Part shown: positions 1 through 64,000 of the stretch, piece by piece
How the letters are laid out: each line of letters starts with the position of its first letter
Numbering within the stretch: position 1 is the stretch's first letter
Assembly: GCA_019429005.1 (NCBI GenBank)
Contig: JAHYJR010000003.1
Location: 1-64,000 of the forward strand
Length of the DNA: 64,000 nucleotides
Direction of reading: 5' to 3'
Origin: Nanobdellati archaeon
GTDB taxonomy: Archaea > EX4484-52 > GLR71
Notes under the pieces: generated by a model
Told to the model about the DNA's origin: nothing
What the model saw: the letters and a program-made list of their open reading frames with translations, nothing else
Database searches by the model: none
Translations under genes and position numbers: made by a program

Positions 1-11
1 ACAATATAAGT

Positions 12-1031
12 ATGGAAAAAATAACAAATAATCCAAAAAACATTAGTGTCGGTAAATTAAGAGGCATCCAAAGAATCTCAAATAATTCGGATGTATTCAA
101 TATACTTGCAATAGACCATAGAAATTCACTTGAAACAATGATAAATCCAGATTCAAAAATAACTGAAGAGCAATACACAGAAGCAAAACTTGATATGGCC
201 TCAATTCTTGGAAATAGCTCAAGTGCAATATTACTTGACCCCTTATACGGTGCAGGGCAAGCAATATCACAAAATATTATAAATAAAAATATAGGACTTC
301 TTGTAGGTATAGAATCCTCAGGTTACGATATCGTGAAAATAAAAGATAAAAAAACAAACAAAAATATTGAAGCTAGAACATCATCAACACTTACAGATTG
401 GAATGTTGAAAAAATTAAAAGAATGGGTGCTGACGCAGTAAAACTGGTAATATATTATCGTCCAGACCTAGGAAAAATAACGACACAACAAGAACGTCTT
501 GTAAAAGCAGTATCTAAAGATTGTAAAAAACATGACATAGCATTTCTCTGTGAAATTGTCACATACCCAAAAGATGCAAATGAAAACAATGAGATTTACG
601 AATTAGAAAAACCAAATCTTATAATCAAAAGTGCAGAAAATATGAACAAATTTGATATAGATATACTTAAAGCCGAATTTCCTTGTGACCTTAAAACATT
701 TGGAGAAAAAAACGCTTACGAATACTGTAAAAAAATAACTGAAGCATCAAATGTGCCTTGGGTACTTTTAAGTAGAGGTGCCGACATTGAAACATACAAA
801 AAACAACTTGAAATCGCATGTAAAGGTGGTGCAAGTGGTTTTGCCTGCGGTCGTGCAATATGGCAAGATGCATACCTAAAACATAAAGGAACAGGACAAA
901 TCGCATATCTTAAAAAAGAAGCACTTAATAACCTTATGGAACTGAATGCAATCACAAACAAATACGCATTACCATGGTCTAAAAAACTAGGTACAACAGA
1001 AATTAATTCTATATGGTATAAGAAATATTGA
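12..1031 (+). CDS. Tagatose-bisphosphate aldolase-like (LacD family) class I aldolase
   Basis: This is a 339-aa TIM-barrel aldolase of the LacD/DeoC-like superfamily. Members cleave tagatose-1,6-bisphosphate, and some related enzymes also cleave fructose-1,6-bisphosphate, into DHAP and glyceraldehyde-3-phosphate through a Schiff-base lysine. Family hallmarks visible in the sequence are an N-terminal 'LAIDHR' (about residues 32-37), 'ILLDPLYGAG' (about 73-82), 'GADAVKLVIYY' (about 139-149, carrying a candidate catalytic or binding Lys), 'VPWVLLSRGAD', and a C-terminal 'GGASGFACGRAIWQDA' phosphate-binding segment. The length is normal for the family (about 325-340 aa). The ATG at 12 is the first one in the window, so the promoter is mostly outside. 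The gene converges on the next one with only two bases between the stops. Together with the ADP-PFK at 7.2 kb it suggests the aldolase step of a modified glycolysis. That substrate role is inferred. Confidence 0.85.
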   Translation: MEKITNNPKNISVGKLRGIQRISNNSDVFNILAIDHRNSLETMINPDSKITEEQYTEAKLDMASILGNSSSAILLDPLYGAGQAISQNIINKNIGLLVGIESSGYDIVKIKDKKTNKNIEARTSSTLTDWNVEKIKRMGADAVKLVIYYRPDLGKITTQQERLVKAVSKDCKKHDIAFLCEIVTYPKDANENNEIYELEKPNLIIKSAENMNKFDIDILKAEFPCDLKTFGEKNAYEYCKKITEASNVPWVLLSRGADIETYKKQLEIACKGGASGFACGRAIWQDAYLKHKGTGQIAYLKKEALNNLMELNAITNKYALPWSKKLGTTEINSIWYKKY

Positions 1032-1033
1032 TA

Positions 1034-1516
1034 TTAAACTAGATATCTCTTATAAAGAAATAAACATAAACCCAAAATCAAAGATATAGTACATACCAAA
1101 TAAATATTTGACATTGAAACAACCCCATAAAAAGGATTATATGACAATGGTGAAAATGGTTTGATATCTAAATATAATATAGAATCAAAAAAAATATGAA
1201 GATAAATTCCAAAAAACGATGCGAACCATACTTTTTTTGATGAAATAATATAATTTTCACTATTAACAAAATTAAAAAAACTATATTTTTTTAGCAAAAC
1301 AGACATTAAAAAAATCAAAAATACCGCAACAATAGAACCTCCTAAAAAGGAATGAAAAAAACCATGTAATGGATAATCTAAACCCATAACAAGAACCATA
1401 AATGGCTCAATATCAATAATAACACTTGCTATAAAAAACACAAAAATATCTAAATTTTTTAATAATATTAACCCAATCAATAACGCATAACCTATATGAA
1501 ATGGTGTAAAAGGCAT
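1034..1516 (-). CDS. Small polytopic membrane protein, archaeal DUF4184/hydrolase-like
   Basis: This 160-aa protein has about four hydrophobic segments. It begins 'MPFTPFHIGYALLIGL', followed by 'VIIDIEPFMVL' and 'YPLHGFFHSFLGG'. The spaced His and Asp residues in these motifs are typical of a widespread archaeal family of small integral membrane proteins, often labelled membrane-bound metal-dependent hydrolase. I recognise the pattern but no activity is proven for the family. The stop is two bases from the convergent aldolase stop. The start at 1516 faces the divergent HTH regulator gene at 1571, so the two share a 54-bp promoter region. The exact substrate is unknown. Confidence 0.7.
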   Translation of the reverse strand: MPFTPFHIGYALLIGLILLKNLDIFVFFIASVIIDIEPFMVLVMGLDYPLHGFFHSFLGGSIVAVFLIFLMSVLLKKYSFFNFVNSENYIISSKKVWFASFFGIYLHIFFDSILYLDIKPFSPLSYNPFYGVVSMSNIYLVCTISLILGLCLFLYKRYLV

Positions 1517-1540
1517 ATTCTTATTTTTGTGTTAAATAGA

Positions 1541-1548
1541 TATAAAAG
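1541..1548 (+). promoter_or_regulatory. TATA box for the HTH regulator gene
   Basis: The sequence TATAAAAG lies 30 nt before the ATG at 1571. That is the spacing expected for an archaeal promoter producing an essentially leaderless mRNA. No Shine-Dalgarno site is visible before this ATG. Confidence 0.55.
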
Positions 1549-1570
1549 GATAATATAATATATACTATTT

Positions 1571-1954
1571 ATGAAACCTTTCTGTGAAATAATCGTAACT
1601 AAAATATTTCCAACAGTTCGAGCATTAATAGCAAAAGAACTTATGGATGAACTTAATCATACACAGAACGAAACTGCTGCAAAGATGAATATAACACAAC
1701 CTGCAATAAGTCAATATAAAAGAGAATTACGAGGATCAAAAGCAGAGATTATTCAAAAAAATGAAGTCGTTTTTAACATGATAAAAAATCAAGCAAAAAT
1801 ACTATCAACTACAAAACCTTCTGAAAACCGACATATACTTTGTACAATTTGTAAAGCCATACGAGATGAAAAATTACTTTGTAAAATGCATAAAGAAGCT
1901 ATGCCTTCAATGAATAATTGCACATTATGTATTGATAACTCACTTTGCAAATAA
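1571..1954 (+). CDS. Archaeal HTH transcriptional regulator (COG2522-like)
   Basis: This 127-aa DNA-binding protein is predicted to be a cytoplasmic transcription factor. The N-terminus ('MKPFCEIIVTKIFPTVRALIAKEL') leads into a helix-turn-helix at about residues 35-55 ('ETAAKMNITQPAISQYKR', a Xre/Sigma-like HTH). The C-terminal third contains CxxC and further cysteines ('CTICKAIRDEKLLCKMHK', then 'CTLCIDNSLC') that may bind a metal. This layout matches a small archaeal regulator family that begins with a conserved 'PCE' segment and ends in a Cys cluster. The ATG is 23 nt downstream of a TATA box, consistent with leaderless translation. Its targets are unknown. It is divergently arranged with the membrane-protein gene at 1034-1516. 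Confidence 0.82.
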   Translation: MKPFCEIIVTKIFPTVRALIAKELMDELNHTQNETAAKMNITQPAISQYKRELRGSKAEIIQKNEVVFNMIKNQAKILSTTKPSENRHILCTICKAIRDEKLLCKMHKEAMPSMNNCTLCIDNSLCK

Positions 1955-2085
1955 AAGAACAGATTTATATTTCTAAACAGGTAAAACTTATAAAAACAGT
2001 ATAACAAATATATATAAATAGTATATACTAAAAATAAATAATTAAAAGTTAGATTTCTTAAAAACGAAAAAAGGTGTTATTAAAC

Positions 2086-3888
2086 GTGGCTGAAGCTAAG
2101 AAAAAAATAATAAAGGCAGTAAACACAAAAAAGGTAGTAAACCCCGCTAAAACAACAAAACCTATAAAAAAAAGTGTTCCTGTTAAAAAAAATAGTGCTA
2201 CTATCAAAAAGAGCACACACCAGGTAAAACCTGTTGTAAAAAAAGATGAAACAAGACATAAAACAAAATCAGTTTCAAAAAAAACTGAAACTAAAATGAA
2301 CATACCTCTTGTAGCAATTGGAGCAATCCTCTTAATTGGAGCACTCATTCTTACATTAAATGGAACTTCTTTAGACAATACAACAGATTCAACTACAGAT
2401 TATACTGGAGATGTTGCAACAATTGACCTTTACATCATGAGTCAATGTCCATATGGTACACAAGCTGAAGATTCAATTCTTCCATTAAAAAAAACATTTG
2501 GAGATGCACTTGATATAAATCTGGAATATATATCAACAGATCTTGGTGATGGCACATTTAGAAGCCTTCATGGACAACCAGAAACTGATGAAAATATAGT
2601 ACAACTTTGTATAATTGAGAATAATCCAGACAAAGCATTTGATTTCATACTTTGTAGAAACAAAAACATAAGAAATGCTAATTGGAAAACTTGTGCAGAA
2701 GCAAATGGAATTGAAACAAGCCAAATTCAGACATGTTTTGATGGTGAAGAAGGAAAAGATTTATTACGAGTATCATTAGCAAAAGCAGAAGCAATAGGTG
2801 CTGGAGCATCACCAACAATAGTCATTGATGGTTCAAGATACTCTGGAGGAAGAGATGCTGCAACTTTAACAAGAACAATATGTGGTATAATACCTGAACA
2901 TGATGTTTGTGTAAAAGTACCAAAACCAGTTGAGATTCAATTTACAGTAATTGGTGATAAAAGATGTACAGAACCATCTTGTGATACATCACAAGTAATT
3001 GACGTAACAAAACAGCTTTTTGCAGGTGCTAAAGTAACTAAAATTGATTACAATTCAGATGAAGGTAAAAAACTTTACGACACACTCGGACTAACATACC
3101 TACCAGCATATATATTTGACAGTGCAGTTGAAAACGGTGAATCTTTCGAACAAATAAAAACAGCATTAGTACAAGTCGGTAATTTATGGTACATTGTACC
3201 AGAAGCAACAATGTCTGTATTTGATCCTAAAGCAGAAATCTGTGATAATGGTCAAGATGATAACGGAAACGGAATCATAGATTGTGAAGATTCTGATTGT
3301 GCTGGAAAACTTGAATGCAGAGAAGAAGTAAGTGCAACTGTAGATTTATTTGTAATGAGCCAATGCCCATACGGTGTATTAGCTGAACAAAACATGAAAG
3401 CAGTTCTTGATTCATTCGGTGATGAAATAACATATAACATAAACTTTATCGCATCAGAAAGTAATGGCGTATTCAGTAGTTTACATGGCCAAGCTGAAGT
3501 TGATGAAGATATGAGACAGGTTTGTATTGCGAAAAATAATCCAAACGAATTTGTTGATTATGTACTTTGTATAGCTGCTAACTATCGGAATGCAGGAAGC
3601 ATTTGGGAATCCTGTGCTACAAGTAACGGAATCGATACAAGTGTTATAAACACATGTTTTGCAGATGAAGGCACAAAACTTCTTAAAGACAATATACAAA
3701 TGGGAAATCAGCTTAACATAGGAAGTTCACCAACATTTATGATAAATAACAGATACATGTTCGGCGGTGCACAGCCAGCAGATTACATACAAGCACAGAT
3801 CTGCACTAAAAACCCTGACCTTACAGGTTGTTCTGATATAATCGTAAGTACGGATGTCTCTCAAGCAACAGCAACTGGTGGATGTTAG
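2086..3888 (+). CDS. Membrane-anchored triple thioredoxin-fold protein (DsbA/GILT-like)
   Basis: This protein of about 600 aa has a very Lys-rich cytoplasmic N-terminus (about residues 1-70), one transmembrane helix ('IPLVAIGAILLIGALILTL', about 73-92) and a large exterior part. Two DsbA/GILT-like domains each start with 'MSQCPYG' (about residues 118 and 418) and carry a conserved set of later cysteines and a cis-Pro-like 'ASPTIVI'/'SSPTFMI'. Between them lies a third thioredoxin-like segment with a 'CTEPSC' pair, followed by an Asp/Asn/Cys motif (starting 'CDNGQDDNGNG', ending 'DCEDSDC') of the same kind as in the giant protein. The active site is CPYG, so the usual resolving Cys of CxxC is absent. 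An in-frame GTG at 2074 sits inside an AGGTG Shine-Dalgarno (2072-2076). I therefore choose the GTG at 2086, nine bases downstream. Role: extracytoplasmic thiol chemistry, perhaps disulfide isomerisation (inferred). Confidence 0.8.
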   Translation: MAEAKKKIIKAVNTKKVVNPAKTTKPIKKSVPVKKNSATIKKSTHQVKPVVKKDETRHKTKSVSKKTETKMNIPLVAIGAILLIGALILTLNGTSLDNTTDSTTDYTGDVATIDLYIMSQCPYGTQAEDSILPLKKTFGDALDINLEYISTDLGDGTFRSLHGQPETDENIVQLCIIENNPDKAFDFILCRNKNIRNANWKTCAEANGIETSQIQTCFDGEEGKDLLRVSLAKAEAIGAGASPTIVIDGSRYSGGRDAATLTRTICGIIPEHDVCVKVPKPVEIQFTVIGDKRCTEPSCDTSQVIDVTKQLFAGAKVTKIDYNSDEGKKLYDTLGLTYLPAYIFDSAVENGESFEQIKTALVQVGNLWYIVPEATMSVFDPKAEICDNGQDDNGNGIIDCEDSDCAGKLECREEVSATVDLFVMSQCPYGVLAEQNMKAVLDSFGDEITYNINFIASESNGVFSSLHGQAEVDEDMRQVCIAKNNPNEFVDYVLCIAANYRNAGSIWESCATSNGIDTSVINTCFADEGTKLLKDNIQMGNQLNIGSSPTFMINNRYMFGGAQPADYIQAQICTKNPDLTGCSDIIVSTDVSQATATGGC

Positions 3889-3921
3889 TTTAACTAACAT
3901 TTACACCTTTTTTCTTTTTTT
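3882..3921 (+). terminator. Terminator of the thioredoxin-fold gene
   Basis: A near-perfect palindrome (ATGTTAG, loop TTTAA, CTAACAT) overlaps the stop codon of the upstream gene. It is followed within a few bases by a T-rich run (CCTTTTTTCTTTTTTT). This is an intrinsic-type terminator consistent with archaeal oligo-U termination. Confidence 0.6.
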
Positions 3922-3995
3922 AAAATATTAATTAAATTATTTATTTTAATGTTTTTTTTGATAACCTTTATAATAAATAAAAACAAAAATATATC

Positions 3996-4205
3996 ATGCA
4001 TAAATGCCAATTTTGTGGAAGATTTCTTTTAACAAGTTATAACCAACATCTTGCTATAACCCATGAAAAAGAATGGAACAAAATCAAGAAAGAATGGGTT
4101 AAACTCTATAATGATGGCCTATCTATCAAAAACATAGCAACAGACTACCATACAAACGTAAACACAGTCAACAAAGCAATCAAAGATTTCGGTAAGTTGT
4201 ATTGA
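3996..4205 (+). CDS. Zinc-finger plus HTH miniprotein
   Basis: This 69-aa protein has an N-terminal C2H2-type zinc finger: Cys4 and Cys7 ('CQFCGRFL') pair with two downstream histidines ('HLAITHEKEW'). It continues into a helix-turn-helix-like segment ('GLSIKNIATDYHTNVNTVNKAIKDFG') resembling the DNA-recognition helices of Xre or resolvase HTHs. It is probably a small DNA-binding regulator. A TATA-like box (TTTATAAT, 3967-3974) lies about 29 nt before the ATG, suggesting a leaderless transcript. The next 120 bp before the convergent dus gene hold only AT-rich sequence with no further gene. The target is unknown. Confidence 0.7.
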   Translation: MHKCQFCGRFLLTSYNQHLAITHEKEWNKIKKEWVKLYNDGLSIKNIATDYHTNVNTVNKAIKDFGKLY

Positions 4206-4325
4206 GGTTTGATAATTCTTTAAGTACCTTTTAAAATAAAAGATTAAGTTAAAAATGAATATCTCTTAATTAATAAAATTCCAGAAAATTAATAAATATG
4301 ATTTTTATATAATCCTCACAAAACC

Positions 4326-5285
4326 CTAATCCTCACAAAACTCATTAATAACTTCATCAATATCTTCTTTAGATTTACACCTAGCCATTACAACCCTTGC
4401 ATCACGCCCACCTTTAACATGTTTAGTAAACCAACAAGCATTAATCCTATAATCTTTTAAATCGGGTTTATATGTTAAGTATTGTTCCATAAGACTACAT
4501 AAAGTTTTATACGCTTCAAATTTTTCATTTAACGTGGGCTCAGATAAAATTTCGCCAGTCTTAAAATAATGTTCGCATTGCTGAAATATGAACGGATTTC
4601 CAATAGCTTTTCGTCCAATCATTACAAGATCACATCCCGTTATATCAATCATACGTTTTGCATCAGAAGAAGAAAAAACATCACCATTACCAATAACTGG
4701 AATACTTACAGCATCCTTGACTTTTTTTATCATATCCCAATCTGCCACACCCATATATTTTTGTTTCATAGTTCTAGCATGTACAGTTATAGCAGAAGCA
4801 CCAGCTTGTTCTATAATTTTCGCAATTTTAACAGTATCCTTATTAGAATTAATTCCCATCCGTATCTTTGCTGTAACAGGACAAGATACAGTTGAAGATA
4901 CACTAGAGATTATATCAGCTACAAGCTTTTCATCTTTAAGTATCATAGCACCAGCATTACTTCTTGATAGTTTAAGTGACGGACAACCCATATTAATATC
5001 AATTATGTCCGCTTTCATCTCTTCCATCTTATAAGCACAATTTGCAAGTTTATATGGATCAGATCCAAATATCTGTGAAACAACCGGTTTTTCTTCAACC
5101 GTAGTATTAAATCCATGTTTTTGATCATAATACACATAAGACCCAGCATCAGCACTAATCATCTCAGTAAATACTAACGCAGCACCATACCTCTTACATA
5201 AGATGCGGAACGGTAGCGTTGTAACAGAGCACATAGGTGCAAGCACAGTCTTACCATCTATACGCACACCCCCAATCTTCATCAT
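4326..5285 (-). CDS. dus: tRNA-dihydrouridine synthase
   Basis: This 319-aa FMN-dependent Dus enzyme reduces uridine in the tRNA D-loop. Family motifs appear in order: 'LAPMCSVTTLPFRILCKRYGA' (N-terminal flavin site), 'TEMISADA', 'QIFGSDP', 'DINMGCPSLKL' (contains the catalytic Cys that protonates the substrate), 'PVTAKIRMG', 'ITVHARTMKQKYMG', and 'IPVIGNGDV' (FMN phosphate binding), plus the typical C-terminal helical tRNA-recognition region with 'KHVKGG'. The length is complete for the family. Two adjacent ATGs (5285 and 5282) are both possible starts and no Shine-Dalgarno is evident. The 204-bp upstream gap ends at a tRNA-Ser on the same strand. Confidence 0.93.
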   Translation of the reverse strand: MMKIGGVRIDGKTVLAPMCSVTTLPFRILCKRYGAALVFTEMISADAGSYVYYDQKHGFNTTVEEKPVVSQIFGSDPYKLANCAYKMEEMKADIIDINMGCPSLKLSRSNAGAMILKDEKLVADIISSVSSTVSCPVTAKIRMGINSNKDTVKIAKIIEQAGASAITVHARTMKQKYMGVADWDMIKKVKDAVSIPVIGNGDVFSSSDAKRMIDITGCDLVMIGRKAIGNPFIFQQCEHYFKTGEILSEPTLNEKFEAYKTLCSLMEQYLTYKPDLKDYRINACWFTKHVKGGRDARVVMARCKSKEDIDEVINEFCED

Positions 5286-5423
5286 AAGTAATGGTTGTAT
5301 AGAAAATGTTTTAAATGATTATTGTATAAAATCAATAATATTTAATATTAAAAAAAACATTTCGTATAAATTGATTATTGGTACTTAATCTAAAATTAGG
5401 ATAAACATTTTAATATAAACCCT

Positions 5424-5462
5424 ATATACTAATTCTTAACATTTTAGTATGAATTAGTATAT
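5424..5462. repeat. 12-bp perfect inverted repeat between tRNA-Ser and dus
   Basis: The arms at 5424-5435 (atatactaattc) and 5451-5462 (gaattagtatat) are perfect reverse complements around a 15-nt spacer. The repeat lies 27 bp past the 3' end of tRNA-Ser and about 140 bp upstream of the dus start. It could be a terminator hairpin or an operator. The remaining sequence between 5286 and 5489 is AT-rich with no gene. Confidence 0.5.
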
Positions 5463-5471
5463 GAACAAATT

Positions 5472-5489
5472 TAACTTAAAAATAAAAAA
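5472..5489 (-). terminator. Oligo-T terminator of tRNA-Ser
   Basis: On the minus strand the tRNA 3' end is followed immediately by TTTTTTATTTTTAAG. This T-run without a hairpin is typical of archaeal tRNA termination. Confidence 0.6.
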
Positions 5490-5572
5490 CGCCGAAGGCA
5501 GGATTTGAACCTGCGTGTCCAAGGGACAGATGCTTTCGAAGCACCCGCTCTACCGAGCTAAGCGACTTCGGC
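5490..5572 (-). tRNA. tRNA-Ser (anticodon CGA)
   Basis: The cloverleaf can be folded by hand. The acceptor stem GCCGAAG pairs with CUUCGGC. The D-stem GCUU pairs with GAGC, allowing one G-U. The anticodon stem GGUGC pairs with GCAUC around the loop UUCGAAA, giving anticodon CGA (plus-strand 5536-5538). A long variable arm (UGUCC, CUU, GGACA) marks it as a type II tRNA. The T-arm is GCAGG-UUCAAAU-CCUGC and the discriminator base is G. CGA with a long variable arm identifies serine (codon UCG). CCA is not encoded and no intron is seen. Confidence 0.96.
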
Positions 5573-5593
5573 ATAAAAACAATTTTAAGAGTA

Positions 5594-5770
5594 TCATAAT
5601 TTCTTTATCAGTTCAAGACATCTTACATGACGCTTAGCTAATTCCTCTTTAGATAAAGAAAGAACACACGTATTTGAAATAAAACTAATCTTTTCTACAT
5701 CCGACAAATCTCCATTAAGAATATAATCTGAAGACGTATCCCCACCAGCTTCTTTATATTGATTATCCAT
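5594..5770 (-). CDS. Hypothetical 58-aa protein
   Basis: This small ORF lies 40 bp downstream of the Lon-like protease and just upstream of tRNA-Ser. I choose the ATG at 5770 because GTGAT, a Shine-Dalgarno match, lies about five bases before it. The longer in-frame ORF reaching 5881 overlaps the protease and its N-terminus looks like a frame shadow. The protein begins 'MDNQYKEAGGDTSSDY', is acidic early, and ends in a basic amphipathic helix ('EELAKRHVRCLELIKKL'). I do not recognise a family. It is possibly co-transcribed with the protease. Confidence 0.45.
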   Translation of the reverse strand: MDNQYKEAGGDTSSDYILNGDLSDVEKISFISNTCVLSLSKEELAKRHVRCLELIKKL

Positions 5771-5810
5771 ATTAATCACATGTTTTTTTAATAAAAACAA
5801 TTTTATAAAA

Positions 5811-6578
5811 CTATCTTGTAAACTCCCTAACAACATCTTCCATAGTATACACTTCAACAATGTCCATACCAACAGAATCAATTAATCGCACAGGAACATA
5901 CTCAACATTACAATAATCTGTAAAGATACCATAATCCGCACAAAACTCAACTTCCTCATATTTCACAGATTCACCAACAGGTACAAGAAACTTAACCGCA
6001 CCAGATGCTTTAGATGCAATCGCTTTTGCTTCAACCCTCCCCGCAGGACCGACAGTCATATCATGATTGATTGTCCCCGTAATCATAACATCATCACGAA
6101 GTGTCTTATTTTCAAGAGCAAAAATTGTAGCAACAGTCAATGCAGCCCCAGCTGAAGGACCTTGTAAAATAGATGCATCTGCAACAATATCATACATAAC
6201 ATCAAGAGCTGACATGTTATAACCCGTATATTTTGACGCAACATATGCCGCAGTCCTTGCAGATTCTTGAGTATCTGAATGAGACAATATATTATCAATA
6301 GCAACAAGAACTTTCCCAGACCCCGGCACAACAGAAACTGTCAAATACGCAGTAACACCAGTATCATTCTCATTAATTGCAGGTAACAAAATCATAGCAC
6401 GCCTATCACCAGATAATATTTTAACCCCTGTATATGCTTGAGTATTAACTATATCAATATATTTAGGAACCTCTACAATCTTAACATTAGGAGGAACAAA
6501 TTCTAATGCAAAAAATATCCCTGCAAAAAATCCAAATATAACAAAAAATGCAAAAATCTGATTATTACTAAATTTCAT
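5811..6578 (-). CDS. Membrane-anchored Lon-like S16 serine protease without ATPase domain
   Basis: This 255-aa protein has one N-terminal hydrophobic helix (about residues 8-28) followed by a stand-alone Lon proteolytic domain (peptidase family S16). The Ser-Lys dyad is visible: Ser in 'LQGPSAGAALTVA' (about 140-152) and Lys in 'GRVEAKAIASKASGA' (about 181-195). 'TGTINHDMTVGPAGRVEAK' is the conserved segment leading to the Lys. There is no AAA+ module, unlike the archaeal LonB of about 630 aa. The helix suggests membrane anchoring, with the protease probably outside or at the membrane (inferred). Substrates are unknown. A role in quality control of surface proteins is possible but not shown. 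Confidence 0.85.
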   Translation of the reverse strand: MKFSNNQIFAFFVIFGFFAGIFFALEFVPPNVKIVEVPKYIDIVNTQAYTGVKILSGDRRAMILLPAINENDTGVTAYLTVSVVPGSGKVLVAIDNILSHSDTQESARTAAYVASKYTGYNMSALDVMYDIVADASILQGPSAGAALTVATIFALENKTLRDDVMITGTINHDMTVGPAGRVEAKAIASKASGAVKFLVPVGESVKYEEVEFCADYGIFTDYCNVEYVPVRLIDSVGMDIVEVYTMEDVVREFTR

Positions 6579-6631
6579 AAAACCACTTAAACAAATTGGT
6601 CTATGTAATTATTTAAATATATTAAAAAATC

Positions 6632-6832
6632 TCAAATTTTACGTGTCGAAACACCAATATGATCAAAATTAAAATCAAGTATATCGGCAGAAGACGCTTT
6701 CAACACAGATTTAACAGAATCAGTACATACATCCTCACATAAAAATAAAAGACAACCCACACCGCTAGTACCACACACTTTTGAACACAAAGAACCTTCA
6801 GACTTAGCTAGACTAATATAACTCAAAATCAT
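6632..6832 (-). pseudogene. C-terminal remnant of a GHMP-family sugar/mevalonate kinase
   Basis: This ORF is only 66 aa but resembles the last part of GHMP kinases: 'SKVCGTSGVGCLLFLCED' matches the glycine-rich motif 3 (usually GAKxxGAGGGGxxL), followed by 'ADILDFNFDHIGVST', like the final strand of heptose/galacto-kinase relatives. The ATP-binding and substrate motifs are missing. In-frame stops and the SRP RNA gene lie directly upstream. The motif-3 glycines are partly replaced by Ser and Val, consistent with decay. It is most likely the tail of a lost gene. It could still be translated as a short protein. Confidence 0.55.
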
Positions 6833-6854
6833 ATAATATAACTAAAAAAGATAA

Positions 6855-7130
6855 AAATGGCAAGACATGCCAAAAGATTGAAACAGCATGAAAGGCTTAA
6901 TATAACCTCAACATCCACCCCGTATCCTGGAAGCACCGACATCAGACCTTAGGACTGCACCCGTCAGGGCCTCGCCCGGTTCAGCATGATACCGACCATC
7001 CAGGGCAGGATTTCAAAGTAAGAAGAGATACCAGTAACTCCCACACTAATCCCGCTCTAATGACTTCACCCCATTATAGACGATTTATGGTTACAAGTGT
7101 CACCTAAACACCCAGTATAGTCTTGCCAAA
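6855..7130 (-). ncRNA. Signal recognition particle (7S) RNA
   Basis: On the minus strand the ends pair perfectly: GGCAAGAC (7127 to 7120) with GTCTTGCC (6866 to 6859), giving the archaeal helix 1. Near the 5' end is the Alu-domain signature CTTGTAACC (plus-strand 7089-7097), with its adjoining hairpin arms. The S domain contains TGAACCGGG (6975-6983), then GCCC-TGAC-GGGT (6959-6970) and GTGCAGTCC (6952-6960), matching the SRP54-binding helix 8 with its conserved asymmetric loop and tetraloop. The length of about 275 nt fits archaeal SRP RNA (about 300 nt). A TTTTAAA box lies about 25 nt upstream and a T-run (ATTTTTATCTTTTTTAG) follows. This accounts for the otherwise gene-free 6833-7211 stretch. 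Confidence 0.85.
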
Positions 7131-7181
7131 CATAATTTAGATGCTAAACTTTAAAACTTATTAGATACACAAAAAATAAAC

Positions 7182-7189
7182 TATATAAA
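7182..7189 (+). promoter_or_regulatory. TATA box for the ADP-dependent phosphofructokinase gene
   Basis: TATATAAA lies 30 nt upstream of the ATG at 7212. This spacing implies a leaderless transcript. The gene is divergent from the SRP RNA gene. Confidence 0.55.
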
Positions 7190-7211
7190 CAAGACAAAAT
7201 TAATAATTACT

Positions 7212-8603
7212 ATGGATAAAAAATTCTGGGAAAATGAATACAAAAACACAACACATGACTTTGAAAAAAACATCAAAAACACAAGTCCTGTAGTAATCGG
7301 ATTCAATACAAATATTGATAAAATTAAACACATAGATTCTAAATTCTTAGATTTTTTAGACCTAAAATCATTTAATACCCCAAAAAATACAAAAAGTACC
7401 ATAAACAGTCTTAATGACTTCAAAAACGGCCTTATATTTTCAATGAAAACTGGAAAAGCTGCAGAATGGGTAATAAATGACAAAAAAACATATGATTACC
7501 TTAAAAATAACACAAAATTTGATAACTCACAAATAGGTGGACAAGTCGGCATAATTGCAAATTATCTAAAACATATCGGTTTAAAAACAGTTATTGTCTA
7601 TAATCCATCACTTTCTAAAGAAGAAGCAAAATATTATGAACCTTCTGTAAAAATACCAATTATTGAAAACGATAAACTCACATTCAAAACACCAAAAAGC
7701 ATAGATTCACAAAACGAAACAAAAATGAATCTCATATACGAATTTAAAAAAGATATGCAAATCAACACAAAAAATGAAAGCTTCAAAACGCCAAGACAAA
7801 ACAGATTTATCGTATCACACAGACCAAAGAAAAACCCACCTTGTTTTGATAAAAAAATAGAACCCCATTTCAAAGAATTATTCAAAAATGTCAAAAGAAT
7901 TTTCTTAAGTGGTGCAAACATAGAACCAACACAAAAAACAAATTATTATGATACACTAAAAAAACAAATAATTAGTATAACAAATCTTGACAAAGATATT
8001 AAGATACATTATGAATTCACATCAGAAGAAAATCCAATAATTATCAAAAATATAATAGACAAAATTTTAAAACATACAGACAGTCTTGGTTGTAACGAAA
8101 GAGAACTCTGCATATTGCTTGAAAACATAAACAAAAAAAATATCGCAAAATATATAAAAGAAATGAATTACAGTTCACCATCACTAATTTCAGGTGCAAT
8201 GGCCGTTGCAAAAAAACTTAATATGAAAAGAATACATGTCCATAACTTAAACTATTTCCTTTGTATCACAAGCAAAGATTATGGAATACCTCCAAAAGAA
8301 ATCCGTACAGCTCTTCTTTATTCAGCTGAAGCAGTAATTACAAGATCAATAAAACAATCTCTCAATAATATAAACGATATAGAAATAAACTTAAAACATG
8401 AAATCTCCGAAAAAGGTCTAAACGAAATTAAAAATGCATCTATGTTCCTTGGCAAAGACATGTCAGAAGGATACGTAGAACTTGAAGATTATAACATAAA
8501 TATGATACCAACAAAACTTGCAGAGCATATAAAAACAACTGTCGGTCTTGGCGACATAGTCTCATCTACAGCATTCTTTGGAGATATAGTTAAGACAAAA
8601 TGA
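7212..8603 (+). CDS. pfkC: ADP-dependent phosphofructokinase/glucokinase
   Basis: This 463-aa member of the ADP-PFK/GK family (ribokinase-like fold) phosphorylates fructose-6-phosphate (or glucose) with ADP as donor in the modified archaeal Embden-Meyerhof pathway. Features visible are an N-terminal 'VVIGFNTNIDKI' substrate segment, 'GGQVGIIANYLKHIG' (about 112-126), 'FIVSHRPKKNPP', 'IFLSGANIEP', 'LGCNERELCILLE', 'IHVHNLNYFLCI', and the C-terminal catalytic 'TTVGLGDIVSSTAF' with the family Asp (GLGD, about 448-451). The length matches the family. PFK versus GK specificity cannot be fixed from sequence alone. The stop abuts the stop of the convergent pyrE pseudogene with no gap. Confidence 0.9.
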   Translation: MDKKFWENEYKNTTHDFEKNIKNTSPVVIGFNTNIDKIKHIDSKFLDFLDLKSFNTPKNTKSTINSLNDFKNGLIFSMKTGKAAEWVINDKKTYDYLKNNTKFDNSQIGGQVGIIANYLKHIGLKTVIVYNPSLSKEEAKYYEPSVKIPIIENDKLTFKTPKSIDSQNETKMNLIYEFKKDMQINTKNESFKTPRQNRFIVSHRPKKNPPCFDKKIEPHFKELFKNVKRIFLSGANIEPTQKTNYYDTLKKQIISITNLDKDIKIHYEFTSEENPIIIKNIIDKILKHTDSLGCNERELCILLENINKKNIAKYIKEMNYSSPSLISGAMAVAKKLNMKRIHVHNLNYFLCITSKDYGIPPKEIRTALLYSAEAVITRSIKQSLNNINDIEINLKHEISEKGLNEIKNASMFLGKDMSEGYVELEDYNINMIPTKLAEHIKTTVGLGDIVSSTAFFGDIVKTK

Positions 8604-9256
8604 TTAATCCAAACTAAAACCATTCTTAAAATTCCATTCAAGCGGATTATTAAGATAATCCTTATAATTACCAACACATAAAGAATCAGTTTTACCAGAA
8701 ACCACACCATAAACTAAAAAATTATCACGTTTTACCATAGAATGTAATTTAACACTAATAGATTCAAGAGCCTTTTCAGCACCAAAACTATAATCAACAA
8801 CACTAATTATATCTGTAACTTCTAAAGAATTATTTCTCAATGTTTCAATAGCTTTAATAGATGAAACTCCTGAATTAGTAACATCTTCAAACACAAAAGC
8901 ATTTTAACCCTCTGAGATATAAGACTTATTAAGACCTATAACACTATCATTTTTAACATAATCTTTTGAAACTCCACGAACAGATAATAAAGGTAATCCC
9001 AATCTATCAGAAAGACTTGTAGCAAACGGCACACTACCTGCAACAACACCAGCAACACAATCAAAACTAAAATATTTAACAATATTATAAGCAAGATTGA
9101 CAACAAATCGTCTCTCTGTTATACGCCCTGAAAGGTCCTTAAAATGCACATAAAAAGGACTCTTATAACCCTAAGCATAAACAAAAGGTTCTGAAACCTA
9201 TAAATTCCTAATCTCTATAACACCTGTATCCCACAAGATATCATATAATCATCCAT
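8604..9256 (-). pseudogene. pyrE: Orotate phosphoribosyltransferase pseudogene
   Basis: The reading frame gives a recognisable OPRT when stops are ignored: 'TGVIEI' near the N-terminus, 'GYKSPFYV', 'VAGVVAGSVPFATSLSDRLGLPLLSVRG', 'KDYVKND', and the PRPP loop 'FVFEDVTNSGVSSIKAIETL'. The frame is broken by TAG at 9198-9200, TAG at 9171-9173 (where a conserved Ser of the 'SG' motif is expected) and TAA at 8904-8906 (where Lys is expected just before the PRPP loop). The likely ATG at 9254-9256 is in another frame, implying a further indel. TAA, TAG and TGA all terminate intact neighbours, so recoding is unlikely. In life the enzyme makes OMP from orotate and PRPP. This copy appears dead. Confidence 0.82.
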
Positions 9257-9315
9257 TATAACAATAAGAATTTACCATATAAACCAATTTCAAATTAATA
9301 TTAAACTATAATTTA

Positions 9316-9651
9316 TTACTGTATTCCATACATAAAATAAAATACAACATAAACTATAATTACAAATGCTAATACAAAAACAATAAAATCAAATATAAAA
9401 CCATAACGATTTTTCATTTTATATAGTCTTTTCAATGTGCATCGTAATGATTTATAAGATCTGACAGGGATATTAAAAATATAAATAATGAAATCATAAA
9501 AATAATCCAAAATATTTTTATAATGTATCTTAACAATCATTTTCTTATAACATCTAGGACAAAATTTTGGAGTACTATGTTTAAAACCAAAATGCCATTC
9601 ATAATCACAATGATTACATCTATAATTAGGTTTTGAAACCGACTTTTTGAT
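9316..9651 (-). CDS. Zinc-ribbon protein with one C-terminal membrane helix
   Basis: The open frame encodes a treble-clef/zinc-ribbon segment ('RCNHCDYEWHF', then 'FCPRC', four Cys in two CxxC knuckles), a basic linker, and one hydrophobic C-terminal helix ('FIVFVLAFVIIVYVVFYFMY'). It therefore looks tail-anchored with a cytoplasmic zinc ribbon. The first in-frame ATG is at 9540 and would remove the zinc ribbon. No ATG, GTG or TTG exists between there and the upstream in-frame stop. A Shine-Dalgarno-like AGGGG lies six bases before an ATC at 9651, which I use as a provisional start. The gene starts 17 bp after the coiled-coil gene on the same strand, so it is probably co-transcribed. Function unknown. 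Confidence 0.5.
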   Translation of the reverse strand: MKKSVSKPNYRCNHCDYEWHFGFKHSTPKFCPRCYKKMIVKIHYKNILDYFYDFIIYIFNIPVRSYKSLRCTLKRLYKMKNRYGFIFDFIVFVLAFVIIVYVVFYFMYGIQ

Positions 9652-9668
9652 AACAATCCCCTTTTAAT

Positions 9669-11375
9669 TTATTTAGAATTCTCAACTGAATCTTTTGACG
9701 GTTCTATTCCAGTACCGTGTAATTCCTTTAATTTATAATAATTAGCTCTAACTAAATCATAAACCTCATCAATCTTAGGATATGACTTTTTCTTAAGTTC
9801 AGCATATTCATTTAAAATATCCTGATATAAAGACTGTGTTTTACCTATATCCTTAGCATCTACCGCCTTATCAAAATCAGACATCAATGAATCAATCTTT
9901 GCTTTATCAGCATCATTATCAACAACTGGTACCGATTCAGACCCATCTGTAACTTCTTGCGTCTCACCTTCAGACTCTTCCACCTTTTTACTTTCAGCAT
10001 CAGAAGGTAATGGTGTTTCAGATGAACTTTGGATTATATTATCTGATGATTGTATATTTTCATATAATGCTTTGATTGAAGAATAAATTACATGAACTCT
10101 TGGATTCTTATCATTCTGTAATTGTTTATAAATATCAATAACCCGTAAATATAACGTTTTTGCCAAAATTGTATTTCTTTCAGCTAATGCATTATTTGCT
10201 TGTGTAAGCATACCATATATATCCGTTTCAACTTGATCTAAGGATGGTATTAATGGCACAACAGGTATATCTTTAGGCATAACTTGATTCGTACTTATAG
10301 CAAATTTAGGTGCTGTTTTCTCAACATGAATATGATGCTGTTTCTCAACCTCAAGCAATGCTTTTCCAATATCTTCAATAGAATGTTCAACTTCGTTATA
10401 TTTATCAGATATATCTTCAACAGATTTCTGTTTTTTTTCAATATCTACAAGATTTAATGTCATCTCTGACAATTTAAGCATAATATTATCAACAGAACTC
10501 TTAAGCAAAGCAGTACCTTTAGTATAATCATCTTTAGTCACAAGACTTTTGGATTTAGTATCAAGAGAATCAATTTCAGATGTAAGATCATTTACAATAC
10601 CATCAATATTATCAATCTTTTCTTGAGATTCTATCAATCTTGAAATCCTATCAGAAATATCAGAATATAAACCTTCAACTTTTGCAGCCATACGACCTGT
10701 ATATTGCTTATCCTCTTCAAGCTTTTTAACCTGATCACGAATTTTACCATAAACATCTGCAAGATTCTCAAAACTTCGTATCTTTGACATCTGTTCACGA
10801 TATGCTTTTAACTCAGTTTTAATAGTATCAACAAAAATACTAACCTTTTCAATCTTTACAGTATTATCAATAATCATTTTTTCTTTCTCATTAAACAATT
10901 TCTCAATGCGCTGTGGATCAAAACTTCGAGCCATATCACTTATTTTTTCATAACCCATCTGTATTGAATTAAATGTCTTTTCACGATCAAGAATCATAGA
11001 CCTAAGTTCTCCAATCTCTTCAGTAAGCATAGATATACGCTCATTTAATGCATCTCTAGTACCAACCTCAGCCTCAAGCTTACCTTCAAGCTTCTCAACC
11101 TTTAATGTCATATCATCTAGACTTTTTGATAAAATAAATACTTTTGAATATAAATCATCCTTAGGGACTGATAATTCTTCTTCAACTTTATCAGAAGTGT
11201 CCTCTTTCTTTTTACCAAAAATCTTATCCATAAGACCTTCTTTTTTTCCAAAATCAATTTCAATTTTATTGAAATCATCTGATGTAAGGATATCTGATTC
11301 TCGCTCATCAGTATTAGTTTCTTTAGAATCCGCTGCAGACTCATCTTTTTTAATCTTATCTGCATCATCAGCCAT
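9669..11375 (-). CDS. Cytoplasmic coiled-coil protein with C-terminal helical hairpin repeats
   Basis: This protein of about 568 aa has no signal peptide or transmembrane helix. The N-terminal 80 residues are acidic and disordered. Residues about 85-370 are almost continuous heptad-rich coiled coil ('KVEKLEGKLEAEVG', 'RISRLIESQEKI'). Two TPR-like helical hairpins follow a Pro-rich linker: about 405-455 ('MLTQANNALAERNTILAKTLYLRV') and about 505-560 ('KAVDAKDIGKTQSLYQDIL'). Similar 'accumulate-load' hairpins occur at the C-termini of the neighbouring surface proteins. I choose the ATG at 11375 ('MADDADK') over 11384 because GTGGT sits upstream of it. It is downstream of the two HerA-like genes on the same strand and may be their cytoplasmic partner (inferred). 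No named family recognised. Confidence 0.72.
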   Translation of the reverse strand: MADDADKIKKDESAADSKETNTDERESDILTSDDFNKIEIDFGKKEGLMDKIFGKKKEDTSDKVEEELSVPKDDLYSKVFILSKSLDDMTLKVEKLEGKLEAEVGTRDALNERISMLTEEIGELRSMILDREKTFNSIQMGYEKISDMARSFDPQRIEKLFNEKEKMIIDNTVKIEKVSIFVDTIKTELKAYREQMSKIRSFENLADVYGKIRDQVKKLEEDKQYTGRMAAKVEGLYSDISDRISRLIESQEKIDNIDGIVNDLTSEIDSLDTKSKSLVTKDDYTKGTALLKSSVDNIMLKLSEMTLNLVDIEKKQKSVEDISDKYNEVEHSIEDIGKALLEVEKQHHIHVEKTAPKFAISTNQVMPKDIPVVPLIPSLDQVETDIYGMLTQANNALAERNTILAKTLYLRVIDIYKQLQNDKNPRVHVIYSSIKALYENIQSSDNIIQSSSETPLPSDAESKKVEESEGETQEVTDGSESVPVVDNDADKAKIDSLMSDFDKAVDAKDIGKTQSLYQDILNEYAELKKKSYPKIDEVYDLVRANYYKLKELHGTGIEPSKDSVENSK

Positions 11376-11404
11376 ACATACCACATAAAAAGAGATACTT
11401 ATAA

Positions 11405-11415
11405 CTATTTATATA
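11405..11415 (-). promoter_or_regulatory. TATA box for the coiled-coil gene
   Basis: On the minus strand CTTATATAAAT lies about 30-40 nt before the ATG at 11375. This suggests the coiled-coil gene has its own promoter in the 142-bp gap after the 1,389-aa ATPase gene. Confidence 0.45.
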
Positions 11416-11517
11416 AGACAATATATATAATTAACTAAAAAAGGTGCTACAACGGTATTATATACACAAAATAAACGAATTTAAAACACGATTATACTTT
11501 TAAAAAGCAATAAAACC

Positions 11518-14500
11518 TTATTTTTTCTGAAGTTTCAAAACATTATCTTTCAAAGTATTTATATAAATTTCAGCCATCCTAAACCGACCTTCTTTCAATT
11601 TATCTTTTGCTAATTTTAATTCAAGCAAGATATCGGACACATCAATACCTTTTGCTTCAAGATCATTAATATCCTTTTCAAGAGCCTCTAATACTTTAGC
11701 AAAAGCATAATATTGATTAAGATCTTCTTCAGGTATTTTATGGGGACTATGCAATGTTGGCCTAAAACTGACAAACCATGGCTTACCATCATTATAATGC
11801 GGATTTTGTATCATAGCAGTACCGATTGCTTCTCTAGAAATTCTACGTGCAAATTCCTCACCGTACTTACTTTTAATTTTATTTATATCTTCCATACTTT
11901 TTGTATTAAGTTGGATTTCACTAAGGATATTACCTGCAACAGCCTCTTTAAAATCAGCAGATACCTGAGACACCATTATAAGACCAATACCCCATTTACG
12001 AAATTCACGACATGCTTTTTCAAGAGCGATATATCCACCTTTACCACCATATTTTTCTAAAAGCCTATGAACTTCATCAAACACAATCAAAAGACGCATC
12101 TCGGGAGATTCATCCCAATGCATTGCAAAAATAGTATCAACAATTTTCATCACAGCCTGATCATATTCACCTGGACCAAGCTTATTCAAATTAAAAACTG
12201 TAACTTCACCAGGATTCATATATTTCTTAAAATCAACTTCAACATCAGGCGAATCTACATCAAAAATCATACCTTTAAAGGGTTTTGCATCTTCAAGATT
12301 CATATTGAAATCAGCATATTTTGAAGTTAAATTTACATCTTTACAAGCTTTTACAAATCCTGTCCATTGACTTGTTGGATCAAATATAACAACAGGTATT
12401 TTTTTAAGAAGTGCCTCTTCAACAAATATACTTGCAGTAACACTCTTACCACTACCAGTACTCCCTGCAACAAGCATATGGGTTGTAATGTCATCAGGAT
12501 TATACCACGCTTTGATATCAGTTTCTGCAATTTTTCCAATACTAAGTGCTCTTTCAGATTTCATTGGAAGTTTAGTATAATCCAAAGGAAATACATATCT
12601 TGCCTTATCTTTTTTACGTTTTGCAAACCATTTACGAACATACCACATTCCACCCCCTAATATTATTGAGAATAATAAGAAGGTTGATGTCATTATACGG
12701 TCTTTTGTCCAGAATACAAGAAAGACATTGAATGATTTAAAAGTACTACCTATCTCCTCACCATTATAAAGCGCATAAATTTCCATCACATAATTACCTT
12801 CAGGAAGTCCAAAATCGGGTATTGAAAATGATTGAATCGTTGAATTAGAAGATTTTAAAAACATTGTTGAATTAAAAGATGCAAAGATGTCATCTGAATC
12901 TATTTTTTTTACATTATATATTAATGTAAGCTCAAAACTCTCCATATAACCATTATTATAAGCTGTAAGCTGTATTTTCATTTCTTCTTCAATATTAAGG
13001 TTTGAAGGCAAAAGATCCATTGACATAGTTATTAAAGAAACCTTGTCAACAGAAACAAACAATGAAATTGGAACACGTGTCATTTTACCATCTGCATCAA
13101 AAATAAGATTTCCAGAATATACACCAGGAACAGCATCAATAGGTACCGAAATTTTCAATATGTTTGAAACTTTACTCTTATTATCAATAGATTGTGTAAC
13201 AGATTTAAAAGAAACAAATTCTTCAATATTTTTACTTGCTGTTACCCTAAGAATATATATTTTTTCGTCCATATTATTTAATATAGTAAAATTAAAAATC
13301 TGTTTAGACCCTGGTGTTATCACAATTTCAGATAATGGTAGATTGACCGAAACAGCACCGATAAGACAATCCATAGGACAGTTCTGCTTACTTTCATCAG
13401 TTTCACAAATATAATTACCACAATATGTTGTATAACAATCATCTATACAGGTTAATTCTTCTCCAGGCTCACACACACGATTACCGCATACAGCACAATC
13501 TTCAGGACAGTTAATACCATCCTCACCAAAACCACAGACCCTATCACCACAATAAGATTTTGATCCGCCAGATGAATAAGGAGGCACTATTGGTACTTCT
13601 TCTTTATCTTGACTAGATGTTGTCTCTTGAGACACAACAAACGCAGAACTGAAGGTCAGATTATTTCCACCAAGATATGTAAAGATTATCTTATTAATTG
13701 AATCAACAACAGTATCTTTAGATACCCATATAATATCATATAACCAATCATCATTAAAAGGAAGCAAACAATTTCCTAAAGGACATTCAAATATTGTTGT
13801 CTTCAATGTTTGTACAAACGGATTATTTGAAAAATTAAGATATATAGAGGAATTATCATAAGGCCTATCTGAACTAAAAGCAAGACCAATTAATTTTTTA
13901 TCTGTATACACATCAGGAAGATATGCTTCACTAAGAGATGGCCTTAAACTAATATTATTATAAATCGATTGAAGATAAAGTGGATTCGTTATATTTGATG
14001 TGAAATTAAAAAAATCCATATTATTAAATTTAATCCTATGCACATCATTAATTGTCTGAAGCGTAACAATTGATAATACATCATAACCTCTAGAATAAAT
14101 TATATCTGAAATATTTGCACTTGAACTATTAAAACTAAAATTATAAACTAATTGATCATCTACAAAATTTGTACCAGGACGATATAAATACAATTTGCTA
14201 GACATATAATTACCGAGAATTTCTGAAGGATACTGATACAATGTTGTAGTTTTTGGCTCAGAAATAACAAACATATGCGATACATTTGATTGAAACGAAG
14301 CATTTGTGATATTACCAGAAACAATATTGCCTGACGTTATATTTACCGAACTTACCAATATATTCCAACTACCAATACAATATTCTGAGGACACATTCCA
14401 AGAAGAACATTCAAAAAATTCTATGGCTTTAGGATTATCACCACCCGTAATATTTGAATTATGCATATAACCCATAGATATTTTTACAGAAGAATATTCA

Positions 14501-15687
14501 AAATAATTCTTAGATAAAATTGCAGATACAGTATAATTCAAATAAGACACATTATCAGAAATATCTATATTATCTATAGACACATTATCAAAATAAACTG
14601 AATCAATTATCTCACTAGCACCATCACCACCTTTAATATTTGCAGATTCAGTAAGATTGACATCATAAAAACTAAATAAATAAGATTGACCATTATGTAA
14701 AACTGAAATAACTATATCATAAACAGCTTTCCGAGCAGTATCATTATATGATGTATTTGATGAGATAATACTATACAATTCTTTTGAAGTTCCCGGTCTA
14801 TAAAATGTAAAATTTATATATACCTCACTGCTTACATTTTGAAACTCACTGATATTCCCAAGAAAATGAAGCGGAAAATATGCTTCAAACCATTCTGAAT
14901 CCGAAATAACATTCCCACTTGTGTCTACACCATACAACACAATATCATACTCACCAATTACAGAAACATTATAATCTATAACCCATAACCCTCCAGAATC
15001 AGATAAATTAATAATTGATTGAAATGATGTATTCTGAAAATCATAATTAATCTCAGCCCAAACATAAGATACATTAATATTATCTGTAACATTTGCAATA
15101 ATTGTTATATTCTCATAAATATTTACAGAACGGTTCACAGCTAAAGACTGTATCACTGGTAATATATTATCATATAACGTAGACACAACAGTATTACTAT
15201 CCATATAACTAACATTATCTGCCGTATTTAGAAACCATGTAAAATTACCTATTTTATTTGGAGTAAAAGCATCAAACCAAACATCTAAAGATTGTCCTTC
15301 AGTAAGATTACCTGTTGTAGTATTACATATAATAACTGCAACATTAATGCCAGTATCATTTTGAGAAAAACAAGACCAATTTACATTAGATATATTTATT
15401 GTAGATTGATTAACTAAAAAATAAGAATAACTCGAACCATTTTGAGGAACATTTATTACAATCTCATAAATTGTATCATTTGAACCTACACCATTTGTCA
15501 CACCAAAATTAAATAAAGCAGATGTATTTACAAGAACAGAAGTACTGCCACCATTAATCTCAAAAGAAACATCTGAACTATGCAAAGCATACACAGACGA
15601 TATAAACACAAGATTAATTAAAACTAAAAAAAAACTTATACTAAAAAGAGCTTTAAAAAATATAGAACATCTATTTTTAGTATTCAT
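11518..15687 (-). CDS. Surface protein with signal peptide, Cys-rich stem, TM helix and cytoplasmic HerA-like ATPase
   Basis: This 1,389-aa type I membrane protein has an N-terminal signal/anchor (residues about 10-35). The ectodomain of about 950 aa has Ig/CARDB-like beta modules and many N-x-S/T sequons. Three CGxxxCxxGExxxxCxxDC-type knots lie at about 705-770, then two membrane-proximal beta domains and a TM helix ('TSTFLLFSIILGGGMWYV', about 990-1010). The cytoplasmic HerA/FtsK-class ATPase has Walker A 'GSTGSGKS' (about 1075), Walker B 'LLIVFDEVHRL' (about 1200) and 'MVSQVSADF' sensor-like motifs, followed by a helical tail. The ATG at 15687 is chosen because AGGTG (15699-15703), inside the last codons of the giant gene, is its Shine-Dalgarno eight bases upstream. 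Translation is thus probably coupled. The last ~680 aa are paralogous to the giant protein's C-terminus; the ectodomains differ. Function is not established. Confidence 0.85.
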   Translation of the reverse strand: MNTKNRCSIFFKALFSISFFLVLINLVFISSVYALHSSDVSFEINGGSTSVLVNTSALFNFGVTNGVGSNDTIYEIVINVPQNGSSYSYFLVNQSTINISNVNWSCFSQNDTGINVAVIICNTTTGNLTEGQSLDVWFDAFTPNKIGNFTWFLNTADNVSYMDSNTVVSTLYDNILPVIQSLAVNRSVNIYENITIIANVTDNINVSYVWAEINYDFQNTSFQSIINLSDSGGLWVIDYNVSVIGEYDIVLYGVDTSGNVISDSEWFEAYFPLHFLGNISEFQNVSSEVYINFTFYRPGTSKELYSIISSNTSYNDTARKAVYDIVISVLHNGQSYLFSFYDVNLTESANIKGGDGASEIIDSVYFDNVSIDNIDISDNVSYLNYTVSAILSKNYFEYSSVKISMGYMHNSNITGGDNPKAIEFFECSSWNVSSEYCIGSWNILVSSVNITSGNIVSGNITNASFQSNVSHMFVISEPKTTTLYQYPSEILGNYMSSKLYLYRPGTNFVDDQLVYNFSFNSSSANISDIIYSRGYDVLSIVTLQTINDVHRIKFNNMDFFNFTSNITNPLYLQSIYNNISLRPSLSEAYLPDVYTDKKLIGLAFSSDRPYDNSSIYLNFSNNPFVQTLKTTIFECPLGNCLLPFNDDWLYDIIWVSKDTVVDSINKIIFTYLGGNNLTFSSAFVVSQETTSSQDKEEVPIVPPYSSGGSKSYCGDRVCGFGEDGINCPEDCAVCGNRVCEPGEELTCIDDCYTTYCGNYICETDESKQNCPMDCLIGAVSVNLPLSEIVITPGSKQIFNFTILNNMDEKIYILRVTASKNIEEFVSFKSVTQSIDNKSKVSNILKISVPIDAVPGVYSGNLIFDADGKMTRVPISLFVSVDKVSLITMSMDLLPSNLNIEEEMKIQLTAYNNGYMESFELTLIYNVKKIDSDDIFASFNSTMFLKSSNSTIQSFSIPDFGLPEGNYVMEIYALYNGEEIGSTFKSFNVFLVFWTKDRIMTSTFLLFSIILGGGMWYVRKWFAKRKKDKARYVFPLDYTKLPMKSERALSIGKIAETDIKAWYNPDDITTHMLVAGSTGSGKSVTASIFVEEALLKKIPVVIFDPTSQWTGFVKACKDVNLTSKYADFNMNLEDAKPFKGMIFDVDSPDVEVDFKKYMNPGEVTVFNLNKLGPGEYDQAVMKIVDTIFAMHWDESPEMRLLIVFDEVHRLLEKYGGKGGYIALEKACREFRKWGIGLIMVSQVSADFKEAVAGNILSEIQLNTKSMEDINKIKSKYGEEFARRISREAIGTAMIQNPHYNDGKPWFVSFRPTLHSPHKIPEEDLNQYYAFAKVLEALEKDINDLEAKGIDVSDILLELKLAKDKLKEGRFRMAEIYINTLKDNVLKLQKK

Positions 15688-15691
15688 ATAT

Positions 15692-17740
15692 CTATACACC
15701 TAACTTAGTTAGATTTTCAGCAAGAGAATTGATATATATTTCGGCCATCCTAAATCTACCTTCTTTAAGTTTATCTCTTGCAAGTTTTAATTCAAGACGT
15801 ATATCTGAAACATCCTTACCTTTCTCTGAAAGGATATCAATCTTAATTTCAAGATTATCAAGTTTTGTAGTAAATTCTTTATACCTATTAAGATCTTCTT
15901 CAGGTATCCTATGTGGACTATGCATTGTAGGCCTGAAATTAACAAACCATGGTTTACCATCATTATATTTAGGATTCTGAACCATAGCAACCCCAATAGC
16001 TTGCCTTGATATCCTCTCAGCAAATTCACTACCATACTTGCTTTCAATTTTATTTATATCCTCTATACTCTTTGTATTAAGCTGTATTTCTGTAAGAATA
16101 TTACCTGCAACAGCCTCTTTGAAATCTGCAGAAACCTGAGAAACCATTATAAGACCAATTCCCCATTTACGGAATTCACGACAAGCTTTCTCAAGAGCAA
16201 CATATCCACCTTTACCACCATACTTTTCTAAAAGTCTATGAACTTCATCAAACACTAAGAACAATTTAAGATCTGCAGATTCTTCCCAAGTCTCCTTAAA
16301 TATTTTAGCAATAATTCTCATAACAGCTTGATCATACTCACCAGCTTTAAGCTTATCAAGATTAAATACAGTAATCTCACCAGGATTCATATATTTCTTG
16401 AAATCAACATCAACATCAGGTGTTTCAACATCATATATAAGTCCTTTAAATGGCCGTGCATCTGAAGGTTTCATATTAAAGTTAGAATATTTTGAAGTCA
16501 AATTTACATCTTTACAAGCCTTCACAAATCCAGTCCACTGACTTGTAGGATCAAACACAACAACAGGTATCTTCTTAAGAAGAGCTTCTTCAACAAATAC
16601 GCTCGCAGTAACACTCTTACCACTACCTGTACTCCCTGCAACAAGTATATGTGTTGTTATGTCAGTTGGATTAAACCAAGCTTTAATATTTGTCTCTGCA
16701 ACTTTTCCAATATCAAAATTAGTTTCAGATTTCATTGGAAGTTTAGTATAATCAACTGGGAAAACATACCTTGCTTTACTCTTCTTCTGTTTCTGATACC
16801 ATGTGTATATATACCATGTAAGCATTACAGTTGACAATAAGATAATCCAATATCCAACGATTCTGATTCTCATTGTATTCCAAAATGGTTTCATAATTGT
16901 AAATGCACTTGTAGCTGAAGCCATACGATTACCTTCATAAGTAATTATTGCTTCAACAAAATAATTGCCATTCTCTAACTCAAGCTCTTCAAGAGCTATA
17001 ATATTAATTGACGAATTTGACGAAATAACATTAAGATTTTCTGAAAAATTATAAACCATTTCAGAATTAAAATCTTTGATAAGATACAATACATCAACAT
17101 TAAAATTCTGCTTAAAACCTTTATTATATATAATTATTTGAGTCTTAAGAGTACTATCAACAGTCACTTCTTTAGGCATAACATCAAATACAACATCAAG
17201 GAATCCTGCACCACTATATGTTACAACAAGCCTAACAGGCATCCTCTTAACAAAACCATCACCATCTAAAAGAATATCTCCTGAATAGGTACCTATTTTG
17301 GTCTTATTGCTAACTTGTAAAAATGCCCTATTTGAAACAGTATCTCTTGATAACAATGACGTTTTAGCTAACTCAAACCGTATGAATGGTTTCAAATTAT
17401 CAGACACATCAAAAACAAACTCACCAATATCAAGATCCATATTATTTGTCACTTCAAATGGATATGTTCTAGATTCGCCTGGATATAATATTACATCATT
17501 CAAATCAGTCTCAACACTGAAAGGTCCTTCAACACAATCAATTTCACAATTATTTTCATTTTCACCAATATCACAGATATAATTACCACAATATGAAAAG
17601 ACACAATCTGAGAAACATGTGAATTCCTCACCAAATTCGCAAATACTATTACCACAGACAGCACAATCTTCAGCACAATTAAAACCATTCTCACCAGCAG
17701 TACAACTACCATCACCACACACATTAAGTGTTCCAGCTGT
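15692..17740 (-). other. C-terminal stem-TM-ATPase module of the giant protein, duplicated in the next gene
   Basis: From the three Cys knots ('CGDGSCTAGENGFNCAEDC' at about 17730) to the stop, this segment aligns residue by residue with the last ~680 aa of the 1,389-aa protein (11518-13570). The cytoplasmic part is nearly identical: 'KKIPVVVFDPTSQWTGFVKA', 'DEVHRLLEKYGGKGGY' and 'RRFRKWGIGL'-like stretches are shared with few substitutions. Conservation is much higher in the ATPase than in the stem, as expected for partners in a common oligomer or a recent duplication. Confidence 0.85.
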
Positions 17741-20700
17741 ACTTGCCCCACTAGTTGAAGGCATAACAGCTTGCTTAAAACAAGAACCACAATATTCAAC
17801 AGCAGCATATGCAGATGTCTGACTAGATACATAACTAATCTTATTATTAATCATATCAACATAACTTTCATTATCAACTGAAATAACTCCTGATTCTACA
17901 CTTTGTTTCTTTATCCAACCTGATGAACACACACCACTCTGAATATCCCAATTAGCACAACGATACATATCAATATTACCTTCGTAACTGATTGATTTTC
18001 CTGAATTTGAATAATCAAGAACAATTGTCATATTTGAAAAGATCATATCTGTATGCACAGATATGGATGAAAGAGCTCCAATCTCAGCTGTCCTTTCAGG
18101 TAAAGATAATATAGACGGATCAACATAACCAATAAAGAATGGTGACTCAACAGATGTTGTATTTATAAAACTTACATTACTAAATAATGCACTCCCATCA
18201 AAAGCACTAAGCTTAACATCATATAATCTCTGTCGCATAGTCTTATTATAAACCGCCGTAGAACTATTTTGTTCTAAACTTGAAAAATGATCAAGAACTA
18301 GATTTGTACCAGGTCTATAAAATACAAAATTAACAGCAATAGGAATAGCCGAGATATAACTATTTGCACCATAATCTGTACTATAACCATTAAATCTTAA
18401 TTCAGGATAAACATCAAAAATGCCCATCTCTTGAGACAAAAGACCATTAGTATCATTTGTAAAAAAGATAACATCGTAATCACCATAACCATATGTCTTA
18501 TCAAACATAGCATCCCAACTATTTCCTGAAGATACATTAAATTGAGGTATATTATATCTTACAGATGTAGGCTGGTATGATATATTAAGGTCATCAATCC
18601 AAACACTGCCTTCATTTGATGATACATTTAAAATTGCAGTACAGTTCCCAACAGATGTTAATGTACATGAATCAAGATATGCTTCTAATGCAGATGTTTC
18701 AAGTGCTATATCAATCTTACTAGTATTTGAAAATTCGCCATCATAAGACCATAATACGTTATCTGTACCAACAAGAGTTATTAAAATATTATCAGGAAAC
18801 GGTGGTCCACTAACAGCCTGAAGTGTCATTGTCATATTTCGTATCTGCACATATTTACGCATATCAAGATATACCATATGAGACGGTTGTGAATTAAAAT
18901 TAACTACAACTGGCGATGCATTCACAAAGTTTGTAATTGTCTCATTTGGCATAAGTGTCATATTAGGTGTTATATAATCTACATAAGCCCATACTGTATC
19001 AATACCAGCTTCATCTGTCACATTTATATCTAAAACGATAGTCTCATTTATATCTGCAGAAGATATATCTATATAAAGTATCTCAGGTTCATCTATATCT
19101 GGAACAACCTCAATTTGTATTGTTAGATTGTCCATACACCTTGATGCATTTTGACAAAATGTCCCTGTAGCATTAAAAAGAACAACTGCGGTATATGTTC
19201 CAAATGACTGATTCAAAGGAACGCCAACACTAACAGATACAACATCATCAAATCTCTTTGTTATGCTTGAGATAGATACAGGTTCATATGTTAAAGACCA
19301 GTTAATATCCATATTTCCAGATGCTTTTGAATATTCAATAACCCAAAGATCTTCATTACCAGTTGCTCCAATAGTTACATTAAAGATTTTTGTTTCACCA
19401 GGAACAAGAGATGCGGTTATATTTTTTGAAGATGGTACTAATAAACTTAATTCTGGACTTGACAATACAATAACATTAGTCAAATTAAATAATGATGGAC
19501 CTGGATATGTATTTGATTTTAACCATGAAATAATTCCTTTGATATCATGTGTATTTACAGTTGCATCAGCTGTAACATTAACTGTTAATACTTTATGACA
19601 TATTGAACCTGGCGCTATGTCACCACAACTTATCTTATAGTTATCAACAAACGTGAAATTATTTGGTACTAAAATTATGCCTTGAGTCGCATCAGGATCA
19701 TATGCACTACCATCACGATATACTATAATATCCGAATCAAACATTGTACCATTACCAATATTTTCAAGATCAAATGTTATATTAAATAGATATGTATTCA
19801 ATGTTGAAATTTCATTTACATATTCTCTATCAGGTGACTGATATAAAACATAATCTGTAGTTGTTATAATTGTTATGTTTGAAACAAACACATTATCTGC
19901 ATTAGGTCCATATACATCTACCGCATAAACACTAAGATCATATAATCCTTGAACCATATTATTGAACGGGTCAACAGGTAAATAAACTCCGCTATATTGA
20001 CCATCTTTAGTATTACCTGATATAAGAGTCAAATTAACTGTAACAAGATATGCACCTTTAGAAATTGTAGCATACGCATATGACATCATAACATCATCTG
20101 AAATGTTCGCAAGAATTGTAATATTATCCTTATTTACTTCAACTGAAATCTTATCAAGAGACGTACCATAAATAATTGGTGCAACAAGATCCTTTACATC
20201 CGTTGTATCGTTAACACTAATTACTGATGCATTATAATACAATGTTTGATTATCTCCTATTGAACACATCAATGTTGCAACACCAAGTTGTTCAGGTATC
20301 CAAGAGAATGTTGCATTACCATCTAAACCTGTTGTTTTTGAACCTACAATAACATATCCAGGTATTGTTGAATTATAATAATAAACAGATACAGGATAAT
20401 CTTGAACTGACATATTATTCGATGAATCTTTAACACCACATTTCACATTATTGACAACACCATAAACCATAGTGCTTGATATATTGAACACAGGTTCTGA
20501 TGTACCTATTACGACCATATCTGTCTGAAGTACATTTGAAAATCCATATAAATCTTTTGTCGCATTAAAATATATTGTATAATTACCAACTTCAGCATTA
20601 TCATCAATATTCCATAAGACATCACAATATGTCATTGAACCAGTTGAACAATTATCTATAAAATGTAAAGCAGACGTTGTCAAATTTTCATAATAAAATG

Positions 20701-23700
20701 CAACTACAGAATCTGTACCAATATCCCCAGTTTCTGTAGTAATATTCGCTGTGAAATTTACAGTATAAGGTGTAGCAAATGCATCATCACGATATATCAT
20801 ATCAGACTGTTTTGATAGATTGATATATACCTTACCTAAAACCCTTATCAATTTAAAATTTTCTTTTAGACTTGCAAAATAATATTGAGTCATATTATCT
20901 GTAATATTACACATGAATGTATGATTTCCAGCAGTCTCATTTGTTGCATTCCAAACAACATTTGCATAACCTAATGCATCTGTATAATTCATACCAACAT
21001 CAATTGATTCATAATTACCTGTGTCATTTTTCACAAAGAACATAACAGAATAATTAGCAAGCACTCTTGAATCATTTGCATCTGAGACTTTACAGGTAAC
21101 ATCAATTAAACCTCTTTGAATATCTACTGATGGTGAAACAACCTCAACTTTTGACCATCCATATAATGTAATATTTGTTGAATTTGTATCCTCAACATTA
21201 TAAGGTGCAACAACTTCAGCTGTAAGTGTATAATTGCCAGGCAACTCATTATCAGCAACATACCATAAATCATTCATATTTACAGTTGATAAGATTGTTT
21301 TTTCAATAACACCATTTGAAATATTCCAAGTTACAACAGGTGAAATTACAGAACCACAAGTATTATTGAACGTTGAATTAAGTGCCTGATTAAGACTCTT
21401 ATATATATTATAATCTGTAGCATTTGGATAATCAATAATAATAGATAACACATCAACAATATCAACATTATATGATGTAATATTTAATGGAATCTTTGGC
21501 GAATAAAACATATCTGAATTTGAAGTTATTGAAACATTCACAATATATGCACCAACTGAATCAGTACAATCTGTAGACCATGTAATATTACAGATTCCAG
21601 TTCCATTTGTTTTAGTGACTGTAACAGACTCACCGGGTATTTCCCAAATACAATTATAATCAGGTATTACAGAACTATTATGATAATCATAAACTTTAGC
21701 TGTAAATGTTATGTTATCCATTCTTGTTACATTAGTTGCATTAGATACAGTCTCAATTGCAGAATGTCCCCAAACATAAACTGAAACATTGTTAGATATA
21801 AATGGTGTCTCAATATTAATATTATCATAATAATCCTCAGTTGCGCTTACATTAATTATGTATGCTCCATGACTTTTTCCAACTGGAACTGTCCACCATG
21901 TATCAGCAGTATTTGTAAATAGACTTTCTTGACTACCTGTACCATTTAATTCAAATGTCCAATTAACGCCGGCAATATTTATCTCAGCCAAATTTTCATC
22001 AGTAACAGACGAATTCAAATAAACTAATTCATTCTTAAATATTATCAGACCATCTGCAATTCCAATTATATTAATCCCATATCGTCCATAAACATCAACA
22101 GATTCAGATGTTTCTCCTGCCATAAATATTGGCGTTCCTTCATATAACGCTAAATATTTCAATGTATATGTCCCAACTTCAGCAATATCCGTTATATTCC
22201 ACAAAACACCGCATGTACCATTTTCATTCGTTATACAACTATCAATTGTATGATTTTGTAAATCAGTAAGGTTAAAATAATAATATGTAACATTAGTATT
22301 ATTTAATGCAGTCGCATTATCATCAAAGACGGTAATATTTACAAAAGATTCAAACGGTGAATACAAATCATTTCTATAAATCTTTTTAGGATCTGAATCA
22401 AACTCAACTGTTACAAACTTTATTTCAGAATCAAAACTATTTTGATTTGGAAGTGCATGATAATAAAGAGTTGCATTATCTGTTATGTTACAAGTATAAT
22501 TGAATCGTGTTCCTTCAATTGCTGATGAATTCCATGAGGTATATGCAATACCGCTAGCATCTGTTACATTAGATGGCACTGTATCATTTGTAATATAAAA
22601 CTTAACAGGATAATCTTTAACTAAAATTGCAGGTGTCGGATTATCTAAAACATTACATTTGAAATCAATCATGCCTTTACTATAATATCCACTCTTTGGC
22701 TCAGAATTAGAATAACCTACTTCAACCCAACTATATACAGTCTTATTAGTTGAAACATAAGATGTGAAAAAACCATCAGATGCTAAACTAATATTTAGAC
22801 TCACATTTCCAACAATACTGATACTTCCAACAGGCCATGACAATGTAACTGTATCTCCACTTGTCACAGTAGAACTTTTAGGCGAACCATCAACATAAAG
22901 ATAATCATTTGTAACAATGCTTTCATCTAAAAGATTATTACAAGAATCTCTTAATACTACTGAAATTATTACAAGATCTTTCTTATGCACTTCAGGCCTT
23001 TCGATAATATCGGGATAACCATAAGGAGGATTTACAGAACCACTAGTTCTAGATGACCCTAGTATATCAAATGTAGATATTGTACCATTTATTATTGAAG
23101 TTATACCAGATATGATTAAATCTGAATCAACAGTAGGTTCTGGCGTATAAAATTTGCCAGCATCTTCAAATATTTCAACACCAATTGTATGATTTCCAAC
23201 AGTATCAACATCATCACCAGCACCTGGAACTGTATTACAATCAGTATACCACGTTACATTACAATAACCTGATGCATTCGTCTTATGGACTTCAGTCCGT
23301 CCATCAAGAGTCCATGAACAATTATAACCTTCAAGTCCTTCAGAATAATTATGGAAATTATATACTCTTGCGATAAATGTTAAATTATCAAGCTGATTAT
23401 ACGTCGAATAATTAACAGGCGCAATATATTCAATACCAGCTCGACCCCAAACAGAAACATTAAACATTGACCATGTGATAGAATTATTATCATCAGTATC
23501 ATCATAATACTGTTTTTGGGCTGTCAGATTAAGATAATATTCTCCAAGAGCCTGTGTCATATTAATTATTTGACTATCTAATACAATCGAAGTATTAAGG
23601 AACTCTATAACCTGTGACATAGATGTTCTATTTATAAGATTCCAAAAAATCCAATCTGGAGATGATTGAACAACAGCAAGACCATTTTCATCAATAATTG

Positions 23701-26700
23701 TTGCATTTAAAGGATATATAATATCCCTATAAAGCCTTTGATCAAATACAGGTGTAATTATACTAGCATTAAATTTAGCCTTAACTTGTACAACAAAATT
23801 ACCTATCACAGCCGGTTTAAAATATGCAGCTGTAGTATTATAATATATCTGATAATCACCTGGTTCAGCATTATACGAGATATTCCAAGTGATATTGCAA
23901 TATCCTGGAACAGCTACAGTTGTATTGCATAAACCTATTGTGATATTTTGTAATGATGTCAGATTAGTATAATAAAACGCAACAGTTGAATTCACAACAA
24001 GATTAGTATTCTCATCTGTAACTGTCACATTTAACATTGTCTTAAATGGAATAAATGAATCATTTCTATATATCATAGCTTCTTGACTTTCAGCTACAGA
24101 ATATAATTGTCCTCTAAGATCTATTCCTTGTGTAGCTTCTGCTCTAGGTGCCCATGATGTGAAATTTAAAGTTGAATTACTTGTAATATTACATTTGACT
24201 ATATGCTCACCAACCTGAACCTGACTTGCATTCCAATAATAAACCGCAAGACCAGAACCATTAGTAAGATTCACATTAGATACACTCAGATTTGTATAAT
24301 CATAAAACCCTGGAAGAGAATCCCAGAAATATACAGGATACTCTGAAATAGATTCATTAGTATGATTATCTGTCACATTACAATATATTGGTATTGTATT
24401 ATTCCTATCAAAAAGCATATCAACAATTGGAGATGTCAAATTGATAACAGACCAACCCCAAATTGGCATGTTATAAATCTCATATGAATGCGTATCATAA
24501 TATGGATGCATTGCAGTTGCATTTAAGGTGAAATTACCTATTGGATATGTTCCATTTATGTACCATAAATCTGTACCATTACCATTCTCAACTGAAAGGT
24601 CTGTCCAACCATTCCTATAAACGGTCCAATTAACAACAGGATCTGTAGACCTGTATGAATTTGAATAGACAAGAGTGTCACAAGAATCTGTTATGTTAAG
24701 ATCCATTAATACAGTTGTATCTTTATTAAGCTCATATATAGACGCGTTCGGACTTAATATTGTAACATTAAGAGTATCTCGCAATATCAGATTAGTCTGT
24801 TTTGAATACTCACTTACTTCAGGAGTATAATATTTTGGTGCATCTTCATAGATTGTTACATTTATGATATGGTTTCCAACCCAGTTATCACCAGTAGCCC
24901 AATTACTACAATTTGTAATCCAAGTGAAATTACAATAACCACTTGAATTTGTAACAGTGACAACCTCAACACCATCATCAGTACGCCATGTACAATTATA
25001 ATCTGACAATCCATCGTCTGAAACGCTATTATAATTATAGACTTTAGCGATATATATTATATCTGAATCACCACGATATTTTGATGTGTAACTATTGATT
25101 ATATTGACAGCCGCCCTACCCCAAACTTCAACAGTCATATTAATTGAAGAAACACTTTCATTTGTAATTATATCATCATAATAGATTTTTTCAACAGTAG
25201 CATTAAGCCAATATTGACCAAGATCTTGAGTCTTACTCAATGAATCATCAATAGAAATATCAGTTGTATTTGATATTGAAGTCACATCAGATAAATCTGT
25301 AAAATTTAATATTGTCCAATTAATACTTGTCGCATTCATAAACCCAACAGAGTTTTCATCTAAAATATCAATTGTGAAATTATGTGTTTCATTCCGATAT
25401 AGGCGCATACCATAATAATTATCTGTACTGCCATTTGGATACGCAATCACAATAATATCAGTCTTAGCTTTAACAATGATACTTTCAAACACATCACTTT
25501 GTGACGTATAATCAAGATTTTCTGCAGACGCGATTATAGTATAATTTTCAGGTGATTCTAGATCATTTATATTAAATAATATCTCACAAAGACCACTTGA
25601 AATGTCTGTAGTGTTACATACACCAATTGACTTTTCCATAGGCGACCAAGATGGTAATGTATAATTAAGTGTGACTGTCGCATTTGAGATTGTCATATTA
25701 AGCTCATCAGTGATGTTGAATGTAATATTTGTAGTGAATGGCGAAAAAGAATCATTCCTATATATCACAGGATATTCTATATCGGTTATATTGATGTAAA
25801 GTTTACCTTTAAGATCCAATGTGATATTATTGCTTGTATTGATTGGTGCTGTATAATATAATGTGTAATTATCAGCGATACGACAAGCAACATAATGCGA
25901 TCCTGCATTATACAAACTTGTATCCCAACTAAATATTGCATCACCAGTCAGATTTGTCACATTTGTACCGATAATGCTATATGTTGATGAATATTTATCC
26001 ATATTAAGGAACTCAACCGGATATGATTCAATATTTTGACTTGTATTGAGATCAAGAACATTACAGCTCATAAGTATTGTAGTATTCCTCACATAACTTG
26101 CAGACTGTGGAAGGTTAAGTGTAACATTAGCCCAACCAAATACAGCAATAATTTTAGATGACATTGTTGAATTATAAAGATCTTTTGATGAAGTCACATT
26201 CATTGTGTAGTTACCAAGATTATGATTATAAGTAACATTCCAGGTATCATTCTGCAAAGATCCAACAGATTCATACCAAATTGATGTTGTCTGATTGTAT
26301 ATATCCCAATTGACAACAGATGCCGAAACAGTATTACCACACTCATCCCTTACTTCAGATATAAGAGATGTACTATCATTTCGCTGTATAAGATAATATG
26401 ATGGTTCAACAATTGTCACATCAAGAGCACCGGTTAAATTAGTATAAGTCTCATCATTATTATCATTAGGAGCATTAGGCTCATAATTTAACATGCTTGT
26501 TGATGAAATATTTACTTTTGTAGTATGCTGACCGATAGATTGATTATCACCTTCATCCGCACCAGCACCAGGATTTGAACAGCCTGTTAACCAAGTCACA
26601 TTACAATAACCAGACGCATTTGTAGGTGTCAATTTCTGTTGACCATCATAATCCCAAGTACAATTATAACCTAATATTAAAAGAGATGCATTAAATTTAT

Positions 26701-29700
26701 CAGACACTTTCGCAATATAAGTTATGTTTTCACCCCTCTCTCTAGAATCATATTCTTGCACAATATCAACAACAGATTTTGCCCATACATCAACTGTCAC
26801 ATTTGCATCTAAAACAGATGCATTACTTCCCATAAATTCATAATATTGTTTCCAAACTGTAAGGTTCACAACATTATCATACAAAGAATGATACGGAACA
26901 ACAACAGATATATTCTGTGATAACGTATCAATAAGAGGTGTTATAAGACCTAATGACACATTTACAATACTCCAATTATTTTGTGTATCATAAACGAAAT
27001 TACCATTTTCATCTGTAACTGTCACATTAAACCAAGTCAAGTCAAGTGGATATTGCCTAAATACAACCTCATTTGGATATGGACTTGTTATATTAATTTG
27101 GATTTTTCCTTTTACTAAAACATTTGTGAAATACTCACTTGAATTCTCATAAGTTGTAAGTGTGTGAGTCGCTTTATATCGAATATTATAATTATTTGGA
27201 ACAATTGTTGCAACCGGATTCCAAACAACCGGATTTGTACAATAACCAGTAATGTTTGTAATACAAGTACCAATAAGCTGGAAAACATCATTTGTATCAT
27301 TATACCAATATTCTATTGTTGCACCATCTACAGAAGATCCAACATCAATCACTTTTGATATGAACTTTGTGCTATATGGACCAGATGCAGGTAATGTATC
27401 ATTCCTATATATCATAGTTTCAGTAACATTCTGAAGATCAACTTCCATTGACGCCGTCATATTAAGCTGAACACTTGAAACCACACGAGATGCCGTATAG
27501 TTCAAAGTTGAATTATCTGTAATATTACAATAAATTGTATATAGACCACCTTTGATATTAAGTGTATCCCATGTAAAATTAAAATAACCATCTGAATCTG
27601 TAACACTATAATTAATAAAACCAGATTCATTTATTGTCGCTGTTATAAGAGAATATGTTATATTTACAGGATATCCTTCAAGATCTAAAAGTGCAGGATT
27701 TGTAACATTTGCATCATTAACATAACAGCTTATATTCAATTCACTACGTTCATATGTTTTTGAAACATTTAAAACAGGCTCTACAATTGTAACATCGGAA
27801 TAACCCCAAACACTAATTTCAAGATCATCATAATCTGAAACATAATATTGCTGTGTACCATTAGCTCTTAATGTATAATTCTTTATCTCAAAGAAATCCG
27901 GATTAATGTTCCAAACATCACTAAGTCCATCACCAGATATATTAAGAGTGCCAACCGATGGCTCCGGAACCAAAGACCAATTCACAACAGACGGTGATGC
28001 AATAAGAAGATCGTCACCACATTGATCCTCAACACTTACAAAAAGATTCACAGTATCATCACGATGTACAATTCTTGTAACACTAGCATCTACATAAGGT
28101 CCATCAGATGCTTTGAAAAATACATTAAGACTTCCATTAAGTGTTGTAACTATTTGAGACGTTTCATAACCAGACCTTGGTGTATAAAACAAAGATGGTG
28201 TCTCATAAATTTTTACAATTACATCATTTGGACCAATATTATTATAATCATTATTTGTACAATCTGTATCCCATGTATAATAACAGAAACTGGAACCCAT
28301 TGTTTCATTTATAAGAATTGGGGTCACTGATTCAGTTATATTAAATTCACAATCAAAACCACTTATAAACTTAGTATTATTGTAATAGTTATACACTTGT
28401 ACACCATACAAAATCGAACTACTATCTAAAGGATAAATTGAATTGTTTTGACCAGGATAAAATTCAACTACAGAATAACCCCAAACTTCTACAGGTATCT
28501 CCTTTGAAACAAGATAATCATCATTATCAATACTTGGACTACCCAAAGAATCATAATATTCTTTAAGCATATCAACTTTGAATATAGACTCACCCAATGT
28601 CTGATTATAAGGAACTGTCACATTGGTTGCATCATAAGTATTTCCATTCTCAAGAAGCGTTGAATTTACATACCATTTAGTATCATTAAGAACATATAAC
28701 ACATCACCATTTTCAGATAAAATTGACGTGTTAAACATATAACTATCATTTTGATATAATCTTAAATTTATAGATGGTTGGGTTATTGTGAAATTAAACC
28801 TACCTCGTGTTTCAACTTTCTCATATTTTGTATCATAATCAAACAATGGTTTTGTTACAATAACTATTACAGAATAATTAAATGGTTCAATAGTATCTGA
28901 CGGATTCCATATAACAGAAACTGGACACACACCAGATTCATTTGTGATACATGAATCAATATATATCTGTGAATTTGAACTTGTGTTATAATAATATGTC
29001 ACATTTGTACCGTTAATTGGCCAATCTTCATCTGTAACATTAGCAAAAAGTACCGTCTGACTTGGTGTAAATGTATCATTTCGATAGATCTTATTATCTG
29101 AAATATTATAACTTACATTAAGCACACCAAGTATTACTATATCCTGAATCATTTCAAAATCAATTGTTGTATTATAATAGACATCAGTATAATCTGAAAT
29201 ATTACACTTTATTGTGTATATACCACCTGGTACATACCTAGCATCAAATACCGCAGATGTTACACCGCTAAGAGATGTATTGTCGGAGGCGATAAAATAA
29301 TCGGTATAATTGAAAGTGTACCAGAACTCAACTGGATATGTAACATTTACAGGATCTGTCATATTAGCATCTTTAACATCACAAGTTATGTTGATTAAAG
29401 ATTTCTCAAACTGCTGCGGATTTTCTAGAGGGTATTTAGGATTTGTAATGTTTGACAGATTTACAAAAGACCAACCCCAAACCTCAACAGGTTTAAAATC
29501 ATACGACATATTATAATTGACAAGCTGTGTTGTCACATTCAAATCAAACTGCCCTAATTTATGGTCATTTGGTATCAAATAGGTTCCATTTTCAGAATTA
29601 TTAATAACACTATCAAAACCAGTCCGCTCAAGATTCCACTGAACTTGAGATCCTACCACAGTATCCATACATTCATCAACAATAATTGTTTCAAGGAACA

Positions 29701-32700
29701 TTGTTTCAGTCTTAAAGAACGCTGTCATATTTGGCTGGACAATCGTTATGTTAAGAGGTGCTGTCAAATTAAGGTTAGTATTATTTGTACTATTACCTAA
29801 ATCCGTAGTATAATACATATATGTCTCATTTGGTATCACAATAGATGCAATATGATTTCCAATAGTATCTGAATCACTTGATATGTCAACAACAGGACAC
29901 ATAGTATTCCATGTGATGTTACAGAAACCACTTTCATTTGTAAATGTTATATTATTCATACCATTAAATGTCCAGTTACATGTGTAATTGTATATACCAG
30001 TAATATTATCTGCATCATAAACTCTTGCAATATATGTTATGTTTAAACCTCTTGCAAACTTTTCTGTAGGAAGAGGTGCAATAAATTCAACTGCAGATTT
30101 ACCCCAAATACCAATTGAGACAGAATCATGGATATTCTCATGTGTTGGATTAGAAGTTATATCAAAATAATATGAATCCTTAAATGCATAGACTTCAACA
30201 TCCTGTAAATTGGTTAAATTATTCCAGACATTCCAAGTTGTATTTTGACTGTTACCAATGACATTTGCCATATCACCATTAAGATACCATAATATACTTG
30301 TGACAAACGATTCATCAACAACAGTCCCATTATCAAGGACCATTGTCATATTAAGTGACACAGGGTCACCTTTATAATAAGAACTAGCAGGTAATGGACT
30401 TATGATTGTCGCATTTATTTTACCTAAAACTCTTGATGTGACATTTTTAGTGATGGAATTATAATAATTCACACCCCTTGTCGCATTATAATATAATGTA
30501 TATGAACTCGGATTAATTGTATTATCCGGATCCCATCCAAATATAACTTTTCCGTCAACAGCAGTCAAACCAGATTGGACAACACCAGGAGCCCCAGGAG
30601 TATACAACCATATTGTTGCATCTTTTATTGGCATTTGATTCTCATCGCTCACATTACATGAATACGAGATACTGTCACCCATCCGATAAACCCAATCTTT
30701 ACTTACCGTCTGATTAACACAATCAACAAAAAGAAAACCTTTTAGATTTATAGTTGTTTCTGCTTCAGTTTTAAATGCTGTATAATTAATAAGAGGATAA
30801 TCTGAGATGTTACATGTTACAATATGATCTCCTGTTGGAATCGTACTTATATTCCATTCATAATATGCAATACCAACTGATGTCTGTGTAGTATTGATAA
30901 GAGTCACAAATGTTCCAGATACATTCGTAAAATTATCCCAGAATTTAACCTGATAACCATTCAAAAGTGCATTAGTATCACGATCTGTGACATTACAAGT
31001 TAAATTTACAATAGAACTCCGATCATATTTTGTTATGTTACCTTCAAAAGGATTTATAAAAGATACATCTGAACGACCAAATATTTGCACATCACCAATA
31101 GAAGTAAAATTATTACCATAATAACTATGTGACACATTTGCAAAAAGTGTAAAATTGCCTAAATCATGACTCTGTTTTATATACCATGAATCAGTACCAT
31201 TACCAGTATCATTCACAACCTCAAAAAAGGACGGTCTCTCTAAAGTCCAATTAATAGCAACATCACCTAAATGTGTATTATCTGGTATATAATAACCACA
31301 TTCATCTGTTATATTTGCTATAAGACTTACTGTATCATTCTTATGTAACGGATACATAGACGAATTAGGTATAAGTATATCTATTTTTGATATATTTCCT
31401 CTTAAATCATTTGTAAAAGATCTATAATTTGCAGTCACGGTATCAACCGCATAAAATAATGTAGCATTATCATATATTGTTGCATTTAAATCATGTCCAC
31501 CAACCCAAGTAGAACAATCTGTAGTCCAATTATAATAACAGATACCATTATTTACAGACACTGAAGATGTTCCACCAACATCATCACGAGCCCAGATACA
31601 GTTATAATCAACATCAATTTGTGGCGAATCATATTTGTTATGTACCCTTACAGCAAATTGAACAACATCACCACGTTCATCTGTAGTTGAAACAGATGAA
31701 TTATATTCAATAAGTAAACGGCCCCAAACTTCAATTGAATTATTATATATTGTAACAGAATCATTTGTATCTATACTATCATAAAATTCTTTTTCAACAC
31801 GTATCTTTAATATATGATTACCAAGAACGTGATATGGCATAGTTAAACTTGAATTCAAAAAGGTTGTATTTGTAATATGAGTTTCACTTAAGTCAGTTCC
31901 ATTAACAATTAACCATTCAGTATTATCTGTCAAATTTATATATTCGCCATTTTCCGTGATAAATGTCATATTAAGATCTGATGTTTCGTTACGGAATATT
32001 CTGTATGTTGGATATGTGATATTCAATTTAATCTTTCCACGAACTTCAATAGTATTATTTTTCTGGACTGGTTGATATTGTGGTAAATTTGTTGCATTAT
32101 AAGATATTATATAATCTGACGGTGATATGTCGTCTGGAACATCCATAATAACCGCACAATTACCCGTCTCATTTGACAAACAATTATCTATAAAGATATT
32201 ATCAGTACCATTATAATATGAAAAACTTACAAACGAATTATTCAAAAATAAACCAAGCTCATCTATAACAACCACATAAAGTTCTGTAAAATTAGGATAA
32301 AAAGAATCATTTCTATATATATGACTTTCAGATTTAAAGAGCGTTATAAACGTATAACCTCTTAAATCTAGCATTGCTTTATTAGATTCTACTTGATATG
32401 CTGTATAATATTGTGTTGAATTATCTGTTATGTTACATGTCACATTATGTGGTGATGCTGAAGATTCACTTGCATTCCATAAAAATGTTGCATAACCAGA
32501 ACTATTTGTAAAGTTAGTTCCAATTGTAGACGTATCTGTACCATTATTATCAATAAATGTCACAAAATAATTTTCTAATCCTGATGAATTACTCACATCA
32601 TCTACATAACATATTAAATTAATTGTATCATTCCTAAAATAAATTTCACTAAGTGGAGATATGAAAGTTATATTCGACCAGCCCCATATTGAAACATCAA

Positions 32701-35700
32701 CAGATGTCCAATTAGTGGTATAATATGTCCGCCCTGAAGTCACATGGATTGTAAAGTTACCAAGAGCATGACTTATATCAATATATTTTGTAGTATTATA
32801 CTCTCCAGATACACCAACACTTGAATAATTCCACCACTCTACATATGTGCTACCATCCCATAATGTTACATTAACACCAACATCATCTATCTGGCGTCCA
32901 CATTCAAATACCTGTACAGATACTGGAACAATTGTATCTTTCTGTAAAGGCATATCAATCATTGCATTTGGAGATATAATGTATGAATCAATATCACCTC
33001 GTACTTCTAAACTAGTATTACTTGTATTCAAAGAAATGTCCTGTAATGGATTATAAAATAATGATAATTCTTCACCAATCAAAACTGTTACATTTTGTAT
33101 TGTCGCATTATCAGCACAATCTGTAGACCATGTATAATGACAATAACCAGTTGCATTTGTCTTATTGACAAACACATCTCCCTCACTTGTCTGCCATGTA
33201 CAATTATAATCAGCAATTCCTGTGTCATTATAATAATCATAAACAAATGCAGTAAATAAAGCATCAGTACCACGAATAACAAGAGTAGGTGCAACAGTTA
33301 TATTTACAACAGAACGTCCAAATATAACAACAGATTTATTTTTTGATGCAGTATCTAGATATGTTGGCATCTCATCATAATACTCTTTTGTAGTATTAAC
33401 ATAGATATAATGATTACCTAATGAATGATTAGACACATCAAAAAGTTTCAGACTGGTATCATTTACAATAACTGAAATATTAGTATATTCCGATGTTGCA
33501 TTATTAAATATCCACCAATTCATATAAAGTGGACTTTCAGATGCTGAAAATTGTGTTCCATTCTCAAAAGACAAAATGGAACGGAAATAATGTGTTTCAT
33601 CCTTATATACCCTATTATTGTATTTCTCAGTACCTGAATAATCATCTAATGGATAAAATATATTATCAATATGATACATACCCCTAATCTGTACTGTAGT
33701 ATTTTCAATTAAAGAATTATTGAAAAAAGGATGACTTCCATTATAGAATATATAATAATCATCAGGAGTCATAGTATCAGATGCATTCCAAATAATATTA
33801 CATTTACCTGTAGCATCTGTTGTACAATTCGCAAAATAAATCATTGAAAGACTATCATTATCATCAGAATATTGGAAACTTATATTTGCACTCATTATAT
33901 TTGCATCATTCTCATCAAAAGCTCTTACAGTAATATTTGCAAAATACGGATTAAATGTGTCATTCCTATAAAATACAGAATTAATCAAAGACGTAATATT
34001 TATATAAAGGTCTCCAATAAGCGTTATATCTACTACAGATTCATTCATCTCAGTCTCATTATAAAAAAGAGTCGCATTATCTGTAATATTACATTTTAAT
34101 CTGTGGTCACCAACTATAGACATAGAAGTATTCCATATATATATCGCATTCCCGTAAGCATCAGTTAAATTAGAGTAAATTGTATCAATAGGCGCATAAG
34201 TTAGACCATTATCAATTGAATCCCAGAAATATACTGGATAATTTGTAATATTTTCAGAAGAATGATTATCCTTAACATTACAGCTTATATTCAATTCTGT
34301 CCTTTGATATGAATCAGATAAAGGTAAAACTAAATTAATTTTAGACCATCCATATATTAACACGTTTTGAGTGTCATTACCTGATACATAATAAGTCTTA
34401 TTTACTGTTGCATTGACATTGAACAAACCAATCTTATGATAACTTGGACTTGAAAGATCCCAATATGTAAGAGTCGTTCCTGCACCATCAATAATTTCAA
34501 CATTACTTGTAATATTTGTACTTGTCCAATTGACTGTAGTCCCTAAAATAATCTGACTGCATTCATCACGAACAGTCGAATTTAACGTAACATAATCATA
34601 TCTATATACAATTTCTTTTGGTACTCCTGATACTTCCGGCTTATCCATTGTAATATTTAATGTACCATTAAGTGCAACTGTAGTATTATCAGATTCATAA
34701 CCTCCTGCTTTAGGTGAATAATAAAGTGTTGAATTTGTATAGATTGTCACATTAAGATCATGCATACCTACAACATAACTGCAACCAGAATCCCATGTAT
34801 AATTACAAAGACCAAGATTATTTGTTGTTGAATTAAACTGATCACCTTCATCATTTCTCCAATTACAAACATAATCTGATACATTATCAGAAGCATCATA
34901 ATAATTATATACTCTTGCAATAAATGTTACATTATCAGTTCTTAATATTGAGGTATCGCTCTGACTAATTATTTCAACAACAGCTCTACCATAAACATCA
35001 ACAGATTTATTTATAGACGTAACTGGAACATCATATGTATTGATATCATCATAATATGATTTAATAACAGATACATTTAACCAATAAGAACCTATATTTT
35101 GTGCATTATCAATTGTTGCAGTATCTGTTATATTTGAAGTGTTCAAAATCAAGGTTACACCAGAACCTGTTTGATTTATAATTGTCCAATTCAGATATAG
35201 GCCGCTTGTCAGTTCATCTCCATTTTCACTTGTAATTGTACCATTAAACCAATAATTTTCTCCACGATACAATATATCTTCAGAAGATAGACTAACCTTA
35301 TATTTACCCCTAACTTCAACAGTCAAATTATGGTAGATTGAATTTTCATAAAATGTTTTGTATGCATAATATGTAATATTATACAAACCAGGAACATATG
35401 TATCTGACGGATTCCAAGCTGGTGTCATAACACAACCCCCTGTAGTGTTTGTTAAACATGTTCCAACAACATCGCCCGTATAATTAAGGAAAGTTACAGT
35501 AACAAGATTAACAGGATTATTATTATCATCAAGAACATTAGCTACAAAAGTTGTGTTATAATTAACAAAAGAATCATTACGATAAATCCATAATAATTCA
35601 GGATATGCTGAAACACTCAAAAATCCACTCATATTAATAGACTTAGATGAGACATTCCAAACATCTGTAGCATGGTAATATAATGTGTCATTATCTAAAA

Positions 35701-38700
35701 TTTTACACCTTAATGTATATTCACCAGGATTAATTTCAGTCGTATTCCAACTATACATTGCAATACCATTTACGGTATAATTTGTTCCAAGCACATTTTC
35801 AACAGTCCCATTATCTTCTGTAAATTGGACAGGATAAAGATTAGAAACAACATCTGTAGTATTCTGATCTGTAACATTACATTTTATTAAAAGAGTTTCA
35901 TTTCTATTATGTACATCATAAGCAGGTTCAACAAGAGTTACATTTGACCATCCATAAACAAATACATTCCTAGCTTCTATATCAAAAACATAATATGTCT
36001 TTTCTGCTAGAGCTTCAATCATTATAGGACCCAATTGATAATCATTCAATATTTCCCATAATGTACCACTTCCACTCTGATCTGAAGTGACAGATGGCGT
36101 CCAAACCCATGTCAAAGTCACATCATCTGTAATATTACCATCACTTTCATTTACAGTATAAGATTGTAATGATTCATTACTACCCCTATGGAATATTTGA
36201 GTCTCATACACATTTGTTATATTTGTCTCTAAATTACCCCAAATACCCAATATATAAGTTTCAGTTAAAGAATCCGACCATGATGTCTTTGTAGCATTAA
36301 TATATACAGTATAATTATTTGGTAAAATATCTTCAGTCGCATTATACTTGATATAACAGTCACCAGACAAATCTGTAATACAATCACAAACTTTATTTGT
36401 TGAATTGATTTCATTTACATTACCATCTATGTCAGTACAATTTCCAGATGGAAGATATATATGAACTACAGCATTTAAAACTGGCACACCTGAATCAGAA
36501 GTAACAACCTTTGAACTAATTTGTACTTCATGTGGACTATAACTATCATTTCTTACAATAGGATCCTGATCAAATATGATATTTGTAACATTAAGACCTG
36601 TTACCGCCATTGTAGTTGAATTTTGCTCATAAAGATATGATGCATTATAATATAATAAAACTGAATCTGTGATATTACATTTGACTTCATGCTCACCACC
36701 ACCTACACTTGTAGTATCCCATTGCCACATAGCATACTCAGATAAATTCGCTTTTTCTACAGATTGTAATACATCATCAAGATAAAAAGAGACATCATAA
36801 AGTGGATCAATATTAACTTGAGAATTTATTGCAGTATCGTTGAACTGTATCAAACAAGAAACATTAACAATAGAACCTGGAACAAATTCACTTGCAGGAT
36901 TAAAACTTATATTTTTTATTTCAGTATAACGGTATATGTCAATATATGTTATATTCTGTACTTGATTTGGATAAAATGCATTTACAGGATCTGACACTTT
37001 TATAGTTACAGGCAGTGTTTGATAATCATACCAGAATACAGAATATACAGTATCTTCAACAGTTTTAATATCAGCTGAAATATACCATTTTATACTATGA
37101 CTATTTGAAGGGAAACCGCAACTATCTTTAACTGTAGAAAATAAATTTATATCATCATCTTTATGATATATTGAATTATTTAGAGGCGAATCAATAATTA
37201 TTGTAAGATTATCAATTAAGCTTATATTCTCAACATCATTATCATCAAAAATATCCCAGAATTCACTACCTGTTGCTGTAAGTGATAAATTAGTCTCATA
37301 ATTTCCAAGAATATGCGTACAATCTGAATTCCATGTCATATTACACGTACCATTTATATCTGTAAGACTTGATGTTATAGTTGAATTTATAATCCAACTA
37401 CAATTAAATCCAGATAATGGATAACCTGTTACAGAAACACCGCCAGCATCAACTAAACCACCTTCAATCAATGAAGGAAGACCTCTATAATAAATATTGC
37501 CTTCAGAAGTCATATTTATTATAAGAAGACCTTTAATTTTTAATGGAATATAATCTGTGCTTGAATCATTAAAGTATTGTCTTGTCGCATTAAAATAAAT
37601 TGAATAATTCGCAGGATAAATATCGTCTGCAGGATTCCAGCTAATATTACATAATCCATCAACACTCATACAATTTCCAAGATAATATAAGGTCGAATTT
37701 TCAGTTGAATTATAATAAAAAGATACATTTGCACCAGAAACAAGATTATCGCTAAACACATCAGTAACATTTGCTTCAAAAATAGTCTCATTAGGTACAC
37801 CACTATTATATCTGTATACCACAGATTCAGATGATGTCACATTAACATTAAGAAGACCTGTAAGAGTTATGTTATAAGATGTTTCTGGTATTGACACATT
37901 ATAATATACTGTTGCGTTATCTGTAATATTGCATGTAATTATATAAGTGCCAACATTATGACTTGTTGTATCCCATGTAAATGTGCTATTTCCTGAACTA
38001 TCTGTAAGTGTTGAACCTAAATAAACTGTTGTTCCGCTACTGTTTGTCTCCCAGAACATAACCGGATAATCTTGAATATTCTCACTTGAATTAAGATCGC
38101 TGACATGACAGATTACATCAATATTAGATCTTGTCTTTGTCGAATTATATGGTGCTGTCTGATTAATTCCAGACCAACCATATATCCAAATATTTTTAAC
38201 AGATGAATTTGTTGCATAAAATGTCTTGTTTCCTGTCGCATTAACACTATTTGCACCAAGCACAAAAAGATTGTCAAGAGCCCAGGATGCATTAATACTT
38301 GTATTAATCATAGCATTTGTTATATTAAACCAATTCAAAGTCACATCAGAATCATCAAATATAACACCATTTTCATCTGTAACTGTAGAATTTAATGATA
38401 CTGTTTCAGTCCTATGATAAATATCCCAAGGATTTACAGGTGAATCAATTGTTATATAGATTCTTCCAATCACTGTAAAATTATAAGGATCTGTTTTTGT
38501 ATAAACACCAATTGTATCTTTTGCTTCAATTTTATAATACCATACACCTGGAAGTTCTGTAACATTGATGCTTACATTCCAAGTATAATTACCAGCTCCA
38601 TCTGTTGTTGTATATGGATACTCGTGTAAATAAACATTACCTAAATCATCAGCTTCTTTAACAAATAATTTAGGCCAACCAGCTTCAATACTACCTCCAA

Positions 38701-41700
38701 GACCAATACCATCATCATATACTGTAGCATAAATGGTTTGATTACTTCCTCTAAATATTGGATCCAATTCAACAGAAACATTCTCAATAACAGGCGGTTC
38801 TTGATCTTCACAAGCTGTCATACAACGATAACGTCCAACATAAGAATCAAAGAAAATCGGACATGACCAAAACTCTTGAGCATCTGTAATACCTGTAGAT
38901 AATAAAGTATCATTAACTTCAACTGTAATATCATACCGTCCACTATTTCGTGGTAATGAACTAATATTTATTTCACCAGAACATACAGCTTTACCTGCAA
39001 CTGGTACTGAAAGTGCGATTGTACTTGTAAGTTGCGATACGCCCGTTGAGATATTATTAAATTTAACTAAACACCCTGTAGGACTTGCTGAGAATGTACT
39101 TACAGATGATGTGAAATTGACATTAATTGTGATATTCTCATCATCATCATACCTTACTCTTCCAGGATATTCTAAATCGGTTATATTATAGAATCCTTGA
39201 AGAATAGGTGGGATTAAAACATCAAATACCATAGAAGTCTCATTTATATTATATGCACCATCAACAGACCGAACACTAAGATTATATGACCCTACACTAA
39301 GTCCAGTAAATGTAAATTCACAATCACGCACATCAACAGTACTATAAGTATACCATCCAGTCGTATTCAATTTAAATTCACAATGATGTATACCTGAATT
39401 ATATAAAACATTATCTGAGGTATTCACTTTAACTGTAACATCTGGCCCATATAAAGCCCCAGATTCGGCCATTCTTGATACAAATGAAATATTATTTATT
39501 ATTGGTTTGTTATTTTCAAGAACATAAACTGAAATAAACATTTCTTCAGCCCCATCAATATTTCCAGCAATCTTAAATGTATAAAAACTATTATCAACAA
39601 TAGCATCTGTAATTGGAAGCTCTATATTATATGTAAGATCAAGCGCTTGAGTTGATGGATAACTTGTAGATTCGGCAAAGAATATTCCTGTTGAAATTCC
39701 TTTTGTAAATTCAGATGCACTTGGACCTGTAAGCACAGATTTTACAGAATTAGCACCGTTAACATTAAAATCTGCAGGTAAAGGTGATGCAGCAATACCA
39801 ACCGAAAAACTTACACTACTAACCATTTCAGTCTTATTTGTAAATCTTATTGTCCAGTTTTCACCACGCCTTACAACATAATCATAATCAATATACACTT
39901 TAGATGCTGTTGACTCCCACTTGAATATGACATCATTTGTCTGACAATGGATTGTTAAATCACAATCATTTGTCGCATCAGAACAATCCGCATCAGTTCC
40001 TGGTGATTCTGGAGTATCATCATTATCAACATTATCAACACACATATTTGGTCCATATTCATCAGAAGGACAAGATGGTGTTCCAGCACAAGCATCATCA
40101 AGACAATCTATAAAACCATTATCATCATTATCAACACCATCATCACAAGATAACTCAATATTAAATTCACAGACTTTACCATCTGGACCAGCAAAGCCAT
40201 TACATTCAGATTCTTTACAATCTTTTAAATCAACATCAAAAGTCCTATCAAAATCATTATCAATACCATCTGAACATGCATCAACAGATACATTTTCAAA
40301 TTCCGGACAAACATTACAAAGACCAAATTGTTTATGGCAGTTTGGATCCTCACAATCCGTACCATTTTTACCAACTTCATAAATACTATCTGCATCTGGA
40401 TCATTACCATCATTATCGCCACCATCACGACAATATTCAGGATATTCATTAAATGCACATACAACACCCTGTGGACCCATAGAACCAATACAATCACTAT
40501 CAGCACAATCAAAATAATAATCAAGATCATTATCTGTTGTGTCATTACATACACTTTCAAACAAAGTATATGGATTATTAGAACAGATATAACTTCCATT
40601 TAAATATGTCGCACCAGCACAATCATAATCATCACAATCTGCCGCATCAAGACCACCATAATTTGCAGTATAATTAGGTTTATTACGTGTCAAATTAGCT
40701 AAATCAAAATCATTATCATAACCATCTGTACAATTCAATTCAGTACCAATCTCACAACGGAACACAGAACCTGTAACATTTACATAAGATAAATGACAAT
40801 CAGAATCATAATCATTTGCAATCCAATTACAATCTATACCGGCACCAACTGTTACATTTTTAATTGTACCATTTGTATTATAAGCATCTAAATCATTATC
40901 TATGAAATCATAACAAGTATTTGCCCCACTTGAAGCACAAGCGAAATCACAAGACTCAGTCACAGGACATGAACCTAAACCCCTACAATTATAATCATCA
41001 CAATCTGAACCATTCAAATTAGAATATCCTGCAAAATGAATATTTGCAACACCCCAATCCTGATCATTATCAAAACCATCTGTACAATTCATTTCCCAAA
41101 GAAGCTGACAATCACCAAATGGTATTGGACTATGACTATCATTTATTGCCGTCATATTACAATCAGCATCATAATTATTATATCGACAATCAATACCAGC
41201 ACCAATTGACATGTTTCTCACACCACTACTGTATGAACTTCCCGGTTGCATTTGGAAATAATCCATATCATTATCAATATTATCTGTACAGTTCTCACCA
41301 ATTTCTTGTGATGGCACGATTCCTAAAGTTCTACATTCAACTTGACAATCATATTCTGCATTTCCTGTACCTTGTAAAAAACCATAAACAGGATCTGTAA
41401 ATCTGTCAGCTGTTGCAACAAGATCACAATCTTTAAGCTGATACTGATCATTATTGAAACCATCTGTACAATTCAATTCTTGACGATATTCACACAGATG
41501 TAATGTGTCTGTATAATTACCTTGTCTCATATCACAGTTAATATCTTGACAATCTGCACCTGATACATTAAAATAATCATTATCAACAAGATCATAACAT
41601 GTAGTCTCTGCAGGCTGACATAAACCTTGTCCATAATCAGATGAATTTGAAAGACTTATATCAGAAAAACCACGATAATCTACACAATCTGCACCGCTGC

Positions 41701-44700
41701 ATCCGGGATCCCAACAATCAGGATCAGCACAATCAACTAAATAATCAAGATCATTATCTTCTTGATATTGATTTAATGCCGTACGATCACGACAACCATC
41801 TGTTATATTATGTTCATAAAGCATACCTGTTGCTGTAGTCCCAATCTCAATTGTAAGATTTATCTGATTTGTAAGATCTATTTGAAGGTCTCTAGAAACT
41901 GCAATCGTATGAATTCCGATAAGACCCGTTTCATTAGGTATTATTATATTCATAGTCATATCAAGATTACCGCAATAAGAAACATTATCTGTAGCTACTA
42001 AAAATGTAACTTCTGAAGTTCCTAATTCAATCACATAAGGGGTAAAACTAGATGATTCTGAAAGATTATTAATAAACACATTACTTCCACCAGGAAGAAC
42101 AAGACCAGACGGTAATGGTTGAGTTCCAACACCAAGCATAAATTGAACCGTCCTATTATCACTAGAACCACAATTTCCAACAGGTCCAACAAAACGAACT
42201 GTAAGATTACCACCCAAAGCAACATTTTCAGTATAATATACTTTAGTATCTTGTATACCATCAATTGTCGCTTGACATACACCACCAGAACATGTCGGTG
42301 TAAGTGATAATAATCCAAAGACCATATCCATAAAACCAAAACTTACAAATTGTCCACCATCTTTAGTACGATCACCATTAGAACCAGGCGGACAACTATA
42401 AACAATACCCGCACAATCAGCATCATCACAATCAAGACCATCTGTAGGATAATACAGACCATTCAGATAATCTTTTTCTAAAAGTGATGCATCATTACAT
42501 TCAAATTCAGTATAAGTTCCTGAATATTTCTTAAAAGCAAAATCGTAATCATTCTTAAGACATGATTCTTCCATAAAATATTTATATGGAATATCACCTG
42601 TACACTTAAAAGCGTTAGAAATCTCATCCCAAGTTGACCAATCATTATTCAGATGTAATGTTGCATTTCGCAGTCTTCCATCACTTGAATTTATAAATAT
42701 TGTATAACCTCCATCAGAACGCGTATTTGTTGCATCATCTGAAATAGTATAAGTCAAATAATAGATACCGCCACCAGCATCATAATATGACTCATTATGA
42801 CTTGGTCCATAATCAGAATCAATTAATGAAAAATTTGCAAAAAGATCAAGTCCTGGAACACCAGCATCAAGTGTTAGATTGATTGTTGTCCCATCCTCAT
42901 AAAACACCCTATTTTTTTCAACACCAACATCAATACTAAAGAAAACTGTAGAATTACCAACATTACTTTCAGAATCATTAACATAGACAGTAACTGTATG
43001 TTGACCAACATCATAAATTGCAGTCATATTTGTTACATTGCAATCAGGTATTGTGATATTTGCTGCACCATCAAGAGAATATCCACACCAATCAACATAC
43101 TCATTTACTGAAAAATTAAGAAGCACTAATGGTGTTGTATATGTAGCATTTATCGGTGAATGTATAGTTATTATAGGCGGATTATTATCTGTAAAATTAA
43201 TATATCTCTTACTTGGTGAAAAAGACACATTATAATTCAAAGTTTTATTCTCCAAAATAGTACAAGTAATATTATGGCTACCAAGATTTACAAAATAAGA
43301 GTTCCATGTATAATTAACATAACCAGAAGAATTTGTAAATAATGTTGCAATCAATGTATCAACAGTTCCATTATTATCACTGATATTGACCTGATAACCA
43401 GAAATACCAGTTGTAGTATTATCATCATAAACCATACAAGTTATATTTATTATATCTCTAGGTAATACATCATCAACATCTGGTGCAGGTGATATCTCTG
43501 TAACATTAACAGCAACCCAACCATATATTTCAACATAACGTTCAAGTACAATTGGTACAAAACCCGTCTTATTAACATAAATACTTATTGTCTCATTAAA
43601 AGGTACAGTTCCAACAGGTATACTCCAAGTTGAATTTATAATTGAACCAATTGTAACATTCAAACTATTTTTCCATGTAACATTTACTTCAGAATCTAAT
43701 AACGGAACACCTGCATCCGTCGTTACTGAAGAATTCAAATAATGTGAAAGACCTTTATAACGTATATCTCCATCACTTACAGGATTAATAATGTTTGCAA
43801 ATATAGAACCCTTAATATCAAGAGATGCAGTTACAGTTTGAGAACTAATCCAAAGTGGTCTTGATGCATTCACATAAAAATCATATAATTTAGGGAAAAT
43901 TGTATCATTAGCATTAAAATCAATAGAACAATAACCAACTGAATCAGTTGTACAATTACAATGATCAACAGTCTCATTTATATATTGCCCATTACCACAA
44001 GAACCGGTTGGACCATATATACTTACAATAGCACCTTCAACAAAAACAGAATAACCCTCTTCATCTGTAGTATTAACATATATATCTATATAGGTTTGAT
44101 ACGGTATGATATCAGTACGATAAATCCATGGAGAACCAATTTCTAATTTAGATATATTTAATTGGGTTGCAACAACACCAATTGTAGAATTTGATCCAGA
44201 TGAAACATTATAATAATATGGTGCTTGACGAGTATTATTAATTAAACAAGAAACATTATGCCAACCACCATAATATCCTGTAGTATCCCAAGACCATATT
44301 GCAAAAGATGTTAAATTTGAAATATTAGTATACTCATAAGTATTATCAACATAAAAATCAACATTATAACCACTAGGAACAATCACACTTTGATTCAAAT
44401 CTGTAACTTCACAATAAACACCGATGACATCATTTCTTGTAACTTCTGATGGATTAATTAACATTCCACCAACATTTGAAAAACGATATAACATCAACTG
44501 TGTCATATTAGTGAAAAGTCCAGGATAATAGGTACCATTAACATTTGCAGTTATATTGATAGGACCTCTTCCGGAAATATCTGCAACCCAACTATAATTC
44601 GCATATGAACTACCAAAATCAACTATTACGCCATTATTAGAAAAATTATCTGCATATATCCAAGATACTTGATAATCATTAGTTACATCAAATGAACATA

Positions 44701-47700
44701 CAGATTCAATTATAGTTGAATTTAACCAATAATTATAATTATAATAAATTTCAGAATTTTGATTTGGACTATCTATAAATACCGTCAGATTATCTATAAC
44801 AGTAATATTACCCATAACATTATCATCAAAAATATCCCAGTATTTATAATATGTCTGATTCATATATGAAATATTCACAAGATATGAACCTACACCAATA
44901 GAACATCCATCAGACCATGTATAATTACAAACACTATCTGTCCCCGTTAACGTTGTACCAGTTGAATCAAATGGAGATATTTCCCAAGAACAATTATAAT
45001 CTGAAAGACCATACGCTGATACTGATAAATTAGCCTCATCATAAAGCTCAGCAAAAACATTAATATCGCCATCACGATAATATCCCATATCTTCAGAAGT
45101 CAAATTAAGATGAAGAATACCTTTAACTTCAACACTACCATATTCAATCTGTAATATATAAAACAATTTTGTTGCATCATATTGTATTGAAATATTTCCA
45201 ACTGAAGTATATATTGAAGGATTCCACAAGAAACTACAAGTACCCGTATTATCAGTTGTACAATTTCCAAGATATTCTGAATCAGCTGTATTTGTAAAAA
45301 CAACCGTTGTCTCATTAAGTATTTGTGATCGATTATCTGTAGCATTGACATTAAAAGTTACATTATACGGATAACCTTTTGAGATTGCATACGCATCATC
45401 ACGATAAATCAGATTATTATCCATTGAAATATTAATCAAAATTATTGTTGTAACAATAATACCCTGTTCACTATCATCAGTTTCATTAATACAGCCAAAA
45501 TCTGCGGGATAATCTACATAACCATCATCATCATCATCAAAACCATTATTACATTCTGGAGACCATTCACGCGTATCATTTGCATCATCACAACCCCATG
45601 TATCATTTATGAAATCCGCAACACCGTTACCATCATCATCAAAACCATTATTACATTCAGGAGACCATTCCCAAATATCATCTGCGGATGAACAACCATA
45701 AAAATCCTCAGGCCAATCTATAAGACCATTACCATCATTATCAATACCATCATTACATTGAGCGATAGCTTCACTTTCATGAAATGGATCATAAGAAGAT
45801 ATATTTGATGCATTAAAATCAGTATGACATTCCGGATCATCAATATCAGAAAAGGTATCAAAATCATTATCCCATGTATCATTACATTGCGGTGTCCCTG
45901 AACCAAAAGTGCCACCTTCATCATTATCATATTGATCTGTACAATCGGGATCAGCTGGAAGACCACTATTATTATTATTGTCCTGCCAATCCATAGTTCC
46001 ATCATTATCATTATCAATACCATCATTACATTGCGGAGTCACACCACCAGGGCCTGAACCATCACCACCACCGCCACCAGTACCAGAAGTTGAATTACCT
46101 GCACCACCCCATACTAAAAGATAAACCTCTGGAAAATCAAAAATCTGACACTGAATTACATTTTCAGTTCCACCTACAGGAGACCATAACCATGTTGCAA
46201 TACCTGCTGAATTTGTAACACTTACTCCAAGCACAATCCCATTATTCAAAAAAGTTACATTGTATCCACTAATATGCTCATTATTAATATAATCAAAAAC
46301 ATTACAGCTCAAAGTATAAGTAACATCTTCATATACATATTGAGGTAGTGATGTCGCACTAACACTTGCCCAACTCCACACAGTTATATTATAATATGTT
46401 TTAGAACTATTATATAATGGTCCTGCAGCCTCAACAGACCATGTCACATTACCCCTAGTCTGATAAGATGAACAATAACTACCAACACAACCCGTATTTC
46501 TATATTTTACATCAGATGAAAACATAGAATAATTACAATAACCATTAGAATCTGAAAGCACCTCTCGTGCAGGACCTTCAATTGATAAATTATTATCAGA
46601 ACTCATATTAGTTAAAAGTACTCTATAACGACAAGTCGCATTTTCAGGATATGTCTCTGTATAATTATCATAGATTCTAACAGATAACATAGAAGATATA
46701 TCATTTCTAAATATTTCGGAAGGTGCATCTAAATATGTAATCTCAGAATCATGAGATAATATTCTTGGATACCATTCATTTGACGGATTAGTAATTGTAT
46801 CATTTATCAAAACAAGATCATCATCAGTAAGATGCAAACCATCTGAACCAAACCAATCATGGAACCCATTACCGCCATCCGAATCATTTGTACCAGTAAC
46901 ATTATAATCAATATATGTCAGATTAAATGATATTGATTTTTCTTCACATAAATTATAATTATGCTTAGAATCACATGATGTACCAATCCAACTCTTATTT
47001 ACAGACACATTAAAAGTCACATAATCTATAACTGATGAATCAATTGTGATACTCTGTGATAAATAATTTCTGATACTAAATGTCAAGTTTACATAATCAT
47101 TCTCATAATCAGTAATATTATAAGAAACACTAAAATTCATTACACTATCATTCCAATAAAATTCAGATGGACTGACCGTAGTTGCTGTAATAACAGGTGG
47201 ATAATTATATCGACCGCCAATAGCATAAGTTACATTTTGATTTAATAAAATATCACCTGTAGCATTCCCGGTTCTAGGTTGTACAACCTTAACAAAATCA
47301 ATTACACCATTTCCATTCGTATCTTCTGAACAGATAAACCATGTGTTCAAATAATCAATATCCGACCAAGTACCACATGTTCTTATAGATGATTTAGCAC
47401 CACAACAAGAACCAGTAGGATTTTCCCAATAATCAATAAGATACACACAATTTGATTTGATATTACCTTTTTCAGGACCTTCAAGGCAAAGATAATCATT
47501 TACATCATGATCTACAACACCATACCTAGGCCCACTACTCCAACAATCAGTATAAACACTATCTGTACAACCCCATATACACGCACCCTCACCAATTGAA
47601 TACGCATTATCTGAACAAATATCACTCACAGTATTATAACGACCAACAGATTCATTTATTACTTGATAATTATAATATGTAGTAGTACTACTAGGATTGC

Positions 47701-50700
47701 AAAATTTTTGTGTATAAAACGATTTCTGTGGTATAAATGATGGATTAGAACATCCTATCTGATTAAAAAGTGTGAGATCTAAACCTTTAACTCCTGAAGG
47801 TTGATCCGTATATAAACCAATATTAGTTGTATTTAAATAATAGGTCGCAGGATTCCCTACATTATCCCAATTAAGTAATTTTATATAAGGTTGATCAATA
47901 ATATTGATTGTATCGTTATCATCAATACTTGTCGTAAACATTAAATTATAAAATACTTGAGTTTCTGTACTTCCATTTGGATTTCTAAATATAGTCACAT
48001 TCTTTTCAGCAAATTCTCTATATTTAACATAATCTGTATCATTTGACCATGCAACAACCTCAACAGGCATAGAATTATCCCAGAAATAGAACTGTGAATA
48101 ATTCCATAAATCCGTAACATTCACACCAGAACTTTTTACAGTAAAGTCTTCAATATCACATTTTTCTTGAGAATTAAGATAAAAATCTTTATTAATACTA
48201 CAATTTACTGCACCAGATCCCATCTGAATATCATATACATTCACATCAAAAAGAACACGACTTAAATTTTCAAAAGTAATATTCAATGCTTTTGCAGGAT
48301 ATTTCTGATTGACTCTTATTAAATCAAGATATACAGGAACACCTTCAATAACAATAGTATTCTTTGCAATCGAATCATTCAAAGAAATATTTCTACTAAA
48401 ACTACCATTCCATAACCAATAAGCTTCCATATTCGACTGTGCGGCTTCTGATATGTTATAAGTATAATTAAAAGTAGTATCCTCAATAACAATACTTCCT
48501 TTCTTATCTCCCGAATAATTCGCAAACCAAGAATATATAATATTACAGGTTTCATTAATAGGACACTCTGATATTGATGCAGTTGATAAACGATTACTTA
48601 TTGAAGATGTTGTATTATATTCAAGTACATCATATCTAAGTCGACCATCATAAGACCATTCATCAACACCGTCGGCTTCAACATCCATTCTTGGTTGAAA
48701 AGGGAAATTATTAAAATTATATATATATATTTTTTTATTTGAATCAGATGACAAAATAATCTCATTACCTGATTCTATAAGATGATCTATTACAAGCATA
48801 TTATAAAAGATTTGACCATTAAGAGACTCCTCTCGAACATATAATAAATTCCCATCACTATCCAATTCATAAATTATATTTTCCACAAGATATATGATTT
48901 CTTCATCATCAGGTGTAAATGAATCCACTTCAGATATTGATACAGATATAACATTATCATTAGTATGCACATTATTAATATCTGAATAATTAGTCCATAT
49001 AAGATCACATGTTGAATTAAAAAGACTTAAATTTTCACTTGTACCTATTATTATTTCAAGTCCATCCAATGAATGTATCAAATCACCAATATCAAAAGAT
49101 AAAATCGAACTAGAAACAGTACAAGTTTCAATTTCAGAACCATCAGTATAATTTAAGATACGAAGAACAGAACCTGTTGAAAGTATAATATTTTCATAAG
49201 TATCATTATTAATATCATCAACTTTTATATCAGTCACTTTACTAGTAAATTGTTTCCCCCAAATTCTTTCAGCAGATGAATTAACCAATTGAAGTTCTTC
49301 GCCATCACCAGGTTCATGTCCAAAAATAATACTAGGGCCATAATCTGTAAAATTATAATAAAATACACTCGAACCTGCATCAGTACCAGGAGGATCATAA
49401 TAAAAATTCCTACAAGGTATTATAGGATCATAAGGACCTAGATTAACAATACAAGTCATATTATACCCATCAACACCCTTATTTGAATCTCCTGAATTAA
49501 TCACAATTAATTCCATATTATCATCAGTTAAATTAATATTACCTAATTTAAAATCAATAGGCTCTAAAGCACCGGGATCAATCTTAAATATTGGCACATT
49601 ACCAACTGTTGATTCCGAATTAAATGCCCTAATATCTACAAGTGTACTTACAAAAAAATCATAAAGTGTTGAAGATGCATTAACTTTACCACCAACCAAC
49701 ATCTTTGTCCAAAATAAACCATCACCACCATTACTAATTATCTTAGGTGCCATCTCTCCACTCAAAGAAACACTTGAATTGATAATAACAACATTTGTAG
49801 GTATTGTCACATTAACATCTTTATATATCGCTTCATTATCATAAGCAACAACATACGAATTCTTCACTTGCGTAAAATTAAACCCAAATGTATACGGATC
49901 CAGAGCATATGAAAACTGAGTAACCTCACTATCACCTAAAGCCCATGCAAGATTCTTTGCATAAGCAGTCATATTACCATAGGTAAACCCAACAAGATGC
50001 TTTCCAGACATGAGCTCATAATAAAGAACTTTACCGTGTTTATAATCCCATGAGATTGATAAATTTTCACCGTCAAAAGTGGGATTAAGAACAACCCATT
50101 CTTCAGAAGCATTATCATAATAATAAAGTCCAGCAAATTCAATCCCTTCAGGATTATAATTATCTATATAAAGTATGTCAGATCCCGTCGTATCAAAATA
50201 TATTGTCCAATTACTTCCAACAAGCGGATATGACTGAATATTTAAAACAGTTATTGTAGATTCAATAACAAAATCCTGTGATGATAACTGTGGCACATTC
50301 CAAAACATCTTATCAATAAGACCATTTTCATTTGTATCGACAAAAGTCACATTAAATATTGAATTTTCAGTAACATCAATTTTCTGACCATCCTTGAACC
50401 AATAAAGACTTATTTTGTTACCACGAACTTCAGATATATCCGAAAATGCTTGAACATCATGATAATGCATAGAAACACTACTTGCAATAGTCACATTTTT
50501 TGTCCATCCAGACTGATAAGATTCAACATCACTTTCAAGAGAATATGGTGCATCTGTTTTATATTCAATCTCAATAGCCTCAAATTCATCTGTAATAATT
50601 GATGCAACCATGCTCTGGATTTTTACAACCTTATCACGAGTCTCTGATGTAACTATAGCTTCACTAGGTACAAGATCATCAGATGAAATATTTTTTGATT

Positions 50701-52075
50701 TTCGCACCTTTCCTTTTAGTGTCCAACTAACAGGTTCACCAATAACAGCATTATTTTGAATAATATCAAGATCTTGAACATCAGGCGGAATTATTTGTAT
50801 TATTGTTGAAGAACCCAAACTTGATAAGGTATTCAAAGATTCGTTCCCAGCATAAAATGTTTTTATCGTATAAAGACCAGGACTTAAAGGTGATGTATTC
50901 CAAGATAATGTTGCAACACCAGACAAATTTGTATTGTTTATACCAAGAAGATGACTATCAACATAAAACTCTAATTTTTGGCTAGGTATTGGTGTTCCAT
51001 TCTCAAATGACAAGTTTGCCATTATTTTTGAAATTTCACCTTGAATTACTTTAACAGGATCAAGAATAACATCAGTTATCTGTGTAACAATAGGTGCAAT
51101 ATGTTCATTTGAAATTATAGTAACCATTATTTTTTCAAAATAAGCAGATAATGTATCAATTGCCTCATTACCATAATATGATAGATTAAAGAAATGTTCA
51201 CCTTCATCTAAAAGAGATGCATCAACCGAAATCAATATTGTACCATTATCATCTGTAGCATTCAGACCAATAAGAGTACCATTAGTATAAGCATACATTT
51301 CTTGATTAGGTATTGGTGTGTTGTTATCATACACTAATCTTGCTTTGATAAAAGCAAAACCATCTCTAAAAACAACTCCAGGTGTAATAATAACATCAAT
51401 AATACGAGATATAAATGATTTTATTTCAATCTCAACAACATCTGTAACATTTGTGCTATTATCCATCCCATCAATAGAAATAGACCCATTTGTAGTTTCA
51501 TTCAGATTATTTGTGATATTAACAAAAATTGTATCATTTACAATCAAAGTCCCATTAATAATCATTGTATCATTAATCTGAATAGTACCATTAATAAGAA
51601 TTGTATCATTGACTGAATCATCATCTGATGTCAAATTATCAGAAACATTAATAGATAAATCATCTGTACCATTAACAGTAACATTTAACTCAAAACTCTC
51701 ATTAAAAAGTATTGTATCGTTTAAAGTAGAATTTGAAAATGTCTCATTTTCAGAAATAGTTTCTAGAACAGTTGAATTCTCTTGACTCCCATTCAAAACA
51801 TCAGCAGTTGATGTATCATTTGAATCGGTTAAATTACTTGTAACATTGTCTAAATCAAAAGCCGTTTGATTATCGGACAAAATAGAAGACTCGTTAGAAA
51901 GTAAAACAGCATCTAAATCAGCAGTTTGATTAACGGACACAGATAAGTTCTCAGAATAAACAGTAGACATAGAAGAAATAAAAAACAAAAACATTATAGA
52001 TAACGCTAATAAAAACTTAAAATTTAAGTAAAAAGGCTCAAACCTAATACTATTTCTATTAACCTTATTATCCAT
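15692..52075 (-). CDS. Giant 12,127-aa surface protein fused to a cytoplasmic HerA/FtsK-like ATPase
   Basis: One uninterrupted 36.4-kb frame. Order by residue: signal peptide (about 20-43), Asn/Thr-rich low-complexity segment (45-215), two Ig-like domains (225-430), beta domains, a likely FG-GAP/VCBS-type propeller segment (about 935-1115), a Cys-rich region (1370-1600), Asp/Asn cluster 1 (2010-2206), Ig-like modules, Asp/Asn/Cys cluster 2 (about 3430-4045), ten ~550-aa super-repeats (about 4550-10500), membrane-proximal beta domains, three Cys knots (11450-11515), two more beta domains, TM helix (about 11738-11760), ATPase with Walker A 'GSTGSGKS' (11815-11822) and Walker B 'LFLVFDEVHRL' (about 11937), and a helical tail. 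Both Walker motifs look intact. I choose the ATG at 52075 over the TTG at 52078. HerA/FtsK ATPases usually form hexamers that move DNA or protein. Here the ATPase would sit under an enormous external fibre. Role (adhesion, host contact, ATP-driven remodelling) is inferred. Confidence 0.88.
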   Translation of the reverse strand: MDNKVNRNSIRFEPFYLNFKFLLALSIMFLFFISSMSTVYSENLSVSVNQTADLDAVLLSNESSILSDNQTAFDLDNVTSNLTDSNDTSTADVLNGSQENSTVLETISENETFSNSTLNDTILFNESFELNVTVNGTDDLSINVSDNLTSDDDSVNDTILINGTIQINDTMIINGTLIVNDTIFVNITNNLNETTNGSISIDGMDNSTNVTDVVEIEIKSFISRIIDVIITPGVVFRDGFAFIKARLVYDNNTPIPNQEMYAYTNGTLIGLNATDDNGTILISVDASLLDEGEHFFNLSYYGNEAIDTLSAYFEKIMVTIISNEHIAPIVTQITDVILDPVKVIQGEISKIMANLSFENGTPIPSQKLEFYVDSHLLGINNTNLSGVATLSWNTSPLSPGLYTIKTFYAGNESLNTLSSLGSSTIIQIIPPDVQDLDIIQNNAVIGEPVSWTLKGKVRKSKNISSDDLVPSEAIVTSETRDKVVKIQSMVASIITDEFEAIEIEYKTDAPYSLESDVESYQSGWTKNVTIASSVSMHYHDVQAFSDISEVRGNKISLYWFKDGQKIDVTENSIFNVTFVDTNENGLIDKMFWNVPQLSSQDFVIESTITVLNIQSYPLVGSNWTIYFDTTGSDILYIDNYNPEGIEFAGLYYYDNASEEWVVLNPTFDGENLSISWDYKHGKVLYYELMSGKHLVGFTYGNMTAYAKNLAWALGDSEVTQFSYALDPYTFGFNFTQVKNSYVVAYDNEAIYKDVNVTIPTNVVIINSSVSLSGEMAPKIISNGGDGLFWTKMLVGGKVNASSTLYDFFVSTLVDIRAFNSESTVGNVPIFKIDPGALEPIDFKLGNINLTDDNMELIVINSGDSNKGVDGYNMTCIVNLGPYDPIIPCRNFYYDPPGTDAGSSVFYYNFTDYGPSIIFGHEPGDGEELQLVNSSAERIWGKQFTSKVTDIKVDDINNDTYENIILSTGSVLRILNYTDGSEIETCTVSSSILSFDIGDLIHSLDGLEIIIGTSENLSLFNSTCDLIWTNYSDINNVHTNDNVISVSISEVDSFTPDDEEIIYLVENIIYELDSDGNLLYVREESLNGQIFYNMLVIDHLIESGNEIILSSDSNKKIYIYNFNNFPFQPRMDVEADGVDEWSYDGRLRYDVLEYNTTSSISNRLSTASISECPINETCNIIYSWFANYSGDKKGSIVIEDTTFNYTYNISEAAQSNMEAYWLWNGSFSRNISLNDSIAKNTIVIEGVPVYLDLIRVNQKYPAKALNITFENLSRVLFDVNVYDIQMGSGAVNCSINKDFYLNSQEKCDIEDFTVKSSGVNVTDLWNYSQFYFWDNSMPVEVVAWSNDTDYVKYREFAEKNVTIFRNPNGSTETQVFYNLMFTTSIDDNDTINIIDQPYIKLLNWDNVGNPATYYLNTTNIGLYTDQPSGVKGLDLTLFNQIGCSNPSFIPQKSFYTQKFCNPSSTTTYYNYQVINESVGRYNTVSDICSDNAYSIGEGACIWGCTDSVYTDCWSSGPRYGVVDHDVNDYLCLEGPEKGNIKSNCVYLIDYWENPTGSCCGAKSSIRTCGTWSDIDYLNTWFICSEDTNGNGVIDFVKVVQPRTGNATGDILLNQNVTYAIGGRYNYPPVITATTVSPSEFYWNDSVMNFSVSYNITDYENDYVNLTFSIRNYLSQSITIDSSVIDYVTFNVSVNKSWIGTSCDSKHNYNLCEEKSISFNLTYIDYNVTGTNDSDGGNGFHDWFGSDGLHLTDDDLVLINDTITNPSNEWYPRILSHDSEITYLDAPSEIFRNDISSMLSVRIYDNYTETYPENATCRYRVLLTNMSSDNNLSIEGPAREVLSDSNGYCNYSMFSSDVKYRNTGCVGSYCSSYQTRGNVTWSVEAAGPLYNSSKTYYNITVWSWASVSATSLPQYVYEDVTYTLSCNVFDYINNEHISGYNVTFLNNGIVLGVSVTNSAGIATWLWSPVGGTENVIQCQIFDFPEVYLLVWGGAGNSTSGTGGGGGDGSGPGGVTPQCNDGIDNDNDGTMDWQDNNNNSGLPADPDCTDQYDNDEGGTFGSGTPQCNDTWDNDFDTFSDIDDPECHTDFNASNISSYDPFHESEAIAQCNDGIDNDGNGLIDWPEDFYGCSSADDIWEWSPECNNGFDDDGNGVADFINDTWGCDDANDTREWSPECNNGFDDDDDGYVDYPADFGCINETDDSEQGIIVTTIILINISMDNNLIYRDDAYAISKGYPYNVTFNVNATDNRSQILNETTVVFTNTADSEYLGNCTTDNTGTCSFLWNPSIYTSVGNISIQYDATKLFYILQIEYGSVEVKGILHLNLTSEDMGYYRDGDINVFAELYDEANLSVSAYGLSDYNCSWEISPFDSTGTTLTGTDSVCNYTWSDGCSIGVGSYLVNISYMNQTYYKYWDIFDDNVMGNITVIDNLTVFIDSPNQNSEIYYNYNYWLNSTIIESVCSFDVTNDYQVSWIYADNFSNNGVIVDFGSSYANYSWVADISGRGPINITANVNGTYYPGLFTNMTQLMLYRFSNVGGMLINPSEVTRNDVIGVYCEVTDLNQSVIVPSGYNVDFYVDNTYEYTNISNLTSFAIWSWDTTGYYGGWHNVSCLINNTRQAPYYYNVSSGSNSTIGVVATQLNISKLEIGSPWIYRTDIIPYQTYIDIYVNTTDEEGYSVFVEGAIVSIYGPTGSCGNGQYINETVDHCNCTTDSVGYCSIDFNANDTIFPKLYDFYVNASRPLWISSQTVTASLDIKGSIFANIINPVSDGDIRYKGLSHYLNSSVTTDAGVPLLDSEVNVTWKNSLNVTIGSIINSTWSIPVGTVPFNETISIYVNKTGFVPIVLERYVEIYGWVAVNVTEISPAPDVDDVLPRDIINITCMVYDDNTTTGISGYQVNISDNNGTVDTLIATLFTNSSGYVNYTWNSYFVNLGSHNITCTILENKTLNYNVSFSPSKRYINFTDNNPPIITIHSPINATYTTPLVLLNFSVNEYVDWCGYSLDGAANITIPDCNVTNMTAIYDVGQHTVTVYVNDSESNVGNSTVFFSIDVGVEKNRVFYEDGTTINLTLDAGVPGLDLFANFSLIDSDYGPSHNESYYDAGGGIYYLTYTISDDATNTRSDGGYTIFINSSDGRLRNATLHLNNDWSTWDEISNAFKCTGDIPYKYFMEESCLKNDYDFAFKKYSGTYTEFECNDASLLEKDYLNGLYYPTDGLDCDDADCAGIVYSCPPGSNGDRTKDGGQFVSFGFMDMVFGLLSLTPTCSGGVCQATIDGIQDTKVYYTENVALGGNLTVRFVGPVGNCGSSDNRTVQFMLGVGTQPLPSGLVLPGGSNVFINNLSESSSFTPYVIELGTSEVTFLVATDNVSYCGNLDMTMNIIIPNETGLIGIHTIAVSRDLQIDLTNQINLTIEIGTTATGMLYEHNITDGCRDRTALNQYQEDNDLDYLVDCADPDCWDPGCSGADCVDYRGFSDISLSNSSDYGQGLCQPAETTCYDLVDNDYFNVSGADCQDINCDMRQGNYTDTLHLCEYRQELNCTDGFNNDQYQLKDCDLVATADRFTDPVYGFLQGTGNAEYDCQVECRTLGIVPSQEIGENCTDNIDNDMDYFQMQPGSSYSSGVRNMSIGAGIDCRYNNYDADCNMTAINDSHSPIPFGDCQLLWEMNCTDGFDNDQDWGVANIHFAGYSNLNGSDCDDYNCRGLGSCPVTESCDFACASSGANTCYDFIDNDLDAYNTNGTIKNVTVGAGIDCNWIANDYDSDCHLSYVNVTGSVFRCEIGTELNCTDGYDNDFDLANLTRNKPNYTANYGGLDAADCDDYDCAGATYLNGSYICSNNPYTLFESVCNDTTDNDLDYYFDCADSDCIGSMGPQGVVCAFNEYPEYCRDGGDNDGNDPDADSIYEVGKNGTDCEDPNCHKQFGLCNVCPEFENVSVDACSDGIDNDFDRTFDVDLKDCKESECNGFAGPDGKVCEFNIELSCDDGVDNDDNGFIDCLDDACAGTPSCPSDEYGPNMCVDNVDNDDTPESPGTDADCSDATNDCDLTIHCQTNDVIFKWESTASKVYIDYDYVVRRGENWTIRFTNKTEMVSSVSFSVGIAASPLPADFNVNGANSVKSVLTGPSASEFTKGISTGIFFAESTSYPSTQALDLTYNIELPITDAIVDNSFYTFKIAGNIDGAEEMFISVYVLENNKPIINNISFVSRMAESGALYGPDVTVKVNTSDNVLYNSGIHHCEFKLNTTGWYTYSTVDVRDCEFTFTGLSVGSYNLSVRSVDGAYNINETSMVFDVLIPPILQGFYNITDLEYPGRVRYDDDENITINVNFTSSVSTFSASPTGCLVKFNNISTGVSQLTSTIALSVPVAGKAVCSGEINISSLPRNSGRYDITVEVNDTLLSTGITDAQEFWSCPIFFDSYVGRYRCMTACEDQEPPVIENVSVELDPIFRGSNQTIYATVYDDGIGLGGSIEAGWPKLFVKEADDLGNVYLHEYPYTTTDGAGNYTWNVSINVTELPGVWYYKIEAKDTIGVYTKTDPYNFTVIGRIYITIDSPVNPWDIYHRTETVSLNSTVTDENGVIFDDSDVTLNWFNITNAMINTSINASWALDNLFVLGANSVNATGNKTFYATNSSVKNIWIYGWSGINQTAPYNSTKTRSNIDVICHVSDLNSSENIQDYPVMFWETNSSGTTVYLGSTLTDSSGNSTFTWDTTSHNVGTYIITCNITDNATVYYNVSIPETSYNITLTGLLNVNVTSSESVVYRYNSGVPNETIFEANVTDVFSDNLVSGANVSFYYNSTENSTLYYLGNCMSVDGLCNISWNPADDIYPANYSIYFNATRQYFNDSSTDYIPLKIKGLLIINMTSEGNIYYRGLPSLIEGGLVDAGGVSVTGYPLSGFNCSWIINSTITSSLTDINGTCNMTWNSDCTHILGNYETNLSLTATGSEFWDIFDDNDVENISLIDNLTIIIDSPLNNSIYHKDDDINLFSTVKDSCGFPSNSHSIKWYISADIKTVEDTVYSVFWYDYQTLPVTIKVSDPVNAFYPNQVQNITYIDIYRYTEIKNISFNPASEFVPGSIVNVSCLIQFNDTAINSQVNIDPLYDVSFYLDDVLQSVEKANLSEYAMWQWDTTSVGGGEHEVKCNITDSVLLYYNASYLYEQNSTTMAVTGLNVTNIIFDQDPIVRNDSYSPHEVQISSKVVTSDSGVPVLNAVVHIYLPSGNCTDIDGNVNEINSTNKVCDCITDLSGDCYIKYNATEDILPNNYTVYINATKTSWSDSLTETYILGIWGNLETNITNVYETQIFHRGSNESLQSYTVNESDGNITDDVTLTWVWTPSVTSDQSGSGTLWEILNDYQLGPIMIEALAEKTYYVFDIEARNVFVYGWSNVTLVEPAYDVHNRNETLLIKCNVTDQNTTDVVSNLYPVQFTEDNGTVENVLGTNYTVNGIAMYSWNTTEINPGEYTLRCKILDNDTLYYHATDVWNVSSKSINMSGFLSVSAYPELLWIYRNDSFVNYNTTFVANVLDDNNNPVNLVTVTFLNYTGDVVGTCLTNTTGGCVMTPAWNPSDTYVPGLYNITYYAYKTFYENSIYHNLTVEVRGKYKVSLSSEDILYRGENYWFNGTITSENGDELTSGLYLNWTIINQTGSGVTLILNTSNITDTATIDNAQNIGSYWLNVSVIKSYYDDINTYDVPVTSINKSVDVYGRAVVEIISQSDTSILRTDNVTFIARVYNYYDASDNVSDYVCNWRNDEGDQFNSTTNNLGLCNYTWDSGCSYVVGMHDLNVTIYTNSTLYYSPKAGGYESDNTTVALNGTLNITMDKPEVSGVPKEIVYRYDYVTLNSTVRDECSQIILGTTVNWTSTNITSNVEIIDGAGTTLTYWDLSSPSYHKIGLFNVNATVNKTYYVSGNDTQNVLIYGWSKINLVLPLSDSYQRTELNISCNVKDNHSSENITNYPVYFWDSIDNGLTYAPIDTIYSNLTDAYGNAIYIWNTSMSIVGDHRLKCNITDNATLFYNETEMNESVVDITLIGDLYINITSLINSVFYRNDTFNPYFANITVRAFDENDANIMSANISFQYSDDNDSLSMIYFANCTTDATGKCNIIWNASDTMTPDDYYIFYNGSHPFFNNSLIENTTVQIRGMYHIDNIFYPLDDYSGTEKYNNRVYKDETHYFRSILSFENGTQFSASESPLYMNWWIFNNATSEYTNISVIVNDTSLKLFDVSNHSLGNHYIYVNTTKEYYDEMPTYLDTASKNKSVVIFGRSVVNITVAPTLVIRGTDALFTAFVYDYYNDTGIADYNCTWQTSEGDVFVNKTNATGYCHYTWSTDCADNATIQNVTVLIGEELSLFYNPLQDISLNTSNTSLEVRGDIDSYIISPNAMIDMPLQKDTIVPVSVQVFECGRQIDDVGVNVTLWDGSTYVEWWNYSSVGVSGEYNTTKYIDISHALGNFTIHVTSGRTYYTTNWTSVDVSIWGWSNITFISPLSEIYFRNDTINLICYVDDVSNSSGLENYFVTFIDNNGTDTSTIGTNFTNSSGYATFLWNASESSASPHNVTCNITDNSTQYYTAYQVESNKAMLDLRGYTFITLFKSESHIYRNDSFYPNFTELYVVVIDELGLFLNNSFVSFSYYNGTDNIFIDNCLSNETGNCAVIMDVPDDISPSDYIISYNATNLPQYQPVQKNNTIEVRGKIKLNITYPTYRIFRNETSDLNMTFITENGEYINLTDNTEWLIVNGTDLSETHITNTTFLNSSLTMPYHVLGNHILKIRVEKEFYDSIDTNDSVTIYNNSIEVWGRLLIEYNSSVSTTDERGDVVQFAVRVHNKYDSPQIDVDYNCIWARDDVGGTSSVSVNNGICYYNWTTDCSTWVGGHDLNATIYDNATLFYAVDTVTANYRSFTNDLRGNISKIDILIPNSSMYPLHKNDTVSLIANITDECGYYIPDNTHLGDVAINWTLERPSFFEVVNDTGNGTDSWYIKQSHDLGNFTLFANVSHSYYGNNFTSIGDVQIFGRSDVSFINPFEGNITKYDRSSIVNLTCNVTDRDTNALLNGYQVKFWDNFTNVSGTFVTLINTTQTSVGIAYYEWNISTIPTGDHIVTCNISDYPLINYTAFKTEAETTINLKGFLFVDCVNQTVSKDWVYRMGDSISYSCNVSDENQMPIKDATIWLYTPGAPGVVQSGLTAVDGKVIFGWDPDNTINPSSYTLYYNATRGVNYYNSITKNVTSRVLGKINATIISPLPASSYYKGDPVSLNMTMVLDNGTVVDESFVTSILWYLNGDMANVIGNSQNTTWNVWNNLTNLQDVEVYAFKDSYYFDITSNPTHENIHDSVSIGIWGKSAVEFIAPLPTEKFARGLNITYIARVYDADNITGIYNYTCNWTFNGMNNITFTNESGFCNITWNTMCPVVDISSDSDTIGNHIASIVIPNETYMYYTTDLGNSTNNTNLNLTAPLNITIVQPNMTAFFKTETMFLETIIVDECMDTVVGSQVQWNLERTGFDSVINNSENGTYLIPNDHKLGQFDLNVTTQLVNYNMSYDFKPVEVWGWSFVNLSNITNPKYPLENPQQFEKSLINITCDVKDANMTDPVNVTYPVEFWYTFNYTDYFIASDNTSLSGVTSAVFDARYVPGGIYTIKCNISDYTDVYYNTTIDFEMIQDIVILGVLNVSYNISDNKIYRNDTFTPSQTVLFANVTDEDWPINGTNVTYYYNTSSNSQIYIDSCITNESGVCPVSVIWNPSDTIEPFNYSVIVIVTKPLFDYDTKYEKVETRGRFNFTITQPSINLRLYQNDSYMFNTSILSENGDVLYVLNDTKWYVNSTLLENGNTYDATNVTVPYNQTLGESIFKVDMLKEYYDSLGSPSIDNDDYLVSKEIPVEVWGYSVVEFYPGQNNSIYPLDSSSILYGVQVYNYYNNTKFISGFDCEFNITESVTPILINETMGSSFCYYTWDTDCTNNDYNNIGPNDVIVKIYETPSLFYTPRSGYETSQIVTTLNGSLNVFFKASDGPYVDASVTRIVHRDDTVNLFVSVEDQCGDDLLIASPSVVNWSLVPEPSVGTLNISGDGLSDVWNINPDFFEIKNYTLRANGTQQYYVSDYDDLEISVWGYSDVTIVEPVLNVSKTYERSELNISCYVNDANVTNPALLDLEGYPVNITYSLITATINESGFINYSVTDSDGYFNFTWDTLNIKGGLYTIYCNITDNSTLNYTASRVVSSVQLNMTASMEVDLQNVTETMIYRNDTLPASGPYSTKFISKVIDVGSSVDGATIEYWYNDTNDVFQLIGTCITNITGYCTNPVVWNPVATIVPNNYNIRYKATHTLTTYENSSEYFTNVLVKGKIQINITSPYPNEVVFRQYPLDLTWFNVTVTDENGNFVYDTQNNWSIVNVSLGLITPLIDTLSQNISVVVPYHSLYDNVVNLTVWKQYYEFMGSNASVLDANVTVDVWAKSVVDIVQEYDSRERGENITYIAKVSDKFNASLLILGYNCTWDYDGQQKLTPTNASGYCNVTWLTGCSNPGAGADEGDNQSIGQHTTKVNISSTSMLNYEPNAPNDNNDETYTNLTGALDVTIVEPSYYLIQRNDSTSLISEVRDECGNTVSASVVNWDIYNQTTSIWYESVGSLQNDTWNVTYNHNLGNYTMNVTSSKDLYNSTMSSKIIAVFGWANVTLNLPQSASYVRNTTILMSCNVLDLNTSQNIESYPVEFLNMDKYSSTYSIIGTNVTNLTGDAIFSWDTSLYNAGSHYVACRIADNYTLYYTAPINTSNNITLDLKGKLYINITDIEYPVIYRNDSFSPFTTNITFNITDELNMTISNATVTLNYTLPSWSPMEKSIGVCNTTDISSGLCEILFNINDLESPENYTIIASAENLDYTSQSDVFESIIVKAKTDIIVIAYPNGSTDNYYGMRLYRNETHNFTIDILDENSVGFMNATSINWTILNFTDLSDVTSISNTTDISIDDSLSKTQDLGQYWLNATVEKIYYDDIITNESVSSINMTVEVWGRAAVNIINSYTSKYRGDSDIIYIAKVYNYNSVSDDGLSDYNCTWRTDDGVEVVTVTNSSGYCNFTWITNCSNWATGDNWVGNHIINVTIYEDAPKYYTPEVSEYSKQTNLILRDTLNVTILSPNASIYELNKDTTVLMDLNITDSCDTLVYSNSYRSTDPVVNWTVYRNGWTDLSVENGNGTDLWYINGTYPIGNFTLNATAMHPYYDTHSYEIYNMPIWGWSVINLTSPIVDMLFDRNNTIPIYCNVTDNHTNESISEYPVYFWDSLPGFYDYTNLSVSNVNLTNGSGLAVYYWNASQVQVGEHIVKCNITSNSTLNFTSWAPRAEATQGIDLRGQLYSVAESQEAMIYRNDSFIPFKTMLNVTVTDENTNLVVNSTVAFYYTNLTSLQNITIGLCNTTVAVPGYCNITWNISYNAEPGDYQIYYNTTAAYFKPAVIGNFVVQVKAKFNASIITPVFDQRLYRDIIYPLNATIIDENGLAVVQSSPDWIFWNLINRTSMSQVIEFLNTSIVLDSQIINMTQALGEYYLNLTAQKQYYDDTDDNNSITWSMFNVSVWGRAGIEYIAPVNYSTYNQLDNLTFIARVYNFHNYSEGLEGYNCSWTLDGRTEVHKTNASGYCNVTWYTDCNTVPGAGDDVDTVGNHTIGVEIFEDAGKFYTPEPTVDSDLIISGITSIINGTISTFDILGSSRTSGSVNPPYGYPDIIERPEVHKKDLVIISVVLRDSCNNLLDESIVTNDYLYVDGSPKSSTVTSGDTVTLSWPVGSISIVGNVSLNISLASDGFFTSYVSTNKTVYSWVEVGYSNSEPKSGYYSKGMIDFKCNVLDNPTPAILVKDYPVKFYITNDTVPSNVTDASGIAYTSWNSSAIEGTRFNYTCNITDNATLYYHALPNQNSFDSEIKFVTVEFDSDPKKIYRNDLYSPFESFVNITVFDDNATALNNTNVTYYYFNLTDLQNHTIDSCITNENGTCGVLWNITDIAEVGTYTLKYLALYEGTPIFMAGETSESVDVYGRYGINIIGIADGLIIFKNELVYLNSSVTDENLAEINIAGVNWTFELNGTGSQESLFTNTADTWWTVPVGKSHGAYIINVSATEDYYDNINIETPFISNNVSVYVWGHSAIETVSNATNVTRMDNITFTAKVYDYHNSSVIPDYNCIWEIPGESVTVTKTNGTGICNITWSTDCTDSVGAYIVNVSITSNSDMFYSPKIPLNITSYNVDIVDVLSIIIDYPNATDYNIYKSLNQALNSTFNNTCGSVISPVVTWNISNGVIEKTILSTVNMNDLWYVADNELPGNYTLTAEVVAPYNVEDTNSTNITLYGWSKVEVVSPSVDIQRGLIDVTCKVSDANDSRVLANYSVMFFVKNDTGNYESIDVGMNYTDALGYANVVWNATNETAGNHTFMCNITDNMTQYYFASLKENFKLIRVLGKVYINLSKQSDMIYRDDAFATPYTVNFTANITTETGDIGTDSVVAFYYENLTTSALHFIDNCSTGSMTYCDVLWNIDDNAEVGNYTIYFNATKDLYGFSNVLQTDMVVIGTSEPVFNISSTMVYGVVNNVKCGVKDSSNNMSVQDYPVSVYYYNSTIPGYVIVGSKTTGLDGNATFSWIPEQLGVATLMCSIGDNQTLYYNASVISVNDTTDVKDLVAPIIYGTSLDKISVEVNKDNITILANISDDVMMSYAYATISKGAYLVTVNLTLISGNTKDGQYSGVYLPVDPFNNMVQGLYDLSVYAVDVYGPNADNVFVSNITIITTTDYVLYQSPDREYVNEISTLNTYLFNITFDLENIGNGTMFDSDIIVYRDGSAYDPDATQGIILVPNNFTFVDNYKISCGDIAPGSICHKVLTVNVTADATVNTHDIKGIISWLKSNTYPGPSLFNLTNVIVLSSPELSLLVPSSKNITASLVPGETKIFNVTIGATGNEDLWVIEYSKASGNMDINWSLTYEPVSISSITKRFDDVVSVSVGVPLNQSFGTYTAVVLFNATGTFCQNASRCMDNLTIQIEVVPDIDEPEILYIDISSADINETIVLDINVTDEAGIDTVWAYVDYITPNMTLMPNETITNFVNASPVVVNFNSQPSHMVYLDMRKYVQIRNMTMTLQAVSGPPFPDNILITLVGTDNVLWSYDGEFSNTSKIDIALETSALEAYLDSCTLTSVGNCTAILNVSSNEGSVWIDDLNISYQPTSVRYNIPQFNVSSGNSWDAMFDKTYGYGDYDVIFFTNDTNGLLSQEMGIFDVYPELRFNGYSTDYGANSYISAIPIAVNFVFYRPGTNLVLDHFSSLEQNSSTAVYNKTMRQRLYDVKLSAFDGSALFSNVSFINTTSVESPFFIGYVDPSILSLPERTAEIGALSSISVHTDMIFSNMTIVLDYSNSGKSISYEGNIDMYRCANWDIQSGVCSSGWIKKQSVESGVISVDNESYVDMINNKISYVSSQTSAYAAVEYCGSCFKQAVMPSTSGASTAGTLNVCGDGSCTAGENGFNCAEDCAVCGNSICEFGEEFTCFSDCVFSYCGNYICDIGENENNCEIDCVEGPFSVETDLNDVILYPGESRTYPFEVTNNMDLDIGEFVFDVSDNLKPFIRFELAKTSLLSRDTVSNRAFLQVSNKTKIGTYSGDILLDGDGFVKRMPVRLVVTYSGAGFLDVVFDVMPKEVTVDSTLKTQIIIYNKGFKQNFNVDVLYLIKDFNSEMVYNFSENLNVISSNSSINIIALEELELENGNYFVEAIITYEGNRMASATSAFTIMKPFWNTMRIRIVGYWIILLSTVMLTWYIYTWYQKQKKSKARYVFPVDYTKLPMKSETNFDIGKVAETNIKAWFNPTDITTHILVAGSTGSGKSVTASVFVEEALLKKIPVVVFDPTSQWTGFVKACKDVNLTSKYSNFNMKPSDARPFKGLIYDVETPDVDVDFKKYMNPGEITVFNLDKLKAGEYDQAVMRIIAKIFKETWEESADLKLFLVFDEVHRLLEKYGGKGGYVALEKACREFRKWGIGLIMVSQVSADFKEAVAGNILTEIQLNTKSIEDINKIESKYGSEFAERISRQAIGVAMVQNPKYNDGKPWFVNFRPTMHSPHRIPEEDLNRYKEFTTKLDNLEIKIDILSEKGKDVSDIRLELKLARDKLKEGRFRMAEIYINSLAENLTKLGV
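20500..38450 (-). repeat. Array of about ten ~550-aa super-repeats (about 50 Ig-like modules)
   Basis: A 'Y/W-GWS' motif marks the start of each unit and recurs at about 38170, 35950, 34350, 32690, 31080, 29480, 27800, 26130, 24460, 22720 and 21150, mostly 1.6-1.7 kb apart. Each unit has five modules of about 105-110 aa in fixed order: A (GWS, then 'CNITDN' near the end), B (starting 'IYRNDSF', with a CxTNxTGxC pair), C ('RNE' and 'LG-YLNV-K-YYD'), D ('RG', 'FIARVYNY', 'YNCTW' and a second Cys pair), E ('LNVTI-SPN', 'DECG', 'GNFTL'). The first spacing (2.2 kb) is longer and carries extra modules. Sequence between units is well diverged, so the array is old rather than a recent expansion. Confidence 0.85.
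39920..41800 (-). repeat. Asp/Asn/Cys cluster 2: twelve calcium-type repeats in the giant protein
   Basis: I count twelve copies of a CxDxxDNDxD...DCxDxxC pattern, for example 'CTDGYDNDFD', 'CNDTTDNDLDYYFDCADSDC' and 'CDDGVDNDDNGFIDCLDDAC'. The Asp/Asn spacing resembles MopE-type and thrombospondin type-3-like metal-binding repeats, with an added Cys pair per unit. Calcium binding and disulfides are inferred. A related degenerate stretch and an inserted beta domain lie just upstream (41800-42660). Confidence 0.8.
45460..46060 (-). repeat. Asp/Asn cluster 1: five calcium-type repeats in the giant protein
   Basis: Five units of 'CNDGIDNDNDG...C' type occur, including 'CNDGIDNDGNGLIDWPEDFYGC' shortened variants such as 'CNNGFDDDGNGVADF' and 'CNNGFDDDDDGYVDYP'. 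They follow a Gly/Ser-rich linker ('GGGGGDGSGPGG'). The units have fewer cysteines than cluster 2. They probably form a rigid calcium-dependent spacer. Confidence 0.8.
48740..49270 (-). other. Probable FG-GAP/VCBS-like beta-propeller segment of the giant protein
   Basis: Motifs such as 'DIKVDDINNDTYENIILSTG', 'FDIGDLIHSLDGLEIIIGT' and 'DVEADGVDEWSYDG' match the 'D-NGD---DI' loop pattern of integrin-like FG-GAP repeats. These fold as propellers and often bind calcium or ligands. The segment is near the distal (N-terminal) end of the fibre, where a binding domain would be expected. The fold assignment is by eye. Confidence 0.55.
51430..51945 (-). repeat. Asn/Thr/Asp-rich low-complexity N-terminal region of the giant protein
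   Basis: About 170 residues just after the signal peptide consist largely of Asn, Thr, Ser, Asp and Ile/Val. Short quasi-repeats such as 'NDTILING', 'INDTMIING' and 'VNDTIFVN' occur. Almost every few residues form an N-x-S/T sequon, suggesting a heavily glycosylated, extended distal tip. Confidence 0.7.
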
Positions 52076-52101
52076 CAAATTAACCGGATTTTTTAGTGTA
52101 A

Positions 52102-52121
52102 ATATCGTTAAAAATCGATAT
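52102..52121. promoter_or_regulatory. Inverted repeat in the leader of the giant gene
   Basis: ATATCG and CGATAT form a perfect 6-bp inverted repeat around eight bases, about 30-45 bases before the giant ORF start. It lies between the likely TATA box and the start codon, where a repressor site or leader hairpin could act. The role is not shown. Confidence 0.35.
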
Positions 52122-52161
52122 GTAATACATCAAACTGCTTAGATATAATTGTGTTTAAATG

Positions 52162-52182
52162 GTATATATAGTTTTATAAAAA
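52162..52182 (-). promoter_or_regulatory. TATA region for the giant gene
   Basis: On the minus strand TTTTATAAAACTATATATAC lies about 90-105 nt before the start. This gives the giant gene its own promoter and a leader of roughly 60-70 nt, unlike the leaderless genes nearby. The 180-bp gap after ttuA holds no other gene. Confidence 0.45.
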
Positions 52183-52254
52183 CAGATGCATAAGAAACAA
52201 AAAGTATAACTTAACAGTACTCAAATAAACTTAAAAAAACAATAAAAAACAGAT

Positions 52255-53181
52255 TTATTTTATCTTTTCGCGCAAAATACAAACTTTACAAACCTCATTT
52301 GAAGCTGGTTCACCACACATTTTACAAGTCGCAATCTCTGAACCCGAAAAATCTTTTCTAAAAACAGGAAGCGTCCTATCAAAAGACTTAACAATAGAAT
52401 ATTTTGTACCAGGATATTTATCTTCAAGAGAATTAATAATATCACGCATATCCCATCTAAAACTTTCACTAGCATAAGGACACTCGCCAAAATCAACATC
52501 AAACCCTTTAAGAAGAACATAAAGACCCGTATCTTTTTCAAGAACATTGCGCAAAGGCTTGATACGTGGTATAAATCGTTTATCCTCAATAACAAACGCT
52601 TTCGCACCCAAACGCACCTGACGAAGCATATCGCCACGCACATAATTTGCCATTATAGATTGAGATTCATCATCAAGATTATGTCCTATTACAAGCTTTG
52701 TAGCACCATATTTTCTTGCAGTTTTATTTAAAATATCACGTCTAAACACACCACAAAAAGTGCATGCTTTAAGTTTTGTTGAATCTCGCATAGAGACAAT
52801 CTGATCAAGAGTCTTGCCATACTCTTTTTTAAATGATGCAACATGAAGTTTCACACCAATCTCTTTACAAAACTTTTTTGATGAAACTAAACTTTTATTA
52901 CGATAGCCCTTAATACCTTCATCAATTATAACTGCAAAAATCTCTAAATCATCCCTTTTTAAGAAAAGTTTATTTAAAAAATATAATGTCAAAATTGAAT
53001 CTTTACCACCAGAAAGTGCAATACAAAGCTTATCATGTCTTTCAATAAGACTATTTTGACGTATCGTTTTACGGATTGTAGACTCAACACTTTCAAAAAA
53101 ATGTTTTCGGCAAAGTGCACGACCTTCATATTTTCGATATATTACTGCATCTTTTCCACAATTGCATTTTAAAACTTGCAT
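52255..53181 (-). CDS. ttuA: tRNA 2-thiolation protein, TtuA/Ncs6 family
   Basis: This 308-aa PP-loop ATPase adenylates tRNA uridine for sulfur transfer (TtuA/Ncs6/CTU1 family). Visible features are an N-terminal zinc-binding 'CNCG' and 'CRKH', the PP-loop 'ALSGGKDSILTLYFL' (about 50-65), the catalytic/Fe-S cysteine region 'KACTFCGVFRRDIL' (about 137-150), 'GHNLDDESQSIMANYVRGD' (about 162-180), 'GECPYA', and a C-terminal zinc pair 'CKMCGEPAS...CKVC'. The ATG at 53181 places the zinc motif at the usual distance from the N-terminus. A TTG at 53199 would add six residues. It lies between surface-protein genes, about 60 bp downstream of the membrane-protein gene, perhaps as part of a longer transcript. 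Confidence 0.92.
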   Translation of the reverse strand: MQVLKCNCGKDAVIYRKYEGRALCRKHFFESVESTIRKTIRQNSLIERHDKLCIALSGGKDSILTLYFLNKLFLKRDDLEIFAVIIDEGIKGYRNKSLVSSKKFCKEIGVKLHVASFKKEYGKTLDQIVSMRDSTKLKACTFCGVFRRDILNKTARKYGATKLVIGHNLDDESQSIMANYVRGDMLRQVRLGAKAFVIEDKRFIPRIKPLRNVLEKDTGLYVLLKGFDVDFGECPYASESFRWDMRDIINSLEDKYPGTKYSIVKSFDRTLPVFRKDFSGSEIATCKMCGEPASNEVCKVCILREKIK

Positions 53182-53241
53182 ACATCTATTAAAAGACAAA
53201 ACTTTAAAAAAAGAGAGATTTAGTACAGATATTTAAACTTT

Positions 53242-54288
53242 TTATTTAACAGATTGTGCTGAAATAGGCATATTTTCAACCACATACACATCATCAAACT
53301 TTACAAATAAAAGATATACAAATGACAAAATGCCTGTAAAAAACATCGCAATACGGAAAAAGAAAAACATTGTAAATGCAACCATCAAAGGATAAATAAA
53401 CTTAATAATATCAAAAAGATTTGAAAGCATCTGTAAATTATTATCTACGCTGCTAGAAACATCTAAATCATCAAACGTGGAATCAATTAAATCAAACTGT
53501 GCATCGATATTAGCTTTGACATCCTTATCAATATAAACCATACTGCTATTCAGCGCAGAAAAACATTTCTGACGTTCCAAAGGCGTAAGTCCATAAGATT
53601 CATCAAAAACAGAGTACAATAAAGCCTGCTCAAGACCCTCAAGCATCGCATAATTTGCATTTTTCTGAGACTCAATGGCTACACTCTGAATATCACCCAA
53701 ATCATCTTCAGACATATTAAGTGTTGAGGTAAGCATAGAATCAATTTCATTTGATGCCAAAAGCGGATTATTAAAAACATATATTAAAAGAGCAAATGTA
53801 AAAATCAATGAAAACACAGAAAATGCCTTTGATAAAGCCACCCCTGCAAGTTTCTTATATGGCGGTTTTTTATAAATATCAGAAATTTTTGCACCTTTAA
53901 AAACTATAAAAAATGAAATAAATACACTTAAACTTGCAACAATATTAAAAAACGTAAATCCACCAAAAAATAATGTGAAAATAGATAATAACAAAGGTGT
54001 TATAAGTATAGAATAATCGGATTTTAAATCAGCTATAACAATCTTAAAAAATATAATAAAAGGTATGGGCACAGTCAAAAGAAACATTATAAAATAACTG
54101 AAATTCATACCAAATGAAAAATCACCAGCAGACATTGCTGTAGAAATATTTGCACTAGGCGAGATAATCAAATCAAGATTAAAATGTGATAAGTATAAGA
54201 AAATAAAAGATAATATAAATGTAAAAACAACAAGCATAAGACCTTTATTTTTATCCATAATGACAACCATTTTAATATTATTTATCAT
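53242..54288 (-). CDS. Polytopic membrane protein, unknown function
   Basis: This 348-aa protein has about six or seven membrane helices: one near residues 16-36, one at about 62-84, two between about 92 and 127, one at about 155-172, and one or two at about 295-335. A soluble acidic loop of about 120 residues lies before the last helices. The first ATG (54288) overlaps the stop of the TIG-repeat gene by four bases (ATGA), so the two genes are translationally coupled. A later ATG at 54258 is an alternative. I do not recognise a family. The coupling suggests it works with the TIG-repeat surface protein, for instance in anchoring or export (inferred). Confidence 0.72.
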   Translation of the reverse strand: MINNIKMVVIMDKNKGLMLVVFTFILSFIFLYLSHFNLDLIISPSANISTAMSAGDFSFGMNFSYFIMFLLTVPIPFIIFFKIVIADLKSDYSILITPLLLSIFTLFFGGFTFFNIVASLSVFISFFIVFKGAKISDIYKKPPYKKLAGVALSKAFSVFSLIFTFALLIYVFNNPLLASNEIDSMLTSTLNMSEDDLGDIQSVAIESQKNANYAMLEGLEQALLYSVFDESYGLTPLERQKCFSALNSSMVYIDKDVKANIDAQFDLIDSTFDDLDVSSSVDNNLQMLSNLFDIIKFIYPLMVAFTMFFFFRIAMFFTGILSFVYLLFVKFDDVYVVENMPISAQSVK

Positions 54289-57200
54289 ACTGTGTATTTC
54301 TCAAGAGTTTTCTGATTTGTTCCAACAGATTTAGATGATTTTGATTTAAAAACATCCTTTAATTTCTTAAAAAACTCTTTAACATCATGCTTAAAACCTA
54401 TAATAAATTTAGTCTGTTTGTTACGATACTCATAACTAAAAGAATTATTAGTATGTATTTTAGGTGCAACTGCTTTATGATGTGCAACAGCACCATGTGC
54501 AACAGCACCATGTGCAACAGCACCATGTGCAACAGCACCATGTGCAACAGCACCATGAGCAACAGCACCATGTGCAACAACAGTATTATAACTATGCTCA
54601 TGACCCGATTTAACTGTATCTGTTTTAGATTCAACATAATTCTTATATGCTAAATATAAAGCTGATTTACCTGGCATCATATAACCTTTATTATTATCAA
54701 AACCGGTCTCCTCTTTTGGTGGCAACCACATATACAGGAAAACACCAAGCATAATAATTATCAAAAATAAAACAAAAATAGTCTTAAATGTATCTAATCC
54801 GACATCAACTAAACCATTATGTACAAAACCTATATCTGAATCCAGTTTTGTTATAAGCTGTTCAATCTGATTCTTTTTATCGTATGCAGACTTATAATCG
54901 CCAACATTGACAGCACTTTTCAGATCTTTAAACAATGTATTAATATCACCTAAAGTCACATTCAAAACTTGATATTCACTATCATTAATCTTACCAATCA
55001 AGCTTTCAAGAACATCCTGAATTAAGGATATATTTGTTTCAATACCAGAAATACCATTAATCAGCACAGTCGTACTAGCATTATCAGGCAAAACAGAAAT
55101 AACAATAGAATCTGTTGTATTAAACTGTTCAGAACTGATTTTAACATTAATTGGTATATCTTTAATCCCTGTATTATTAGGCACTGTAATTTTAACAGAA
55201 TAAGTTGCAATCTGATCTTTACCAAGATATGAAATCAAATTTGGACTTATTGAATACCAATTACTTATGTTTTCACCAAAATCACTTGACGAAAATGCAA
55301 CTTTAAGATTTTTAACAGAGTAGGTCCCAGCATTTTTCAATTTTAAATCAAATGATTTACTTTCACCAACAACAATCTGTGGATTTGATTTATCAACAAG
55401 ATCAAATGAATAAGTATGAGGTAAACATTTATGTAAAGATACAAATTCTTTTGCAACATCACAGGATACAGAAGTACACACTGAATTAACACATGCTTTT
55501 GTAGATGAACAATCAGTATTCGATGTACAACTATCAGTATTTGTTGTCGTTGCTGTAGTTGATACTGGAGATTCTGCAGGTGGTGTAGTTACAACAGTAC
55601 AAGTAAATGTTGAGATTGGTTCATTAAGGTTTGAAGTTCTTTCAATCTTTATTGTTTTTGCACCAGAACACGAAGTTGGAATTACAAATGTATTAGCACC
55701 ATAAATTTGACCTAATGAATTTATAGATACAGTCTTTTGGAAAACATCATCAAAAGTAATATTTGCGTAAGTTTCAGATGCCGAAAAACCAGTTCCAGAC
55801 ACCGTAACTGTAATTGAATTCGCAACAATACCAGATTCTGGAGATATTGTAATAATTGGTTTTACAGTAAATACATTTGTAAATGTTTTACCATTAACAG
55901 TTATACTCTTCACACCTTCAATCAAAGTGCTTGACACAATGATTTGTTTTGATGTGAATGCACCATTAACAATCTCAAACGCAGAATGTGTCGTTGCTGA
56001 ACCACTAACAGTTATTGTGTTTGCACCTATTGTCTGATCTGAAAAACCCGTACCCGATAAAGTTATTATCTGGCCAGACGCACCATAACCAAGAATAGGT
56101 GTCAATGATAAAGTTGCAACAACAGTATAAGAATCAATAAATGTTTTCTCTTGGATTGTTATTGATTTTGAACCTTCACTAAGAGTCTCTGTAATTGTGA
56201 CCGAAACAGGTGCAAAAGTACCATCAGATGCAACAGTTATTGCAGCATGTGTAGTCGCAGAACCGCCTATAGTTATTGTATTTGCTAAAATTTGTCCAGG
56301 ACTGAAATAACTACCATTAATAATAACCACTCTTGATGCAGCACCAGTTCCAAAAGAAGGATTTACATAAATCAATGAATCCTCTAAATAAAAATTAGTA
56401 TCAAGACTGTAACCTTGAACTGAAAAACTACTCGCACCACCTGATAGTTCAGGCACAGTAAAGCTGAGATCTGTAAAAGAACCATTTACAGGCATAACAG
56501 CCCAATGCGTTCCAGAAACACCACCTATAGTTATATTGCTTGAACTTATAAGAGCATCTTTGAACCCAGTACCGTTTATAATTATATTTGTACCGTAAGT
56601 CCCAGATTGAACACTTGCTGAAATCTTTGGTTTTATTGCTATTGAAACCGGCGTTGGATTTGAAGTTCCAACAGTATCAATATTATAACTATTTTCAGGC
56701 ATTTCAACAACATTGAAACTTGCAGAGAAACTACCAAGATTTGTTGCGTTAACAGATGCAACAACAGTTCCATCAAAAATAACATTTACAGACTCATTTG
56801 AGGTAAATCCTGTTCCTGTAACAAAAATTGTGTCGCCTACATTTGTTTCTGTTACGTTCAAAAGTATTTTTGGATTAACTGTTAAAGTTTCAGAATCAGC
56901 CTCATCAGTATCAACAATATAAGTACCACTACTAATCTCGGGAACTGTAAACAACACTTTAAATGCACCATTACTAGATGAGATTTTATCTGTAGATTCA
57001 ATCACATTACCAACCAATAAATCAGATGGGATTGGATCATTTGTAACTGTTGTAAGATTTACACCATCAAAATCAATATAATAACCACCATAAGAATCAT
57101 TAAATCCTGTACCATACACAAGCACAACATCCCCAACATTAACAGATGTTGCATTTAAAACCAAATCAGCTAAATTTGTTGAAGTTGAATAAAAGAACGC

Positions 57201-60200
57201 GTCAGAAAAGACAACACCAAACACAGTCATATCTTTTACACCATAAGATTCATCTCCCAAATTTGGTATCTCAAACTTAAACCCATCATCAACACTAAAA
57301 TTACCATCAGAATATATTGTCCAGGGTACATGAGTACAATTTGTTGTATTTAAGAGAGTGGTATTCGCTAAAACAGAACCACTTGACTGATTAAAACCAT
57401 GACCAGTAAATTTTATTTTATAACCCGGACCACCAGACCTTGAAGTAAATCCTGTAATAAACGGAGATATATTAAAACCATCATTTCCATAAGTTGAAAT
57501 TGTTCCAGATAAATTACCATTCACACTCAACTGAACAAGACCAGCCAAATGATCCGGAACTATAATTGAAATATTAGACATAAATGTACCATCAGATTTT
57601 ACAGTAGTGCTTATTGGACTTCCAACTAACGGCAAAGTATCAAACTTAAAAGTATCAATACTTTCACCAGATACAAAACCGGTACCACTCAAAATAATAG
57701 TATCACCAAAATGACCACTATTTAAAGATAGTTTCAAACTAGGAACTAGATTAAAGGTATCATTTACAAATGATGCACTAAGATCTTGTACAGTAATCAC
57801 ACTATAACCACCAGATTTTCCAGAAACACTAGGTATTGTATAGTTCAATCCTGAAAAATAACCAGTTGATGGAATTACAATTTTATGTATACCTCTGACA
57901 CCATTAATAGCTATAGTATTCTGTAAAATAGCACCATCTTTAAAACCAGTACCTGTCAAAACAACAACATCACCGACACCCGCTGTGGTTATCACAGTCA
58001 CATTTATTGCAGGATTAACAGTAAAATTAACATCACTATATATTTGACCAGTTGAACCATCATTAGCACTTATTCGCCTTTGACCGTTTGTAGAATTAGG
58101 TATTGTGATATTAACATTAAAATTACCATTACTGATAGAATTTCCAGCACTAACCGAAACACCATCAAAATACACAACAAGATTACCACTCTGACCTGAA
58201 TTAAAACCAGTCCCCGTAACAAGAACAATATCACCAACAATACCAATTGAAGAGGAAATTACAACTTTAGGATCAATTGTTAATTGAGCTGATGCAGTCG
58301 TATTTGTACCAACCACTTGTACAGTGTAAGAACCTTGATTCTTATCAGAAGGTATTGTAAAAGTTATATTTGAAACAAAGTCACCATTACTTCCAACAAC
58401 AGTTGTTGATGAACTGATACTTGGACCACCAAAATAAATAGAACTAACAGTTTCACCAGGAACAAAACCAGTACCAAACACGTTTACAGTATCACCAATA
58501 TTGCCTGACGAATTATAAAGGATTAAATTTGGACTCAAAATAAATGATGTAGAAGTTGATGTAGTTCCAATAAAAGACGAACTACTTTGTATATGTGGTA
58601 TAGTCACATTTATAGAAAAAGCACCATTTGAATCAGTAACAAAAGTATCATCAAGAAAATAACTGGTTGATTTATTATACCTTATTGAATTCCCACCATC
58701 ATTTGCAGCAAAATTAGAACCATACACAGTTACAATATCACCAACATATCCCGAAGCGGCACTTAATTCAATCTTTGCAGTTTCTGAAACATTCGAATAA
58801 ATAAACAAAACATCACTAACACTACTAAATGCCGTAACATTACCAACCGCATCTACATAATAATAATTAACACCGCTTGGTTTATCCCCAACATCAACTT
58901 CAGATGAAAAAGTTCCATCTATACCAACTAAAATATTGCTAGACCCCCTAAGAATTCCACCAATAGTAACATTAACAATTTCGTCCGCAACAAATCCAGT
59001 ACCATTAACTAAAATAGTCTGACCCACAGCAGCTGAACTCTGATTCAATATCAACTTAGGAAGAATTGTAATATTACTGAGAGCAACAACAGTTGTCATA
59101 TTTTCATTACGAGACACATCAACAGTATAAACACCACCAGATAACGGAGGAACAACAAAATAATTAGATGCATTTGAAAATAACCCAGAACCAATAACCC
59201 CTGTTGGGATAACAACATTACCATTAAAAGTCACATTAAGTGATTCACTCACATTAAATCCATAACCAAAAACATAAACACTATCCCCTACATAAGCCGA
59301 ATCAGAACTAACATTAAGTTGCGGCGATACAATAAAACCTTCATCACTACGAGTTACAACAAGACCTGTACTAACACCAGAAACTGATACAGGATAACTT
59401 GAACTAGCATAACCAAATGGCAATTTAAACACAATCGGTGCTTCGAAACTACCATTAGCTAACACAATCGCTTTCTCAACCAAATATGTTGGAACAACAC
59501 TATTAAATTTAGCATTGCTTACAACATCACCATAAATAAAACCATACCCATTAATTGAAAGAGATTCACCTAAAATACCTGTTGTTGAATTAATAAGAAT
59601 TTTAGGAACAATAGAAAGCACTTTACTTGTCAAATTAGACTGTGATGTTGTAATATTAAGTGTTCTTGAAACAGCCGGAATATTTAAAGCAACATAGGGA
59701 ACTGTAAAATTATAATTAAATGTGCCGTTCACATTAGCCGAAATACTGTCATCATAAATAAAAACAAGAGCAGGATTTAAAAGACTGTAAGCCAAATCAC
59801 CAAAAGTCAGATTAATTTCACTTTCTAACGACTTAAAACCAGTACCTATTATCTCAATAACATCATTTGGACTCGGAGATGAAACATTCAACACAATTTT
59901 AGGCAAAACAGTAAATTCAAAAGTGATGCCTGTCGAATTATCACCACTCACAGTAACGTTCGTATTTGCAACATCAGATGCACTCTCAGGTATAATTATA
60001 TTAACTGAAAATAATCCATCACTTGTTGCATTCAAAGTATCATAACTTAAATTACCCTCATTGATAGCAGAAGTTACACCAGTCGCTGTAAAATTATAGA
60101 TAACATTACCACCAAAACTGACATTTAGATATTTCTCAACTGAAGCAAAACCATAACCATACACAGTTATAATATCACCGACATACCCTGAAGCAGTTGA

Positions 60201-60617
60201 TAAATTGACTTTAGGATTAATAGAAAAATTGCTTGAAGAATAAATAACATTTGACCCATTTGAACTAGTATAACAAAAACTTGTACTATTATAATAACAT
60301 AATCCTGTTACAGAAACAGTATAATTTGCCATGGATTTTAGAGGTACAATAAAAGATATCGTTGAATTGAAATTTCCAGTTGAATTTACAGGAACATCCA
60401 CAATATCAAATAATGTTGAACCAAAATAAACAAAACTTATTGTATCAGTTTCATTAAAACCAGTGCCAAAAATAGTAACATTTGTACCAACAACACCCGT
60501 TGAAACACTTAAACTTACCTGTGGTAAAGCATAAGCAGAAGATATTAACATCAAACTAAACAATAAAGAGACTAAAAACACAAACAATGATATCTTTTTC
60601 GGTATTTTATTAACCAT
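54285..60617 (-). CDS. 2110-aa IPT/TIG-repeat surface protein with TM anchor and His-rich cytoplasmic tail
   Basis: A signal peptide (about 8-30, ending 'SSAYA') is followed by 18 IPT/TIG-like beta-sandwich repeats of about 95-110 aa. Each is marked by a 'VGDxVxVxGTGF' motif, from 'VGTNVTIFGTGF' to 'SITVTVSGTGF'. Then come a small Cys cluster ('CTSNTDCSSTKACVNSVC', about residue 1700), a CARDB-like domain, a helical hairpin, and a TM helix ('TIFVLFLIIIMLGVFLYMWL', about 1950-1970). The cytoplasmic tail of about 140 aa contains six 'GAVAH' pentapeptides and a basic end. The ATG at 60617 has AGGT seven bases upstream. The gene overlaps the following membrane-protein gene by four bases. It is probably a structural surface protein or adhesin. 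The exact ligand is unknown. Confidence 0.88.
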   Translation of the reverse strand: MVNKIPKKISLFVFLVSLLFSLMLISSAYALPQVSLSVSTGVVGTNVTIFGTGFNETDTISFVYFGSTLFDIVDVPVNSTGNFNSTISFIVPLKSMANYTVSVTGLCYYNSTSFCYTSSNGSNVIYSSSNFSINPKVNLSTASGYVGDIITVYGYGFASVEKYLNVSFGGNVIYNFTATGVTSAINEGNLSYDTLNATSDGLFSVNIIIPESASDVANTNVTVSGDNSTGITFEFTVLPKIVLNVSSPSPNDVIEIIGTGFKSLESEINLTFGDLAYSLLNPALVFIYDDSISANVNGTFNYNFTVPYVALNIPAVSRTLNITTSQSNLTSKVLSIVPKILINSTTGILGESLSINGYGFIYGDVVSNAKFNSVVPTYLVEKAIVLANGSFEAPIVFKLPFGYASSSYPVSVSGVSTGLVVTRSDEGFIVSPQLNVSSDSAYVGDSVYVFGYGFNVSESLNVTFNGNVVIPTGVIGSGLFSNASNYFVVPPLSGGVYTVDVSRNENMTTVVALSNITILPKLILNQSSAAVGQTILVNGTGFVADEIVNVTIGGILRGSSNILVGIDGTFSSEVDVGDKPSGVNYYYVDAVGNVTAFSSVSDVLFIYSNVSETAKIELSAASGYVGDIVTVYGSNFAANDGGNSIRYNKSTSYFLDDTFVTDSNGAFSINVTIPHIQSSSSFIGTTSTSTSFILSPNLILYNSSGNIGDTVNVFGTGFVPGETVSSIYFGGPSISSSTTVVGSNGDFVSNITFTIPSDKNQGSYTVQVVGTNTTASAQLTIDPKVVISSSIGIVGDIVLVTGTGFNSGQSGNLVVYFDGVSVSAGNSISNGNFNVNITIPNSTNGQRRISANDGSTGQIYSDVNFTVNPAINVTVITTAGVGDVVVLTGTGFKDGAILQNTIAINGVRGIHKIVIPSTGYFSGLNYTIPSVSGKSGGYSVITVQDLSASFVNDTFNLVPSLKLSLNSGHFGDTIILSGTGFVSGESIDTFKFDTLPLVGSPISTTVKSDGTFMSNISIIVPDHLAGLVQLSVNGNLSGTISTYGNDGFNISPFITGFTSRSGGPGYKIKFTGHGFNQSSGSVLANTTLLNTTNCTHVPWTIYSDGNFSVDDGFKFEIPNLGDESYGVKDMTVFGVVFSDAFFYSTSTNLADLVLNATSVNVGDVVLVYGTGFNDSYGGYYIDFDGVNLTTVTNDPIPSDLLVGNVIESTDKISSSNGAFKVLFTVPEISSGTYIVDTDEADSETLTVNPKILLNVTETNVGDTIFVTGTGFTSNESVNVIFDGTVVASVNATNLGSFSASFNVVEMPENSYNIDTVGTSNPTPVSIAIKPKISASVQSGTYGTNIIINGTGFKDALISSSNITIGGVSGTHWAVMPVNGSFTDLSFTVPELSGGASSFSVQGYSLDTNFYLEDSLIYVNPSFGTGAASRVVIINGSYFSPGQILANTITIGGSATTHAAITVASDGTFAPVSVTITETLSEGSKSITIQEKTFIDSYTVVATLSLTPILGYGASGQIITLSGTGFSDQTIGANTITVSGSATTHSAFEIVNGAFTSKQIIVSSTLIEGVKSITVNGKTFTNVFTVKPIITISPESGIVANSITVTVSGTGFSASETYANITFDDVFQKTVSINSLGQIYGANTFVIPTSCSGAKTIKIERTSNLNEPISTFTCTVVTTPPAESPVSTTATTTNTDSCTSNTDCSSTKACVNSVCTSVSCDVAKEFVSLHKCLPHTYSFDLVDKSNPQIVVGESKSFDLKLKNAGTYSVKNLKVAFSSSDFGENISNWYSISPNLISYLGKDQIATYSVKITVPNNTGIKDIPINVKISSEQFNTTDSIVISVLPDNASTTVLINGISGIETNISLIQDVLESLIGKINDSEYQVLNVTLGDINTLFKDLKSAVNVGDYKSAYDKKNQIEQLITKLDSDIGFVHNGLVDVGLDTFKTIFVLFLIIIMLGVFLYMWLPPKEETGFDNNKGYMMPGKSALYLAYKNYVESKTDTVKSGHEHSYNTVVAHGAVAHGAVAHGAVAHGAVAHGAVAHGAVAHHKAVAPKIHTNNSFSYEYRNKQTKFIIGFKHDVKEFFKKLKDVFKSKSSKSVGTNQKTLEKYTV
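54481..54585. repeat. 15-bp tandem repeat encoding GAVAH pentapeptides
   Basis: Five exact copies of tgtgcaacagcacca (plus strand) occupy 54481-54555. One copy with a single change (54556-54570) and one degenerate copy (to 54585) follow. In the minus-strand gene they encode (GAVAH)n. The near-identity of units indicates recent or ongoing slippage, so copy number may vary between strains. Confidence 0.9.
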
Positions 60618-60663
60618 CTGATAAACCTTATAAATCGATTACTTAACAACTTCGCTAAAAACT

Positions 60664-60675
60664 ATTATATATTTA
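60664..60675 (-). promoter_or_regulatory. TATA region for the TIG-repeat gene
   Basis: On the minus strand AAATATATAATA lies about 50-60 nt before the ATG at 60617, with an AGGT ribosome-binding site in the intervening leader. It sits in the 145-bp gap after the MinD-like gene. Confidence 0.45.
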
Positions 60676-60762
60676 TGTGAATTGTTAAAAAATATTGATT
60701 TTTAACATCACATTTTGAACATCATATATCACTAAAATAATTAAGACATGTAAGTATAAATA

Positions 60763-61470
60763 TTAATATTCAATAAGGTTCTGTGCAATATCTGATATAA
60801 CTTTAGCAGGTTGAGATAAAGGCGAATAATCAACAACAGGCATACCTACAGCAATACTTTCCCTAACGTGCTTATGATCCTCAATTCTTGCAATAATGGG
60901 AACATCTAAAAATGAACCAATAGCATCTGATTTAATCTCAAAGGAATCGCCATGTATTTGATTGATAACAACACCTAATACAGTCTTAGACATATTATGA
61001 CATAACCTTAAAGCAAGAGCAACATTTGATACAGCAGTCAATTCAGGCGTAGTTACAAGCATAACTGCATCAGAACATGAAACGGCAGCATAAACTTCAG
61101 ATTCAATACCAGCTGCAACATCAATAATAACATAATCGTAATAACCAACAAGATTAGAAATCACATTTTTAAACCCAGACATATCACCATCTAACCTTGT
61201 AAGTGATGCTGGAATTATATCAACACCACTTCCATGACGATACATAGCACCCGATAAATCAATAGAACCATCAAGCACATCATTTAATGAATTATCATAC
61301 TGTACAAGCCCAAGATGAACACTTAAATTAGCTCCAGTTATATTAGCATCAATAACAGCTACACGTTTATCTAAATGACTTAATGCAACAACAAGATTGC
61401 TTACAAGCGTAGTCTTACCGACGCCACCTTTACCAGATATTACAGATATTACACGACTCACTCTAATCAT
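60763..61470 (-). CDS. minD: MinD/ParA-family ATPase
   Basis: This 235-aa protein is a deviant-Walker-A ATPase. 'SGKGGVGKTTLVSNL' (about 12-26) contains the signature Lys. 'VAVIDANITGANLSVHLG' is switch I (the usual D-D/N-G-A-N-L pattern). 'YDYVIIDVAAGIE' is Walker B/switch II, with DVAAG in place of DxPPG. 'VINQIHGDS' supplies a base-recognition Asn. Such proteins dimerise on ATP and position other machines at the membrane or nucleoid. Archaeal MinD homologues also help place chemoreceptor arrays and archaella. No ParB-like gene is in the window. No basic amphipathic membrane-targeting tail is visible. The gene sits between the S-layer and TIG-repeat genes. A TATA box (TTTTTATA, 61491-61498) about 21 nt upstream implies a leaderless mRNA. 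Confidence 0.88.
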   Translation of the reverse strand: MIRVSRVISVISGKGGVGKTTLVSNLVVALSHLDKRVAVIDANITGANLSVHLGLVQYDNSLNDVLDGSIDLSGAMYRHGSGVDIIPASLTRLDGDMSGFKNVISNLVGYYDYVIIDVAAGIESEVYAAVSCSDAVMLVTTPELTAVSNVALALRLCHNMSKTVLGVVINQIHGDSFEIKSDAIGSFLDVPIIARIEDHKHVRESIAVGMPVVDYSPLSQPAKVISDIAQNLIEY

Positions 61471-61490
61471 ATAAATTATAGCTTACAAGG

Positions 61491-61498
61491 TATAAAAA
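61491..61498 (-). promoter_or_regulatory. TATA box for the MinD-like gene
   Basis: TTTTTATA on the minus strand, 21-28 nt before the ATG at 61470. This indicates a leaderless promoter separate from the S-layer transcript. Confidence 0.5.
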
Positions 61499-61614
61499 TC
61501 TATCTTAAAGAACAAAAAATAATCTTTAACTTATAGAAAAAAACATTTGTCAAAATCAAATAAAAAGTATCCAAAAAATAGACTAAAACAGTTTAGAACC
61601 CCTTACTAAAACAG

Positions 61615-61724
61615 CTAAAAACAGATACAAAAACGACTAAAAACATATACAAAAACGACTAAAAACATATACAAAAACGACTAAAAACATATACAAAAAC
61701 GACTAAAAACATATACAAAAGCAC
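61615..61724. repeat. Five 22-bp direct tandem repeats between the S-layer gene and minD
   Basis: Head-to-tail units begin at 61615, 61637, 61659, 61681 and 61703. Units 2-4 are identical, unit 1 has one change, and unit 5 diverges at its end. The unit is AT-rich with a central acatatac and a terminal acga. The 22-bp period is about two helical turns, so any protein bound would sit on one face of the DNA. The rest of the 61471-61799 gap holds the minD promoter and the S-layer terminator, with no gene. Confidence 0.9.
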
Positions 61725-61754
61725 ATTAAAAACTAAGATAAAATAAGAAAAAAT

Positions 61755-61804
61755 AAATAGGGCGTTTAAGCCCTAAAAAATAAAATAAGGTTAAAAACCT
61801 TATT
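61755..61804 (-). terminator. Double hairpin terminator of the S-layer gene
   Basis: The first hairpin, ATAAGGTT-TTT-AACCTTAT (61785-61803), overlaps the S-layer stop codon and is followed by TTATTTTTT. The second, AGGGC-TTAAAC-GCCCT (61759-61774), is followed by ATTTATTTTTT. Two in series suit a very strongly expressed gene. Confidence 0.75.
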
Positions 61805-64000
61805 CTACATCAGCAACAGTAATACCACTTACAGTCACTTCAGTTTTACCAGCAAGAGCGGAACTGAATGTGTTGTAGTTCTGTAATACATAAGCTGCGT
61901 TACCTGTATCAACTGCACTATAACCTGCAACGATTAAAGCAACGGAACCATCACCGAATGCATTATCAACAATTTGGATTTTTGCTTTATCTTTGTTGAT
62001 TCTTACACCAGTCTCGTCCTCAGCTCTCCAATCAGTAGCAGCCATTGCTTTACCATCTGCAGCAAGCTCAGCAACAAGTGTGTTTACAGCTGGACCACCT
62101 ACAAGAATTAGGTTTCCGAGTTTCTCTGCGTCACTCACTTTACTGTCAAGTTTTGCAATACCAGCAGTTGGAATAGCTGGAACAGATACAGATGCACTAG
62201 CACTGGATGTTGTACCATCAGTAGTTGAAGTTGCAACAGACATTCCTGGCTCACCTACGAATACTTGAGCTACGGATGGAGACTCAGCATAGGATATCTT
62301 TGCATTCAATGGACCATTACTATCACCAGATAACTCAATAGAAGTACCCCATTTTGTTATACCAGTATATAGGTATGTATCGCCAACTTGTGCAAGAGAT
62401 GCACTAGTACCTGTTAAGTAATTAGCAGTAACACCAGTTGATGTATATGCACTAATACCATATCGGTTTGTTGATGCAGCTGTATAAACTGCATTAACAA
62501 CAATTACGGAATTCGAACCAAATACACTATCAGGAACTCTATCAGCACCATCTTCAGTTACAGTTACAGTTACATCACCAGAAGTCTCATTTACAGCACC
62601 GATATCAATCTTTGCTGCATTAGGTGTATATATTGAAGTTACACCAGCATCCATAATATCACCATTTCCATTCATATCAACAGTCAAATTTGAAATTGAT
62701 GGAGTAGCTGAATTAAAGTCTACAACATACTTAAATGGTATACCTGCAACATAAAAGAAATTGTCTTCTGCATCATTATATGAATATATAGTAGTTGCAC
62801 CAGTTCCAAGATCTTTTATTGTTGTTTTGCTTGCTGTAGAACCTACATCAAAACTTGTTATTTGTAACAGTTTAGATCCAGTATCAGCTGTACCTATTGT
62901 AAAGTATTCAGTTTTTTTAATAGCTATACCTTCAGTAAGAACAATTGAATAGTTAGATTTATCTGCAAGATAAAAATTTGTTCCATCAAAGTGTGCAAAT
63001 TGAAGTGTAGCCATACCAGACACAGTTGGTAAAGTTATAGCCATGGTTGAACTTCCATCCTGTTTAACAGTTATAGTTTCCCTACCAGCAGCATTCATTG
63101 CAGGATCAATTCCATTGAATTGGAATTTTATTGCGTTAAATACCGGCTCAGTAATACTATTACCAACAGCAACAAAAGAATCTTCATTTGGTGCATAAGT
63201 AATTGTCAAGGAACTGTTAGTTACAGTAGCAGTAGCCCCCTGTATTGTTTCTTCATCCTTTCCAGCTTTTACAGCATTACTTTCAAAGATAAGTTTATCA
63301 GAACCTACGAAAAGTTCAGCATAAGCAGACTCACCAGCTCCACCAGCAGCGGAAGGTGTTTTAGTTGCAGTAACTGTCTTTACATATATTTTAGAATCAA
63401 AACCAGCTATAGAGATATATGATCCTTGAGCGTATGTATCAGTAACACCGTTTACTGTAATAATTGCTTTTGCAGGTATATCAGATGTCCATGAACTCAT
63501 CTGTATTGTTACAGTTTTACCTTCAAGTTCTACTGATTTCTGAGCACCACCAGCATCAACTGTCATTTTCTCGCCACCACCATATAATACTAATTTCGTT
63601 AGTTGAAGCTCATCTACAGCACTTGAGAATGTGTAATCTTTACCGAACATATTGATTGTTTTTCCAGATAATGTTGTATAATCAACAGCATTCTCAAACA
63701 CAACTTTCATTGTAGTAAGTAATTCATCTGTAGGAACATCCATATATAATGTTGGTGTTGTTACATCAGTTGTTGGTTTACCGAAAGATACAGTATTACC
63801 ACCAAGGATTAATTGCTGTGTGAATTTTATCTCGTCCTGCTTTGTATTAAGAACAGTTCCGTCTGCAAGAACATTTGGAAGATCAGCTGAAGTAACTCTT
63901 CTTTTTAAAGTATCATTTAATGCACCTTCAAGATATAAGTTAGTTGCAACGGATTTTACTTGTACACCATCTGTTACAGAAGCTGAACCAGCATCGCATG
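61800..64000 (-). CDS. S-layer protein, C-terminal part (5' end beyond the window)
   Basis: The frame is open from the stop at 61800 to the window edge (more than 730 codons), so the gene is partial. The ATG at 63743 is internal. The C-terminal signature 'LILVGGPAVNTLVAEL', 'KIQIVDNAFGDGSVALIVAGY' and 'NAAYVLQNYNTFSSALAGK' is typical of the S-layer C-domain of Methanococcus-type and DPANN S-layer proteins. The upstream part ('ATNLYLEGALNDTLKRRV', then 'LPNVLADGTV') matches the corresponding N-terminal region. It forms the paracrystalline cell wall. Composition (Ala, Thr, Ser, Gly) differs from the Asn-rich giant protein. A strong terminator follows. Confidence 0.88.
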   Translation of the reverse strand, partial: CDAGSASVTDGVQVKSVATNLYLEGALNDTLKRRVTSADLPNVLADGTVLNTKQDEIKFTQQLILGGNTVSFGKPTTDVTTPTLYMDVPTDELLTTMKVVFENAVDYTTLSGKTINMFGKDYTFSSAVDELQLTKLVLYGGGEKMTVDAGGAQKSVELEGKTVTIQMSSWTSDIPAKAIITVNGVTDTYAQGSYISIAGFDSKIYVKTVTATKTPSAAGGAGESAYAELFVGSDKLIFESNAVKAGKDEETIQGATATVTNSSLTITYAPNEDSFVAVGNSITEPVFNAIKFQFNGIDPAMNAAGRETITVKQDGSSTMAITLPTVSGMATLQFAHFDGTNFYLADKSNYSIVLTEGIAIKKTEYFTIGTADTGSKLLQITSFDVGSTASKTTIKDLGTGATTIYSYNDAEDNFFYVAGIPFKYVVDFNSATPSISNLTVDMNGNGDIMDAGVTSIYTPNAAKIDIGAVNETSGDVTVTVTEDGADRVPDSVFGSNSVIVVNAVYTAASTNRYGISAYTSTGVTANYLTGTSASLAQVGDTYLYTGITKWGTSIELSGDSNGPLNAKISYAESPSVAQVFVGEPGMSVATSTTDGTTSSASASVSVPAIPTAGIAKLDSKVSDAEKLGNLILVGGPAVNTLVAELAADGKAMAATDWRAEDETGVRINKDKAKIQIVDNAFGDGSVALIVAGYSAVDTGNAAYVLQNYNTFSSALAGKTEVTVSGITVADVE

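What the first reader, a model, noticed from the sequence alone, without database searches (positions are those of the whole stretch)
15692..52075. A 12,127-aa surface fibre fused to a HerA/FtsK-class motor in one polypeptide
The sequence shows one open frame with signal peptide, about 11,700 exterior residues, one TM helix, and an ATPase with both Walker motifs intact. HerA/FtsK-class ATPases normally act as cytoplasmic or membrane pumps on DNA or protein, and giant adhesins normally end in a passive anchor. A motor directly under a fibre of roughly 100 Ig-like modules is unusual. If modules are about 4 nm each, the fibre could span some hundreds of nanometres, comparable to a small archaeal cell (inference). 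If the ATPase hexamerises, six fibres would emerge together. This is my main candidate for a new system, possibly for host contact, uptake or ATP-driven surface rearrangement.
Basis: partly seen in the sequence, partly recalled or inferred. Interest (0 to 1): 0.95.

Follow-up and report, generated by a model that had tools for sequence, protein, structure and literature searches.

The report
Giant DPANN surface fibre on HerA motor
This tiny parasitic-type archaeon makes one enormous surface protein whose far end is an ATP-driven motor inside the cell; such "SPEARE" proteins are already known from related host-dependent archaea, but this one is the longest found here and its gene neighbours suggest the motor works as a three-part machine.

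Summary
In detail: 15692-52075 (-) is one intact frame of 12,127 aa with signal peptide, about 11,700 exterior residues (669 glycosylation sequons against 218 expected), one TM helix and a HerA-type ATPase with every catalytic motif intact. It is not a new system. The ATPase head is 48-50% identical to those of the published nanohaloarchaeal "SPEARE" giants (identified here by length, mass and pI), and Reva et al. 2023 already described signal peptide + ~75 Ig domains + TM + VirB4/TraG-like ATPase with a second ATPase gene downstream. 48 of 393 sampled archaeal genomes carry the family; the window protein is the longest seen. Three things go beyond what I found published. (1) The gene after the ATPase(s) encodes a conserved coiled-coil protein, found in no control genome without the family. 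(2) In nanohaloarchaea the ATPase heads of giant and short partner evolve in concert while their ectodomains do not, which suggests mixed rings; fibres per ring need not be six. (3) The head is nearest HerA, and VirB4-N and VirB6/TrbL domains were not detected, so the type IV secretion label is not supported. Best guess: a host-contact-anchored, HerA-driven translocase; substrate and direction unknown.

The parts
15692..52075 (-). Giant SPEARE-type protein, 12,127 aa (calc. 1.35 MDa, pI 4.1)
51953..52075 (-). Signal peptide region, residues 1-41 (cleavage near ...TVYS/EN inferred)
45506..46018 (-). First Asp/Cys-rich 'CNDGxDNDGD' block (residues ~2020-2190), tandem repeats at DNA level
40241..41758 (-). 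Second Asp/Cys-rich block (residues ~3440-3945)
20231..38272 (-). Array of Ig/macroglobulin-like beta-sandwich units (~110 aa each) in ~550-aa five-domain super-repeats, residues 4602-10615
16862..17719 (-). Cys-rich module and two membrane-proximal Ig-like domains (WxLIP-like fold), residues 11453-11738
16805..16861 (-). Single transmembrane helix
15695..16804 (-). Cytoplasmic HerA-type ATPase head plus C-terminal helical hairpin; no HAS barrel seen
16613..16636 (-). Walker A GSTGSGKS
16238..16264 (-). Walker B LFLVFDEVH
16154..16180 (-). REFRKWGIG, aligns with HerA REGRKFGVG (candidate trans-arginine motif)
11518..15699 (-). Short paralogue, 1,393 aa: signal peptide, ~950-aa ectodomain with the same Cys-rich module, TM, HerA head (78% identical head); start overlaps the giant's stop
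9669..11384 (-). Coiled-coil protein, 571 aa, no TM; conserved third gene of the operon

Best explanation
A giant cell-surface protein of the SPEARE kind, from a DPANN archaeon. Shown by sequence: signal peptide, glycosylation-rich exterior of repeated Ig/macroglobulin-like domains, one TM, and an intact HerA-family ATPase in the cytoplasm, encoded in an operon giant -> short paralogue with the same head -> coiled-coil protein. Inferred mechanism: the fibre reaches and binds a partner cell. Under the membrane the heads of the giant and of the short paralogue assemble into one HerA-type hexameric ring, so that only some positions carry a long fibre, and the coiled-coil protein scaffolds or gates this ring. 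ATP hydrolysis then moves a substrate (protein or DNA) across the contact site. By analogy with HerA-FtsK motors whose membrane side is N-terminal (VirB4, TrwB, EccC), outward movement is more likely than inward, but this was not tested.
For: Homology to known SPEARE giants: head 48-50% identical to giants of 8,880, 9,409 and 8,553 aa whose length, mass and pI fit BNXNv_0298 and SVXNc_0300, and whose length fits SG9 SPEARE 1 (PMC10266531, PMC6642349). Ig repeats of the window are also recognised in those giants. HerA fold: 4d2i Z 26.0 against VirB4 23.6, TrwB 19.4, FtsK 18.5; all solved sequence relatives below E=1e-6 are HerA/DUF87 proteins. Motor constraint: catalytic residues invariant in 37/37. 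Operon: coiled-coil gene directly downstream of the ATPase gene(s) in about 31 of 36 loci with downstream DNA; in 11/11 family-bearing genomes tested and 0/10 without the family. Mixed ring: in nanohaloarchaea the ectodomain+TM tree separates giants (100/99) from short partners (96/97), while heads pair within genomes (98/93, 95/100; 97% identity in one genome) and 'giant heads as one clade' is rejected, p-AU 0.00075.
Against: No transport, DNA binding, hexamer or host contact was measured. One TM per subunit would give only six helices per ring, a narrow pore, and no universal polytopic channel partner was found. Concerted evolution could arise from gene conversion without co-assembly; two of the four nanohaloarchaeal pairs are unresolved, and in the window's own lineage the ectodomain stems also pair, so an independent duplication there is possible. 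CedB and CedD, the nearest archaeal precedent of two partner ATPases, formed homo-oligomers and no stable hetero-oligomer when their TM was deleted (PMC11868833).
Confidence: 0.5

Rival explanations
1. Type IV secretion 'straw' as proposed by Reva et al. 2023: the giant is a component of a T4SS and its VirB4-like ATPase injects effectors through a channel into the host.
For: Published proposal, with cryo-ET bridges of 9-11 nm and host methylation changes in the SVXNc system. The head folds like VirB4 too (4ag6 Z 23.6).
Against: VirB4 N-terminal domain PF03135 and VirB6/TrbL PF04610: 0 of 17 genomes searched (14 of them family-bearing), with controls ringing. PF03135 is not found in the BNXNv, SVXNc and SG9 short partners even at E up to 5; their N-terminus reads as an Ig ectodomain. 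HerA families outscore AAA_10/TraG models.
Confidence: 0.15
2. DNA import motor: the fibre captures a host or DNA and the HerA ring pulls DNA in as nucleotide source, as CedB/CedD do in Sulfolobales and as Hamm et al. 2019 speculated.
For: Best NCBIfam match of the head is CedD (E 6e-15, but 55 bits against a cut-off of 600); CedD is a TM-HerA ATPase needed for DNA import only. The window genome shows no AIRC (PurE) and no ATCase/OTCase, so nucleotide dependence is plausible.
Against: The CedD match is restricted to the RecA core. No CedA-like channel identified. Several family-bearing genomes do have ATCase/OTCase. Direction is untested.
Confidence: 0.15
3. The ATPase serves the fibre itself: it drives export, anchoring, clustering or retraction of the giant ectodomain and transports nothing else.
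For: The motor is covalently fused to the fibre; ectodomain length varies from a few hundred to ~11,700 aa above a constant head.
Against: A signal peptide implies ordinary Sec export; the head is equally conserved in short partners that carry almost no fibre.
Confidence: 0.12
4. Assembly artefact or chimeric ORF.
For: MAG sequence; no reads available.
Against: Comparable giants (7,378-11,262 aa) with the same head in many independent assemblies, three on single-contig genomes; uniform composition and sequon enrichment.
Confidence: 0.02

Closest known systems
Giant SPEARE-type proteins SVXNc_0300 (9,409 aa), BNXNv_0298 (8,880 aa), SG9 SPEARE 1 (8,553 aa)
   Same: Signal peptide, long Ig-repeat ectodomain, one TM, same ATPase family at 48-50% identity, C-terminal helices, second same-family ATPase gene overlapping or abutting downstream, then the coiled-coil gene
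   Different: Longer (12,127 aa); no laminin-G domain found, whereas BNXNv has one (E 1.8e-23); Asp/Cys-rich blocks; short partner has a large ectodomain (1,393 aa in all against 623-677 aa frames)
HerA DNA translocase (SsHerA 4d2i)
   Same: RecA-like core, Walker A/B, RxxRK and SQ motifs; best structural match Z 26.0
   Different: No HAS barrel seen; a TM and giant ectodomain take its place; no adjacent NurA noticed
CedB/CedD of Sulfolobales
   Same: TM plus C-terminal HerA/VirB4-like ATPase; two different partner ATPases
   Different: No surface fibre, VirB4-like NTD in CedB/CedD, CedA channel; the window head scores far below the CedD cut-off
VirB4 / type IV secretion ATPases
   Same: Same superfamily and fold (Z 23.6)
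   Different: VirB4 N-terminal domain and VirB6/TrbL not detected in 17 genomes

Membership tests
Giant SPEARE-type proteins (as redefined by Reva et al. 2023) | Signal peptide and very long extracytoplasmic region | tested here: met
Giant SPEARE-type proteins (as redefined by Reva et al. 2023) | Tandem Ig-like domains forming the bulk | tested here: met
   63 units, also recognised in BNXNv/SVXNc/SG9 giants; model pLDDT 83.5 all-beta
Giant SPEARE-type proteins (as redefined by Reva et al. 2023) | TM near C-terminus followed by a homologous cytoplasmic ATPase | tested here: met
   48-50% identity
Giant SPEARE-type proteins (as redefined by Reva et al. 2023) | Second ATPase gene of the same family immediately downstream | tested here: met
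SPEARE as first defined (Hamm et al. 2019) | Laminin-G domain in the ectodomain | tested here: not met
   no Pfam LamG at E<=0.01 in the window giant; positive control BNXNv E 1.8e-23
SPEARE as first defined (Hamm et al. 2019) | Serine protease domain | tested here: not met
   no protease family at E<=0.01; Reva et al. dispute it for the others too
SPEARE as first defined (Hamm et al. 2019) | Cytoplasmic 'type III restriction enzyme' match | tested here: met
   ResIII PF04851 matches 35/37 heads, but DUF87/HerA matches 37/37 better: it is the HerA P-loop, not a nuclease
HerA-FtsK superfamily, HerA clade | DUF87/HerA_C profiles over cut-off and HerA fold | tested here: met
HerA-FtsK superfamily, HerA clade | N-terminal HAS barrel | tested here: inconclusive
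   none seen in the model: the TM helix directly precedes the core
HerA-FtsK superfamily, HerA clade | Hexameric ring | not testable with these tools
   only monomer prediction available
Type IV secretion system | VirB4 N-terminal domain (PF03135) | tested here: not met
Type IV secretion system | VirB6/TrbL channel (PF04610) | tested here: not met
   0/17 genomes by profile; a diverged channel is not excluded

The most novel reading that the evidence does not exclude
A host-contact translocase distinct from type IV secretion, widespread in DPANN-type archaea: a mixed HerA ring built from fibre-bearing and fibre-poor subunits whose heads are kept alike by gene conversion, plus a dedicated coiled-coil partner.
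Probability: 0.35. Interest if true: 0.8.

Novelty: new member of a known kind. Interest (0 to 1): 0.5.

Why it matters
How host-dependent archaea exchange material with their hosts is open, and these giant proteins are the leading suspects. The window extends the family beyond salt-loving nanohaloarchaea with the longest member seen here. It also supplies a third conserved gene and a testable assembly model (mixed ring, few fibres) that can be examined in culturable nanohaloarchaeal co-cultures.

Tried and rejected
Tandem Repeats Finder sees only small arrays, because protein repeats are too diverged at DNA level. Two-unit repeat alignment A3 aligned badly and was replaced by the 550-aa super-repeat alignment A4. 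The polytopic membrane protein 53242-54288 was considered as the missing channel: it occurs only in the same order and not in nanohaloarchaea or several other family-bearing genomes, so it is not a universal partner. A link of the coiled-coil protein to archaellum FlaC was considered: only 2 of 14 members match, at best 1e-3, among many generic coiled-coil families. Complement/macroglobulin-like structural hits of the super-repeat are taken as fold only; there is no thioester motif. Classical HerA genes (L058-L062) were a negative control: no coiled-coil gene was found next to any of the five, though two of them have little downstream DNA.

Full report
OBSERVATION. The minus-strand frame 15692-52075 is real and unbroken: ATG at 52075, stop at 15692-15694, 12,127 aa, no ambiguous bases. 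The N-terminus has a signal peptide, the only convincing internal TM is at residues 11739-11757, and glycosylation sequons mark the topology: 669 in the ectodomain against 218 +/- 13 in shuffles, none in excess in the cytoplasmic part. The calculated mass is 1.35 MDa, pI 4.1.

ECTODOMAIN. Pfam recognises it only weakly (Big_3_5, Big_1, MG2, MG4 below curated cut-offs). An HMM grown from one internal unit finds 63 units of ~110 aa, not about 100. From residue 4602 to 10615 they are arranged as five-domain super-repeats of ~550 aa; adjacent super-repeats mostly align over ~500 residues at 30-37% identity, with conserved cysteines. A super-repeat models as consecutive beta-sandwiches (pLDDT 83.5) whose best Foldseek matches are macroglobulin-domain arrays of complement C3/C5 and alpha-2-macroglobulin, at low TM-scores, so this is a fold resemblance only. 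Asp/Cys-rich 'CxDGxDND' blocks lie at ~2020-2190 and ~3440-3945; other parts are unassigned.

HEAD. The last 690 residues model well (pLDDT 84.5): Cys-rich module, two Ig-like domains, TM helix, ATPase core, C-terminal helices. Sequence profiles (DUF87, HerA_C in 37/37 relatives), solved sequence relatives and structure (SsHerA Z 26.0, VirB4 23.6, TrwB 19.4, FtsK 18.5) all put it nearest HerA. The Walker A, Walker B, REFRKWG and SQ residues are invariant in 37 of 37, so the motor is very probably active (inference).

WHAT IT IS. A literature search led to SPEARE proteins (Hamm et al. 2019, PMC6642349) and to Reva et al. 2023 (PMC10266531), who re-described them as signal peptide, ~75 Ig domains, TM, VirB4/TraG-like ATPase and C-terminal coiled coil, with a second ATPase gene directly downstream. 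Three single-contig genomes in the collection carry giants matching the published ones: G050, 8,880 aa, 974,512 Da, pI 4.11 (published 974,524 Da, 4.11); G069, 9,409 aa, 1,030,748 Da, pI 4.05 (published 1,030,728 Da, 4.03); G067, 8,553 aa by a TTG start (published 8,553; length only). The window head is 48-50% identical to theirs. The window is therefore a SPEARE-type giant. Hamm's 'type III restriction' domain is explained here too: ResIII matches 35/37 heads through the shared P-loop. Two original SPEARE features, laminin-G and serine protease, were not found in the window giant, while BNXNv shows laminin-G.

DISTRIBUTION. At E<=1e-40 the family is in 48 of 393 sampled genomes, with frames from a few hundred to over 10,000 aa; the window protein is the longest, next to frames of 11,262, 10,914 and 10,846 aa.

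THIRD GENE. Directly downstream of the ATPase gene or gene pair lies a coiled-coil protein (window 9669-11384) with a conserved core 'EKLEG...ERI..LSE.IGELRSM...RE'. It was found in about 31 of 36 loci with downstream DNA (counted by hand; most gaps under 100 bp). A whole-genome control argues against generic coiled-coil attraction: hits in 11 of 11 family-bearing genomes tested and in 0 of 10 without the family, with one hit (G012:C20) not beside a detected ATPase. I found no mention of it in the papers read.

PAIRED ATPASES. The window has a short paralogue (11518-15699) overlapping the giant's stop. Across the family the pairs look duplicated lineage by lineage. In nanohaloarchaea this can be resolved: ectodomain stems and TMs form a giant clade (100/99) and a short-partner clade (96/97), while ATPase heads pair within genomes for BNXNv (98/93) and G063 (95/100, 97% amino-acid identity), and a tree with all giant heads together is rejected (p-AU 0.00075). 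The SVXNc and SG9 pairs are unresolved. Third codon positions within pairs are not near-identical (59-69%), so conversion is not recent. The simplest reading is concerted evolution of heads that sit in one ring; this is inference. In the window lineage the stems pair as well, so an independent duplication there is possible.

SECRETION CLAIM. Reva et al. called this part of a type IV secretion system, partly on a PF03135 match in the second ATPase. I could not reproduce it: PF03135 and PF04610 are absent at E<=0.01 from 17 genomes, and PF03135 is not in the three nanohaloarchaeal short partners at E up to 5. Different software could explain part of this; a diverged channel remains possible.

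MECHANISM AND DIRECTION. I favour a contact-anchored translocase with a mixed HerA ring (confidence 0.5 for the whole statement; near 0.93 that it is a SPEARE-type protein). DNA import, modelled on CedD and compatible with missing PurE and ATCase/OTCase in the window genome, and a purely fibre-serving motor are live rivals.

Noticed in passing
window 53242-60617 (-): A 2,110-aa TIG-repeat surface protein with signal peptide, C-terminal TM and short tail overlaps a 348-aa polytopic membrane protein; a similar adhesin/membrane-protein pair lies just downstream of the ATPase and coiled-coil genes in G033, and the membrane protein is linked in G027 and G018.
   Followed up: partly
window 54285-54700 (-): The cytoplasmic tail of the TIG protein carries a run of 'VAHGA' repeats rich in histidine.
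   Followed up: no
window 61800-63998 (-): S-layer-type protein (TIGR01564) beside a MinD-like ATPase (60763-61470), upstream of the giant on the same strand.
   Followed up: no
L074 800-1813: In G033 a DUF1016-like nuclease-type ORF (assignment from memory) sits between the ATPase and the coiled-coil gene.
   Followed up: no
L077 5394-7313: A coiled-coil homologue in G012 without a detected ATPase neighbour, next to a signal-peptide surface protein.
   Followed up: partly
window 2074-3888 (+): Membrane-anchored protein with two thioredoxin-like halves, an exported disulfide candidate that could serve the cysteine-rich ectodomains.
   Followed up: no
window genome G000: No match to AIRC (PurE) or to aspartate/ornithine carbamoyltransferase, consistent with nucleotide dependence.
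   Followed up: partly
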